Assembly (NCBI GenBank): GCA_007922225.1
Contig: ML679966.1
Span: forward strand, 58,300,148-58,364,147
Reading direction: 5' to 3'
Source: Emydura subglobosa
Taxonomy: Eukaryota > Chordata > Testudines > Chelidae
DNA length: 64,000 nucleotides
Shown here one piece after another: positions 1-64,000 of the stretch. The position numbers were made by a program, and so were the translations under genes. The notes under the pieces were generated by a model. The model had not been told where the DNA came from and did no database searches. It saw only the letters and a program-made list of their open reading frames with translations. Every line of letters starts with the position of its first letter. Position 1 is the stretch's first letter.

Positions 1-255
1 AGAAGTTTCCACTGCGTTAGGTCGTGGAGGCAGATCACTGGCCACAATTTGAGAAGCCAGATACCAGTGGAATAATGAGAGCCCAGTGAGGAGCTCTTCA
101 CCTCAGGGATGCTTTGAAAACCTGTTTTTGTAATGAGCCATAGTAATGTGCACCTCTTACCTGTCCTTTGCTTTCCCATACTATCCCTTTTGTTGCTGCA
201 CTGTCATAGCACCTCCCCTCCCCCCACCACCCATGTGAATGTAATAAATAAAGAG
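1..255 (+). pseudogene. 3' end of Harbinger transposase gene and its 3' UTR
   Basis: A short stretch near the window start reads ...QFEKPDTSGIMRAQ before a stop. This resembles the last residues of HARBI1-like nucleases, which often end with a QPDTxxIRxAQ-type motif. It is followed by a C-rich untranslated stretch and tandem AATAAA signals at 243-252. The catalytic DDE part would lie left of the window. The assignment rests mainly on position, because a transposase gene is expected to converge on the MYB/SANT gene to its right; the sequence match alone is weak. Confidence 0.4.
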
Positions 256-285
256 TATTTAATTACAAAGAAGTTGATTTTTATT
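243..285. promoter_or_regulatory. Convergent poly(A) signals of the two Harbinger genes
   Basis: AATAAATAAA at 243-252 on the plus strand and AATAAA on the minus strand (TTTATT at 280-285) lie about 30 bp apart. This places the 3' ends of the transposase and MYB/SANT transcripts against each other. The same layout recurs at 18029-18076. Confidence 0.6.
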
Positions 286-452
286 GTACATACATAGTAG
301 AGGGAAAGGAAAATTTAACTGTTAGCAAACATTCTCGAGGAATTGGGGAGGGAGGGAGAAAACAAACATTGCTTGTTGATGCAAGCACCAAAACCTACAC
401 ATTGAAAGTTCTTAGAATGGCTGCCTTATCTTCCCACTCCCCTCTTCTGCTG

Positions 453-2254
453 TCAAGTGGAATACATACTGTACCCTGCCCAGTCTCCTCCTGGAACACT
501 TGGGGTCAGGGCTTGGGAAGAGGTTGATTGTTTCTGCAAGTTCTGAAGAGGGAGTCTATCCAGCTGCTGCTGTTCCTAAAGCTTAACAAGATGCCTCAAC
601 ATGTCTGATTGATCCCTAATTATCTTCAACATCTCGTCCTGCATTTCATGCTCATGTTCCTGTTCTCTGTCTAATTTTTCGGACAATGAAATCCTCCAGG
701 CTATGTGCTCCCTGTCCCAGAGGTGTTCATTATCTCATTGAACATGTAATCCTGAGTTCTCTTTTTATGCCTTCTAATATGCGACATCCTCACCACAGGA
801 GTGGAGATGCACTGAAGGCCCTGCTTTCCACTGCAAGGCACACAAAGCACAAGGCAACAATTGTTAGTGCATACTATGGGTAAAATGCAAGGTTGCTATG
901 TAAAATTCACTCATTATTCTTAAGTGAACGGTAGCCCAGCATCACAATCACTACCTCTTCCATGAGTGTGTGTTGTGTGGCAGCCATGGTGAGTAAGGGG
1001 ATGGTGCCTCCAGTTTTCGGAAATCCCTGGAGCACAGGAAGTGTTTGGGACATTTCCCCCGTTCCCCCAGGAACATGAGCAGGGAACATCATTACCAAAA
1101 TTTGGTTTTTGAAGGAGGCTTCCCTAGAGGAGGTGATGGTGGGGAGGCAGCGGGCAGGAGAAAACATATTAACATGCAAACCCTGATCTGCTATCCAGAA
1201 CAACCTCATGTTAGGGAAACATTGGTTGAGGGAGACAGAAACTGGCCCAGGAGAGGGATCACACGCACTGTTTTTTGATATGGGAACATTTATGGAAGTT
1301 TGCACCATCTACCCTAGGTGACCCTATGTGATATTAGTCTCCTGAGCGTGACACAGGTGGAAAGGGAGTAGTTACTGCAGGCGTCTGGCTATGGACCTGG
1401 TCCTTATGCTGCTATGCTGTGTTCTGCGATGATGCCAGAAAATTTAATAATGGAGTGGCTTGGCAAAGTGCTTTATCATGGTAGAAGAAATAAGGTTGCC
1501 CTCCCAAGAAACCTTCTGCAAAGGATTACAGAATACTTCCATGAAAGTTTCCTGGAAATATCCTTGGAGGATTCTCGGGCTATCCCTGTGAACATAAATA
1601 GTCTTTTCTGGGGGCAACCCTCTGCATATTTGGAGCACTTATAGGGAAGCCTATCGCCACTACACCTTAAACATTTTTTTTATATTAAATGGAATATATC
1701 AGGGGATGTAAATGCAATACTGTGATTGAAATTCCATACTCACCAGAGGTGCCTTCCCCGGCATCTCGGTCAGCCAAGATTCTGTTCTGTGTCCAGCTGG
1801 GCTGCTTCAGAGTTAAAAACAGCTCCTGGCTCTTGTGGAGAATGGATACCTCACTTGCCTGCCCCCCATTCTCTTCCTCTTCTTCAGTCTCATCATCAGT
1901 GGCTCTGGAGTGAGATTCCCCTGAGTTATCAATGCTGCATTTTGGGGCAGTGGTGGTGTTGCCTCCGAGAATTGCATGCAGCTCATCATAGAAGCGTCAT
2001 GTATTTGTTGATGAACAAGAACGACTGTTCGCCTCTCTTGTCTTTTGATACACCTGCCTCAGTTCTTTAATTTTAACATGGCACTGCTGCATATCCCTGT
2101 TGTGCCCCTTTGCCAGCATGCCCCATGATATCGTTTTGTAGATATTGACACTTCTTCAGCTGGATCGGAGCTGTGCCTGAACATACTTTTTTCCCCACAG
2201 ACTGATAAAATCCAACACTTCAAGTCTACTCCAGGCTGGAGCACATTTAGGCGT
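453..2254 (-). pseudogene. MYB/SANT-like DNA-binding protein of Harbinger, two exons
   Basis: On the minus strand, exon 1 runs from 2254 to 1745 in one frame for 170 codons. It encodes a SANT/MYB region beginning APAWSRLEVLDFISLWG, followed by QQCHVKIKELRQVYQKTREA, then RFYDELHAILGG and an acidic stretch (DDETEEEE). Exon 1 ends in a strong donor (CTG/GTGAGT, at 1744/1743), and a good acceptor (CCTTGCAG) precedes exon 2 at 830. Exon 2 (830-453) encodes RRHKKRTQDYMFNEIM and, after a frameshift near 700, a coiled-coil stretch (SLSEKLDREQEHEHEMQDEM). Decay: the likely start codon is now ACG (2252-2254), and there are two TGA stops in exon 1, one at 1997-1999. In Harbinger elements this partner protein binds DNA and helps bring the transposase to the ends and into the nucleus. 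No frameshift is seen within exon 1, so the copy is less decayed than the one at 16170. Confidence 0.75.
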
Positions 2255-2589
2255 TCAGTTGCCACAATCAGTTGTGCTAGTGTTCTCTCTCCACTCTTTC
2301 CCAAACAGAAAATGGGAATTTAAAATTTCCCAGGTTTTGAGCAGAGAGCTGTCTCCTGTGCATGCTGCTGTGGTGCAGCAGAGTTAAAAAACTATCCCCA
2401 AAGCAGTCACAGCAGAGCATTGTGGGACACCTTCTGGAGGTCAATGATGTTGATTTACTCAACACACTGCCTTTCATTCAATCCGTTCACTTCAATTTTA
2501 GTGCTACATCTCTCGTGGAGGTGGATTTATTGAGTTGATGTTTCTGCTGAGCTAGGTTGCTGGAATGGACCTGGCAGTGGAGAAGCATA

Positions 2590-2649
2590 CATTATGTGGT
2601 CGATGGAAGGCGGCTTCCATCGACCTAAGTTTGCAGTGTGGACCAGGCC
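2590..2649. repeat. Right terminus of the Harbinger element with internal hairpin
   Basis: An 11-bp perfect inverted repeat, GTCGATGGAAG (2599-2609) and CTTCCATCGAC (2614-2624), is followed by the terminal sequence ending GGACCAGGCC. Subterminal hairpins built on GTCGA are common in sauropsid Harbinger MITEs. Confidence 0.6.
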
Positions 2650-5600
2650 TCTGTGATTCACCTTATGAACCCTTGTGTAGATCATATGGAAAGAGCAGCC
2701 TCATGTGGAGAGAAGATGGTTGGAAGCATGAGGCTAATACCCCTCCCCACCGCCTCAAGATAAGTGGGAGGTTGTTGGGGGAGTATACCTTACATGGGTG
2801 GGAGATTGGAATGAAAATGCAGGATATTCTGAAGATGAGTATGTGAGGTTGGAGCCAAGTCATGAAGGAATTAGCAAACGTGGTAGTACAATGATGCTAA
2901 CAATGAAAGCTAATATTGCAGTCCTGCCTTAATAGACACAGCTGAAATATATTAACATTACTCCCTGTATTAACATTCCTCCACCATTTTGGGGTGTGTT
3001 AGATTTCACTGAGTCTAACAATCGGGAGTAAAATATCACTTTTCCTTTAGCTACTGTGTATTGAAATGCAGAAGCTGAGTTACACCGCTGGGTGTATGTG
3101 TTCAGAGAATGTTAAACATACAGCTTCAGGAATTCATTCTGTTCAAGGAGTTATTACTAAGGGAATAACACAATGGCACCTACAGATATTGAAGTGCAGT
3201 GAAAGAGTAATTCCAGACAATGAATTAATTTTAATAAGTGCCAGGAAATTTTCCCCAAATATATTTCTCTCCTATATTAAAAAACTATACACATAATCAG
3301 ATTTGAGTATTTAATGGTATAAACTGAACACCAGCCTTCTGAAAGAGTGAACTATTCTTTAGTGTATTATATTTTCAAAACTTTTTGAATTCTGAGAAGT
3401 GAAATAACAATGTGCTCCTAGACCACTCATTATGAACAGGAAACACTTGTTTGTTCCACCTTCAAATAGCTTTCTTGCCAAAAGATCCAAAGAAATGAAG
3501 TTGAAACATCAAAAATTGATTTCGTAGAGAGAAATCTAATCCCCTTCCCTCCCACCCAAAAAAATAAAACAAAACAAAACCCTGAAGCTCACAAACAAAG
3601 GTTCAGGAAGAACTTGATGGAACTGCAGTTCAAAGAGTCAATAGCAAGCACTTAGTGCTCCAGTCCAAGGCAAAGTTCACTAGTTCCCAACAACGAGAAG
3701 AAAATATAGGAGACTAACGGCTAGGCATAATATAGTTATTAACAAATCTCTGTAAAACCTGCAAGTTATCACAAATTTTAAACTAAGATTTGCTTGCCAG
3801 GATACTTCCTATTTCCTTTCCTTTCCAAGGTTGGACAAATGTAATGTGAATATCTCTGAAACTCACTGCGGTAGAATTATATAATAAATCCCACAAACTA
3901 TGACTCCTCTCTCATTGTTTTCTAACCTATTTACGCTTTCCTTCTATAGTCTTATTGTAAATCTATTTTTTCTCATTCTATCTGAAGTCCCACTCTGGGG
4001 ATGGCAAAGTTATCTTTTGCAATATACATTTTGAGAGCTGACCAGAATATGAGGATTTTTCACATGAAGATTTCTCTAGAATTTTTCCTGTTGGGAAATT
4101 CTGGTTTTCTAATGGGAAATCTTAAAACTGGGGAAAAGTGAGTAATATTCCACCCTTCTTAGTTTCCCAACATTTTCAAGTTTGCTAAAACCCTGTTTTC
4201 TGATTAAAAGTTTTCCCCAGCAAATTTTTGACCAGTTCTATAAACTTTGTAACTGTGCACTTTTTTTCATAGAATATTAACTTCCTAAATAGAAGTGTAT
4301 GTCTCCCAAAAGTATTTTCAAGACACATCATGAGTTTGCTTGTTTTTTCTTTTTCTCCCATGCAAAATCCCTTTTGGGCTTCTGAAAGTAGATAAGCTTC
4401 AAACTTATCAGAACAGTTCAGGCAACAAAGGCAGCATGCTTTCTGTTGCAGTTTCAGGTATTCTTCTGTCATTCCTGTGCAAAGGGACTATCTAATACTT
4501 TTATGACCTATGCTGTTAGCTATGGCTATTAGCTATGCTACCATGGAGTATATGTTAATTCATCTTCAAATCTGGATAAATGAAGAATTTACCAGAGGGA
4601 CATAACATTTCATTCAGTTTAGGTTGGTTTATGTCCCAGGTAGTGTTACTTGCATTCTCTAATTACAGCCTTGCTAAGGCTGAAATTTATTTTTTGATGT
4701 TTTTGATGAAAGTGGCATTTGATCTTGTTGTTAAAAAGTTGAAAAACCATCGCTATAGAAGAAGAAATATTATATCTGGGCACATACCATCTACACTTCA
4801 AGGCAAGTTGCTGAAGTCTAAGAAATTATCCATTGAAAGTTAGTTATTAGGTCTGCTAAATGAATGGTTGAATAGCAATTGAAGTAGAAAGCATTCATTA
4901 AATATGTAAGCCTTGGCAAAGCTGGCAAAGTGTTTAGAAGTTTTATAGTCACTTAAATCTTGACAGCTCTTCTATGCTCTTTTTCTAAGAAAGATATCTT
5001 AAGTGTGTGTTTAAATTAAAAAAAAATCTAGCATTCTATTGTCTCTAGCTTAAAGGCAAAAATCCTGACAGTCATTTATCTTTTTGCTATGTTAGCATTC
5101 TGGAAAATCATAGGGAAGAGAGTCAGAAAATCATCCTTCAATTTTTAGGCTGTACATTTTCATTGATGCATGCAGAAAATTCATTGTGCACCTCCCATGA
5201 CTGTTTATGGAGGTTGTGTCCCATCTACTGTGGATGAAACTAAAAATATATACTTGTTTCACTTAAAAAATAAATACAAATTGCAATTCAAATGAAAATG
5301 GCTGAGGTTGCACGGACAGATTTCTTAGAGAACGTTCTATTAGAATCTCCTTCATTACCACTTTCTGTGGAATTGTCCCGCTCATCCCCATCCCTTTGAG
5401 CTGGATGGGCACCGCGCAATTCAAGTTGAGTAAGTGGCAACATAGCTGTGCTGCCCCAGCAACAGGGAATGGACTGAACTGTGGCTGTAAGCTTTCCTCT
5501 TGCTCCCTCTGGGCTCTGCCCCCATCCATGCCCACCCACTGCTTGTCCACCTGCATAAGATGAAGGGGATAGCTACCTAGTGACAGTTTGCTGTTGCTGC

Positions 5601-5969
5601 CATACAAGGTCTGGCAATATGGGTATAAGAAGACTAATTACAACCTTCACTCCTCTGCATGGGCACACAGCCATGTTTCCATGCAATGCTGCAGAGTTAT
5701 CCTGAACAAATAATTAACATAGCTGAGTAGGGCATGACTTCTAGCTTGTCTTTGGGAGGGTTGTTTGTACTGTCAAGGTATGGCTCTCTGTTTTTCATTT
5801 ATTTATGAATGAAGGGAGGAAGGAAATATTCTCCTGTGTGCTCCTCAGGAAGTCCATTGATTAGTGAGTGTGTAGAGTCTATCTGTTGCCATATATGTTA
5901 AGGTGATGGGGGATGAGACTGAGTATTATTATATTTTTTAAAATATATAGAAAGTTTGGGGCATTGGGG
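2650..5969. other. AT-rich non-coding stretch, nothing identified
   Basis: No coding exon, RNA gene or clear repeat was recognised. An A-rich run (about 3557-3582) and scattered short open frames occur. Around 4030-4170 the text resembles the AT-rich inverted-repeat family at 5970, too weakly to call. Confidence 0.5.
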
Positions 5970-6352
5970 AGAGCTGGGTAGGAAATGGTTTTCCCATTTC
6001 AAGAGAATTTTCAGAATAAAAATAATAAAAAATATCTAGGCCCAAACTGGAACACAGTCAAAATCTCAAATTTTTGCAAACTTAAAATCCACTAATTTTG
6101 GATTGTGTCAGTTGAAATGTTTCATTTTGTTTTTGAACATTTTCAAATTTTTAAAACTATTTTTACCATAAATTAACTTATTTCTAAACAAAAAGTAATT
6201 TTGAACCAAAAAACTGAACTGTATCAGTTTGAGAATATCAGAACGGGGCACTCTGACCATACTGAAACTTTTCCAAAACGGAAAACCTGTTGAAACCAAC
6301 CCCTTCCGTCAAAGAGTTTCAATTTTGAAAAATCAGCATTTCCCCAGCTTTA
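5970..6352. mobile_element. AT-rich inverted-repeat element (AGAGCTGG family)
   Basis: GAGCTGGGTAGGAAATGG at the left and its rough reverse complement (CATTTCCCCAGCT) at the right enclose AT-rich sequence with many AAATTTT-type runs. Relatives occur at 31530-31924, 41318-41490 and 59130-59200. It has no coding capacity. It is probably a non-autonomous DNA transposon; I cannot name the superfamily. Confidence 0.5.
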
Positions 6353-7913
6353 GCTGGTTCTACCTGGGCAGAAGCCCACGTTGAGCAGTCCTCACTGCTT
6401 TTTTTACCCACAACTAGTGACATTCAAATGGCTCTAGGAGGCTATCCCAAGCAGCGCTTTTGCTGTGTAGCCATACCCAAAGTCTCACTGCTTTTGTGAA
6501 GAACTAAATCTGCCACAGATTGCATCAATATACTGAGGAACAGAGAGCCCTGGTGTGATGCAGATGAGCTGAACAGCTGCTGAGTGTTGAATTACAACAA
6601 TGCTATAAGCAGCTGAATAGATTGTTCTCCTCTGAGAGGGTAGTATTTAAACGGCAACTAAAATTTCTGTGTAATATTCCCTATGGGGGGAGAAGAGGGG
6701 GAACCCTGATGGCTGCAAGTTTGGTAATTAACCTGTAAGTGACAATTTAAGATTACTGAACGCTTTCTTTCTAGTCTTATTTTTTTATGGTGTATGCTCC
6801 AAACTCAGCTGTCTCCAAACCAATGAAAACATTTGAAGATGCAAAGGACCCACCGTGAAATTTATCACCAAGGCACAAGAAAAGTATGGAGTGTTGTCCC
6901 CAAATAACAAGAATATTTTCCACAATATTTTTGCAGAAATGTGGCAAAATTGCCAAATATTTTGATTTAGTTATTTACTACGCACTAGATTCTGTAAATA
7001 CACTGAATGATTTTATGCAGGGAGAGCAGCAGCAGTATAACACTTTGGTGCAGGATCTAGCAGCCTCCACTAGGTCCTGGATTGGACCCATTGGAGAGAG
7101 TGGGCCTGGGTTCTCCTACCAATCCCTAAGGGATGCGAAAGGCAGAAGCAGACCTCTGATACAAAGAATCTAGGGTAGAGAAAGCTCTGAAGTCTGAAGG
7201 GCGAGACCCTGAGACCTCAACGCAGGGGGAGACCCCATTGATCCTTGACTAACCCAGAGTGCTATGCCATTGTTGGCTCTTCATGTATCCTGAAAGAGGT
7301 GCCACATGACCTGGCAAGAGGGCTGAGTCATGGAAGGACCAAAATACTGCAGGATCCAAATGACTGTCAACAGTGGTACCAGGATAGATGAGGACTTGCC
7401 ACACTTCCTGACCGCTGGGTAATGCCTGGGTGAGGGAACTCCTTTGCAGTTCCTTTAGGAAGCTTTCTATAGTTCTAGCTGTAAAATATTAAAAAATGTG
7501 ACTTGATCCTGCAACACTTACTCATGTAAATATTAATTATTTATGTAAACTGTAACATTTACTCATGTAAAATATTAATTATTTATGTAAGTTTGTGCTC
7601 AGTTTCAATGCCCACTGCCTAACTCCCTTATGGTTTTTGAAAATACTAGCCAACTGCCTTAAAGTACGCTATAGGTAGTTAATCAAGTCAATATTCCAAA
7701 CGGTGTATTACCAATGACCTGGTCAACTTCCACTGAAATCAATGGAAGCAGAATTGGGCCCTAAATATATGCCACACAAATAAATGAGTGGGAAGAGGAT
7801 TATTTTCCCACTCATTTTTCCCACTTTTTTTACCCCTGGGGAGTGGGGTCCAGCTGCCCTGGATTCTCACCTCCTCTTTTCCCCTCTCTCACTCCCTACC
7901 AGACTCTCAGCTC
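6353..7913. other. Non-coding stretch, nothing firmly identified
   Basis: No gene was recognised. 7090-7400 is richer in G and C than its surroundings and may be an old repeat of unknown type. 7785-7826 contains the palindromic pair GAGTGGGAA / TTCCCACTC. Confidence 0.4.
7515..7590. repeat. Direct tandem duplication, about 41 bp
   Basis: Unit 1 (7515-7555) and unit 2 (from 7556) share TTACTCATGTAAA, TATTAATTATTTATGTAA and the preceding CA, with a substitution and a 1-bp indel. It is a local duplication. Confidence 0.8.
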
Positions 7914-8058
7914 CCCCTAATGCCCCTCTTAGGTCGGTGGAAGTGCTCCTGGTGAGGACTTGCTCCTTCGACCCAAAGAGGGTAGTGTGAACATCGGCCA
8001 CCACAGTAATTAGTTGATCTATGCAAGGTCAACTTATTTTTCTAGGGTAGACAAGACC
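7914..8058. mobile_element. Harbinger MITE, right half
   Basis: The segment ends CTAGGGTAGACAAGACC followed by TTA (8059-8061). Read in reverse this is a GGTCTTGTCTACCCTAG terminus, like the GGTCTGGTCTAC terminus of the MITE at 14312. Internal GTCGG, TCGAC and GGTCAAC words are typical of this family. The left end was not found. Confidence 0.55.
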
Positions 8059-8204
8059 TTAAATATGAGGCATACCAAGCCCAGCTTATCAAAGAGATAG
8101 TGGAGAGGTGACTAGTCACTATGTCTACTTCCTTATACATGGAAAAACATCTGTACTGAGCGGCATTTCAACCCCGTTGCCTAAGGCATAACAAGTTCCA
8201 GGGG

Positions 8205-9145
8205 CTAGATGTAGAAGTTAGACAAGCTCAATCTTGAAATAAGACACAATTTCCTAGCTGTGGGGTGCATTAAACAGTGGAACAGCTCACCGAGAAGGTC
8301 GTGGACTCACCACTGCTTAGGGACTTTAAAACAAGATTAGACATCATTTTAAAAGATGTGCTTTCATCCAGTTTCAGGGAGAAGCCTTGTGGCCTCTGTG
8401 CAGGAGATTTGACTGGATAATCATGTTGGTGTTATCTGGTCTCGGGGTCTGTAAATCTGCAGATCCCCTGTTCTTCCCCTTTTTACATGGGCCATGGGGA
8501 GAACATGACTACCTGTATCACCTTCAACATTATCGTAATGCTTGCACCTCTGCTTTAAGCTAATGACTATAATTAAATCTCATGGTTCAGGGCTCCAGCC
8601 TGCTGCCTGAATGGGCTTGGGGGAATTTTCCCCCAAAGCACAGTTGACTAGATGTATACTATCTTTCTTTTTGTTTCGTTTTGTTTTTTGCTTTCCTCTG
8701 AAGCCTCAGAGATTGGCTACAGCTGGAGGTGGACCACTGCCCTGAGATGATAGAGAATCCTTGCTGGTTGCCTGATTAGTGTCCTGCTTGCATGCGCAGG
8801 GTCATACTGATCTCCAGATTTGTAGTTAGAAAATATTTTTTTCCTCAGGTCAGATTGGAAGTGACCTTTGGGTTTTTTTATCTTCTTCTGCAGCCTGTGG
8901 TGTGGTTTGTGTACTGAAATTATCTGGACATATCTCACTTAATCATTAAGGTTCTGAGCATTAGTGCTAACTTGGTCTCTGTGGTTTTCGATCTATGGTG
9001 CACAGTTTAGTATTCTGAGGAAAAATGTTTTGGTTTAAAGTCTTCGGGCTTAATATAGGGTACCTGGGTGAAATTTAATGGTCTGATATGCAGGAGGTTA
9101 GATTAGATGATCTAATGGTTGCTTCCCTCTATGAAACACTACTAA
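8205..9145 (+). mobile_element. CR1 LINE, 3' part (non-coding tail region)
   Basis: A 5' truncated, diverged CR1 copy. Recognisable blocks in order are GGAACAGCTCACCGAGAAGG, the TTTTCCCCC block, CTTCCTCTGAAGC-like text, a repeat of that block (8860-8890), and the end GGAGGTTAGATTAGATGATC near 9090. CR1 is the main LINE of birds, turtles and crocodilians. No reverse transcriptase is left. Confidence 0.8.
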
Positions 9146-10770
9146 TGAACAAATAATGAATGGTATAGCTTATTCTGACTATAAAGAGGTCTTTGCTTTA
9201 ATTGCCAATGACAGCCAAATTAATATAAAATTGGCCAAAATAACATTGCAATCTCAGGACTGAAAATTATGCTTTGATAAATGTGTGTGCGGGGGGGAAG
9301 GACAGAAAATTATAGTCAACAGCCAATGTTAACAATGTTTGTACTGGGCTTTGAAGATTAAAAGCCTGGAACAAGTGTTAAGCATTATTAAGTACTAAAA
9401 GATCAAATAAGGTATTTTCTAAACTGATTCCTAACTGAATCCCTTTAGTGAATTTCCATAATAATAATAATAATTAGGATAGTAAATCATGGAATTCCCA
9501 CTAGACATTGATGTTTTGAGATTCTTTGTGAATTGGCTGGCTTACATTAAAAAAAGTAACATTATTTAGAGCTTACTTTTCCAGGGTTAATTGCTAACTG
9601 ATCAGCTTTTTCTGTACAGTACTTCATTGTAGAGAAACATCCATTTATATAATGGAAAAAATAATGAAGCAGATGTTTATGGAGGAAAATAATGGAAGTT
9701 TAAAGCTCGTTCTTGAAGCCATATCTAATTAAACGTATCAATGTTTGTACAGGTCCTATGGCTGTTCATATTTATGGTCATTTGCAATTAAATGTAGACT
9801 TGCTTAGCTGATTTTTTTTTTCTTGGCAGCATAAAAATTATATCCTGCCATTAAGAAGGCTGTATGTTCCCACGGCTAATATGGACCTTTTAAAATATTT
9901 TATTTAGTTAGAAGTGGGAGTCTCTGTTAGAGTTTAAATTGCTTAAAGCTCAAATGAAAAGTACATGCTATAGAATACAAATAGTTTTAGCTACATTAGT
10001 TACTGAAAATCAGTTAAGACCAAAATGCTACCCTTTCATTGTGTAAGGAGAGTGAGATCTACTGGACGAATGATCTGAAAACAGGACTAGGATCCATTTA
10101 GAAAATGAAAAGCCTAAGATTTGTCAGTTCCAGGGGTAGGGGAGATTCCAAGGGGCCAACCCTTTCTTCCCTGCTCCACATGCTGCAACACAAGGACCAA
10201 GCACAGTGTAGACCAAGGCTATGCCATGCCAGGGTTACTGGTGATACTAGCCTCTCCATGGTGGAGATGATAGGTGAAGAATGAGCAACCAACAAAAGTG
10301 GTATTTATCACAATGCTCAGTAGGACTCTGTCTCCTTCAGGCACAATGCCTCATGGAGCTGCCATTGTACCTCCTCATGGCACCTCCCAATGCTGTGCTG
10401 TAAACATGTAAAAGTTCAGGAGACCCCCAAGTATTGTTATCTACTTGAATTAAATCTGGATAGTGGTGAGACTCAGGGTTTGTCCTATTTGTGACTTGTC
10501 TGGACAAGAGATCCCATCTCCGCTTTCCTTTCTTCAAATCCTCTTGTTACTTTCCCTTATGTGCCATTCTCCCAATCTGCCTTCCCTAACATGACACAAC
10601 GAGAAAGTTGGAGAATATAAGATTTATTTCATTGGCAGTTTAAACTAAGGGCTGTTAAATTTTATTTTTGATTTTTCATTTGTTTTTTACCTTTTGTCCT
10701 TTTTCTTAAATTTGACAGAGAATAATTGATGTAACTAATTAATTCTATCAAATTATTGTACTGTATAGAT
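9146..10770. other. Non-coding; AT-rich and free of recognised repeats
   Basis: No exon or element was recognised. The part around 9540-10020 is AT-rich, repeat-free and varied in composition. An ATA/ATT run lies at 9460-9472. Confidence 0.4.
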
Positions 10771-10834
10771 GTCTTTCACAGACTGGAACTCTTATGTGCT
10801 TGGTCTTTCACAGACTGGAAATCTTATGTGCTTG
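10771..10834. repeat. 32-bp tandem duplication
   Basis: Two adjacent 32-bp units (10771-10802 and 10803-10834) begin GTCTTTCACAGACTGGAA and differ at one base. The near identity implies a recent local duplication. Confidence 0.95.
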
Positions 10835-11365
10835 GTCTAAAGCACAATGAAATCTACTTAGTGATTTCATTAGAGTTGGGATCAGGCCCTATATTTGTAA
10901 CTGAAATAGGATGGCTGCTTATTTAAAAAAAAAAAAATACATTTAATAAAACACTTAGCTTTGCCACTCATCAGTTTTTTTCCTCAGTCGTTTCTAGCAG
11001 TGTTTCTCAATCTTTTAAGTAGCAAGTACCCCCTAACTTCTGAAGATTTTAATAAGTACCCCAACACTTTATATTCCACTAGATTTTATATTTACAGACT
11101 AATGTGAGCGATATGTAGGAAGAAGGGCTGTGTATATAAGGCCATGATATGACAGATGTCAGATCTAGTGTGGGTAGAGGTGCTGTAGGAAGGCGCTGTG
11201 GCCTCCCCCGGAGACAGATCCTGAGGAAGGGCATGAGCGCTTTGATTGGTCCAACTCACGCCCTGCCCCGGAGTCTGCCCGGCAACAAGGGACCTGGGCC
11301 GTGATAGGACCATCCAGCCAGGCCAATTGGCAGCCGCGGGGCGGAGCCCCAACAGGAAGGGGAAG

Positions 11366-11373
11366 TACAAAAG
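11366..11373 (+). promoter_or_regulatory. TATA-like box of copy A
   Basis: TACAAAAG lies at the place where copies B (35007-35014) and C (62655-62662) have TATAAAAG, 123-183 bp after the TGTA start in B and C aligned terms. It is probably the LTR promoter, weakened by one base in copy A. Confidence 0.5.
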
Positions 11374-11457
11374 CCTTGCCCCTGAGCTCAGTAGGGCCCA
11401 GACTGCTGCCAGAAGCAGACGTGCTGCCCCGCCAGCAGAGGCCTAGGCCAGAGCCTA

Positions 11458-11478
11458 GCCGCCGCCGCCGCCGCCGCC
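11458..11478 (+). repeat. (GCC)7 triplet run
   Basis: Seven GCC units lie in the leader of copy A. The run is not seen in copies B or C. Confidence 0.95.
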
Positions 11479-11669
11479 AACGGACCCCGGCGCCACCTGG
11501 GCCCGGGGATTGGATAGGGCCCTCGAGAAGCTGGACTAGGCAACCCGGCCAGGACGACTGGGCCGAGTTACCCCGAGCCTGAGCCTGGGACCGGGCTCGG
11601 GAACCGCCAGACTGGGCCGAGACCCCAGAGCAGCCCGAGTGGTGGGCACCCCCGGAGGCTGGGCCGGAT

Positions 11670-11939
11670 TTGGAGGAACTGCCGGCTGCCGAGCCCCTCC
11701 CTGCAGCGGGGCAGGACTTGGAGGAGCTGTCCGAGGCCGAGCTGCTCCCAACATACAATGACCTGGAGGAGTTACCCCCTGAAGAGGAGCTCCCCGCCTT
11801 ACCCCCGGTCGACGAAGAGGGACTGATGGCGTTACCCCAGGCAGACTATCTTCCCAGCACGGAGGAGGCAGGTACTGGGGTCAGTGGGGAGGAAGTAGCC
11901 CAGGGACCGCCACTGCCTGTGGCTGAAGCCACCATATAG
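11670..11939 (+). CDS. LTR-embedded open frame with DLEELP repeats (copy A)
   Basis: An 89-codon frame runs from ATG to a TAG stop. The product is acidic and rich in Leu, Glu and Pro, with repeats MEELP, DLEEL and DLEELP spaced about 15-17 residues apart, then PVDEEGLMALPQADYLPS and a C-terminal EEVAQG. Copies B and C encode related products in the same position. Upstream sequence is also open in part, so the true start is uncertain. A donor-like CAG/GTACTG inside the frame could remove the last 22 codons by splicing. There is no signal peptide, membrane segment or known domain. I do not recognise the protein and assign no function. It may be an LTR-encoded accessory protein or the N-terminal exon of a larger product. 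Confidence 0.45.
   Translation: MEELPAAEPLPAAGQDLEELSEAELLPTYNDLEELPPEEELPALPPVDEEGLMALPQADYLPSTEEAGTGVSGEEVAQGPPLPVAEATI
11872..11873 (+). promoter_or_regulatory. Splice-donor-like site, copy A
   Basis: CAG/GTACTG. The same CAG/GTAC is kept in copy B (GT at 35362) and copy C (GT at 63070), directly after the acidic repeat region, although the surrounding sequence has diverged. Confidence 0.4.
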
Positions 11940-11969
11940 TCGGTGTGTTGCGGTGGGAGCCCCGCCGAC
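11939..11969 (+). repeat. Conserved stem-loop, copy A
   Basis: GTCGGTG (11939-11945) can pair with CGCCGAC (11963-11969) with one G-U pair. The loop holds TTGCGGTGGGAGCCC. Copy C has an 8-bp perfect version at 63143-63177 and copy B a weakened one at 35438-35468. Confidence 0.55.
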
Positions 11970-12079
11970 ACAGTGGCAGCTGCTTCTGCCACTACTAGGG
12001 CCCTGGGCTGAGATGCAGTGGAGACGGGTGGGCCTGCGTCCCCCTCCCCTTCCCCTTTTCCCTAGCCACCCCAGGAGAA

Positions 12080-12410
12080 TTGCTCTCCTGACCCCGCCTG
12101 AAGCCGTTGCCACCTCTGCTCACCCTGCATCAGGGTTGGAGCACTTGACTCCTTGCTTGCTCGCCCGGACTGAGGGCCGGAGCGATCTGCTCACCCTGCC
12201 ACAAGGGTTGGAGCAACAGACTCCTTGTTCACTCGCCCTGCCTGAGGGCCTGAGCGATCCGCCTCTGCTCGCCCTGCCTAGGGTTGGAGCAATAGACTCC
12301 TTGTTCGCTCGCCCTGCCTGAGGGCCTGAGCGGTAGACTGAGTGCTCACCCTGCTCACGGGTGACTTGCGAAAACTACTCACTCGCCCAGCGCGAGCTAT
12401 TTTCCCCGTT
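12080..12410 (+). repeat. Tandem-repeat tail of copy A
   Basis: Imperfect units of roughly 70 bp are built on CTCGCCCTGCCTGAGGGC, GGTTGGAGCAATAGACTCC and TTGTTCGCTC. Homologous tails with the words CCTGC, GAGGGC and ATAGACT occur in copies B and C. Confidence 0.7.
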
Positions 12411-12699
12411 TGTAGGAAGGCGCTGTGGCCTCCCCCGGAGCTGAAACGCCTACAGGTGCACAACTCAAGTATGTACCTGGGCTAGAGGTAATGTTGGCCA
12501 AAGCTAGGAGGCTTTGAATGGCATGCCAATGCTGGGGAATATAAAGCGCTGTGCCAAATTTTTTGCCATATATTTGAGAGGAGGAAGGGGTGAGAGAGAA
12601 ACAGGGAAGGAGAGTGAGAGAGAGAGACAGGAAAAGAGGGTAACTGGTAAAATCTGGGTCTGTCATAGAGCAGTGAAATTGACAAGTTTTCTGGGCTTT

Positions 12700-13215
12700 G
12701 AGCCAGGGAGGGGGGCTGCCACCTGGGCTAGTTGCAGGCGGCTGCCACCTGGCTGCCAGCCCGGGAGGTGGATGACTGCCACCGAATCCAAGCTGGGGCA
12801 GAGGAGGCTTCCGCGCCAGCTGCGACCCAGGGATGTGGGCAGGCGACTGCTGCCCATCTTCAAGCCGGGGCGCTAGAGGCTGTCCCTTGGCTCAGAGCCA
12901 GGGTGCAGGTGGTTGCCACCCGGCGGTGAGCCCAGCTCGCAAGACTCAGGAGGCTGCCACCGGCCTCCCACCTGAGGGCTGGGACCCGGCGGGTACCGGG
13001 GTGTCTGCTGCCCGCCTGCCGCAGGAGCCAGCAGCTGCCGCCTGCTTTCCAGCTGGGAGCTGTGAGCAGGCAGGAAGTGGGCAGCTGCTGTCTGGCTTCC
13101 CGGGACTGTGGCGGCTGCCGCCTGCCTCCCAGCTGGGAGCTGGGACCAGGTGGGAAGTGGGTTGCTGCCGTCCGGCTTCCCCAGAAGTTAGCAACTGCCA
13201 CCCGCCTCCCCTTCA
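12700..13215. repeat. GC-rich minisatellite core of the hAT element
   Basis: Imperfect units start near GCTGCCGCCTGC and continue to CAGCTGGGAGCTGGGA and AGTGGG. The two best units (about 13034-13110 and 13111-13190) give a period near 80 bp; earlier units are more diverged. Long open frames on both strands here are by-products of the GC-rich repeat. Confidence 0.8.
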
Positions 13216-13285
13216 TTCAGTTTTTTCCCAGGTACCGCCCGCCTGTGTCTCTGGGGGTACGCATACCACAGGTTGAGAAACTATG

Positions 13286-14224
13286 ATTTATAGTAATAAA
13301 CAAGAGCAAACCAATACACATAAAGTAGCACCAGGTATTCCTCCCCTGCCTCTAGTCAGACACTTGCCATCACCTCCAGCTCCACTCAGCGACATGGGAT
13401 TGGAGATGTAGTTAAAGACAGGATTGTGAAAGTAAAGCAATCACATTTTTATGGCTTAAAGTGAAGGAAGTGTATGAAAACCAAAAATACATATACAAAC
13501 TGAATTGCACTTTTCAGCAACCCTCTTTTGTACCTTCATCCCTCCAGTGCACACAGTCAGACTCTTCCTTTTGTCTTCCAGCTCTTTGATTTCTTTCCCT
13601 TCCTGAAGCAAACTAATGACTCCCTTCCTATATCAGGCATTCTCAGGCTTCTTCCCATCCTGGGTCTCCTACTAGCCATTGCAACAATGCTTGGGCTGTC
13701 CTTCAGTCATAGAATTTTTTTCTCTTTCTCCGTTAGGCATAGCTAGAATTTTATAGAGCATCAGCATATATCTCTATGCCCTGCCTTTCCTTTTCCTCTC
13801 CAATGTTTCTCTATTGCTCAGTCCATATTTGAATGACCACTGGCCAGACTGCACTGCCTACAATACTCAAAACAGCTTGCTTAATACTCCCCTCTTTTCC
13901 TCCATTGATGCTGCACCAGTACATTGAACTGCCTGTATATCTGAAGAGCAGCAAAGCATTACCCTCTCAGCACATGCAGGGATAAGCTTTGTGTAAGGTT
14001 GCAGTAGGGAGCATGGTGTGCGGAGAAAATGTGAAGTAGCAAATCACTTCTGCTGTTTGCCTCCTGGACAGCAGTACCTCCTCCCTCTGCAGATGCACCA
14101 TACGCACAGCCTACACAATGATGTCACAATGAATCTTCATGGCTTACATGATCTCAGCACTGCCCACAGATCCATGGAAACCCATAGAAAGTGCAGCTAA
14201 TACCTCAGGAAGCCAGAGAATGCT
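13286..14224. other. Non-coding stretch, nothing identified
   Basis: No gene or repeat family was recognised. Pyrimidine-rich text at about 13540-13820 has no repeat period. Confidence 0.4.
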
Positions 14225-14640
14225 GCAATCTTGAAGTGGGGCCTCAAAGCCAGATGTTAGGCAGATCTGCTCTCAATTCAAGTCTCACTGTAGTCTTGTG
14301 CAAGTCACTTAGGTCTGGTCTACGCTACAGACTTCCATTGGTATAACTATGTTGCTTAAGGGTGTGAAAAATCCATGCCCTTGAGTGTAGTTTATACTAC
14401 CTAACCCCTGGTGTAGAGAGCACTAGGTCAGTGTGAGTGCTTCTCCCGTTGACATAGCTGTGGCCTTTCGGGGAGGTAGATTAATTACACTGACAGGAGA
14501 AGCTCTCCCACTGGCACAGAGCGTCTTCATTAAAGCGCTACTATGGTGCAGCTGCGCTGATGCAACATTTTAAGTGCAGACCTATTCTTAGCTTCTCTGT
14601 CTCAGTGGCAGAGAGCTACATGGTGCAGGAGACAGAGAGG
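14225..14640 (+). repeat. MIR/SINE-like sequence split by a MITE
   Basis: GTGCAAGTCACTTA before the MITE and TTAGCTTCTCTGTCTCAG after it join into the CAAGTCACTTA...TCTCTGT..CTCAGT core typical of MIR-like tRNA-derived SINEs. The 5' tRNA-like part is diverged. Confidence 0.5.
14312..14587. mobile_element. Harbinger MITE
   Basis: The 276-bp element begins GGTCTGGTCTACGC and ends GCAGACCTATTC, flanked by TTA on both sides (14309-14311 and 14588-14590). TTA is the usual Harbinger target duplication. It has no coding capacity. The termini resemble those of the Harbinger element ending at 2649. Confidence 0.75.
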
Positions 14641-15174
14641 AGATGGGGGCTAACAGGAAACTGGTTCTGTCTGCCTGGTTCTGAGGACCAGCCCTCCGCT
14701 GTTATACCACTATGAGAAAATAATCAAAGCAGAAGTCCACCACACTGCTTTCTGCCCCTGTAACAGTCCTTATGTCAGGAGAATGGGGCAGAGGTGCATG
14801 GCTCATCAGCAATAACTTAGGCAGGGATGTAGGCCCATTAGTGTTCCCCCACACTTTCTGAGAAGAAGAGAGAAGACCGTTACCTCTTTTTGGCGAGGGC
14901 AGAGAAAAGGTGGCTTGTAAAAGAAGGACAGGCTGCAAGAAAGAGGAATAGTGGGGAGAGGAGAGAAGCAGGTGAGTGAAGAAGTAGTTGTCAGTACTAG
15001 ATAAGTAGCCATTGAAGTCAGGGGATACTAATGGCTGTTATGTGACCACTATGGACATTTTGTAACCCTGGCCCACATCAGATGCCTGGAGCTAGGAAGG
15101 TAAAGCTCATTTGGCCTCTTACTGGCACTTCTATGTATCACACCCCTTTAATACAGGGTCATCTGTACTTGAAT
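14641..15174. other. Non-coding stretch, nothing identified
   Basis: No element recognised. The reverse strand is pyrimidine-rich from 14860 on, leading into the purine tract at 15175. Confidence 0.4.
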
Positions 15175-15390
15175 GTGGGGAGAAGAGCAAAAAAGAGAGA
15201 GAACAAGGGGAAGCTGGTCAAATCCCAGCTGCAGAAGAGAGAGTGGAGATGAAGAGAAATAGGTAGATAGAAAGAGAATTTGGGTGGGGAAAAATACAGA
15301 AGATGGAAAAAAATCCTTTTGGAGGTAAAAGGAGAGGAAAAGAAAAAGGAATAAATAAACAGAAAAATGTGAAAAGGGGAGAAGTGATGC
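15175..15390 (+). repeat. Purine-rich tract
   Basis: About 215 bp are strongly biased to A and G (AGAGAGAGAA, GGAGAGGAAAAG and similar) with short interruptions. The pyrimidine-rich complement produces hydrophobic-looking open frames that are not genes. Confidence 0.8.
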
Positions 15391-15621
15391 CCAAGACAAG
15401 TAAATGTAATAAATGTGTCAAAGTTTCTACATCTAATGTGTTTCTTTCCAGGGTAGCTGTGGTCCTGATGCTGCTCCATTGAAGTCAGTGGGAACATTGC
15501 AGGATTGGGCCCTGCATTAGACACCAATAAAAATATCAGAGTATAGAAAGGTCATCTTAACACATACCTATTAAATAATCAAAGTCACTGTAGTATGACA
15601 TGTAGGTCATTAGATAATCTT

Positions 15622-15742
15622 AGGATATGCCCTGCTAAAATGTTGTCACTGCTAAAATGTTGAAGGTATGTCTGAATAAAGCAGGATATGCCCTGCTAAA
15701 ATGTTGCCCTGCTAAAATGTTGAAGGTATGTCTGAATAAAAC
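15622..15742 (+). repeat. 60-bp tandem duplication with an internal duplication
   Basis: Units 15622-15682 and 15683-15742 both begin AGGATATGCCCTGCTAAAAT and contain GAAGGTATGTCTGAATAAA. Within each unit CTGCTAAAATGTTG occurs twice. The GGTATGTCTG word may be the Harbinger terminus of the element to the right, which would make this a duplicated terminus. Confidence 0.85.
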
Positions 15743-16169
15743 ATCCAGCCTGAGCTCTGAATCAGGTTTAAGCTCAAGCCCCTCTCCCTTTCACACCAAA
15801 ATCAGTCTGACTCAGTTCAGGAACCCTTCTGGGTATGGGTCTATGGACCCAGTTAGAGGGTTGAGTCAGAGCCTGACTCCTGCTGGTCAAAGTCATTTTG
15901 CAGTATGTATGCAGCTCAAGTCTGATTGCCAGACTGGTCTGTAGAATCTGCCAAAGCTATCCTGCAATCCTGTGGGGTGGTGGTTTCCTGCACTTCAATC
16001 TCAAAATTTCCAACTTGTCACTCACTTCCCAGGAACTAGAAGCAACCTCCTGGTTAAAATGCTGCTGCTTGGCATTTAACCCTTTACTTCCACACAGGCT
16101 GCTGAACTGGAAACAGTCTATGCTCACATGTATTAGTATAGGCATCACTCAAAAGTAGTCCTGCATCAA

Positions 16170-17900
16170 GTGTGCTACTAGCTGGCTCGAGAAATACAGC
16201 TGGATTCTGGTTAGCCTCTAGTGAGAGATGAGCAAGAAGTTTGACTTCATTTCTTGTGCTCTTGCTGATGTGTACAAAACTATATTTGAGTAGTTGGTAG
16301 CATTGGGGATTGACTGTACAGCAGAACAATGCAGAGAATGAATCAAGCAGCAGAAGAAAGAATACCACAAAGTCAAGAATACTAATGGTACCTCTGGGAA
16401 CTCCCCATCTTCATACGTCTTTTACGAAAAATTGGACTGTGTACTGGGAACAGTAGTAAGCACAGAGCCCACAAGGTACATGATGATCTGCTGAGTGGGG
16501 ATGGCATCCTTATAATTCCCCCATCACAGACACTGCTAGAGGAGAGCCAGCCATCTGATGAAAAGTAAGAAGTGACCTGGTGCTAAGGCTGGTAACCAAA
16601 GAAGTTATGCCTCTTTGTGGTTATGACCACAGTAGCCACAGCACATATTCAGTCTGTACTTGGAGGAGCTCTTTGGGGATGACTCTGGGGAGCAGCCTGC
16701 TGGGGAACCATCATTAGAGCAAATGTCTGTGCCTGGTAAGTTTTTGCTGTAATGTTTTTATTAATATATGTATGAGAGGGATTTCCAGCTTACGGGCCTA
16801 TTCAATTAATACAAGCCTGGGATATGCTGTGTTTCTGTTCAGGGCAGAACCCATGTCATTCCCTCAGTGTCTCCTTCCCCCGTTCCCATGATGGCCTCCT
16901 TAGCACACACAGGTGGCTGTCCTCCCCAGGTCTGAACAGAAATTCATGTTTCCACTCAGGGAACTCCAGAATATCAATGTTCCTCGGTGCTTGCCCTATA
17001 TGACAGGATTGAAAAAATATAGCTAGTAACTAAACCACTCAAAAACCCCACGCTCTTCTTCCTCCCCCTCCCAACCAGCTCACCATGGAGAAAATGAAGG
17101 GGATATAGAAATCTCAATTGAATTGTGTATGTGTATCTTTAAAATGTGTAGGGGTTTTCAGTGCTGCTCTGAAGGACATCTGAATTGACCAGTGTGTTTT
17201 TGTGAATAAAATACAGCCTATTGATTAAAAAGAATAATTTTTTACCTTGAATTAATGTAGCATCTTTCATAGTGGGAAATGTAATCTTTTATCATGGTCG
17301 GATAATAATGTACTCCTTCTTTCTCATTTCAAGGCCCTTCCACCTCCCACGAAGGAAAACACATGGCACCATGGGTGGGTAGTGACCAACCTATTGCAAG
17401 TAAGGACAAAAAGACTGAGATAAGCTGATGGGACAGCTGCTAGATGAAATAAATCTGCAGATAGAATTTCAGAAGGATCAAAGGAAGTATGAAAAGAACA
17501 AGGATGCAAGAAGGGTGGAAAGAGAGAGGCTACTTAATATGACGAGAATTGATGGATAGGTTCATGGAGTGTGACTACAGGTTGAGGGAGGAAGACAGCA
17601 CAGTAGAAGGAGCTATTAGAGTGAGTGCTTGTGCTTATGGCTACCAGACTGCAGGCTCTAGTGCTACCTTTAGCACCTGCCTCTGCCCCAGACCCTGAGT
17701 CCCCTCTGTACTATCATGCCCTGCAGATTTTGGACAATTCAGGAGGTGGCTGGACCATGTCCAAGGCAATGATCACTAGTAAATGGGATGGACAAATGCA
17801 CCCTGTGTATTCATCTACTTCAGTCCAGTTTCAGGCCCTGTGTTCAAAATGCACCAGAAGGCCAAGGAGAACAGAGGGACAGGGGACATCTAGGAAATAA
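16170..17900 (+). pseudogene. MYB/SANT-like gene of the second Harbinger
   Basis: Exon 1 encodes DVYKTIFE, then (after a stop) LVALGIDCTAEQCRE, then (after a stop) IKQQKKEYHKVKNTNG and FYEKLDCVLGT, which is the third helix and tail of a SANT/MYB domain with the usual FYEELDxxLG motif. It ends at a donor CTG/GTAAGT (GT at 16736). An acceptor (CATTTCAAG, AG at 17332-17333) leads into exon 2, which carries GPSTSHEGK, a charged coiled-coil stretch (FQKDQRKYEKNKDARRVE, 17465-17525) and a C-terminal segment ending at 17900. Several in-frame stops and frameshifts (17400-17620) kill it. The sequence differs clearly from the MYB/SANT gene at 453-2254, so the two Harbingers belong to different subfamilies. 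Confidence 0.7.
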
Positions 17901-18028
17901 CTGAACATGCCATTTGAGAACTTGGTCCTTTGAATGTTTTGGCACTGAGTTTGTTTATTGTGCTGTATGTTTGATGGCAGCTAGTCTGCCTTTCTATTTC
18001 TTGCATTGGTATGCAAATACATGTGTAA

Positions 18029-18076
18029 AATAAAGTGTTTGAATTTTCAGAAAAGGATATAAGAGCAAGTTTTATT
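18029..18076. promoter_or_regulatory. Convergent poly(A) signals
   Basis: AATAAA on the plus strand (18029-18034) and on the minus strand (TTTATT, 18071-18076) mark the facing 3' ends of the MYB/SANT and transposase genes, as in the element at 1-2649. Confidence 0.6.
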
Positions 18077-18152
18077 ATATGTAATGTTAAAAATGGCACA
18101 GATGTTAATAAATTACATTCTCAGTAACGTTCATAATAAAAATTTACAACTG

Positions 18153-19470
18153 TCATAACAGAAATCCATAAACACTGACATTTTGTTTCCTCTGATGTAT
18201 TGGACAGTGCAAACCCATTATGAGGGCGCAACCATTCCTGATTCCTGTTGCTGTGTGTATTGGTTCAGAAATACAGCACTGTCTTGAGTCCATTTGGTAA
18301 AAAGGTTCCCCTTGTTCCTCACAGACATTGTGCAGAACAGAGCAGGCCACAATAATGTGGCCTGTATTGATGACACGGGCATCCAAATGATTTTGACAGC
18401 AGCACTAATGTGATTTCAATCTGCCAAATGTACATTCCACCAGCTACTGAGTGTGTAGTTGAACCTTCTTTTGCCAGGTTCTCTGAAATCAGGGTATGGT
18501 GTCATAAGCCATGGTAGGGCTAGCAGGGTTCCCTAGAAGAACAGTATGGACAGTGACTGCATTTATTACAATGTCATTTCATGGGAATAATGTACTAGCT
18601 TATCCATGAAGGTAAAGTTGTGATCTCTGAACACCCTGATAACATGCACCCTGCTACTGCAACCCATGTTAGTGCCCATGAATCTACCACTGTGGTCACC
18701 CAAGGCCTGCATAATGATTGAGTAGTATCCTCTGCAGCTTATGTGCTCCTTGCAGAGGGCAAACTACAGGTGTGTGAGGTGCATCAATGGCCCTGGTGCA
18801 GTTTGAAAACCCCATTCTCTCAAAAGCCAGCAATAATTTCAGGAACACTTGTAATGCCCTTCACCTTTGTCCTGCTCACCTCACATACCTCTGATGCAAC
18901 AAACCCCACAGTTCATTTGCCAAGTCTTAACTGGTTAGTCATCGACCACTAGCAGTCTGGGGTAACCATCTTCCAGTTGGCCAGCGTGACCCGCTTCTGG
19001 ATGGGCATATTCTGTCTTATGTAGTAGTCTGCTGCTGGAATGTTGGGGCAATCATTCCATGTTGGGGCAAGCTGATCACAAAGCTTCAGAAACTTCTGCT
19101 ATTCACATGAAAGTTCTGGGCCTACTGTTAGTCATCCCAGGTCTGCGTGACAATGAATTCCCACCGGTCTGTGCTTGTTTCACTGCTCCATAAACACCAA
19201 CCTTCACAGGAGGAGTCTGCAGCTAAGGCAACAGGCATCAGCGGCATCAGCTGGGTTGTAGCCGGCATGAGGATATCCCTCTCAGAGAGGTGCCTTTGGC
19301 AATTCAAAAACTGCCACCAAAATATCCACCAGCATCTTGTAGATGCTTCGTCTGTTTCCTGAAATAGGAATGACAGCACAAGATGGCAATGTTCCTCCAT
19401 TAAGTTGGCATGCATGTTGATGATTCCAGCTTCTAGGAGTGTGCAGACACAAAATGGCTTGGCTGAATGT
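18153..19470 (-). pseudogene. Harbinger transposase (HARBI1-like nuclease)
   Basis: Reading down the minus strand, fragments in several frames match the HARBI1-like nuclease layout: RRSIYKMLVDILVAVFELPK (19360), FERMGFSNCTRAIDAPHTPV around 18770-18820 (the AIDGTHI block, first catalytic Asp kept), LLGNPASPTM (18530), LVECTFGRLK (18411-18443, catalytic Glu kept) and GHIIVACSVLHNVCEEQGE (18300-18370). The second catalytic Asp block is disrupted. Many stops and frameshifts are present. The enzyme would cut and rejoin DNA at the element ends with 3-bp target duplications. This is a dead transposon copy, not the host HARBI1 gene, given the stops and the MYB/SANT partner next to it. Confidence 0.8.
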
Positions 19471-19800
19471 GTTCATGGACTAAAACTACCCAAGACATTC
19501 TGATCATTTTCTGTGGGACAGACAGACAAATTCCCCCACAACCACTATGAACCAAGCTCTAAATGGGCTTCAGCTGGTGAGAGAACTAGAAAATCTGAGA
19601 TAAATAGTATATACCTACAGAAGACGAAGTTGTGACTTCAGGTTTGCTTAGTGCAGTATGACCTCACCAGTACAATTGTGAGGCCCAGGTTTCCAATGTA
19701 GTGTGGATGCTCAAGCATGGGCTTGCAACCACCGAGTCTGCAGGCACAGGTCACACAGACCTGGGTTTAGAAATACCCAGAAATGCTTATCAGTACAGCC

Positions 19801-22800
19801 CAGATGAATAATTTTTCAAGTGAGTTCATTAAAATCTGTTTTTCATATAACAGAATATGTTGTCAAGTGAGTCCATAATAGTGGAAATACATCGGGTGTC
19901 ATGCTTGACATTCCTTCTTTATCATGATATCACAGCATAGTAATTGGCCCCATTGTAAATATTTACCATTGTAGACAAGATGCCACAGAAGTGGTGTGTG
20001 AATATTATCACTGCAGTACAGATGTGTAACTCATTCTTCCAGAAAATCCCACGGCACTGGAACATAACAGAACGTAATCAATAGCAAGTTGTCATTTTGA
20101 TAGGAAAGGCTCTTCATGGCCCAATTTTAGTGACTATTTCATCAAGCTAGCTTTCACATTCCAGCTCTGTTGCAGATTGCTGTAAGTCCCACCTATATAC
20201 CATCATTTCAGCCACTGTGATTTGAATTCCCCCATAGATTCTATAATCTTGCAAATACAGAGACTGACTTCCCAATAATTTAAGCAGGAAATGTATAGAA
20301 AATGTCCAGAGGTGATGCAAAACAATCTATAGGACCGTTGAACAAAGCAATGAGTGTTTTATATTGAAAGAGGTTTCTGAACTTATAAGCATTTGAATAA
20401 AAATCTATAAGTGATTAATGTTGCTGCAGTGTGTATCTAAAAGGTAGCAGCACTACCAATCCATTTACCATTAATTTCCATACAATTTGCAAAGTTATTA
20501 CCTATTTGGAATATTACCCACTTTTTCATGTACATCATAAAAGTTTATGATGTATTCCCTTCAAATGCTTGTAGAAAAAAAGTATGAATAACAATAAATG
20601 TGATTTGTGAGGAGAGAAAAAGGTAAATCTTCATTTTTAATTACCTTTTTCTTGTCAACGAACACTGTAAAGTCCTGCAGTAAAGTATCTGCCACAATTT
20701 AAGGATATATGTGCTGATATCTAGCATTCTATCCTTGTGTCAGGGCAATGAATGAATCAAAGCAGCAATACAATCAAAAGACATTACACTACAAAATACA
20801 GTGTGAAGTGAGAGCTTAAATAGAATACACAGCCTTTGCCAATGAATTATTTGTTTAAATGTACAAACTAGGCTTGGTGAGAAAAAAAGTAATGTCAGCA
20901 AGTTTGCTAAAAAGCAAAACACAAGGGACAATGAAAATATCCTCAAAGGGAGGCTAATGTAGAGTTTAGCAGTACTCTTTATGCTATATTATCCTTAGTT
21001 CATTTTAGACTCTACAGGAAAATAAATGACGAAAATTGGACAAGGATGATATTAAGGTAACTTTAACCTGTAGAAATATTTGAGCATTTTCAATCACCAT
21101 GAAAAATTTAAAAGTAGTGCTGGAACGACTGTTCCAACCCCATCTAGATACTCACAGATGATCTGTTTATGACATTGTTCTTTTATTTTAGTTTCATAAA
21201 TACATGGAGGGGTGGGGAAGGATGAATATTTCACTGCTGGATCACTTCATGGTCCTTCACTCAATATCTGATCCTGCATCATGAAGTCAGTGGCACAACA
21301 CCTATTGATTTGAATGGGGATAAGATTATGACATATGTGCTCAAGCAAAACACACATGGAAGTCCAAGGGAGTAAAGATGGAATAAGTGCCTTAGGATTT
21401 GTCTTGTTGTATTCTTAACATACCAAATACCTTGCAAGCCATAAAAAAATGGGTGAACTGAAGTCAGTTATTTTACTGACTCTCTGAATTCCCTGAGTAC
21501 AAAAAGATATCTTTATTAGTAGAACTACTGAAACTATAGATACCTTGGCACTTGGGTTTGTTCTCTCTTTGCCTTTTCCATCACAGCTGTACACATGTTT
21601 TTTGTTGTTGTTGCTTTTGTTTTTTGTTACAAGTTTTTATAAAAAAGCCATGAACAATTTCTGAAAAATTTTGAAAGTCAGGTTTGGGTAAAAATTTTCA
21701 TGTTAAAAAAACAGGCCATTTGCAGATGAAAAGCACTTTTAATTCTAAATCTTTTGCTCAGTTCTCATTTTGATTGCTTGAGGGGGTAAACTGCTCTCCA
21801 AACCAACCAAAACAAAAGGGTCAGAGGGGCAGAAAATCATGTGCTGATCATCTTGCTGAATCTTCCAGGTGTCATACTCTGATATAGAAGTGACCTTTGG
21901 TGCACAGAATCGCCAGGGCCAAAGCCTCCAAACTCACATATCCTCAGAAGGAAAGCCTAAAGATCACCAAGGCAGAGGGGTTCTCAGGGAGGGTCCACTT
22001 CTCCTTATGGCCCTTCCCACCAGGCAACACTCCATGAAGGAGCCATGCTGCCATTGGCTAACTTCCATGTGGCTACATAGCATTTATCATCTATCACATC
22101 TGTAAGGCACCCATTATGCCAGCTCTGTGCCACTGATGTCTTTAAATTTGCTTTGTTCTGATGGAGTAATGGGAAAAAAATATAATGAGATTAAGGATCT
22201 GGGCCAACATTTCACATGTAAAATACCCACAATCAAGTACTAGAGCAAATAAAAAAGTAAACAACTTAAAAATCTTAAGCCATCAAGCTAACTAGGAAGA
22301 CTCAAAACATGAGTCAAAACAGACTTTCAGTAAATGCTAGAGAAATATGTACATACCCACTAATTTGTAAATAGGCAGAAATTATTGCTTTTTACTGATT
22401 ATTCTGACTGTTAAAAGTGATTAAGATAGAAACTTCACATCTTGATGTAAATTACATCGCAAAAAGACAAGGATTAAAATTAATAATTAATTTTAGATCA
22501 CATTCCTTTTAATCATTCAGAAAATGGATATCTGATCCTAGATGGAGCAAGTAGACAGGACCAGAGGAAATGAGTATATTGGGTTTGCCAGCTATCCAGA
22601 CTGATATGTGTGTTAGCCCCATTAATGTTAATGGGAGCTATGACCATTTGGTCAATAGAGATGATAACCGTATACTTCACTGTATCAGAACAAAACTCAC
22701 AGTTCACAAGAAATCTCTAAACATTCACAAAACAATCGATCATCACTCCAAACTTGGCTATATTTTATGATACTCAGATTGAACTTCATTTTCTGGAACT

Positions 22801-23505
22801 TCAATATAATGCAGTACGTCAACCCCCACACAATTTTTTTCTAATTCTGTTCTCTTTGCTCCGTCAATCTTTTATTATGGCTGCACCCACTTACTTTCTA
22901 TTACTGTAATTTTGAATTGAGCTTTAACTTGGGAAATTGAAAATATAATAAAATGCTGCCAAACATTTTTTAAAAATGAATTATTTTTTCCATAGATGAT
23001 AGGATTAATCAGAACACATTTTTTTTCATGTGTCTGTAACTGAAGAAAGCTTTATTTCCTTAGGAAAAGGTTAATTTAGAACCAGGTTCATACACTCTTA
23101 CACTGATCAGAACTTACTGCATGTGTAGTCTCATTGAAGTAATTTTGTTTTCTTTCCTGCTGTTGAGGTCAGTGAGGCTACTTATGGAGTTAAATATTAC
23201 TCAAGGTAAATAGAGGTGTCAGAATTGGGCGTTTGGGGACTTACTGCAATTATGTCTTAGGCGGAACTCTCACTCAGTTCAACTGAGTTTTGCCTGAATA
23301 AAAGCTGCAGGATTTTCTTTGATCCTTTGATCTCCCAGCATTTAAGTTCGTGTCTGAAGTAGAAGTATGGTTTCTGAAGCTGAGAGCCCAACAATATAAT
23401 AATTTACCACGATGGAAGCTGGTGGTGATTTCACTCTCATTATTTTACATATGCACACAGAGCAGTCTAAAATATTATAGATGGAATGCAAAAAAAAAAA
23501 AAAGT
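19801..23505. other. AT-rich non-coding stretch, nothing identified
   Basis: No exon or clear element. Short pieces resemble a widespread palindromic sauropsid repeat: TGCATCATGAAGTCAGTGG (21281) with GATTTGAATGGGGATAAG, and CCCCATTAATGTTAATGGG (22617). 21600-21625 is rich in GTT/TTTG. Confidence 0.4.
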
Positions 23506-23591
23506 CAATGGGATAGAGCATATAAACTAAAAACGACATAATTTCTTTTGGCAAAAACAGGCCTTGGGCTAACCAGACTAGATATCTAAAC
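23506..23591 (+). repeat. Left arm of an inverted repeat
   Basis: CAATGGGATAGAGCATATAA, then GGCAAAAACAGGCCTT and CTAACCAGACTAGATATCT are found reverse-complemented at 24166-24260. The arms differ at several sites and the right arm carries a few extra bases, so the duplication is old. Confidence 0.85.
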
Positions 23592-24165
23592 TACTTGGAT
23601 TGCTAAAATGATTCAGAGAAGGCATTTGCTAGGTTAATAAAAATGTAATTTAATTGTATTCTAGGAAAGCTTCCAATTTAAAACAAAATACACTAATGAG
23701 AAAAACTCCGGCATTTTTTTTTAAAAGACTTCTGTTAATGGAGACATTTGAAATAAGCATTGTGGTCTCAGGTGAGCTCTGTGAAGATAAGAGCATAAAT
23801 AAAAACCTCTAACTGTTTGGCACAACTGTCAGTCTTTGCTTACATGAGTATGGGGACTCGATTACTTTGTTATCCCTGGGAAATATGGTCTTTTCAGGTC
23901 AGGATTGAAGTGCGGTGTACAGTACAAGTTACTAACAGAACAGTAAAAGTCTTTTTGCCCCCAGGATTTCCCTACCAAAAGAAGATCTTTGTGGAATTTT
24001 CAAAACTGTCATCATTAAGAAAGGAAGATGTAAATGGAGGGAACAGAAGTCCATTGTTATTTAGGCATACAGTACATTTTCCTTCAAATGTATAGAAGTT
24101 AACAAACTAATTTCTTACACTTTCCTGCATCTGTTTGGAACTGGCAATGTGGATTCAAGTGGCTG

Positions 24166-24260
24166 TTCAGATGTCTAGTCTGGTTAGAAAATTTCAGCTG
24201 AAGGTCTGTTTTTGCCAAAATAATTTGTGTCATTTTTAGTTTATACGCTCTATCCCATTG
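24166..24260 (-). repeat. Right arm of the inverted repeat
   Basis: On the minus strand this reads CAATGGGATAGAGCGTATAA, GGCAAAAACAGACCTT and CTAACCAGACTAGACATCT, matching 23506-23591. The spacer is about 575 bp and shows no gene. The pair may be two oppositely oriented copies of an unnamed repeat or the arms of a fold-back element. Confidence 0.85.
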
Positions 24261-26559
24261 TTCTGCTCCCTTTAGGTAATTAAACTCAATTTTAGATAGC
24301 ATTAGAGCTAAATTATGTTAGTAATTATAGTACAATGATAAAACCCCAGGCTATTGATTCTGGTGATATTTGTACTTATCTTTTATTCACTGCACTGTTT
24401 GAAAATGATTTATTACCGCCTCAGGCCATAGTTAGTAAAATGAAAGCTCTGAACTGAGAATATCTATTAATACCCTTTGGGGATCCGAAAGGCACTGTCT
24501 TCTATCTTTGTCCAAAGATCACAAGTTACATGTGTGAATGAATGTAATGGGAAAGGCTTTTCAACTTCATTTTTAACAAATAGCTGAGGTGTCATGAAAT
24601 TCTTTTCAGACCCCATCTGTGCAGAAACAAAATCAGAGTGTGCGATGAAACAAAGGAGAGCTATTTAGAGTGATCAGCAGAGTTTCTTATAATTGTATTC
24701 ATTTTGTGCAAGCAAGGCCGGAGTTTCTTCTGCTCTCTACAGTGCTTTGTTTGTTTCTCCTGATCATGGCAAATGTTCACATCTAATAATGTTCATCCCA
24801 ACAAAAAGTGTCATACATTTTAACTCTCATGTTATGAGGATCAGTCTGAGAAATTCATTTGCCATACTATCTTCTATTGCTGAGGTAAGGAAGAATAAAC
24901 AATTGTTAAACAATTGTTTGTTTAATAAAATTAATAGCAATATATACTCTGAGTAAATAGGTATTAATGGGCAAGTAGGACCAAATTTTGCTAAGAATAA
25001 ACACCTTAAGCCCCAATAAAACTCGTTCTCTTTAGCTAGGAATATTCTTCTACAGTAGCAGAAGAAGTTAGCAAAAAGTAAATTTCAAGAACTATTTGGT
25101 AGAGATCAAATCAGGGGTTTTGTTGAACTCAAATTGAAATATAAGTGCACCGATCTCTTATATAACCAATGTACTCAAACCAAACATTATCTTACTCAGG
25201 GAAAAAATAAGAATGCATTAACTAGATAATTGTCAACAACAGAAACCTTTATTAAAAATAACTGGAGTGCAAAGGGAGTGCAATTTGTTATTTACAGAGC
25301 ACTGAGCAGCAGGGATATAGAAAATGAAAGAAATGAAAACATGAAAAAATCCTAGATAAACAGACTGAATTTGAAGACTGGAGACATATTTGGAAAACCA
25401 GTAGCACCTACTAGGAGATGGGAGTCAAGGGTGCTCAGCACCTTAGAGAATCAGGGAGAATTACTTCAAGTTACTGTACCACTGTTACTTATTATTGATT
25501 GTATAAATCAATATAAATCATTGCATGCAAATTTACTTTCTCAACCTATTCAAAGAGACAGACTCTTCCACGAAAAAGACAGCAGACAGACAAAGTGAAT
25601 GTTGTGTTAGTTCAAACAATTGCAAAAAAAAAACCCCTTAAAATGAGTGCTTTTTCTGGAGGTGGTTTTGCTTTGGAAAGGGTTGGAAAGAAGCAGAATT
25701 TGAAGGAGAAGAATAATGAGGAGAAGGATGAATGGAAGGAAAGTAAGGAAAGGCGGGAAGGAGGATACTCTCAGAGGGAAGGAACTGATCCTGAAGCAGA
25801 AAGGGGAGACAGTTGCAGGCAAGAGTAAACAACCGATCATTATAATTGAGAAGTGATGAGTTCATGTGTGATGGTTCTAGTTGCATCTTGAAACCTGAAG
25901 GCCCTGCAGATAGTTTGGTCTTTTGCAGATCTTAAAGGAATGTAAAGCCACTCCCAGAGCTGCTTCTGTGGTTCCTGGACCATCCTGGATTGGAAAGTGA
26001 GAGGAAGCTACTCGTACTTGGCATTCCTCTTGTTTGGGGTCAATGAGAGAGCTGGCAATTCCACAGGGAATATGAAGGAGCAAAGGAGAGATCTACTTTG
26101 TGTTTTAGACCTCCTTCATGTCTTAGAAGGAATTTCGAAACTCCCAGTGACTTTAATGGTGCAATATTAAGATGCTCGCTGGTATAAAAGATATCTGCAT
26201 ATATGTAAACAGTTCTTTTTGTGCTTCTCCTGTGCGGTTCTTTAGCCAGAGCTCTTATGTGAGCCTTTATATTGTTAAGCAAATCATTTCAAGTCAGTTG
26301 ACAGAAGATTAGGGTCACATTTAAAAAGAGACATGCAAATTCATAACTTCTGTATAATTAAAAATAGCTCCATGAGTTTTTTCAAAATTTTCAATACTTG
26401 TTTTCAAAATAACAGTCCTTTTAGTATGAGACTACATACGAGAAATTTTAACCAAAAATAATGTGTTTGTGAAAGGTAGAAAAATATTTACAATAGTGAT
26501 TAGAATGGAATGGCAAGGGTAACTTTTTTACAGTGAAGGTAATTAATGAATGGAGCAAT
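24261..26559. other. Non-coding stretch, nothing identified
   Basis: No gene or named repeat was recognised. A purine tract lies at 25660-25810, listed separately. Confidence 0.4.
25660..25810 (+). repeat. Purine-rich tract
   Basis: GAA/GGA-rich sequence (GGAGAAGAATAATGAGGAG, GGAAGGAAAGTAAGGAAAGG). Open frames here rich in Lys and Glu, or in Leu, Pro and Ser on the other strand, reflect composition only. Confidence 0.75.
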
Positions 26560-26702
26560 TTTCAACGTAATATGATGGATTCTCCGTCATTGGAAATTTT
26601 TTAATTAAGATTAATTAAGGGGCAGTTCTGTGGCTAGTGTTATACAGGATGTCAGTTTAGATGATCACAATGGTCCCTCCTGGCCTTGGAATCTCTGACA
26701 CT
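26560..26702 (+). mobile_element. CR1 LINE 3' fragment
   Basis: ATTGGAAATTTTTTAATTAAGA and then TACAGGATGTCAGTTTAGATGATCACAATGGTCCCTCCTGG-type text (quoted in part: TTTAGATGATCACAATGG) match the classic CR1 3' end up to AATCTCTGA at about 26698. No coding part. Confidence 0.8.
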
Positions 26703-27583
26703 ACATTGTCACTATGATAATTATATTGATAAGCCACAGATATACCAGAGTAGTTAGCATACTTGGGATCCGATACTCATTTACATTCCGACCCCTTCAT
26801 AACACTCTGGCAGTATAAAACAGCTGCCACAATGGTGCAAAGGAATTAGAATACAAATACTTTTGTATGCACATTATTACATTGAATACAAATTGTTACA
26901 TTTTGCAACAAAATTCAGATTTTGCCTCTATTTTTCAATTTCTTAACTGAACACAAGTTAAAAAAATTGTATGACTCCAATTTTTAAATGCTTCTAATAT
27001 GTGATATGTGAAGACATTTTAATATTCTGAGTTCACTTCTTTGCAATAAATAGGTATGAAGAGGAAGATTGAATTATTGCAGTGGGTGAAATTAAGTGAT
27101 GTCAGCTGAGAATGAGTGAAAATGTCACTGCCAACTCAAAATCAACTCATTGAAAAACTATTAGAACCAAGGCTCTAGAATAATTACATAATGCCGTAGG
27201 CAGAGTTGCTCTCATTTAATAAAAGATTCTTGTTGCACCAGAAGAGTAGTATAATATGCCACCCTTGTGTAAAATGTGCAGCCGTTCTTTAAATCAGATC
27301 AGTGAAATATGTTTAATTTTTTAAATGAGGGAAAATTCACTTTATCAGAAAATGTTAATGCAGTCTACTATATATCCTTGTCAATCATTAATTCTAATCT
27401 CAGTACCCTTTCCCATCATGAGAAAGTTATAGAGAGCATTAGGTGTCATATGTTATCAATGGTTTTACTAGACAGCATTGTTTGTAGATGTTGAACCAGA
27501 CACATAAACCACAGATAACTATTGAAGGTCTCCACTGCACACTTGTTTATTTCTTTCTTAAATTTCTATCCTCTTGATTCAGT
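26703..27583. other. AT-rich non-coding stretch, nothing identified
   Basis: No gene or repeat recognised. Confidence 0.4.
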
Positions 27584-28668
27584 TGTGACCCCAGGAACCT
27601 CTCAATGCCACTGGAAGTGGGCCCCCTCTTGCTGTAACTTACATCAGGCCTGACACACCCATTGCTGCAGCACACTGATAATATATATCTCAAAGGTGTC
27701 ATGTAGTGTATCATGTGGAAATTGGTGACACGCTGGTCCTGAAAATCATTGTGTCATGTATGTATGTCATGTATGTACAGGTTGGGTACAAAGAGTTATA
27801 GATGTGTGCTGGAAATATGTTCTTAAAATGTTTGAGAGGCAGAGAATAAAACCCAGCCTGTCCTATACAAAAAATGTGTATTTACCCATCTGGATTAAGC
27901 TTTGTAAGCTATAGGACAATGCAAATACATTTACCTATGAAGTAACAAAGCCATCAAACTAAACAAGCTAAGGAGAAGAACATCGAATAACCATGCTGTG
28001 GGACAGAATCTACAGCCCAGGAAACATTCCTGGCTCTTGAGGCAGAGAAAATGTACTCTGAGTAATAACAGGGGAACAAAAAGATTTTAGTTATCCTTCA
28101 CTGAAGGGACATAGGATACAACATTCTTCAAGCCTGTGAAAGTTGGATCCCCTAGTGTGAAAGTCTGGAGATGCTGATAACTTATTGTAAATAAGAAAAC
28201 TGCTTAGGCAAAGATTGTAACGTGCTAAGATTAAGTTTTAGTCACTAGAAAGCATGTTTTGTTTTATTTTATTTGTAGCCATACCTGCCTCTTTTTCTTT
28301 TGCTTAGTATCACTTAAATCTCTGTTCTTCATTAATAAACTTACTCGTGTTCTATTACACAACCATCTCAGAGCTGGGCATTAAAGTCAAGTGTGAGTCT
28401 GACCTGGTGATGTGTGCTCTGTCTCTTTGGAGGCAGCAAACTTAACAATTTCTGTGCATATCCAGTGAGAGGGATTGGACACTGCAGGGAGACATCTCTG
28501 GGGAATTGGGGTTCACTGACTATTACCTTCAAGGCAAGGTTTAGACTGACAGTCTTGTAGAGTTTGCTGGCAAGGCAGAAAACTGACACACAACTTCGAA
28601 GAAGCAAAGCTTTCATTCTTGCTAAGGCAGAGCAGTTACATAATGGGTGTCCTTAGCAAAATGTCACA
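27584..28668 (+). mobile_element. Probable solo LTR, about 1.09 kb
   Basis: The segment starts TGTGAC and ends GTCACA, a perfect 6-bp inverted end of the TG...CA type. Flanks TCAGT (27579-27583) and ACAGT (28669-28673) agree at 4 of 5 sites. It contains AATAAAC (28333) after a pyrimidine-rich stretch (TGCCTCTTTTTCTTTTGC), a layout like the R-U5 part of an LTR read on the plus strand. Short TGTATG repeats lie near 27755. No gag, pol or env lies nearby. The parent element is not known. Confidence 0.6.
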
Positions 28669-30372
28669 ACAGTACCAATGTGTCAGTACTTAATGAGATG
28701 GGGATGCATTCATATGAGAGGTTTTCTGCTTTTTGAGGTTAAAAACAATGATACAGAATCTTTATGCACTATTATCAATTAGAGATATGAACATTCAGGT
28801 ATAAATCCTGGTCAACCTCATCATGAAAGCTATGGTCTCATTCAAGGTGATTGGGATATAGTTGACATGATTAAAAGTGAGTTGGATTTGTCCTATTGTG
28901 TAAAAGTGAAAGCGGAGAAATTACAAGTCAGAGTGACTATAATAAAGATTTCATCTAGTATTGTTAACTCAGTTCAGAATAATCAGTTTTTACTAGCAAA
29001 ACCAAAAGTAGTTTTTCCATCTGTTGAAAAGAAGGAGACAACAGTCTGTTAGCTAGTCTGTTAGCTTGTTTGTTGACCAGGCACAAATGTGGAGACTTTG
29101 GTCGAGGAAGAAGGCAGCAAAAACAGAAGAAAATATTCAAAATAGTTCACCAAAAATAATCAAACATTGTTTGGTCATCTCAAGCCTTTTCACAGCATAA
29201 TTGTAAATTTGCTCTTTGCGGCCTTTTTTGTTCTAGGGAAAGATCAGTGTGACTGTATATTTTCATTACAATTAAGGTCACAGAAACTTTTGACACTAAC
29301 CACTCACAAACATACTTGACAGTAAGCAAAGGTATTTTTCACTGAAGCTCACGCTATAGCTTTTACTTTTAGATTGAAATTGATTACATGTTTTTTGTGA
29401 CAAGCCAGAAGATATACTTTATTTCTGATAGTTGTGTTAGATATGAGCAGAATTAAAAATATCCAGGAGTTGTAATGAAGCCTGATGGGAGCAATATATT
29501 ATTATGTTAAAATACTATTCCTACAGCTAGGATTTTGTCTTACATCTATCTCTATTAGGAGACATTTAATTAGTTGTTCTATCATGTTGTATGAGTTAGT
29601 TTTGTTACTATGAAACAACAGCTATGCACATATTAATCTTACTAAATTAACTATTAAAGTTAAGCATGTGTTTAAGTGCTTTCCAGGACTTTAGACTTCA
29701 TGGAGATATTTAATCCAAACTGAACAAATGATTTTTTGGGAGCTACTAAAAAGTGAAGTATGGTAATCCAAATACAAACTTGTGGTGGCCAGATAGCAAT
29801 CATATACTTTGATTTTTCAGGACTTGATTCAAACAAGACTTTGGGCTTTCAAATGTTGTGATGATTCTTCTAAAGCCTGTATAGTTAGTGTACCAAGCTA
29901 CTCATTTATTTATTACCACTGGCACAAGGCATTATTTCACCAAAAATAAATTTGATAATAACTTACTATTGATCATTTATACAGCTGACTTAAACTGGTG
30001 ACATGTTTTTATGAAAATTTCCACTAATTTATTCTGTATGATGTTACTCCCTTTTGCAAGCTTTCAGGAGACATGCACATTTTGCAATAAGACATTCAAA
30101 AATCTCTAAAAGCCTTGGGCTGAGAGTTTAAAGCTCTTAGCTGCATACTATATTTGTTAGGAAATAGAGTAATTCATGTGCTTGTATCTTTTTCTTTAAA
30201 GGTCATATTTATATTCTTGCTAAGCCTGTTTAAGGGTTGTCTCGTGCTTTGTAAGTTTCTTTTTTTCTGTACTGGGGATATCAAAGTTCTATCTATGTTT
30301 TATATTCACTGTTGAGTCAGAGTTATATGGGCAGCTTGGAGTGAGACTGATGAACAAACCAGAGAAAGGAAA
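28669..30372. other. Non-coding, with one palindromic-MITE scrap
   Basis: TTAAAGTTAAGCATGTGTTT at 29655-29675 is one half of a common palindromic sauropsid repeat also seen at 58088. Otherwise nothing was identified. Confidence 0.4.
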
Positions 30373-30440
30373 GATGGTCTGTTGGTTCAAGCACAAGACT
30401 GATAGTCAGGAGCTCTGGGTACTATTCCTCCACCTGCCAC
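30373..30440 (+). repeat. tRNA-like SINE head, forward copy
   Basis: GATGGTCTGTTGGTTCAAGC resembles the A-box region of a tRNA-derived SINE, and GGGTACTATTCC fits a degenerate B box. The same piece appears in reverse at 30542-30604, forming a long imperfect palindrome. Confidence 0.55.
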
Positions 30441-30541
30441 AGATGTCCTGGTTGACCATCCGGAAGCCACAACCCAAAAGAAGCTGTGATTAATTGTTGT
30501 GACTTCAGTCTTATAGTAATTTGCAGCTAATCTCACAGTGG

Positions 30542-30604
30542 GTTTGGAGGCATAGTACCCAGATGTCGTGATTATCATACCTGTGCTTGAACCAGAAGAC
30601 CATC
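30542..30604 (-). repeat. tRNA-like SINE head, reverse copy
   Basis: On the minus strand it reads GATGGTCTTCTGGTTCAAGC, then ACATCTGGGTACTATGCCTC, matching the forward copy at 30373-30440. About 100 bp separate the two. Pol III boxes look degenerate in both. Confidence 0.55.
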
Positions 30605-31529
30605 CATCTCTGTCCTGAAACAACGTTGAATATAAGGGGGCACCATGGATAAGCAAAGATTTGGAAAGTAAATCTTTATATTATAAAACAATATTTTCTG
30701 AATCTTTATATATGTATATATAATTAAATACATGTGTGTTTCCTCAGTACTTTAGTCACAACAGGAGTTCTTAGACAAGATAAAATTGACTTGTGCAAAT
30801 TTACTCTGAATGATTTATAGACTTATGGCATATACCACAGTGCATATGCACCTTGATTATTAAATACAGTATCATCCACTTGGGCATGTAATACCTCATT
30901 AAACATTTTACAACTACTACTAATGAGAGAAGATACTCGATAGTTCTCAGACAAATTTTTATTCATATTAAGTTCAATACCTTTCTCTGGCAATTCAGCT
31001 TTCTTCCAAAATATGATAAAATCCATAGCAAGTATCAAGAAGTATTTGCACAGTTAATTTGATATCCTGGCTTAGCAGTGACAAGAATATAACAAATATC
31101 TACAGTAGTGAATATAAAAGCCAGTAACAATTTAAAAATATAATTTTTATCTTTTAAGTGAAATGTGATTTAATGAGTATTATAAGTTAGTGTGTAGATT
31201 CTATAGAGGAAAAACATACCTAACAGTATGGTCTACCAGTGATGGTTTGTGTGTATACACTGGAGCTTAATGTGGCACTTGTGGATTCTGTAGGTCTTAC
31301 GGGAACTGCTTCTGCTCTGCCTTATCTAAAGCAGAATAAATGGACACTCATTACATATGCATTTCCCACACTACTCAGTTACAAATCAGCTGGGAGAAGT
31401 AGGAAAACTGATTGGAGTAGGTTCCTTCTCTCTCTCTATTTCAGCAGCCAGGAAGGGTTTAGAAAGGAGATAGATATAATATTGCTTCCAACAGTGACTC
31501 AGAGAGTCACAAACCAATGGTATAATGAT
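30605..31529. other. AT-rich non-coding stretch, nothing identified
   Basis: Nothing recognised apart from a short TA-rich run (30708-30724). Confidence 0.4.
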
Positions 31530-31924
31530 TAGAGGTGAGCAAAAAATATTTTTGGCAAACAGTGAATTCAATGAAAAATACAGTTTTTGAGACACCATGA
31601 GATTAATCATGAGTTAATACTGAATATGGTAGAGAATATGGTTGGAAAAAAAAGTGGGGAAAAAACTGTTATTGGAATGGTTTGTTTCAACATTTTCTAA
31701 AAGAACCATTTTGACATTTTGTTTCAAAATGAAATATTCAAAAACAAAATGTCAGCTCAAATAGACATTCAAAATCTTTCATTCAGGTGGGGCAATTTTT
31801 TTGGTTTTCTGTTTCAGTGAGAGAGACTGAAAAAAATCAGTTTTGGTTAGAAACAAACCGGTTTTTTTTTTACTCTTTGGGTCAGCCACCAAACTGAAAA
31901 ATAAATTCTTCATTCAGCTTCTAA
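31530..31924. mobile_element. AT-rich inverted-repeat element (AGAGCTGG family)
   Basis: Left end ATTAGAGGTGAGCAAAAAAT and right end CATTCAGCTTCTAAT are rough inverted repeats enclosing TTTCA/AAAAT-rich sequence like that at 5970-6352. Non-coding. Confidence 0.5.
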
Positions 31925-34883
31925 TAATATTATTTTGACATTGCCTGGGAATATTTTCATGATGATGTTGCCTAAATTCACATGACCACTTGTGTAGGTA
32001 GTATGCTATTGTCAATGATAGGACAAGGTTTGCATTCTGTAGATCTCCCAGATTAAATAATTCCATTAAAACAATGGAAACAACAGCAGGTGTGTATAGG
32101 TGTGCAGGGGAGACAACAGTAATCAATGGGAAAAGAAAATTTCACTGGACAGAGCATCATTTTTAACTTATGGGTGAGCTGATTATATATGTTGTTTTGT
32201 GTCATGTCTCTTTGTTACTATTTTTGCTAGGTTTGGTGCCACTACATGAGCTAGATTAGAGATCAGTGGTGGAAAACTAGTTAAGGGAAGCGAGTACTGA
32301 AGAGGAATGTGAAGGAATAGGGTGGTATCACTAGGGGCCATACCCAACATCAGTTGAAGTCAAAGGGAGTCTTCCCACTGATTTCAGAGGGCTTTGTGTC
32401 AGGCACTTGAGAATCTAACATGCAAGATATTCTAAGTTTCCAACTCCTGTTGAATCCAAGTAGTTGAATGCAATGGGAACAGAGAACATTCAGCACCAAG
32501 TAAAATCAGAGCCATTATAGATAAGAAGAGGGAGGTAGTGTCTTAGGAAGAAGATAAAAGGCATGGATTCATGAATAGGAGAGGGACACAAAAGGAGCAT
32601 CAAAGAGAGGAGGAATTCTCAGGGAGATGGTAGATTTTATTGATGTGACAAGTTTCACTGTACTTATTTATGGTATACATAATAATAGTTAGTAGATTGA
32701 TCTTTTGTATTACAAATAGCACTAAAATTGATGTTTCATAGTGTTTGTGTTTCATAGTGACAATACTGATTTACATTTCTTCCTTAATGCAGTTACAACA
32801 GCGATGGTGTCAAAAAATGTAGTCAGTGATCAATTCTAACTTTACATCATGTTTATTCTTTAATAATAATATAATTTATTCTATTTATAATAGAAAATGT
32901 ATTGAAAATAAATACGTATTCATTTATCATAGAAAATGTGAAACCACAGTAAATTAAATTAGTGATTCCTACAAACGTTTTAGCTGACTTGGTTTAAACG
33001 ACACTTACATATAGTGTATTGTATTGTAACTGAGAAGTCTGTAAAACCTCACCATGTGGAATTTGCAGTTTCCCAGCAGATTTGTCTTCCAGCTACACAT
33101 GCAATGCATACAAACAGCCATGTTCCTAGGTTCTGACAAATGTTTGATATGGTGATCTTCCAAGATCATTCATGTAAAATCAAACATGCCAAAGCTGCTG
33201 ATTTTGCTTATTCATTTCCATCAAGTAAAAAATCATTAGAGGAGGGAGGAGCACAGCTGCACAGAATTAAACAAGATGGCATGAACCTCAACATTTGTCA
33301 TAAACAATTTTCTTTAAAAATGTGTAGTTTATTTTCCCCAGGGGTGTATTGATTTTAATAAATACATAAAACTGCTCTTTTATGGGGCATAATTCTCCTC
33401 CCAGAGAGAAGTCCCCCCCATTGTAACCCCTTGGCAGGGAAAGAAAGAAAGAAATTGTCTGCCTCTGTGCTGTACTATGCTTAACACACTCTAGGCATTA
33501 TAATAATAAACAAGGAGTCTCCACAGAGCAACAGATGTTCTGGTCTTGCTGTTGTTCCTATTCTGGCCTGCCCAGACCTACCATCACCTGCCCATTAAAT
33601 GCTGGCAGCAAGGGACTTCCAGGAACTGACCTCTATGCTGGCAAAAGGGTGTGTATCCCCTGCATGACACTCCAGAATTCTGCCTCCTCCTCTGCTCACT
33701 GGAACTGTTTTGGTGCTGCTGCCAGGAAATCCTGGGCTGCTCTGATGTCCTTCCATTGAAAACTATGGTTATGTCATAAGTTGATTTAAATAGAAATGAG
33801 AGTTGAGACTAGCAGGTCCCCCCGCCTTTCACCTTGCCAAAACAAAGTACAAATATTTCTTTGATAGGTTGCAGTTTTATTTAAACCACAAAATATTAAT
33901 ATATTTCAATGTCACTGACTATAGAACAGTTTATTTATACATTGTGTCAAAAAATTCCTGAAGCTAGAAATGCCTCTTTTTATAAAGTCTTCTGTACTTT
34001 GTTCCCTTTTTTCAACAGTCAGAGTAGCTCTTTACATAAGAGGCTTTTGAAGCTACCTAAAAGAAGCTGAGGTAGAAAGCAACTGCTAGTGCTCCATTTC
34101 ATATACATTTATTACCTCTCTCTCTCCCATTAGTGGTATTTATTTGCTTTCCTCCTTTAGACCTGTAGAAGGAAATTCATGTGAGATCGACAGTGAAACT
34201 AAATTATTTTGGCCATCTGCTACTTTCACCTCTCGCATAGCCCTCTTTTCCCAGCAAGAAATAAGAAGGAAAAATATCTAAATTATTATCCCTTCTCTAA
34301 AAATCATGAAGAAAATCAGTCAATCCATTAATCCTCTAGTTTTAGGCCTTTGTTACTCCTTACAAGTATCAACAAAGTGTTCCTCTTGAATTAAGTCACT
34401 AGCCTTCAGATAACTTAGGTTTCTCATTAGAACCTATCACCATGTTTATGTTCTCTCTCCAATTTATTGGCCTGGCACCGCAGCTCAGTGGAGCTCTACT
34501 GCTTAATTCTGGAACAATTCTACATGTAGTCATCCCAGCAGACACAACATTTTCCAGAGCTCCTGGACTATATTTTGTAATTTGGCCCCCTACAATTGTT
34601 TGGAAGCCTGTGCAGCAATTGTTTCAGTTTTGCCTCTCCAGTATCTAAGTAGCCAATCAACTTCCTTTTTTCCGTATCTCTGATCTACCAGCCTCAATAT
34701 ATTCACTTTAGCAGGACATAGCAGTGAACATGCTATTGGTTGAGATGCATAAGGATTGTATCCTGTGGCCTAGATCATGTTTTCTCATGCCATCAAAACA
34801 GCTCAGGACACTTCTCTCCAGGAACTAGCTAATTCATGTATCCAACAATATAGCTTCCCTCCTACTCCCCCTTCCTTGCTGAT
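31925..34883. other. Non-coding stretch, nothing identified
   Basis: A short (GAAA)n run lies at about 33439-33456. No exon or transposon was recognised. Confidence 0.4.
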
Positions 34884-35006
34884 TGTAGCCAGGAGGTGTG
34901 GCCTCCCTCAAAGATTGATACCGAGGGAGAGCAAACCCGCCCCCCTCCGGGTGTTGGAACCCAGTAGTACAGCACCTGACCGGAAGTAAGTAGGTGGGGC
35001 TAGGCC

Positions 35007-35014
35007 TATAAAAG
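35007..35014 (+). promoter_or_regulatory. TATA box of copy B
   Basis: TATAAAAG in the context GGCCTATAAAAGCC, 123 bp from the element start and about 120 bp before the acidic open frame. It is the best preserved promoter-like box of the three copies with copy C. Confidence 0.6.
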
Positions 35015-35135
35015 CCAGGCCTGCCCACTCAGTCAGAGCCCAGCAGCTGAGGGAGAAGGATGCCTCTCCCTTGGTGCCTAAGTCTATGCCACACCCAACT
35101 GCTACCCGGAGGAGGGGCTGCCAGATCTACCCACG

Positions 35136-35420
35136 GTGTGGGGCCCTGAGGATCTAGAAGAGACCCCCAGACCCTATGACCTGGAGGAGAGGCTGCCAGA
35201 GCTGCCTACTTCCTGGGACCCTGAGGACCTGGAGGAGCTACCCAAGCTGCCAACCCCCGGTGAGCCAGAAAGGACACACAGATCCTGGGACCTAGAGGAA
35301 CTTCCCTCTGCAGATAACCCCTTACAGTTCCCGGACCTGCTGTCAAGCGATGAGGAACCAGGTACTTTAGGGAGAGGGTGGGAGGAAGTAGCCCAGAGAA
35401 GCCAACTATGGTCTGGCTGA
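35136..35420 (+). CDS. LTR-embedded open frame with DLEELP repeats (copy B)
   Basis: A 94-codon frame from ATG to TGA encodes an acidic Leu/Glu/Pro-rich product with repeats EDLEETP, DLEERLPELP, EDLEELPKLP and DLEELPSADNP, then LQFPDLLSSDEEPG and a C-terminal GWEEVAQR. The frame is also open upstream of the ATG, so the start is not certain. The DLEELPSADNP block (35289-35321) is identical in protein to one in copy C (62938-62970), although the DNA differs at seven third-codon positions. A donor-like CAG/GTACTT falls inside the frame. It has no known domain and no assigned function. Confidence 0.5.
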   Translation: MWGPEDLEETPRPYDLEERLPELPTSWDPEDLEELPKLPTPGEPERTHRSWDLEELPSADNPLQFPDLLSSDEEPGTLGRGWEEVAQRSQLWSG

Positions 35421-35569
35421 GCTTGCGCTCATTCCGAGTAAGCATGCTTCGGCTGGAGCCCCGCTGACCCAGTGACAGGGGGCTCTGGGCTGGTACACAG
35501 TGGAGACTGGTGGGCCTGCATCCTCCTCCCCCCTTCCTAACCCAGCCTAGGGGTGATTGCCCAGTGAGG

Positions 35570-35930
35570 GCCAGGGCCTGTTGCCTGCTGCCTGCCATGC
35601 CCTGCCAAAGGGCCTGGTGTAGGTTAGCTACTCGCCCTGCTGAGGGCTAGAGACTGCTTCCCCTCCCCATTGTCTGCCTACCCTGCATAGACTGTTTACT
35701 CACCCTGCCAAGGGCTGGAGGCTATTTACCGCTGCCTGCCCACCCTGCTGAGGGCCAGGCCATAGACGTACTTGCCCTGTGAGGGGCTGGAGACTGTTCC
35801 CCACTGACAGCCTGTCCTTGCTGAGGGCTGGGCAATAGACTGTTTGCTCACCCTATTCAAGGGCTAGAGACTATTAACCCTAAGGAGCAACCCAAACCCA
35901 AAGCTCGCCCTACTAAGGGCCAGAGGCGGC
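35570..35930 (+). repeat. Tandem-repeat tail of copy B
   Basis: Imperfect units share CACCCTGC, GAGGGCTGGAGAC and ATAGACTGTTTACTC. They correspond in place and motif to the tails of copies A and C. Confidence 0.65.
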
Positions 35931-36044
35931 CCCTTTAACTTGGACTCTTTGAAGAGGTTAGGTGCCAGGAGGTGTGGCCTCCCTCAGAGATTGACACCAA
36001 GGGAGAGCCACTGGAACTGCCCCCCCTACAGGGGATCTTCTACA

Positions 36045-37499
36045 ATGATAATTACATTATGATTATCACAAATATGTTCATTTTTCACCATTGTTTGCAA
36101 ACTATTTTGCACAATGTTTAGCCTTTAATATATTCAAGAGCTAACCACTGAGTATTTGCTGCTTCTCATTTGATATTTATGCCATGTGATTGGTTATCTA
36201 TGTCACATGCTACTGTTTTTACATTGTGAATGGATATCTTAATCTTTATAAATGGATGTTGCTTTTTCTGCTCTCAAATTTGTGTTTGGGAGCTGTTTCA
36301 GTTTCAACTAATCTGCAGTCTACTATGGAAAATTTCCAACCAGCTGTACTACACATTCATAAATGTTCAATATAGCTATTCTGGAAATAATAAGAAGCTT
36401 TCCAAAAAGTGTATTAACCCATTTCCAGTTTGCTTTCCAAAATATCTGTTCACAATAGTGTTCAGGATGCCTTTGCTTTTCATGAACATTTTTTGTGAAC
36501 ATTTTTTTGTGGGGAAAAAACCCTCACTCATCCAAATGTTCAAGCACTGGGGAATACAAGAAGTGGTTACCAGCAAAGTGAATTGGCAGGGTTTATTGAG
36601 GAGAATATATAAGAATGTTTTCTGCTGTATGTGTGCAGATTTAGTTGTGCTAAACAATGCTGGAAATCTTCCAGCATTCAAGTGAAATAATCTATATAAT
36701 AAGCATGTCTTTACACAATTTCCATCCAAACTCTTTAAATCCCTAGCAATCAAAAGATGTTGTAGGGTCTCTTTCACTTCTGTCATTCAAAATACACAGT
36801 CACTGAAACTTTTGATGACTTTTTGTTTCTTTTAGACCTAATGTACAATCCCCTGCAACACAAATACCTGATATTTTTAAAACAGGTAAAAGAACAATAA
36901 GATGTCGAAGTGTCTCCTTGAACTTGGATTTTGGGAGGGAAACTAGGCTCCCAGAGAGACTCAGAGAAGGGAAAGAGTTCTTGCCGTGTAGCAAAGAGAT
37001 CACTTCCAAGCCCAAGGACTTAACTCAATGGTCCTAAGTACTCTTTGCTCCTCCCCTGTGGAGCCTTCGTTGTGAGAGAGAGTGCAGACCGAGGACTTCA
37101 CTGCAAGAGACATGCAGAGGACTGTAGCCTTTCCTTTACTTAACAAAGCTGAATTTCTGAGATGGGATAGGTGCTGGCACTTCAGGTGAGACCCAGTAAC
37201 TTAGGACTGGAGTCCTTGGGACTAGAGACAGATTTGTAAAGAGACTACTTTACTCACTGATCCTAACCATGAGTAGGGTTTGGTGGATTGTTGAGGTGGT
37301 GCAGCCAAGAGACTATTACCTGTGGGACATTCCGACTGGTGGCCAAGACAGTAGTTAGATGTACTATTGACAAAGATACTGGCAGAAGAAATATTATGCT
37401 TTGTTTCTGTGTTTTCCCAGATGTATAGCTGTTCTCCCTTTCCCATAATGAAGATTGGGTGAGTGCATAACTGTTTGGAAAACTGTTCCCAGAAAGTAA
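36045..37499. other. Non-coding stretch, nothing identified
   Basis: A 151-codon open frame (36230-36685, +) and a 136-codon one on the other strand show no domain or codon pattern suggesting a gene. Confidence 0.4.
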
Positions 37500-38419
37500 T
37501 TATCAGTGGTTCACTGACAAGCTGGAAGGGCATATCAAGTGGGGTCCCAAAAGGATCAGTTCTGGGTCTGGTTCCGTTCAATATCTTTATCAATGATTTA
37601 TATAATGACATAGAGAGTACACTTATATAGTTTGCAGATGATACAATGATGGGAGGGGTTGCAAGTGCTTTGAAGGGTAGGATTAAAATTCAAAACGATC
37701 TGGACAAACTGGAGAAATGGTTTGAAATAAATAGGGTGAAATTCAATAAGGACAAATGCAAAGTATTCCATTTAAGAAAGATCAATCAGTTACATGCGTA
37801 CAAAATGGGAAATGACTTCCTAGGAAGGAGTTCTGCGGAAATGAGCGTCCTAGTGGATCACAAGCTAAATCTGAGTCAATGGTGTAACACAGTTGCAAAA
37901 AAAGCAAACATCATTCTGGGATGTATTAGTAGGAGTATTGTAAGCAAGTACAAGAAATTATTTTGCTCTACTCTACACTGATTAGGCCTCAGCTAGAGGA
38001 TTCTGTCCAGTTCTAGGCGTCACATTTCAGGAATGATGTGGATAAATTGGAGAAAGCTCAGAGAAGAAAAACAAAAAATATTAAAGGTCTAAAAAACAAT
38101 ACCTTTGAAGGAAGATTGGAAAAACTGGGTTAATCTGAAGAAGAGAAGACTGAGGGGGGACAAGGTAAGTTTTCAAGTACATAAAATATTTTTACAAGGA
38201 GGAGGGAGAAAAATTGTTCTCCTTGACCTCTGAGGATAGGACAAGAAGCAATGGGTTTAAATTTCAGTAAGGGTGGTTTAGATTGGACATTAGAAGAAAC
38301 TTCCTAACAGTCAAGTTTAGTTAAGCACTAAAATAAATAGTTTAGGGAGGTTATAGAATCTCCATCTTTGGAAATTTTTAAGAGCAGGTTAGACAAATAT
38401 CTGTCAGGAATGGTCTAAA
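37500..38419 (+). mobile_element. CR1 LINE, C-terminal reverse transcriptase and 3' region
   Basis: The reverse transcriptase fragment keeps NIFINDLYNDIE, then FADDT (catalytic motif, about 37630), LEKWFEINRVKFNKDKCKVF, SAEMSVLVDHKLNLSQW and ANIILGCISRS. One stop lies just before FADDT. The later part (LRPQLE-like onward) is broken. The 3' region reaches GAAATTTTTAAGAGCAGG and TGGTCTAAAT, where a hAT element (38420) interrupts or ends it. The typical final ATTCTATG repeats are missing. The copy is 5' truncated and dead. Confidence 0.85.
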
Positions 38420-39126
38420 TTGGGGTCTCCAAACTTTCAGCTGTGAGGGCCACATCCCTCAGTCTTGCTCTTAAGGTGGGCCAGAGCAGCTGGGCCCACA
38501 TCACATGGGGAGAAGGGGGGAAGGGATGGGGCCTGGAGGGGGAGTGGCCACCGTGCAGCGCTGCTTGGGGCCGGGAGCTGCACACTGGGCCCACGTAGAA
38601 GAGTGGCGGGGGGAAGCGGCGGGGCTTGGAAGGGAGATTGGCCAGTGTGCGGTGCTGCTTGGGGCCAGGAGTAGCATGGCTCCTGCCAGGGTGCTGCTAG
38701 ATCCACATGGGAGAGGGGCGGGGCCGGGACTGGGAAGCAGCTGCCATGTGGTGCTGCTTAGGGCCAGGAGCTGTGTGCTGGGCCCACATGGAAGAGAGGC
38801 AGGGCTGGGAGAGGGGGAAGTGGGATGGTCAAATGTGTCAGCAGGCCAGATGGGCAGGCCAGAGAGGGGAGCACTGATCTCCCATCCCACTGGCTGCAGA
38901 AGAGAGCCACTTCCTTGGGACCCAGGTGGAGTGCACAGGGCTATAGGATGCATGCGGTTTCCCTGTGGCAGCCAGGGGGACGGATATCAGCGAGGAGGCT
39001 GCTTCCTTGCTGAACTCCTTCCATCTGACTGCAGTGGGAGGGTGGGTGCTGGCAGAGACCGGTGGCCCTTCAGGGTTGTAAAAATGATACCCGTGGCCCT
39101 TGAGCCGAAAAGGCTGGGAACCACTA
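38420..39126. mobile_element. hAT-type element with GC-rich minisatellite core
   Basis: The left end TTGGGGTCTCCAAACTTT, running on to GAGGGCCACA, and the right end (reverse: TAGTGGTTCCCAGCCTTT, then AAGGGCCACG) form imperfect terminal inverted repeats. TCTAA is present on both sides (in GGTCTAAA and ATCTAAGG), consistent with a shifted or eroded 8-bp target duplication. The core (38553-38840) is a tandem repeat. No transposase. It sits at the end of a CR1 copy. Confidence 0.65.
38553..38840. repeat. Minisatellite, about 95-bp period
   Basis: Three units begin GTGCAGCGCTGCTTGGGGCC (38553), GTGCGGTGCTGCTTGGGGCC (38647) and ATGTGGTGCTGCTTAGGGCC (38746). Each continues through GGGCCCAC and GGGGCGGGGC-like text. 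The 226-codon open frame across it is an effect of GC content. Confidence 0.85.
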
Positions 39127-40380
39127 ATCTAAGGTTATTCTTTGTTAGCTACATATGCTTAAGCTTGTTGGGCCTTATCCTTTAATTATTTTGGCTAAGC
39201 TATTGTTCTACAGGCCTTGAGGCTTGTAGGCTCATTGCATAATCACCTTAACGTATACGTATGCCTCACCTAGCAAATAACTAAACCTAAAGGCTACAAA
39301 TCCTTTCCTCCACTTAATTTCTCTGTTAGTACCCTTTAGTTAGCCAGTGTCTTGCTGCATTAAAGTCTCACAGAACTCTTAATGGGGTAGCATATCTGTG
39401 CTCCAGAGTGGATCTGATCGGTCTTAAAACTTTCAGGAACAAAGAGAACTCATCAAGTTGAAGGGACAGTTTCTTTTCTCCTTAAATCCAGACCTCAATC
39501 ATATCTCTTTGTGACACTGCCTAAAATGAGGTCACAGTTGAAGCTCAATCTATGGTAGCCCATATCTATTATAAATTTAGCAAGGCATCACTCATGATTT
39601 CAAACTTGATAAAGAGTTGCACCTTAAAAGACTAAGGCCAGTAACCTCATATTCTGAGTACCAGTATTTGTTTGGGAACCTTGACAGAAGGACAATAAAT
39701 CTATCAGAGAGCAAGAAATGCTCTTTGCCAGAATCTGAACTGAGAGCCTCCTTTAATATAAGTAGCAGTAGGGGGAGCTTTTAACTTCAGGAAAAATGAT
39801 ACCCTTTAAATCAAGTTTCTCTGTTTGCAGAGAATCTGGATTTCATTCGAGACAACACAACTGCCTTCTCTTCTGTTTTGATGGAAAGCCTTCTGCAGCT
39901 TATAAATCAGAAATAATTTCACTGAGTCAAGCAGCCCCCACATCTCCTGCTTCATGTATCCAGTATGTCGTTTAAGGAGGATAGAATTTCATCAATCTTC
40001 AAAATGTACAACAGGATAAATTCCCAGTGCCTAATTCTCCACTTTGTCTCAAAACTTTTGCCCCAACAGACAAGAGGAAGTGCGGTTAAAGAGAAGATTA
40101 TTCAAAGGGTGTAATAAAATCCTAACCAAATCCAGAAAGGTCTGCACTTCAGTTATTTATAACAAAACGTGAAGCATTTTTGTACTGTAGTACATTGCTA
40201 TCATTTCAATGTTTTGACAGATTTTTTAACAAAATATTGTGATGCTTTCTACTGCTTTTTCTTTAAGAAGCCAGTTGCCTGAATATCTTTTCTCAGCCTA
40301 ATTCTTCAGGATAATTTACATTTAAAAAAAATATTCTTCTCACCTCTTAAAAAAAAATCCTATAGCTTACCGGGACTTAA
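39127..40380. other. Non-coding stretch, nothing identified
   Basis: No gene or named repeat recognised. Confidence 0.4.
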
Positions 40381-40470
40381 AATCATAGAATATTAGAGCT
40401 GGAAGGGACCTCAAGAGGTCATCTAGTCCAACGCCCTGCTCAAGGCAGTTCATGAAAATACATGGCAATT
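40381..40470 (-). mobile_element. CR1 LINE 3' tip
   Basis: On the plus strand it reads AATCATAGAATATTAGAGC, GGAAGGGACCTCAAGAGGTC and TCTAGTCCAACGCCCTGCTC, the reverse of the CR1 3' end. Severely 5' truncated. Confidence 0.9.
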
Positions 40471-40546
40471 CATGAAAACCCTTCATTTCTTGATTTATAT
40501 TTATCTCCCAACCCTATGCTACTATTAACATCATTTGAAGGAAAGA

Positions 40547-40580
40547 TTTTTATTTCTTTATTTCTTTATTTCTTTATTTT
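40547..40580 (+). repeat. (TTTATTTC)n octamer run
   Basis: About four units of an 8-bp repeat, between two CR1 tips. Confidence 0.9.
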
Positions 40581-40629
40581 AATGTTTCCAGAATTTTTAG
40601 TCATGGATTTGGGATTTTGTATGGTTTCT

Positions 40630-40690
40630 AATATAGAAAAATAGAAATGTGGGGCTGGGAGGAACCTCAAGAAGTCCAGTCTTACAACTC
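40630..40690 (-). mobile_element. Second CR1 LINE 3' tip
   Basis: TATAGAAAAATAGAAATG, GGGGCTGGGAGGAACCTCAA and GAAGTCCAGTC resemble the same CR1 3' end as at 40381, more diverged. Confidence 0.6.
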
Positions 40691-43600
40691 TCTATCTGCT
40701 TTAGAATACATATGATCTTACAGGCCAGGAAAGGTTCACAAAGCTGTTTATGTTGGCTGTGTAGCAATAGACTGACCTATAAAGGCAAAGGTTTACCCAC
40801 TGCTTAGGAACAAAAAATAGAAAGCCTAGCTTGTCAGATGGGAGCTGTGGAGCTGTCCTAGGACTGGGCAGCATCCATCTCCTTGTCACAAATCCTCCCT
40901 TTCCCTCCTCCACCACTGCTCAGGCAGTGATTGCAGTGATTGTTGTTACTACAACTCTAAAGCTGAAGTAAACGTTACTGTAATCAGGAGGCAACTAATG
41001 TGAGCATTAAATTACACCAGAAACAATGTAATTCTTACAGTAATATAAAAGCTCTTTGGAAGCTGTCATTCTATCCCTTTCTTAAAAATCAATTTAACAG
41101 TTCTAAAAGACAGTTCTAAAACTCCTAATCCATTAATTTCTGGAATAATATTATCACTTAAGCTTGACAGGACCATCCTTTACATATTCTTTATGCGTGT
41201 TACTCTATCGAGTGCAGTTCTTTAGTCAGACATTTTCATGCACAGAGAAGTTCCTTTACTGGTTTGGGTTGGCAGTAGATCATAATCAAGTTTTTTAAAA
41301 AATGTGTGTAGAATTGAGACTAGAACTGGGCAAAAGTTGCCAACTGGAAAAATTTCCTGACATTTATTTCTCAAGAAAGTTTGGTTAAATTTTCCAATTT
41401 TTATGGGAAAATTCCAAATGAAATATTTTGAAACAAACAAATGAAAGGTGTTTCTAATAAAAATTTCGACATTCAGCATTTTCAAAGGTCAAATGTATTG
41501 ACAGTCTTTAATCAGCACTCATGTTGGTGATAATTTCAACACAATTTCATTTTATTCATTGTTCTGCATAGCATTTTTCTAATGAGATCCTCCAAATCTG
41601 ACAGGATGACAAAAGTGACAAACATGTCATGTGGGAATTGCATTTCTCATACTGTTTGCTAGACACATTTTTTTTTCCTATAGCAGAATTTCCAGATGCA
41701 GGACTCCCTGTGCATGCAAACAATAATTCATCTGAGATTCAAAATAGGGTCTTCCTGCTCCATGGGCAGCAGGTCTACCCGGGAATTCAGAAGGGCTGAT
41801 CCTTCAGGATGACCGAAATCTAGCCTCACTAGAAGTTACTTTTTGGATCTCTCTCAGGAATAGAGTATTTCTTAGTTCACTGATGGTGTAAGTAGATATA
41901 ACTCTACTGATATCACTGCTCATATAGGGTTGCACCTACTTATGCCAGTGTTGAATTTGGCACAAAGAATCTACTTCTCAAATGCAAGGTCACCCTAATC
42001 AGTATCTTTTCCACAAATGAAAAAAAAATTGAATTAATTTACAAATGATTCTGTGCTACAGTAATTCATAATTTGGTACTGTCAGTTACAAGCATCTCAT
42101 ACAATATTTTCATTAATCCATTAATCTTGATTTAACTTAAAAACAAACACCCTCCACACACACTCTCCTCACCCCCAAAAATCAACACCCTGCTGAAAGA
42201 GTGGAGGTTAAGAAGCATATGCATCCCCCATGACTGCTCCTGCAACCTGTGAGTTGCCACTATCTATTATTATCCTTTGCCACCAGGCTAGGAAATCACA
42301 CTCACCTCAACTTGCAATAGAGGAAAGTAAATACTTAGCATTCTAAAAGCTGATAAATATATTGTGGTATTCCAAGACTGTGTGATGGTGAAGTGTGTCC
42401 CTACTGGTAGCCTAATTACTCTCCTTTTATTCCCTTTAGGTGTGTTATCAAACAGGTGGTTGCCACCAGTTAATACAGTACACCATTTTCCCAGAAAGTA
42501 AATGGATCATTTTTCTTTTCAACATGTGATGGTCATAGAGGCATTTTACCACTGTACTAAGATGACACTTAAAAATCAGAATGTGAACACTAAATCATAA
42601 TTTATTACTGGCAAACACCTGATATTATTAGCAGAGTTTCTAATCATCAATCTAAAAACAATTTTGTTTATCTCCTTTCTCTACAAATATATATGATTTT
42701 TTCTAATATCCCTTTATTCACTCGTAATACAGGAAAGTCTGTATGAAAAAATGGAAGGCTACATTCATACACTCATTCACAGTTAATTCCATAATAAGAA
42801 CATGACATGAGGAAAAGGATATGATAAAAATGTTATGTGCTTTGAGAAATTTAAATAGTTTTAAAAGTGAAAGTGTCAGCCTGGGAGAAATGAAAGGAGG
42901 GAGATAAGAAAAATACAAGAGGAAGGAGGGAAAAATAAAGCAAAAATATTCAAGAGAAAGAAGGGAGATATCAAGAACTAACATATGGATCCCTACCTAT
43001 CAGTCACAAAAGCATATACAAAATGAATAACAGGGAAGGGTTTGCATGGACCTATAGATGGTTAAGCAGATTTTTAAAATCATAAATCACATTCATTTGT
43101 TTAACTCCATGTGCATAATTCCATGTTGGTTTGGTAGTGACCCAAAGGAATCATCTGGGGCTAGATTATAATCTTACTTTCAAACCCTTAGTAAGGGGAG
43201 GTATATTGTTGCCCCTTTTCAGGGCAGAAAGATTTTAAGAGGTACAATTCCCTCTCTAGTCTCCCATCTGCTTTAGGGCAGAAATAATCTACTATTGGCC
43301 TACTGTATCAGTAGCAAATTACTGCCCCCAACAACCCATACTTGCTCAGCTCTGCTGTGCTTACTGGTTACTTGAAGAGTGGAGCCAAAGCTACATCCTT
43401 TCCTCTTCCTTGCCTGCCTACTTCTTGCCCTCTTACATGGTGATGGAAGTAACGACCCCACAGAATCTTTTTTCACTCCCCTGCACAAATTGGCAGTATA
43501 GGCAACCCAAGGAAAGGAGTAACACTATCTACTTCTATATGAGCAGATAGAGCAAGATGCAATTTTCCCCTCTCCTTTATCTTTGTACCTTTGTTTCTGA

Positions 43601-45401
43601 GACAACTAGAAACTCTCATAAAATCATGGATTACATACATATTTTCTGATGTAATGTTGGTAAACATTGAAACAGAATAATTATACTTTATAATATGTGA
43701 TTTTATATATATTGCCCTACATTTTACAATAATAATTTAAATTACTTATATTTTGTACCAGAAGTATATTTTTTATAAATAGTTTATTGCTTATCTCTTT
43801 TGCTACTTCTCGTATTTCATCTAAAAATAATTAATGTATTTTATAATTAAAAATATGTATTATTTAGAAACAGTCCAAAAATTCCTTATGCCCTAAATCA
43901 CACACTCCATCACCAGTAATCATAATTTTATGCATACTGCCAAGACTTAAACCCTATTTCAGCAAAAGTTGGAGGTATAATCCATTTTCTATATTAGCCT
44001 CCATGATAGCACACGTTCTCATTAAGGCAGCACATCATTCATTTATTCATTCACTCACTTATGCATATTAATAATTTTCATAGTGAGTGAAATCCCTTCA
44101 CAAGGAATCAAGCAATTTTTAAACATAGTTTTAAAAACACATAATAGACATTAGTGGGTACTTTCAGGCTATTACATTCTATTTTTCCACATATTTACTT
44201 AGTGATTTCCCCCAGGGGAATGAAGGGAGAGAACTGCTTAGCATTTCCCCAGAAGAAATATTGAGCCAGATTCTGCCCCCCTACAATGGACTGGGGGAGA
44301 ATTCTCCAGGCACTAGAACAGCATAGTGTCTGTGACCCTGTGTTGCTCTCCCTCTCTGTAGGCCCCAATATCAGCTATGGCAGAAGGGGGCAGATCAGGA
44401 AGAAGGGTGGTTCTTTTGGTGCTCAGTGCTCTTGGGGCTCTTGGGATGCAGAACAGTCCATAGGCAGTCCAAGTAATGGTAATAACTTAGAGCAATGCCA
44501 GGGTTTCTCTAACTCACGCCATGAGAAATTTCAGCCCTCATAACAGCCCAGACTCTAGGCAGTACAAAGTTGCATAAAGACATCCTTCTCCTGGGCTGAA
44601 CTTTCTCAGGAGATGAAGCAGAGAATTGAGTCCATCAAGTTTATTTTTAATAATAAGCAATAGTTTAACTTTTCCTTTGAGTGGTTTAACTAATGAAGGA
44701 GAAGGCTACCTCAGGGTTAGTGTAAATTCTGCCTCCATTTGCACCCCTGAAAGTTCACGGGATTTACTCATTCCTAAATAAATAATTGAAATAAGGCAAA
44801 ATGGCAGACAAAATACTCTTCTGCTATTGCATTCTTAGAACTCCAATAAGTATCTGCAAGTGTTATGAACACTGGGCTTGATTCTCTAACTGCTTTTACA
44901 CTGGTGTAATTCTACTGAGCTTGGGGAAGCTGTGGAATTTATATCGTTGTACAAGCTGAATCTGGCCCATAAAGTAGCCTACTCTTGTTCTTTCAAATTT
45001 TATGACTTTATTTAACACTCTTAATATTATTACAAGTTAGTTCTTACATTGCATTTTGACATTTTTATAAAAGAAAATAACACTTTACATAGAGATCTTG
45101 AATATATCAAATTTTAACTTCTTTGGCTCTCTCTTTTACAAGCCTGATAAGAAATTAACCATATTTTGTTGTGTTGCTATTTATTAAATGTTCAGTTTTG
45201 TTTTAATTCACTTTAGGGTTTTTTTTTAATGAATTAATTTTCATTGTCCTTTTTCATGTTGGATATTTTCTGGCAGACATCTCAAAGGGCCAAGAATCGC
45301 TGACACAGGTAAGCCATTTTATTTATTATATTCTTTATTAGGTATGCCTCTTATTAAGATATTTCATCACTGTTGTTTCAGCTTAAAAAACCCCACACAA
45401 G
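40691..45401. other. Non-coding, AT-rich, with two weak repeat scraps
   Basis: 41318-41490 (GAACTGGGCAAAAGTTGCC onward) belongs to the AT-rich inverted-repeat family. 44872-44972 carries GGGCTTGATTCTCTAACTGC ... CTGAATCTGGCCC, which is like a widespread sauropsid SINE/MITE. 43680-43880 is very AT-rich. ATTC-type repeats lie at 44035-44060. No gene recognised. Confidence 0.4.
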
Positions 45402-45450
45402 ACCTTCAATTCATAGCTTTATAGATTCTAAGGCCAAAAGGGACCATTAT

Positions 45451-45917
45451 TGTTGGGTTCCAATGCTGATAGCAGAGGACGAGGGAGGATTCCACTGCTG
45501 ATGGCAGAGGATGCGGGACGGATAAAGCACAACAACCAATATGATTGCAAGCAGAATCGTTTATTCCATCTTGTTCTCCAGCTTATATACCTTTTTATCA
45601 TCTTTGCATACAATGGTCACACAATTGCTGATTGGCTATTATATAATTTCACACACTTAGCATGGGAACAGCTTACATATTATTGGTAGCTTCTTAGCTT
45701 ACATAGCTTTCTTGTTTACGACCTTGAATACTTTCTACTATCTAGTGGATGGCGGCCAAGTCCGCGGAACTCGCCGCCAGTGAGGCGCCTGAGTGAAAGT
45801 GGCCACCTTCCAGCTCCCTGTAGGCAGCCTCACTTGACCCGGTGTCCACCACCAGGCCTGCTGTAACTTTCCACTTAAGTAGCCATCAGGTCAGTGTATG
45901 GATAATACACTCCCACA
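45451..45917 (-). repeat. 3' LTR of the ERV, 467 bp
   Basis: On the minus strand it starts TGTGGGAGTG and ends CCCAACA. It contains a TATA-like TATATAAG (about 45582-45592) and AATAAA (about 45560). A purine tract (AAAGGGGGGAGA, 45918-45930) precedes it, as expected for second-strand priming. Confidence 0.8.
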
Positions 45918-46126
45918 TCTCCCCCCTTTCTTTTAAATATGCGCTCAACAAAACACTCCAAACTACCTTGCAATAAGCGAATAAAACAGGGGGCACAAAT
46001 AAGGAAAAGGAGTACAATTCCCAAAATGATTATCCCTGTATAACAAAATAAAACAAGCCAAGAGGGCCAGCCAAAGCTGCTAAGCCACTCCCATAAGGGA
46101 TTATGAGTTTGCATAATTTTATACAT
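45875..46126 (-). pseudogene. ERV env, C-terminal transmembrane and cytoplasmic part
   Basis: An 83-codon frame encodes a short Trp-rich juxtamembrane stretch, one strongly hydrophobic membrane span of about 25 residues (around residues 22-46), a Cys near its inner end and a basic, charged tail (FKRKGG). This is the layout of the end of a retroviral Env TM subunit. The frame crosses the purine tract and stops inside the LTR. A stop lies just upstream, and surface subunit, fusion peptide and ectodomain are absent, so it is a remnant. The class cannot be fixed from so short a piece; a 6-bp target duplication is more usual for alpha/beta-like (class II) retroviruses. Confidence 0.65.
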
Positions 46127-47569
46127 ATTATTTGCAAGGCATTACAATAAAACATGAACAAAATATAACTAATCTGATAAATTCATACAACACATGCCTT
46201 CAAAATCCTCACAACCGTGTCCCTGTGCCAACAAAAAAATCGATAGCTGCACGATTTTGCAGCCGTTAGGTCAGCATATGGATAATATACCGCCAAACAT
46301 TATATCACCTCATCTCTCCACCTGTATATCACAGGCCATTACAGTCAACCAGTCATCACTTTATTGAACGCAGTAACTTAGGTTCAGCTAAGGTATCTTC
46401 TTAAAAGGCATCCAGTCTGGAGCTGAAGACATCAAGAGATAGAGAATCCACCTCATCCCTTGGTAGATTGTTCCACAGGTAAATCATCCTTATTTCTAAT
46501 TTAGGCTTCAGTTTCCACCTATTGGTTCTTGTTGTGTATTATTCTCTCTGGTTAAACGGTTCCTTAGGTGCTTATACACTGTTGTCAAGTTACAGCTCAG
46601 TCTTCTTTTTAATAAACTAAACAGATTGAGATTTTCAAGTGTCTCAGTGTAAGTCATGTTTTCCAGCCCTCAAATAATGTTTCTGCACCATCTCCAATTT
46701 TTCAACGTCCTTTTAAAAATATGGACACCAGAACGATTCACAGTATTCTAGTTTTGGACTCATCAATGCCATATATAGAGGCAAAACTACCTCCATACTG
46801 TCCTGTTAATACATCCAACGACTATATTAGCCCTTTTAGCCACAGCATTGCACTGAGAGTCGTGCTGAGTTGCTTGTTGATTATGACCTCTATGTCTTTT
46901 TCAGAGTCACTGCTTTTCAGGATATGGTCCTCCATTCTATAGATCTGATCTGAATTCTTTGTTGCTAGATGTATCACTTTGCATTTGATTCTGTTCCAAT
47001 ACATTTTTGTAAGAGTGATCCAGGTCGTTCTGTAGGACTACTGTGTCCACAATCTTTACTACTCCACCAACCTTTGTTATTGCAAATTTTATCAGCAGTG
47101 ATTTTATGTTTACTTTCATATCAGTGAAGAAAACATTGGGTAACATCAGGCATAGTACCAAACCCTGTGCAACCCTACTACAAGCACACCCATTTGATGA
47201 TTACACATTGACAACTACTTTTTGAGATCTCTGTTAGACAGTTCTTAATCCATTTAATATACGCTTTATTCGTCCTGTTTAGTGCTATTTTTTAAAACAG
47301 AATGTTCTAAATCAGTACTAAATCACATGCCTTACAAATGTCTAAGGTTATTACTTCTATTCCCTTACTTTTATCAACCAAATTTGCAATCTCATCAAAG
47401 AATGAAATCAGGATTGTTTGACAAGAAATATCTTTCATAAAACCAAGTTGACTGGCAGTAACTGCCAATCAGCCATTTCTTTATGTATCTCAGGTGCAAA
47501 TTATCTGGCCTGCTTATTTTGAAATGTTTATCCTTAGTAGGAGTTGTTTAACATCCTTCTTCAAGTGTG

Positions 47570-47720
47570 GCTGCACTGCAACCACAAGTGTGATTGCAGC
47601 ACATGTAGACCTACCCGAACTAGCTTGAATCTAGCTAGTGCGAGTACTAGTATCACCGAAGCCGCAGCAGCATAGGCTTCAGCATCGGCTGGCCTCCCAT
47701 GAACATATCCAGCATCGTTG
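47570..47720. mobile_element. Harbinger-like MITE fragment
   Basis: CACATGTAGACCTACCCGA, CTAGCTTGAATCTAGCTAG and GAAGCCGCAGCAGCATAGG match the inner part of a common sauropsid MITE with CTAGCT...AGCTAG symmetry. Neither terminus was located. Confidence 0.45.
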
Positions 47721-50700
47721 GGCAGGCTTATACTGTTGCCTTTTCAGAGAATCGTAGACATGAATTTATTACGGGAGCTGTAATTTAATCACTAGGTAAA
47801 GGCTTGAATGAAATGATTCAGTGAGGGTGAATGAAAAGCTGCTTGTATTACTTCTCATTTCTGTGGCTCAGAAGCCGACTGGACTGAATGTTCATGCCTG
47901 ATTACCAATTCCAAAAAAAGATGGAACTTTTTTTGCTAAATGCAAAGTGGAAATGAGCCGACAATGAAGAGAAATTAACACATTGATCCTGTCAATATAT
48001 TGAATATTAACAAAACGTAGGGTTTTTTTTCCCCCATTTTTTAAGAAAGTCCTTTGCAACCTGTCTTCAAACTATATTTTAAACAAGGTTTTTCGTAAGG
48101 TGTGGACTCATAATTTAAAAACTGCTTACAATTAATAATAATTTTTAAAGGAGCACAAAGGAGATTTACTTGACAAACAGCAAATGAATGTGAACAGCAA
48201 ATGATCCCCTAGCTTTCCCTTTGGCCTTTGAAAATCTCCCTGAAAATAGCTTTAATTTTTGAAGGCCATTTGACATGTAGACAGGCAGACCTGGAAAATA
48301 GATGAATAAAATAAACTGCATTTAATATACAGTTTCATATATATTGAATTGCAATTCAAATGCATACTAAAAAATAAATGAGAAACTGCTTTTCTGAGTT
48401 TTTTTCATCAGATGTATCATTTTATGAACATTTTGTTAAAAGCGGTTATGAAGAAACACATCTTTGTTGGTAATGCATCTGCTTCTCATGAATCATAATA
48501 ATGAGGCTAATAAGTCATGTGTTGTGAAATTTCACCTGCCTTCTAAAGCATACGATGGTTGGAATTAGACAAACATTTCCAAAGATTTCTCATTTTCTAG
48601 ACCATTTAGTTATTCTTTTTAAGAAAGTAATTAGACTTCTCCATAAAAGTCTTTGTTTCTTTATCCACATAAAAGTCCAGAATTTGTTCTGGGTTGTATC
48701 CCAACATCATTAAGTGTTTATTCTACAGAATTTTGTAAACTATTAAAGGAATTTGATCACTGAAACAAGCAATAATTGATCAAAATATAAGGTACAATAT
48801 TTAGTCATCGCAAAAAAATTAATTCCTGAACAAAAAGGGGAACTTTGAGCTTCTGATGATAAATTGGGTACCTAGTCTTGCTCCAGATGGGGAGCTTTGT
48901 TAATTGGCTAAATTCTACTATTGTAGCTGGCCACCAGTTGCCTCATGCAACTTCCAACCTTTCCCTTTTTTGTGCTTATCTTCCCACACACATGCAGCCT
49001 TAAAACACTATCAAGTTGGGAATGCTGATTTTCTTAGGAAATGCATGTTCTGTACTAAGATCTTATGGGTTGAAACAAAGTTTATTGCCCATGCAATAAT
49101 CTTTCTGTTTTCTTGACTGACTTCCGAAAATAGCCTGGGCTACCTGCACTAAAGTCCAAACATGCTAATGTAAAATACCGTAGCAGGCAACCTACAGATA
49201 ATGAGGTACAGCTGAAGGAACTTTTTCTTTTCTTCCAAGGAAGCTTTCTATTGGCTGTTACAGCTTTCATTACAAATATTAACCAAATGTAACAAGGAAA
49301 TTTGACCTAGTGGATCTAGAGGTTTTAATATATATTAGTTGTGTTGCCACTAAATTACCCTTCTTTTTCTTGTCTAATAGTGCAGATAAGGCTAAGACTT
49401 AAATATTTCTCAGTTCCATTTAAGATGTGTTTCGTATCATGTTTCAGTGGCAGTTAGATCCCCCCTTTCTTGATTAAAGAACAAGGGCCAAATCCTCCAC
49501 TGGTGTGCATTGATGTCTGCTGCAGATCTGGCCCAGGGCATGGAAACTGGTCACAATTCCCCAGCTGAGGATTGCTCTAACATTGGAAAGTCAACAGCAG
49601 ACCTGGCATTGGGCAGAACTGGCTACTACTACATGTGCTCCCTGTAGTTCCAGCGTATAAGGCAATTTTGGAACGGGGTGTGGTAAAGAGGGGTTTACAG
49701 AGGGTGCACTCTGCTCAGGCAATCCCCAGCCAATGAACAGATTCTTGCATAAAACTGGCACAGCAGAAAGTTTGGTGCTTCTTTCTTAACTAAGGTAATT
49801 ATTATATGAGAGTCTTATCACAACCCCTTTCTTACCAGTTATCTACCTACTCTGATCTGAACAAAACTTTAACTTCTCTCTCTGAATTAGATGATCGTCT
49901 GGATCTTCTTCTGTCCTTAAACCTAATTTTCAATCACTTCATCTGTAATGTTGGGCAAGTCATCTTCACTCAAGGCATATGCCAGTCCCAAGACAAGATT
50001 TATCAGTTGAGAATCTCAACCACATTAAAGGCCTATTCCTCCTCTCATTAAAGTCAATAGCAAAATGCCATAGAGTTCATTGGGAGCAAGAACAGGACCC
50101 AAATAATCATTTCAGAGATCTGTCTAAGAAATGTTACCGCTTCAATATCATGGCGGTAATGTACTCCCAGTTAGATTATATAGAAACCTTTGTTTCTGTG
50201 TTTTATGTGCCCTATTAATAGATCCCACTGTCCAAAAGTGTGACTAGTTTGGGGAACCCACCTTCTTAGCAGTACATTTTTGGATATACAAAATAGCTGA
50301 TTTGTGTGTACAAATGGCGCTAATGTGTCCTCACTTTCCTTCAACCATTCACTGTGCAAGGCTAAAGAACTATGAGTTATGAGATGCATTACTTCCAGAT
50401 TCTGAATGTGATTTATTGAGAATAGTGTTAACATGTAAGTTGTCACTTTAAATTTCAGGGAGGTTTCATTCTGGCAGGCCAGGGTATTCTGTGTGGGGGT
50501 GAGCAAGTTGGGCCTGGCAGCAGTCAGCCTGCAGTCAGCTAACCTATAGTAAGGTGGGATGAGTTTTGCTTCTCTGTTATAGAGAGCAGTTTGCTTTGAC
50601 TCTCTCTGTTTTGGGTTCTTGTGTATTGTTCTGCATTAAAGTAGTGTTATGCTGCAACCTTCCGGTGACAGTGTTTATGTTTGTTATCTAACTCTTCTGT

Positions 50701-50726
50701 GTGTATGCCATGAAAAGTATTCTGAC
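47721..50726. other. Non-coding; AT-rich in the first half
   Basis: Nothing firm. 48000-48560 is AT-rich and free of repeats I know. 49480-49560 holds a weak SINE-like GGGCCAAATCCTCC...GGCCCAGG. 50450-50690 (CAAGTTGGGCCTGGCAGC, TGTTCTGCATTAAAG, TTCCGGTGAC) could be the end of an LTR, unproven. Confidence 0.35.
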
Positions 50727-51010
50727 TAAAGCCCTAATTAAATCATGGAATAATTGTCCAAAAATTGTGGATGCGTTGTGGACAAGCCATGGAAAATCGT
50801 GGAAAAGTAGTAATGGTTATATGCAGTAATAAGGTCCCGTATAGCTTTTCCACAATTTTCCACTGTTGGTTGTCTGGGGGTGAGAGTGGGAGCTCCAGCT
50901 GTTGACCACCTGGGGTTGAGAGCAGGGACTCTTACTGTCAAAATTGCAGTGGAAGCCTAATATTGCCAGATCAGCAATTTCCTCAATATCGTGAATTAAG
51001 TAGGACCTTA
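50727..51010. mobile_element. hAT-type MITE
   Basis: Terminal inverted repeats are TAAAGCCCTAATTAAATCA (left) and, on the other strand, TAAGGTCCTACTTAATTCA (right). The 8-bp flanks ATTCTGAC (50719-50726) and ACTATGAC (51011-51018) agree at 6 sites and fit nTnnnnAn. Its interior has GGGGGTGAGAGTGGGAGCTC- and GGGGTTGAGAGCAGGG-type repeats. Non-coding. Confidence 0.75.
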
Positions 51011-52429
51011 ACTATGACTAATATGAGGAACACCTATTATTGGAGCCAGGCTGAGGTATGATGGGGGAACATACTATTCTGGAAGAACATACTATTCCTG
51101 GGCTAAATTCCTCTTTCCATTTATTTACAAGTACAGGTATAATACACATACATATCAACTGTAAAGACAGTGGAAATAAATAGTAAAAAACTAACTTTTT
51201 AAAAAAGATTGAACCTATGGTAATACAATTAAACATCCAATCCCATATAATTCTTATGTAACAAGGTGCTGAGGTAATATTACACTTAACTCCACTACAC
51301 ATTCCTTTTTCCTGCATCTCAGCTTAATTCTTTGCTGTTGACTAAGAGAGAGTTCTGCGTTTTCAGGACTTTTCAGAAAGCAGTACATAGTGTTAAATCT
51401 AAGGGCTATCATATGTAAAACCTGAATGTACCTGTAATAATATAGTTCCTATTCCGGTTGAAAAATGGACTACCATACAGTTTATTAAACAAATATTTAA
51501 TGCACAAAAAGCGTAAATAATATTTGGAATACTTATGGATAATTTTTACACATAAGTTGTTAGGTAGTGTATCTACTGGTCCTTATATAAACTTCTCCAC
51601 TTTCTTGCTGTTACATATACTGAACATTTACACTTCTGTACATTAGTGTACGCATTTTCTTTAGTGTACGTGATTGTCTTTCAGAGATGATTTCTCCCTC
51701 TCTGTACTGTGGCCATAATATGTAGTGTGTCACTTGGATTCTTCAGAGCTTGAGAAATATGGCAGCATCGCTATTCTTTTCCAACCACCTCAAAGTCTTG
51801 TCAGCAAACAAAAATCTGGGGATCCTTACAGCTAGCATCATTCTTGTCCTTGGGTTCATAGTGGACTTGTCTGCTCAGTGACTGATAAGAAAGTAAATCT
51901 GTATCTCGTAAGATAGGAAATCCAAAGTTTATAAGTATGAGGATCATCATATAAAACATCCATTCCCTGGATTTCCATAATTATCTCACTCTATAGGACA
52001 CTATCTTTCCACATGGGCTCAGCTAAGTCAGGCAATCTTCACCTCACTGAACTCTCCTGTTCTCTAATGGGAATAAAATCCCAGTTTAAAGCAGCTAACT
52101 AGACATAGATGCTCTAGCTACAGAAGAACTAGACTGGCATATTGGCCCTGACAGCCCTCTGTCATAATGGACATGACACATTTAAATTGTGTTGTGACCC
52201 AGTACACTGGGGTGCAATGCTGCTCACTTATATTTGGCCTGGCTACCCCTCCATTATGACAAGGGGCAGCTGGGCCAAATCTGCTGTTCTAGGCCCATAA
52301 GGAAGGGGGGTGCCACACTGAAATTTTGCCTACAGTGGCAGATAGTCTTGAGTGGCCTCCCTAACTAATAACTAACTGTAAGTCCCATAACCTCTGTAGC
52401 CTCTTGGATTGTCAATTGCTCCCCTCCTA
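51011..52429. other. Non-coding stretch, nothing identified
   Basis: No gene or named element. TTAGTGTACG occurs twice near 51644-51672. Confidence 0.4.
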
Positions 52430-53400
52430 GCTATCCTAAATGTTCAACATCTTCATTAATGATCTGGAGGATGGGGTAGATTGCACCCTCAGCAAGTTTG
52501 CGGATGGCACTAAGCTGGGGGGGAGTGGTAGATACCCTGTAAGGTAGGGATAGGATACAGAAGGACCCAAACAAACTGGAGGATTGGGCCAAAAAAAATC
52601 TAATGAGGTTCAACAAAGAAAAGTGCAGAGTCCTCCACTAAGGAAGGAAGAATCCCAGGCACAGCTATAGACTGGGGACCGACGAGCTAGGCACCAGTTC
52701 TGCAGAAAAGGACCTGGGGGGTAACAGTGGATAAAAAGCTGGATATGAGTCAGCAGTGTGTCCTGGTTGTCAAGAAGGCTAAGAGTATATTGGGCTGCAT
52801 TAGGAGGAGCATTGCCAGCAGGTCACGGAAAATGATTATTCCCCTCTATTCGGCATTGGTAAGGCCGCATTTAGAGTATTGTCCAGTTTTGGGCCCCCCA
52901 TTACAAAAAGGATGTAGACAAGTTGGAGAGAGTACAGCGGAGGGCAACAAAAATGATTAGGGGGCTGGAGTATAGGACTTATGAGGAGAGGCTAAGGAAA
53001 CTGGGCTTGTTTAGTCTGCAAAAGAGAAGAATGAGGAGGGGATTTGATAGCAGCCTTTAACTACCTGAAAGGGGGTTCCAGGGAGGATGGAGCTAGGCTG
53101 TTCTCAGTGGTGGCAGACGACAGAACAAGGAGCAATGGTCTCAAGTTGCAGTTGGGGAGGTCTAGGTTGGACATTAGGAAAAAGTTTTTCACTAGGAGGG
53201 TGGTGAAGCACTTGAATGGGTTACCTAGGGAGGTGGTGGAATCTCCATCTTTAGAGGTTTTTACGCTGAGGCTTGACAAAGCCCTAGCTGGGATGATATA
53301 GCTGAGGTTAGTCCTGCTTTGAGCAGGGGGTTGGACTAGATGACCTCCTGAGGTCCCTTCCAACTCTAATATTCTGTGATTCTATGATTCTATGATTCTT
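52430..53400 (+). mobile_element. CR1 LINE, 3' third
   Basis: It begins inside the reverse transcriptase (VQHLH*-like start, FINDLEDGVDCTLSKFADGT, the catalytic FADDT read as FADGT) and continues with [54 protein letters not shown] and, after frameshifts, the C-terminal CR1 segment ([20 protein letters not shown]). The 3' end (GGGGTTGGACTAGATGACC, CTTCCAACTCTAATATTC) closes with octamer repeats at 53371-53400. It is 5' truncated and has frameshifts, but its sequence is closer to the family consensus than the copy at 37500, so it is younger. Confidence 0.92.
53371..53400 (+). repeat. CR1 terminal ATTCTATG octamers
   Basis: ATTCTGTG, ATTCTATG, ATTCTATG, ATTCTT: the short octamer array that ends CR1 elements. 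Confidence 0.95.
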
Positions 53401-56400
53401 CTAGCTCTATAAAACATTGTGGTGGAAAAACATTGTCCTAATGGAGAGCTTCCATAGTAAGTAAATCTGGAACAGCACTGACCTGTATCCAAAGTAGTAC
53501 AGGCAGATCCAGTCTTCACAGAAGATACATGCCTTAGTCCTATGTCAGTCAGCTGCTGAGTCTTTAACAAAGCTGGCTTTAACGCCTATATTTATAATGT
53601 CCACCCCACCCCTAGAGCTCTGGTTGGATAAGCTTTCAAATGGTGAATATGTGTATTGCTTCCGGAACAGCTATTGAGTATATGTAAAAACTTCCAAACC
53701 CTATTTTTGGATGTTTCTGGGACCTTCAGCTTCATGTGTGCAGAGACCGACAGTATTCCAAACAAAAATCCATGTCTCCTTGCTCCTGCTTCTCTCCCTT
53801 TCTTTGGTCTAAACAAATCAAATGCTAAACAAATAAAGCCCGTGGGTTATATTTACATTCCATAGACTGCATTAATAACCTGTCAATGTTAATACATTTT
53901 TTGATAAATTTTATTAGAAGGCTAACGTTTTTATGATCAAGTCAAATTGATTAGTATTCCCATGTAATTATTTGACAGAGGACTCTAGACTTCACGTAGG
54001 TTCTATTTTTTATTACTGCCAATTAGAGAGCAAGAAATTAAAAGGGTAAATTAATTTACAACACAATTCAGACAGTTTCTACATTGCCTTGTAAAATCAA
54101 CCTGCAGATTATGGATTATGTTACGTTTTTATTTAAATAGCTGCATTCTGAAATATGGAGTTAATAGACCATTAGGAAAAGGTTTTCTTTGGCCCAAGTA
54201 ACCTGTTAAAATGTAACATTAATTGCTCCAGCAATTACTTTTTCTTTTGGATAAGTATTAACTTATCTGAATTCTCCCCCGTCTTCCACTCACACACACC
54301 TCACCTCACAAACTGAAGTGATCTAAATTACAGTGTTAGAGCCTGTTTATTTTTACTAAAGGCAATATAATTTTTAGTTGAATATAAATTAGGAGCATAG
54401 ATGATTAATTATTTTCACATGAATACCTGAGAAAATGTTTCAGCTCAGCTCTATTACTGACAAAGTTTCATATGACATACAAGCTAGAAAAGTACACTGT
54501 TTAAATTAATAGGGAGATAGACTAGGATGTACATATGCTGATTGCCCTACTGCTGCTATTAAACTTGTAGAACTGATATCCTGGTGCATTTTAATATCCA
54601 CATTATATTTGTGGATATCATCACTGACCATAAGGGAAATTGTGGTGAAGGAGAGGAATCAGTGAATTCCATGTAACATGCATTTGAAATCTAAATCAGC
54701 AAGGTAGAGAGACTGGCCATTAAGAAATGATCTGCTTGCATGAACTCACTAGAAGTGCAAATGCTTGCTTCACAACATAGGAGACACACCTCAGCTTCTT
54801 TTGTATTGATTTCCTGGTTAACTATGTAGGGACAGTTATGAAAAGAAATGTTTTTCTTTCTTTCTATTGGGTCAGTCCTTTATGGACAAAGGGAGATAGA
54901 GAATCCTGGTAGGGGACACTTCTAGTTCTGGGGAGAGGATGAGAGAACAAACAACTGCTATGTAGTCACATTGCTCAATGCACCAGTGGAAGACACTCAG
55001 ACACTAAAGTGATGAGTGTAGTATAAAAACCTGTATAGAATAGACTAGACTAGACTAGAATAGAACAGAATGCTGAGTCAGATTGTCAAAGAAACTCAGC
55101 AAAAACTTCTATTTAGACACCTACTTCAATGGACAGATTTTCAAAACTGCTCATTACCCAATATCTCCCATTCTTCTCAGTGGGAGTTCAGTACTTTTGA
55201 AAATGTAGCCATTTCATTCAAGTTTCTACATGGGTAACTGAAAAAATCTGATCTATTATCAATTGATTTAAAAGAGAGAGAAGGACACAAGATCAAAGTT
55301 TAGATCCACACCCGAATTCCCCTAGAATTTAGTGTGTTTGAACATGGAGTTTCCATTGGATCATCTCAGTTTCAAGGCCAATTGATATATTTATGTTTTA
55401 AACAAATAGCTGATACAGGAAGAGTCAAGTCACTCTCAGGTTGAAGCCAACATTGAGATTACATCTCTGATGCCAATTAAGGCACCTTGCCCAAATTATT
55501 GATAATTAGACTATGGTCAGTCTTGTTAACTCTGCCCCAACATAGTGTTGCTTGAAACATTACAATACAAGATAATACAGCTTTTTACATTTAAAATTCA
55601 AATCACAAATGTAGATGAAAATAACATGATTTCTCAAGATTAAACATATAACTCCTAACACATGAAATGCATGTGTACGAGAGCAACATTTTAGACAGCA
55701 AAGCTGTTTAACCTAACAGTGCTTTAGGTATTTGAGGAACTGTTCTATAGGTGGCATTCTCAAACACAGTCTTCGGCTTCTAGCAACACATACCTGCTCG
55801 CTATCAGGCATCTGCTGCAGTACAAAACAAGTGCAAAAATGCTGAGATAGAGTCATCCCTCTTCTAATAAAGTTTGGAAAAGAAAACAAAACCAAAGAAG
55901 CTGATAGTTATGCAGAATGGTTGTCATAATTCTTGTGGTTTCATTTAGTTTCAGGTAGCTGACGTGTGGTTCTAAACATTAGCGGGTGATCTTATTAGTG
56001 CATATGTTTTAATGTTGGTGGACTTGCCTGCCGGCTAGAAGTTACCTGCTTGAAGATGGTAAATCTTGGATCTGCATTGATGGACTCCTACCCCTTGATG
56101 GCTGGGAGGGTGGAGCAAGCATTGGCCTCTTTGTTGGGCAGAGTGGCATCACATGGCCAGAGGATGAAAGCCAATGGCTATAGTAGCAGTTATAAGAGGC
56201 ATGCAAGCCAACAATCCAAACAATTCAACAAGCAAAGCTCTCCTTCCCCTCTTCAATTTTTGAAGATGGTGGCTGGCCTGCCTAGTTATGCCCCCTTTGG
56301 AACTTCTCTTAGGAATCCATTGATGAATTAGAATTGAGCACTCCCTTCTCAGGGTGCTGACATCTCCCAATGAGGTTTGATGAGATCACCTTTGTGCAAA

Positions 56401-58087
56401 CAAACAACCTCCCATTCCAGTAACTTCAAGCTTGGAAAGTCCACAGATCCAAAAATATATCCGGACAATGAGTCAAGAGGTCTGTAGATATTTTGAGACA
56501 TTTGAAGTCGTGGGTCAGTTTGCAGGCATTATCTCAAAAAGGCCTCAAAAATCCTGAGTGAAAAATCATTTTAAAAATACAAAATGTTGCAAATGAAATG
56601 TTAGGAAAACACTGATCATAAATTCATTCAGCCTTGCCCAGAAAGGGACAGTTATTTTTTAAACAGTTTTTTGGACCCACAAAAACTAGGTGAATGGTTA
56701 GACTTGAACTTGGTCAGAGAAACAAGTCTTTTCTACCTAGAATCACAATGTAGGTATTCTATTCTATATATTGGCCTATCTGCCTCACAATATGGAGAAA
56801 ATTTTGCTAAAAACAGCACTGAATCCAAAGTCTGGCTTGTGATCAGAAGAGGAGCAGAAATTCAGACAGGCTCTGTGTTTTTTTAAAAACTGGTTTACCC
56901 ACCTGACACTGATATTATCCATTTGCAGATAAACCACATACTTTGATTTAAGATTGTAGGAAAATGACTCTTAAGTGCAAGATTACCTTATATAAAAATA
57001 TCACTTTGATATTAAAAGAAAGACTCACTGTCCACAGCAAATTATATCCACTAGCTCTTTAAAAATCTCTTGTCAATGCTAATACAACAAAAATCAGAGA
57101 AGCAATGAATTAATAATGTGTGTGTGGGATACTATTTGTCATCTTTTGGTCTGTGGATATAAATGAGTTCAAAGGCATCTCTTGCTTATCAGGAACTACC
57201 CAGTCTCAACTCAAAGTTCAGTCACACATTCACTAGCTAAATTAATACAACAGAATCCTGTTAAATGGATGTTCCTTTGTATGGCCTCCCATTTAACAGA
57301 AGACACTATATAAAGAATGATGCTGTTATCTGTGGAGCCGCAGAGTTGCAATGAAAGTACATCATGATACTGGACAGGCTGCTGATGTTAGAGGGAGGCA
57401 CTATTTGCACTGGGATAATAAATGAGCTTGCTGCCTGCCCTCATTGGCAGGGGCAACTGTAAAATGCCCAGCTATGGCATGTCCAGTCGTTGTGAACATA
57501 GCTGATCGATAACCGGGAACAGGCAGTGGTTAAGATCTCCTTTTCTATGTGTATCACAGCTCAGGAAGGATGGAAAGAAATGCTTAATCAGTACAGCAAA
57601 TCTCTGGTGCCTGATTCTGCTCCTAGTGAAGACAATGTCAACACGCCTACTGATTTTAACAGGACCTTTATTTAGGTCCACAATAATAATATATATATTT
57701 AAAGAGAAGAGTAATTAAACAAGTAAAAATATCTCAGCAATGAACCATGGTATATGTATTACTTCACATTCACTATGTCTTCCAGGCATCAAAATGTAAT
57801 CTTTTTAAGTTGTCTTTGTTTAGCAGTGTCCTTGACACAAAATTAAACCTTGATATGTGAATCTGATGAAGAGCATCCAAAGCAGAAGCTTGGTATTATC
57901 TCCTTTAGTTCACAGCAGGTGACTAATTCCCACTGATCCAGAATGCTAATTTCAGTGAAATTGCACGTACACTAGGCTCAGTCAAATTAAATAGTGTACT
58001 TAATTTCTCTCCAAACACCTGTCAGTGTTGCACACTGCTTTAAACTGTTGTTCTTTTTAATTGATAAGTGCACACAACTCAACTGTC
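53401..58087. other. Non-coding, AT-rich, nothing identified
   Basis: No gene or transposon recognised. 53880-54430 is AT-rich and repeat-free. CTTTCTTTC (54857) and CACACACACC (54291) are short simple repeats. Confidence 0.4.
55034..55072 (+). repeat. TAGAC pentanucleotide run
   Basis: ATAGAATAGACTAGACTAGA followed by CTAGAATAGAACAGAAT: five or six imperfect 5-bp units. Confidence 0.9.
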
Positions 58088-58185
58088 TAAAGCCTCAGTC
58101 CTGCAAAGATTTATGCTTGTGCTTCATTTTACACAGTTAGTAGTCCCACTGATTTTAGTGGGACTATTCGCAGGGCTAAATCCTG
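58088..58185. mobile_element. Palindromic MITE-like repeat
   Basis: TCCTGCAAAGATTTATGC, then a perfect 9-bp hairpin AGTCCCACT (58142-58150) and AGTGGGACT (58157-58165) with a 6-base loop, then a degenerate right half ending near AAATCCTGG. The family is nearly fully palindromic when intact. A right-half scrap lies at 29655. It lies just before the Gypsy 3' terminal repeat. Confidence 0.55.
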
Positions 58186-58248
58186 GCTCTATTCAAGTTA
58201 GTTGCACAACTACCATTGACTTCATAGGCTCAGGATCTTACCCACAGT

Positions 58249-58320
58249 GTTTCATGTACCACATGCTAGGTAATAACATGAAAGGACTCCATGCTCATAA
58301 AACTAATCCAACTCTTTATT
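58249..58320 (-). repeat. 3' LTR (R/U5-like part) of the Gypsy element
   Basis: On the minus strand it runs from CCAATAAAGAGTTGG, containing the AATAAA signal, to GGTACATGAAACA. The pol frame ends at this AATAAA, so no U3 is evident here. This is odd for a complete 3' LTR. Confidence 0.65.
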
Positions 58321-58329
58321 GGTGACTTG

Positions 58330-60060
58330 ATTCCAACCCGTTGCTGCCTTCATTCTGTTGGGTGGTGTCCTGTTGGGCCTCTACATCACTCATATGCCTT
58401 GTTTCTTCTGACCCTCCTACATCAGACCAGCTAATGGCTGAGGCTCTTTCTAAGTTTGCTTGGTCCTGACCTTCGCCCTGTCTGTCTGTGCGTGCCAGCT
58501 GTCTTTCACCACTCTGTAGCTGTCAATGGTTTCAGCTCCAAAGTTGTCTTGTGACTGTAGCTACTGCTTATGACCTGTGTCCCAGGATGGACTTTGCCTT
58601 TTGCCATTGCTTTATGTGGCTATTGGATGACTGGACCCAGACCTGCTCACCTATGTGCAATGGCTTCATATTGCTGGCTTCTTTGTTGTAGTGTGCTGCC
58701 TGCTTAGCTTGACATTCTCTTAACTGCTTCTCTGTCCTGTGCATTATCCCTCCACTGGACTGCAGCAGACTACCCCTCTGGGTCTCCAATCTATCAGTCT
58801 CTGTACTGGGCTACTATGTAGTCCCCGGAGGGCATCTTGAAATGGTCCAACTTGCCTGATAGAGATCCCTGCCTGTCTGTTTTTCCTTTGCCATCAATCT
58901 CTTGGCTGTCTCTACTGCCTATTCTGCCATCTCACTTTATGGGTACCAAGGGGAAGACATCTTGTGCTCAAACTTCCATTTGTTCCTGAATCACTTGAAT
59001 TTTGCTGCAGCATACTGTGGCCCATTGTCTGAATCTAGCATGACAGATATGCCGAAGCTTGCAAAATGCACACTCGCTCTTGCTCTCACTCTCTCTCAGT
59101 TTCAAAAGGTCTCAACATTTCTCCATGGTGGAACAGATTTTTTTTTTTTGAAATCTCAGTTTCACAGGATGGGAAAACTATTTCCCACCCAGCTCTAGTC
59201 ACCAGCTACAACCTTGAAGCCTGGGAGTTCCACTAAGACACTTCTGGTGACAGGCTGATGCCCATAAGCAGTTGTACCCAACAGTACCAGCCAAAAGGCA
59301 TGGCAAAAATTATCAGGTGCCTGGCAGGCTCATCTAGCTCAATAATCCAGAAGCCATTTGTCCCAGAGTGCTCCCTCAGCTGTGCTGCTCCCTGTGCGAC
59401 ACTCCTTGGCCAGTTTGCATGGTCTCTTATTCACAACACATGCACAAGCCAGTTCTTTCCCGCATGGTTACCTTTAATTATTAGATTCCAAGCACTGCCG
59501 ACCATAACACAGGCTTGTGTTGGCTTCCACCCAGTTTTGTCTACCATGCCCAGCTCACCCTTTACTTCCTGTCAAATATATATCTTCCCTTTATTGAGCT
59601 AATTACCTCATTCGCCCAACAATTACCACCAAGTGTCAACAATCCCCACCATAACAGGTTAATTGACTTCAGTGAAGCCTTTAATCTTCTCTGTAATGAA
59701 ATTACCTATGTAACCAGAGTATTAAAGCCAGCAGTCTATGACACCATTCTTAACATCACAAACAGTGAACACTTTTGCTCTGGATACATAAGGTAGTATG
59801 TCCTCAATCACTGGTAACACTAGTGACTTTTCAATGCTCTGTTGAGTGGGTTGGGGATAACACAGAAGCTCAGTTTACCTACTATGGGGCTGATCAACTT
59901 TACATTATTTTCGAGGGGGTGTAATGATGCCTCTTCTTTGGATGTTTGCTGCTTCCTTTTTCAGTGGCTCCTCCAGGGCTAATGAAACTATTTTGAGAGT
60001 CTCTCCGGTTACACTAGGGGCTCAACGTCAAATTTCAGCTTGCCCTCTACAAGTTCATCT
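58330..60060 (-). pseudogene. Gypsy pol: reverse transcriptase N-terminus and integrase C-terminal half
   Basis: From high to low coordinates: GELVEGKLKFDVEPLV and PERLSK near 60060-59960 resemble the PxxxxPRRxP start of Gypsy reverse transcriptase. 59900-59200 is unassigned. Integrase begins with DSDNGPQYAAAKFK (59013-59050, second catalytic Asp region) and continues through EMAE-AVETAKRLM (58900) and a 73-codon frame (58789-58568) with RECQAKQAAHYNKEAS and GEQVWVQ, the GxxVWV motif of the integrase C-terminal domain. An acidic, Gln-rich tail follows to the stop near 58315. Many stops and frameshifts are present. The RT catalytic YxDD and RNase H were not seen. Confidence 0.75.
59130..59200. 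mobile_element. Scrap of the AT-rich AGAGCTGG family inside Gypsy pol
   Basis: A T-run followed by GATGGGAAAACTATTTCCCACCCAGCTCTAG-type text (core ATTTCCCACCCAGCTCTAG) matches the terminus of the family at 5970 read in reverse. It interrupts the integrase region. Confidence 0.5.
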
Positions 60061-60389
60061 CCTTGAAATAGATCCTTATATTCTGTTAGAATGCTGGACA
60101 AGGGCCTACAGTGACTGTTTTTCCTCCTGTCTCATATTGAGGATATTCTGGTGTTGTATTGCAATCAAATCCATGGTTCACACTGCCGTGTGGGACTCCT
60201 GGGTGGGACTCCTGGCTGCCAACTCCTATAAACTCCAAACAATAACATCTTTTGTTTTATTATCAACAGCCTGCATTTGCCTATTGGCCTCAGAGTGGTT
60301 TTATTATACATCACCAGCACTTGGTCACATTTCTCCACTGGTTATCAGTGCTGCTGAGATTACATTGCAGCTGACTCCTCAGTCCAGTT

Positions 60390-61130
60390 TGAATCAAATT
60401 GGTCATTGGTCTAAGAGTATAATGGCAAATATTGTAGTTGAATGACTGGCAACCTTCTTCTTCAATGCATGCACACTGGGAGTTTTTGGATCTGCTAAAG
60501 TTACACCACATATATCCTCCTCTTCACTGGAAGTCTGTACATTCTCAATCACTGCGTGTACTGCTGTCTTTAATTTTTCTTTGTTCCTGCAGCACTGGGA
60601 CATAAAATAGTTCTCTTTTCTACACCCATATCCCACCAATTGCACCCCTGACAACAATACTCATAGGCTGGGCATTTTTCTTATAGCCTTTCACATTGCT
60701 TTCCACAGTATGTAAACTGGATCATAATGCCAGTCTGCACTAGTGGCTGTCATTATTTTGATCCTTTCCCTGGACAGTTCAGCTGCCCTTGCAATTTAAA
60801 GGCATTTTTTTTAGTGTTAGATCTGTTTCTCTCAACAATCATTCCTGTAAGCTCCACAAATGATTCTGTTTTAATCAGGGCATCTTTAATGTTTCCAAAG
60901 TTACATCCGGATGTCAGCTCTGTAACGTAAATATCTATTCCTTCTTTTGCTTTTTGGTTTTGGGTAAAAAATCAGTATCTCCCTATAGTTTCATTTTTAT
61001 GGGGTTACAGTATTCCTGTCCTTTTTCTCCCAGTGAGATAGTAAAAAAGCTTCACCTTCATTTTCTCATCTTTATCCTCTTTGTTCAGTTCAGTATACAG
61101 ACACAGTTCTTGCTTCAGCTATTTTCAAGC
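60390..61130 (-). pseudogene. Gypsy gag and protease
   Basis: Gag fragments on the minus strand include NKEDKDEKMKVKLFYYLTG, RYxFFTQNQKAKEGIDIYVT and CNFGNIKDALI (x marks a stop), which match the capsid region of vertebrate Gypsy Gag. A zinc-knuckle-like stretch YCGKQCER...EKCPAYE...CQGC...NYFMSQC (60720-60600) is followed by LKTAVHAV and ADPKTPSVHALKKK. The protease start reads TTIFAIILLDQ and then FKLD-stop-GVSCNVI near 60397; the catalytic Asp remains but the Thr/Ser of the DTG/DSG motif is a stop. Non-functional. Confidence 0.75.
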
Positions 61131-61279
61131 ATGTTCAAGGTTTTTTATCTCATACCCAGTGTTCCTAGTGCTCTGGGTCCCTCCACGATGCGTTTGTTCT
61201 GTTTCTAGGTTCTGCCTTGTTTGCTTGTTAATCACACACTCTTCCTTGCTGTGGGTTTCACTAGGCTGACCACTGCCAT

Positions 61280-61352
61280 GATGTTTCATGTACCATGTGC
61301 TGGATAACCACATAAAAGAACTCTGCTTTTGTAAAATTAAACCAGCACTTCA
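61280..61352 (-). repeat. 5' LTR (R/U5-like part) of the Gypsy element
   Basis: It matches 58249-58320 over about 70 bp (TTTCATGTACCA, GCTGGATAA, AAAGAACTCTGCTTTTG) with numerous differences, so the element is old. The LTR probably extends right of 61352, with no clear limit. Confidence 0.65.
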
Positions 61353-62024
61353 TTAAGACAACTAGTTACAGTGATGCTACAGCTGAAGTTAGCATTCAGC
61401 TCACGTGCATATAGACTGACTTCCTCATGCCTCTTCCAAACTCTTTCTTTTTGCAACCTGTACGCCTCTCTCCAAGTAAATGTGTGTACATTTTAAAAGA
61501 TTGTGGCTTAATATTGCTTCTCATAATTCAGTGTAACTACTACTAAAACAATCCCACAAATTGCACACACCAGTTTTACTGGCTGTGTTTACATAATCTA
61601 AAATAGCAAAGTCCAGTATGTATGAAAAACAGTAAAAACTAAAGAAAATTCTACAGCATATATACTTTTTTCTTTTTAGTTGTAAATCTAAAATATTATA
61701 TTGTAAATAAAGTAATGGGCATGTTAAAATGCGATAGACAGATATAGGCAAGCATTTTTTAAAAATCAGAAATAAAGAATTTTAAGGATCACAGCAACAC
61801 TTGTTTCTATATTTTTTCTTAAGTGATTTTCTATATACAAATCTAAACTCACCACTAGTTCCAAATACACTCCATGGAAATGGTTATAGAGGGAGGTGAC
61901 AGACGACAGTAATAATGTAACTCAACTCATTACAGTGCCATTCCATGATGACAAACATTAGCCAGCAGATTAATCTGTAGTTTAGTTGTAGGAGGTTGCT
62001 CAAATAGCATCCCTTTAGAACTGC
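61353..62024. other. Probably rest of the Gypsy 5' LTR, then unassigned
   Basis: The U3 of the minus-strand Gypsy should lie at the left of this stretch, but no terminus or target duplication was found. No gene recognised. Confidence 0.35.
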
Positions 62025-62654
62025 TGTAATGGAATGATAGACTGTATTATACTGTTCAGACAGTAGGTGGCATCGTGTAAAATATCTTTAAACAAACCTC
62101 AGCCTACCTGGCAGAGCTTTAAAGGATCATATGAGGAACACATCCGGTCTGTATAAGCAAGCTCTGTGACCAGTCCACATCTGGTACAGAAGTACATGAC
62201 ATGGTGTCAGGAGTAAACTAAGAACAGAAACTGAAGGAAAAGAGCAAAGGTTGCGAACAGAATGAACAAAACAACAAAGCTTGCAGGATCTCGTCAATGT
62301 GCCACTCTTCAATAGCCCCAGAAAATTTCTGGTTAGACAAACCTTCAAAGTGGACAAACTGGAAACAGTATTTTGCAAGATTTCACATTGCAAACAAACT
62401 CCACAAAGAAACTGGAGAATACAGGTATCTTCTTTAATTTATGCCATGGGGAAACAGGCAGAGCATATCTTTAAATCCCTTTGAATTTACTATAGACAGT
62501 CACAAGGATGACTATGAAAAGGCTCTGGCTATGTTTGATGCATTATACTTCTGTAAAAAAGCCCTGTGGCCTTCCTCGGAGCTTGGGCAGAACAAGGCCA
62601 TTCAGGCCAAATTCCCTGGAAGCAGAGGGGCAGAGCAAGGGCAGGCAAGGGAAA

Positions 62655-62662
62655 TATAAAAG
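62655..62662 (+). promoter_or_regulatory. TATA box of copy C
   Basis: TATAAAAG, in the same place as in copy B, about 100 bp from the element start. Confidence 0.6.
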
Positions 62663-62862
62663 GTTGGCCTAGCAACTCAATGAGGAGGAAGTTGCTGCCA
62701 GAAGCTGTGGTCTGGGCCTGACCCAGGCCCTGCGGCTGTGCAGAGCAACTGCCCTACTGACCAGCGCCTCCAAGACCTGCCCAGGCCGCTGAGCCCTAGT
62801 GACTGGGAAGAGCCTCCTGAGACCACTGAGTGGAGAAAAGCCCCTGAGGCTGGCCCTGACAT

Positions 62863-63069
62863 GGAGGAACTGCCTGATGTTGGGTACCCCCTGGAGCTGC
62901 CTGAGCCTGGTGTACCAGAAGACCCCTTGGACCCTGTGACCTGGAGGAACTGCCCTCCGCTGACAATCCTGAGGAATTGCTGGACCCGTCGCCGGTCGAT
63001 GGAGATGGACTCATAGGGCTCCCGCTCGACATCTACCCCAGCGACCCGGAGGGAGACATCCAGCTGCAG
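62863..63069 (+). pseudogene. LTR-embedded DLEELP repeat frame (copy C, one frameshift)
   Basis: The first part encodes MEELPDVGYPLELPEPG in one frame. After a shift near 62925 the second part reads DLEELPSADNPEELLDPS, then PVDGDGLIGLPLDIYPSD up to the donor-like site. PVDGDGLIGLP aligns with PVDEEGLMALP of copy A, and DLEELPSADNP is identical to copy B. The frameshift makes this copy non-coding as it stands. No function can be assigned. Confidence 0.5.
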
Positions 63070-63142
63070 GTACCTGGGGAAAGGGTGGGAGGAAGTAGCC
63101 CAGGGACAGCTGACTCTAGAGTGGCTAAGTCTGTGGTTGGGT

Positions 63143-63177
63143 CAGTCAGCGTGTTGCGGTTGGATCCCCGCTGACTG
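63143..63177 (+). repeat. Conserved stem-loop, copy C
   Basis: CAGTCAGC (63143-63150) pairs perfectly with GCTGACTG (63170-63177) around a 19-base loop holding TTGCGG and ATCCCC. It is the best version of the hairpin seen in copies A and B. Confidence 0.65.
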
Positions 63178-63289
63178 ATAGGGCCCTGGTCTGGGATGCA
63201 GTGGAGTCGGATGGGTCTGCATCCACCTCCCCCCTTCCCTAACCACCCATGAGTGCTTGGCTTCCTCTGGACTTGCATACCACAGAGTA

Positions 63290-63550
63290 CCGAGCTTTGC
63301 CAGCCCTGCCTGACCGGTAGGCCGAGGCTCTAGACTATTACCAGCCACCCACTTGAGGGCCAGCGGCTACTGACTGCTTCATCAGCCCTGCCTGTTGGAA
63401 GGCTGGGGGATATAGACTCCTTGCTTACCCTACCCTGTATGAGGGCTGGGGGCAATAGATTATTTCACAGCCCTGCCTGTCGGAAGGCTGGGGCTACAGA
63501 TTTCTTATCAGGCCTGCCCTACGTGAGGGACAGAGGGCTACAGACTGTAA
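63290..63550 (+). repeat. Tandem-repeat tail of copy C
   Basis: Imperfect units share CAGCCCTGCCTGTCGGAAGG, GCTGGGG and ATAGACT/ACAGATT. Homologous to the tails of copies A and B. Confidence 0.65.
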
Positions 63551-64000
63551 GCGAAGCCCTTTTGTAATCAGCAATGCTTATTCCCCTAGACCAAGGTGCT
63601 GTGGCCTTCCTCGGAGCCTGGGCTGAGGAAGGGTTGTGATGCCCTGGCTGGACGATGCCACCAGCCTACAACTTCTAAGAAATGTGGTTTTTGAAAGAGC
63701 TCATTTTCACTAGAGAATTTAGGAACCATGAGAAAATGGTGAATGCTTTATAGGAGCTCTGCATATATTGGCTGAAAACTGAATTTGGGAATGCTAAATA
63801 TGAAAATATAAGAGACAGGCTGGTTATTGGGTTAACAGGTAAAAATGTTTCACAGCAGCTACAACTGAAAAGAGATTTAACTTCAGCTACAGCTGTACAG
63901 GTATCAGAGAACTCAGAATTAGTCAAAAAAACCCAACAAGAACAAAAACCAGAACAAAAGGTAGGAGCAACTTGAAGAACCTGAAACTAGCTTAGAAGCT

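What the first reader, a model, noticed from the sequence alone, without database searches (positions are those of the whole stretch)
34884..63670. An LTR-type family encodes an acidic DLEELP-repeat protein that was under selection
Seen: copies A (11184), B (34884) and C (62552) each encode repeats of Asp-Leu-Glu-Glu-Leu-Pro between a TATA-like box and a conserved donor-like site. In the shared block DLEELPSADNP, copy B (35289-35321) and copy C (62938-62970) differ at 7 of 33 bases, and all seven are synonymous third positions. Other repeats also vary Leu codons (TTG, CTG, CTA, TTA, CTT) while keeping Leu. Inference: the ancestral element made this protein and selection kept it. Protein genes inside LTRs are rare (the MMTV superantigen is the known example), and I do not recognise this one.
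Basis: partly seen in the sequence, partly recalled or inferred. Interest (0 to 1): 0.88.

Follow-up and report, generated by a model that had tools for sequence, protein, structure and literature searches.

The report
Acidic repeat reading frame in LTRs
Three old retrovirus-like long terminal repeats carry a decayed reading frame for an acidic repeat peptide whose changes look like those of a real gene, though three copies and no visible start codon leave its use unproven.

Summary
A (11184-12454), B (34884-36044) and C (62552-63670) are solo LTRs: TG...CA ends, 5-bp target duplications (exact in A and C, 4 of 5 in B). Each has a TATA-like box followed by DLEELP-type units. The quoted block differs at 7 of 33 bases, all synonymous; so long a same-phase run has P = 0.0034 over all three pairs. 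Beyond that block the signal is moderate: the DLEELP frame has the lowest dN/dS of six frames in every pair (0.60, 0.39, 0.35) and scores best or tied in 14 of 15 tests; a non-coding control shows no consistent frame, though 2 of its 18 tests reach p below 0.05. An antisense frame (GSSSRS repeats) shares the third positions and scores nearly as well, so the strand is favoured, not settled. No copy has an in-frame ATG ahead of its first DLEELP-type unit, the 'donor' is conserved but weak, and A (one stop) and C (frame change) are broken. No homologue was found, but no vertebrate collection could be searched. Best reading: a decayed acidic, probably disordered peptide encoded in the transcribed part of an ERV-like LTR.

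The parts
11184..12454 (+). Solo LTR copy A (1271 bp), TSD GGTGC at 11179-11183 and 12455-12459; CpG o/e 0.54, the highest of the three
11583..11936 (+). Copy A open frame, 118 codons, with units at 11667, 11715, 11760; the same frame is open upstream 11184-11579 with one stop between
34884..36044 (+). Solo LTR copy B (1161 bp), TSD CTGAT/ATGAT (4 of 5); CpG o/e 0.18
35082..35417 (+). Copy B open frame, 112 codons; units at 35178, 35226, 35289 (and a diverged one, DLEETP, at 35151)
   Evidence: 35151 read
62552..63670 (+). Solo LTR copy C (1119 bp), TSD ACTTC at 62547-62551 and 63671-63675, inserted in an older repeat with a gag-like reading frame (gag by recall)
62684..62934 (+). Copy C, first part of the frame (unit at 62858)
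62935..63171 (+). Copy C, second part, in another phase after a frame change (unit at 62938, DLEELPSADNP)
11366..11373 (+). TATA-like box of copy A (TACAAAAG); counterparts start at 35007 (B) and 62655 (C), both TATAAAAG
11869..11875 (+). Invariant CAGGTAC (weak donor-like site); counterparts 35359-35365 (B) and 63067-63073 (C)
11888..11906 (+). Conserved motif GGAGGAAGTAGCCCAGRGA after the frame; counterparts 35381-35399 and 63088-63106
12411..12440 (+). Direct repeat of the first 30 bp of the LTR (11184-11213, 100%) near its 3' end; B has 34888-34932 and 35964-36008 at 93%

Best explanation
These are solo LTRs of an old endogenous-retrovirus-like family with 5-bp target duplications. Between the promoter and an invariant CAGGTAC the LTR carried a protein-coding segment: an array of acidic, Leu/Pro/Trp-rich units of the DLEELP type, 15 to 21 residues apart. 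Shown: LTR anatomy, a mostly in-phase repeat array, and substitutions that tend to spare the peptide in all three pairwise comparisons. Inferred: while the element was active this segment was translated from LTR-driven RNA as part of an accessory protein, reached by a non-AUG start or by splicing to sequence not present in solo LTRs; it probably worked as a disordered acidic segment, most plausibly an activation-domain-like part of a viral regulator acting through host co-activators. The copies have since decayed; I expect none of the three to make the protein now.
For: LTR borders and TSDs. dN/dS in the DLEELP frame: 0.447/0.745 (A-B), 0.421/1.078 (A-C), 0.376/1.076 (B-C), lowest of the six frames in each pair. 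Substitution-placement test: p_blosum 0.057, 0.005, 0.002 and p_syn 0.030, 0.012, 0.009 in this frame; 0.004 to 0.066 over the six ordered pairs. Best or tied of six frames in 14 of 15 settings. In-register aligned bases 168 of 222, 199 of 234 and 195 of 225 in blocks of 12 or more, first setting. Stops in this frame A 1, B 0, C 0; in the other two sense frames A 2 and 3, B 2 and 6, C 2 and 12. Control region after CAGGTAC: no consistent frame. Peptide A has 31 acidic and 2 basic residues of 118; low-confidence single-sequence model, mean pLDDT 63.6, pTM 0.15, two 4-residue helices.
Against: Only three copies, and the pairs share sequences, so p-values are not independent. Position-3 excess alone is weak: 24 of 64, 34 of 81, 30 of 65 differences, p 0.25, 0.06, 0.01. 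In the strictest-gap setting only 67 of 150 A-C bases are in register. No in-frame ATG ahead of the first DLEELP-type unit in any copy. Weak donor, and copy C's frame meets CAGGTAC in another phase than A and B. An antisense frame scores nearly as well and has as few stops in A and C. Nucleotides are better conserved after the frame than in it. 2 of 18 control tests reached p_blosum 0.03-0.04. C's frame was assigned with its frame change known, which favours register there.
Confidence: 0.55

Rival explanations
1. The coding strand is the other one: an antisense transcript of the LTR encoded a Ser/Gly-rich protein (GSSSRS repeats), as HTLV-1 HBZ is antisense (recalled). The sense DLEELP frame is only its mirror, because both frames share the same third positions.
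For: Copy A is open for 226 codons on that strand, 11168-11845, and the copy C stretch has a Met.
Against: Sense has the lower dN/dS in 3 of 3 pairs and fewer stops in the compared codons (1, 0, 0 against 2, 1, 2), and the higher z in 13 of 15 settings with one tie and one loss. The TATA-like box points the sense way. The 226-codon antisense frame in A shows no Met.
Confidence: 0.17
2. No protein: the units are tandem regulatory or RNA motifs, and the codon signal is a small-sample effect of GC-rich repeats in three copies.
For: Three copies only; weak position-3 excess; 2 of 18 noncoding control tests also reached p below 0.05; no start codon; GC-rich DNA here has long open frames anyway.
Against: The other two sense frames score negative in 29 of 30 settings. 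RNA folding of six conserved LTR stretches outside the array is no better than shuffles (z -0.57 to 1.03); the array itself was not folded.
Confidence: 0.22
3. The frame is the 3' end of a gene entering the LTR from the internal region, as in MMTV sag, nef or foamy virus genes, so it would be read in the 3' LTR.
For: The units sit in the frame that begins with the first base of the LTR in A (3 of 3), B (3 of 3) and C (1 of 2); copy A is open from its first base for 132 codons; U3 and leader of A and B are in register over 97 of 126 bp.
Against: Upstream of the array B has 4 and C has 2 in-frame stops; A-C and B-C are mostly out of register there (43 of 151 and 34 of 138 bp in register), and the A-B differences show no phase (8, 10, 11).
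Confidence: 0.06

Closest known systems
MMTV superantigen (sag), recalled
   Same: A protein frame inside a retroviral LTR
   Different: Sag lies in U3 of the 3' LTR, upstream of the promoter; here the frame is downstream of the TATA box and is an acidic repeat array; no sequence comparison with Sag was made
Foamy virus LTR and accessory genes (PMC3185757, passages seen)
   Same: An accessory ORF extends into the 3' LTR; splice donor inside the LTR R region
   Different: Foamy accessory frames enter from the internal region; here upstream LTR sequence shows no codon signal and the donor is weak
ERV3 and ERV4 classes (PMC4299795; outline, passages and sections 6 and 8 seen)
   Same: 5-bp target duplications
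   Different: ERV4 rests on pol phylogeny and solo LTRs have no pol; the host of this window is not known; the parts seen mention no reading frame inside an LTR
Ty1 gag, which begins inside the 5' LTR (recalled)
   Same: Coding sequence in the transcribed part of an LTR
   Different: Here the frame ends within the LTR and has no AUG
HTLV-1 HBZ (recalled)
   Same: Would be the model for the antisense rival
   Different: No antisense promoter or transcript was testable

Membership tests
LTR of an endogenous retrovirus or LTR retrotransposon | TG...CA ends and a short target site duplication | tested here: met
   TSD exact in A and C, 4 of 5 in B; TGTA...TACA in all three
LTR of an endogenous retrovirus or LTR retrotransposon | Promoter (TATA box) within it | tested here: met
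   TATAAAAG in B and C, TACAAAAG in A; sequence only, no activity test
LTR of an endogenous retrovirus or LTR retrotransposon | Polyadenylation signal | tested here: inconclusive
   No AATAAA or ATTAAA in any copy; one AATAGA in each
LTR of an endogenous retrovirus or LTR retrotransposon | Internal region with gag/pol between two LTRs | not testable with these tools
   All three are solo; the host genome search did not complete
ERV3/ERV4 class | 5-bp TSD | tested here: met
   class table; not specific to these classes
ERV3/ERV4 class | pol phylogeny | not testable with these tools
   no pol in solo LTRs
LTR-encoded accessory protein (MMTV sag kind) | Coding constraint on a frame inside the LTR | tested here: met
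   moderate signal, three copies only, strand not settled
LTR-encoded accessory protein (MMTV sag kind) | Start codon for the frame | tested here: not met
   no in-frame ATG ahead of the first DLEELP-type unit in any of three copies
LTR-encoded accessory protein (MMTV sag kind) | Transcript and protein made | not testable with these tools
   no expression data
LTR-encoded accessory protein (MMTV sag kind) | Frame in U3 of the 3' LTR | tested here: not met
   frame is after the TATA-like box; no codon signal upstream of it

The most novel reading that the evidence does not exclude
An extinct animal retrovirus lineage kept an unknown accessory protein gene inside the transcribed (R) part of its LTR: an acidic DLEELP repeat array, activation-domain-like, so that each provirus carried the gene twice and each solo LTR still carries promoter and gene together.
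Probability: 0.35. Interest if true: 0.75.

Novelty: new variant of a known kind. Interest (0 to 1): 0.5.

Why it matters
Few protein genes inside LTRs are known (recalled). A frame in the transcribed part would make even solo LTRs small promoter-plus-gene units, and solo LTRs can be very many (339,610 in three crocodilian genomes, PMC4299795 passage): a source of new host genes and a marker for tracing an old retrovirus lineage. It can be tested by counting in any genome that carries the family.

Tried and rejected
Reading from U3 (a nef or sag layout): set low, because U3 and leader are mostly out of register for A-C and B-C, hold in-frame stops, and show no phase in A-B although A-B is in register over 97 of 126 bp. 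Conserved RNA structure: six stretches after the frame and at the LTR end folded, none clearly better than shuffles; the repeat array was not folded. Terminal-direct-repeat transposon: rejected, because the 5-bp target duplications lie outside the whole element and the repeated 30-45 bp inside it. Homologues: Pfam 0 families for 5 of 5 pieces; PDB none for A and B; protein database none at E <= 10 for A and B (C not searched in either); viral contigs none for two DNA patterns; genome contigs gave 5 records titled as bacterial MAGs for a 19-base pattern, about what chance gives by my own estimate (near 4), not read further. These collections are not vertebrate ones, so absence says little. Rfam and tRNA: none in the window. 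Papers: answered searches were made; no listed title or abstract start showed this frame, and 'DLEELP' with 'LTR' gave 0 papers. Papers opened: PMC4299795 (outline, passages, sections 6 and 8) and PMC3185757 (passages).

The first script for codon positions stopped on an error and was rerun without that line.

Full report
What is there. Three elements on the + strand, A 11184-12454, B 34884-36044 and C 62552-63670, are related over their whole length; a profile of the three finds only these three in the window at E <= 1. They begin TGTA and end TACA and are flanked by 5-bp duplications: GGTGC in A, CTGAT/ATGAT in B, ACTTC in C. C interrupts an older repeat; when the flanks are joined with one ACTTC kept, one frame continues across the join, with stops on the way. 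I recognise it from memory as a Ty3/Gypsy-type gag, but Pfam gave no significant match for the two pieces. So these are solo LTRs with no internal region. The first 30-45 bases recur near the 3' end of A and B; C shows a similar recurrence by eye.

The frame. Downstream of the TATA-like box each copy has DLEELP-type units: A 11667, 11715, 11760; B 35178, 35226, 35289; C 62858 and 62938, the last in another phase. A is open 11583-11936 (118 codons), B 35082-35417 (112), C in two parts with a frame change between. The + strand scan for the DNA unit at up to 4 mismatches found 8 places in 64,000 bases, all in these LTRs.

Is it coding? Position-3 excess over all in-register sites is modest: 24 of 64 (A-B, p 0.25), 34 of 81 (A-C, p 0.06), 30 of 65 (B-C, p 0.01). 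A test that moves the same substitutions to other sites with the same base gave, in the DLEELP frame, p_blosum 0.057, 0.005 and 0.002 for A-B, A-C and B-C; the other two sense frames lay between 0.46 and 1.0. With five alignment settings the frame scored best in 13 of 15 cases, tied in one and came second in one. dN/dS was 0.60, 0.39 and 0.35, against 0.76 to 2.1 in the other frames apart from antisense frame -1. The control region after CAGGTAC showed no consistent frame, though 2 of its 18 tests reached p_blosum 0.03-0.04. Stops over the segment: sense frame A 1, B 0, C 0; other sense frames A 2 and 3, B 2 and 6, C 2 and 12; the three antisense frames A 1, 4, 1, B 6, 3, 1, and C's two parts 0, 2, 0 and 1, 1, 0, so in A and C the sense frame is only joint lowest. 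Decay after insertion must have added unselected changes to all three copies, so the ratios are upper bounds if the frame was coding (inference).

Which strand? Antisense frame -1 reads Ser/Gly repeats and has its third positions opposite the sense third positions. Sense is favoured by lower dN/dS in 3 of 3 pairs, fewer stops in the compared codons, higher z in 13 of 15 settings and the TATA-like box, but the question is open.

How it might have been made. Not shown. No in-frame ATG precedes the first DLEELP-type unit in any copy (C's first in-frame ATG is inside the unit at 62858). Upstream sequence is mostly out of register for A-C (43 of 151 bp in register) and B-C (34 of 138); A-B is in register over 97 of 126 bp, but its differences show no phase (8, 10, 11). 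So coding seems to start some way into the transcript. CAGGTAC is invariant but a weak donor. No AATAAA or ATTAAA is present; a single AATAGA in each copy may be the poly(A) signal, in which case the frame would lie in R (inference).

What it may do. Peptide A has 31 acidic and 2 basic residues of 118, with Leu, Pro and Trp interspersed, which resembles acidic activation domains (recalled; no assay). The single-sequence AlphaFold2 model has pTM 0.15 and mean pLDDT 63.6, in keeping with disorder, though models without an alignment are often poor.

Known or new. No homologue by Pfam, PDB or the protein collection, none of which is a set of vertebrate genomes. The family could belong to ERV3 or ERV4, which typically have 5-bp TSDs (PMC4299795, section 8), but class rests on pol, and the host of this window is not established. 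An acidic repeat frame downstream of the promoter within an LTR was not described in the parts of the two papers I saw; that is not a claim that it is unpublished, since Repbase reports and most subscription papers are not held.

Verdict. Observation confirmed; interpretation partly supported. I put about 0.55 on a sense coding segment under past constraint, 0.17 on antisense, 0.22 on no protein and 0.06 on a frame entering from the internal region.

Noticed in passing
11184-11213 and 12411-12440; 34888-34932 and 35964-36008: The first 30-45 bp of the LTR are repeated in the same direction near its 3' end, inside the target duplications; C shows a similar recurrence by eye. Function unknown.
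   Followed up: partly
11868-12071, 35359-35542, 63067-63244: The stretch after CAGGTAC holds the best conserved parts of the LTR (GGAGGAAGTAGCCCAGRGA in all three), with no consistent codon signal and no RNA structure better than shuffles in the part folded.
   Followed up: partly
12112-12332, 63378-63493: GC-rich imperfect tandem repeats in the 3' part of the LTR (CCCTGCCTGAGGGC... ATAGACT), with a single AATAGA per copy.
   Followed up: no
62192-62551 and 63671-63972: Copy C sits in a broken gag-like reading frame that I recall as Ty3/Gypsy type; Pfam gave nothing significant for two pieces.
   Followed up: partly
37631-37978: Weak reverse transcriptase match (RVT_1, E 0.0092, below Pfam's cut-off), looks like a CR1 LINE (recalled); 37576-38397 is 66% alike to 52442-53280.
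   Followed up: partly
12953-13210: Tandem array of an 80-bp GC-rich unit, 3.2 copies.
   Followed up: no
11184-12454: Copy A keeps CpG o/e 0.54 against 0.18 and 0.27 in B and C, so it may be the youngest.
   Followed up: no
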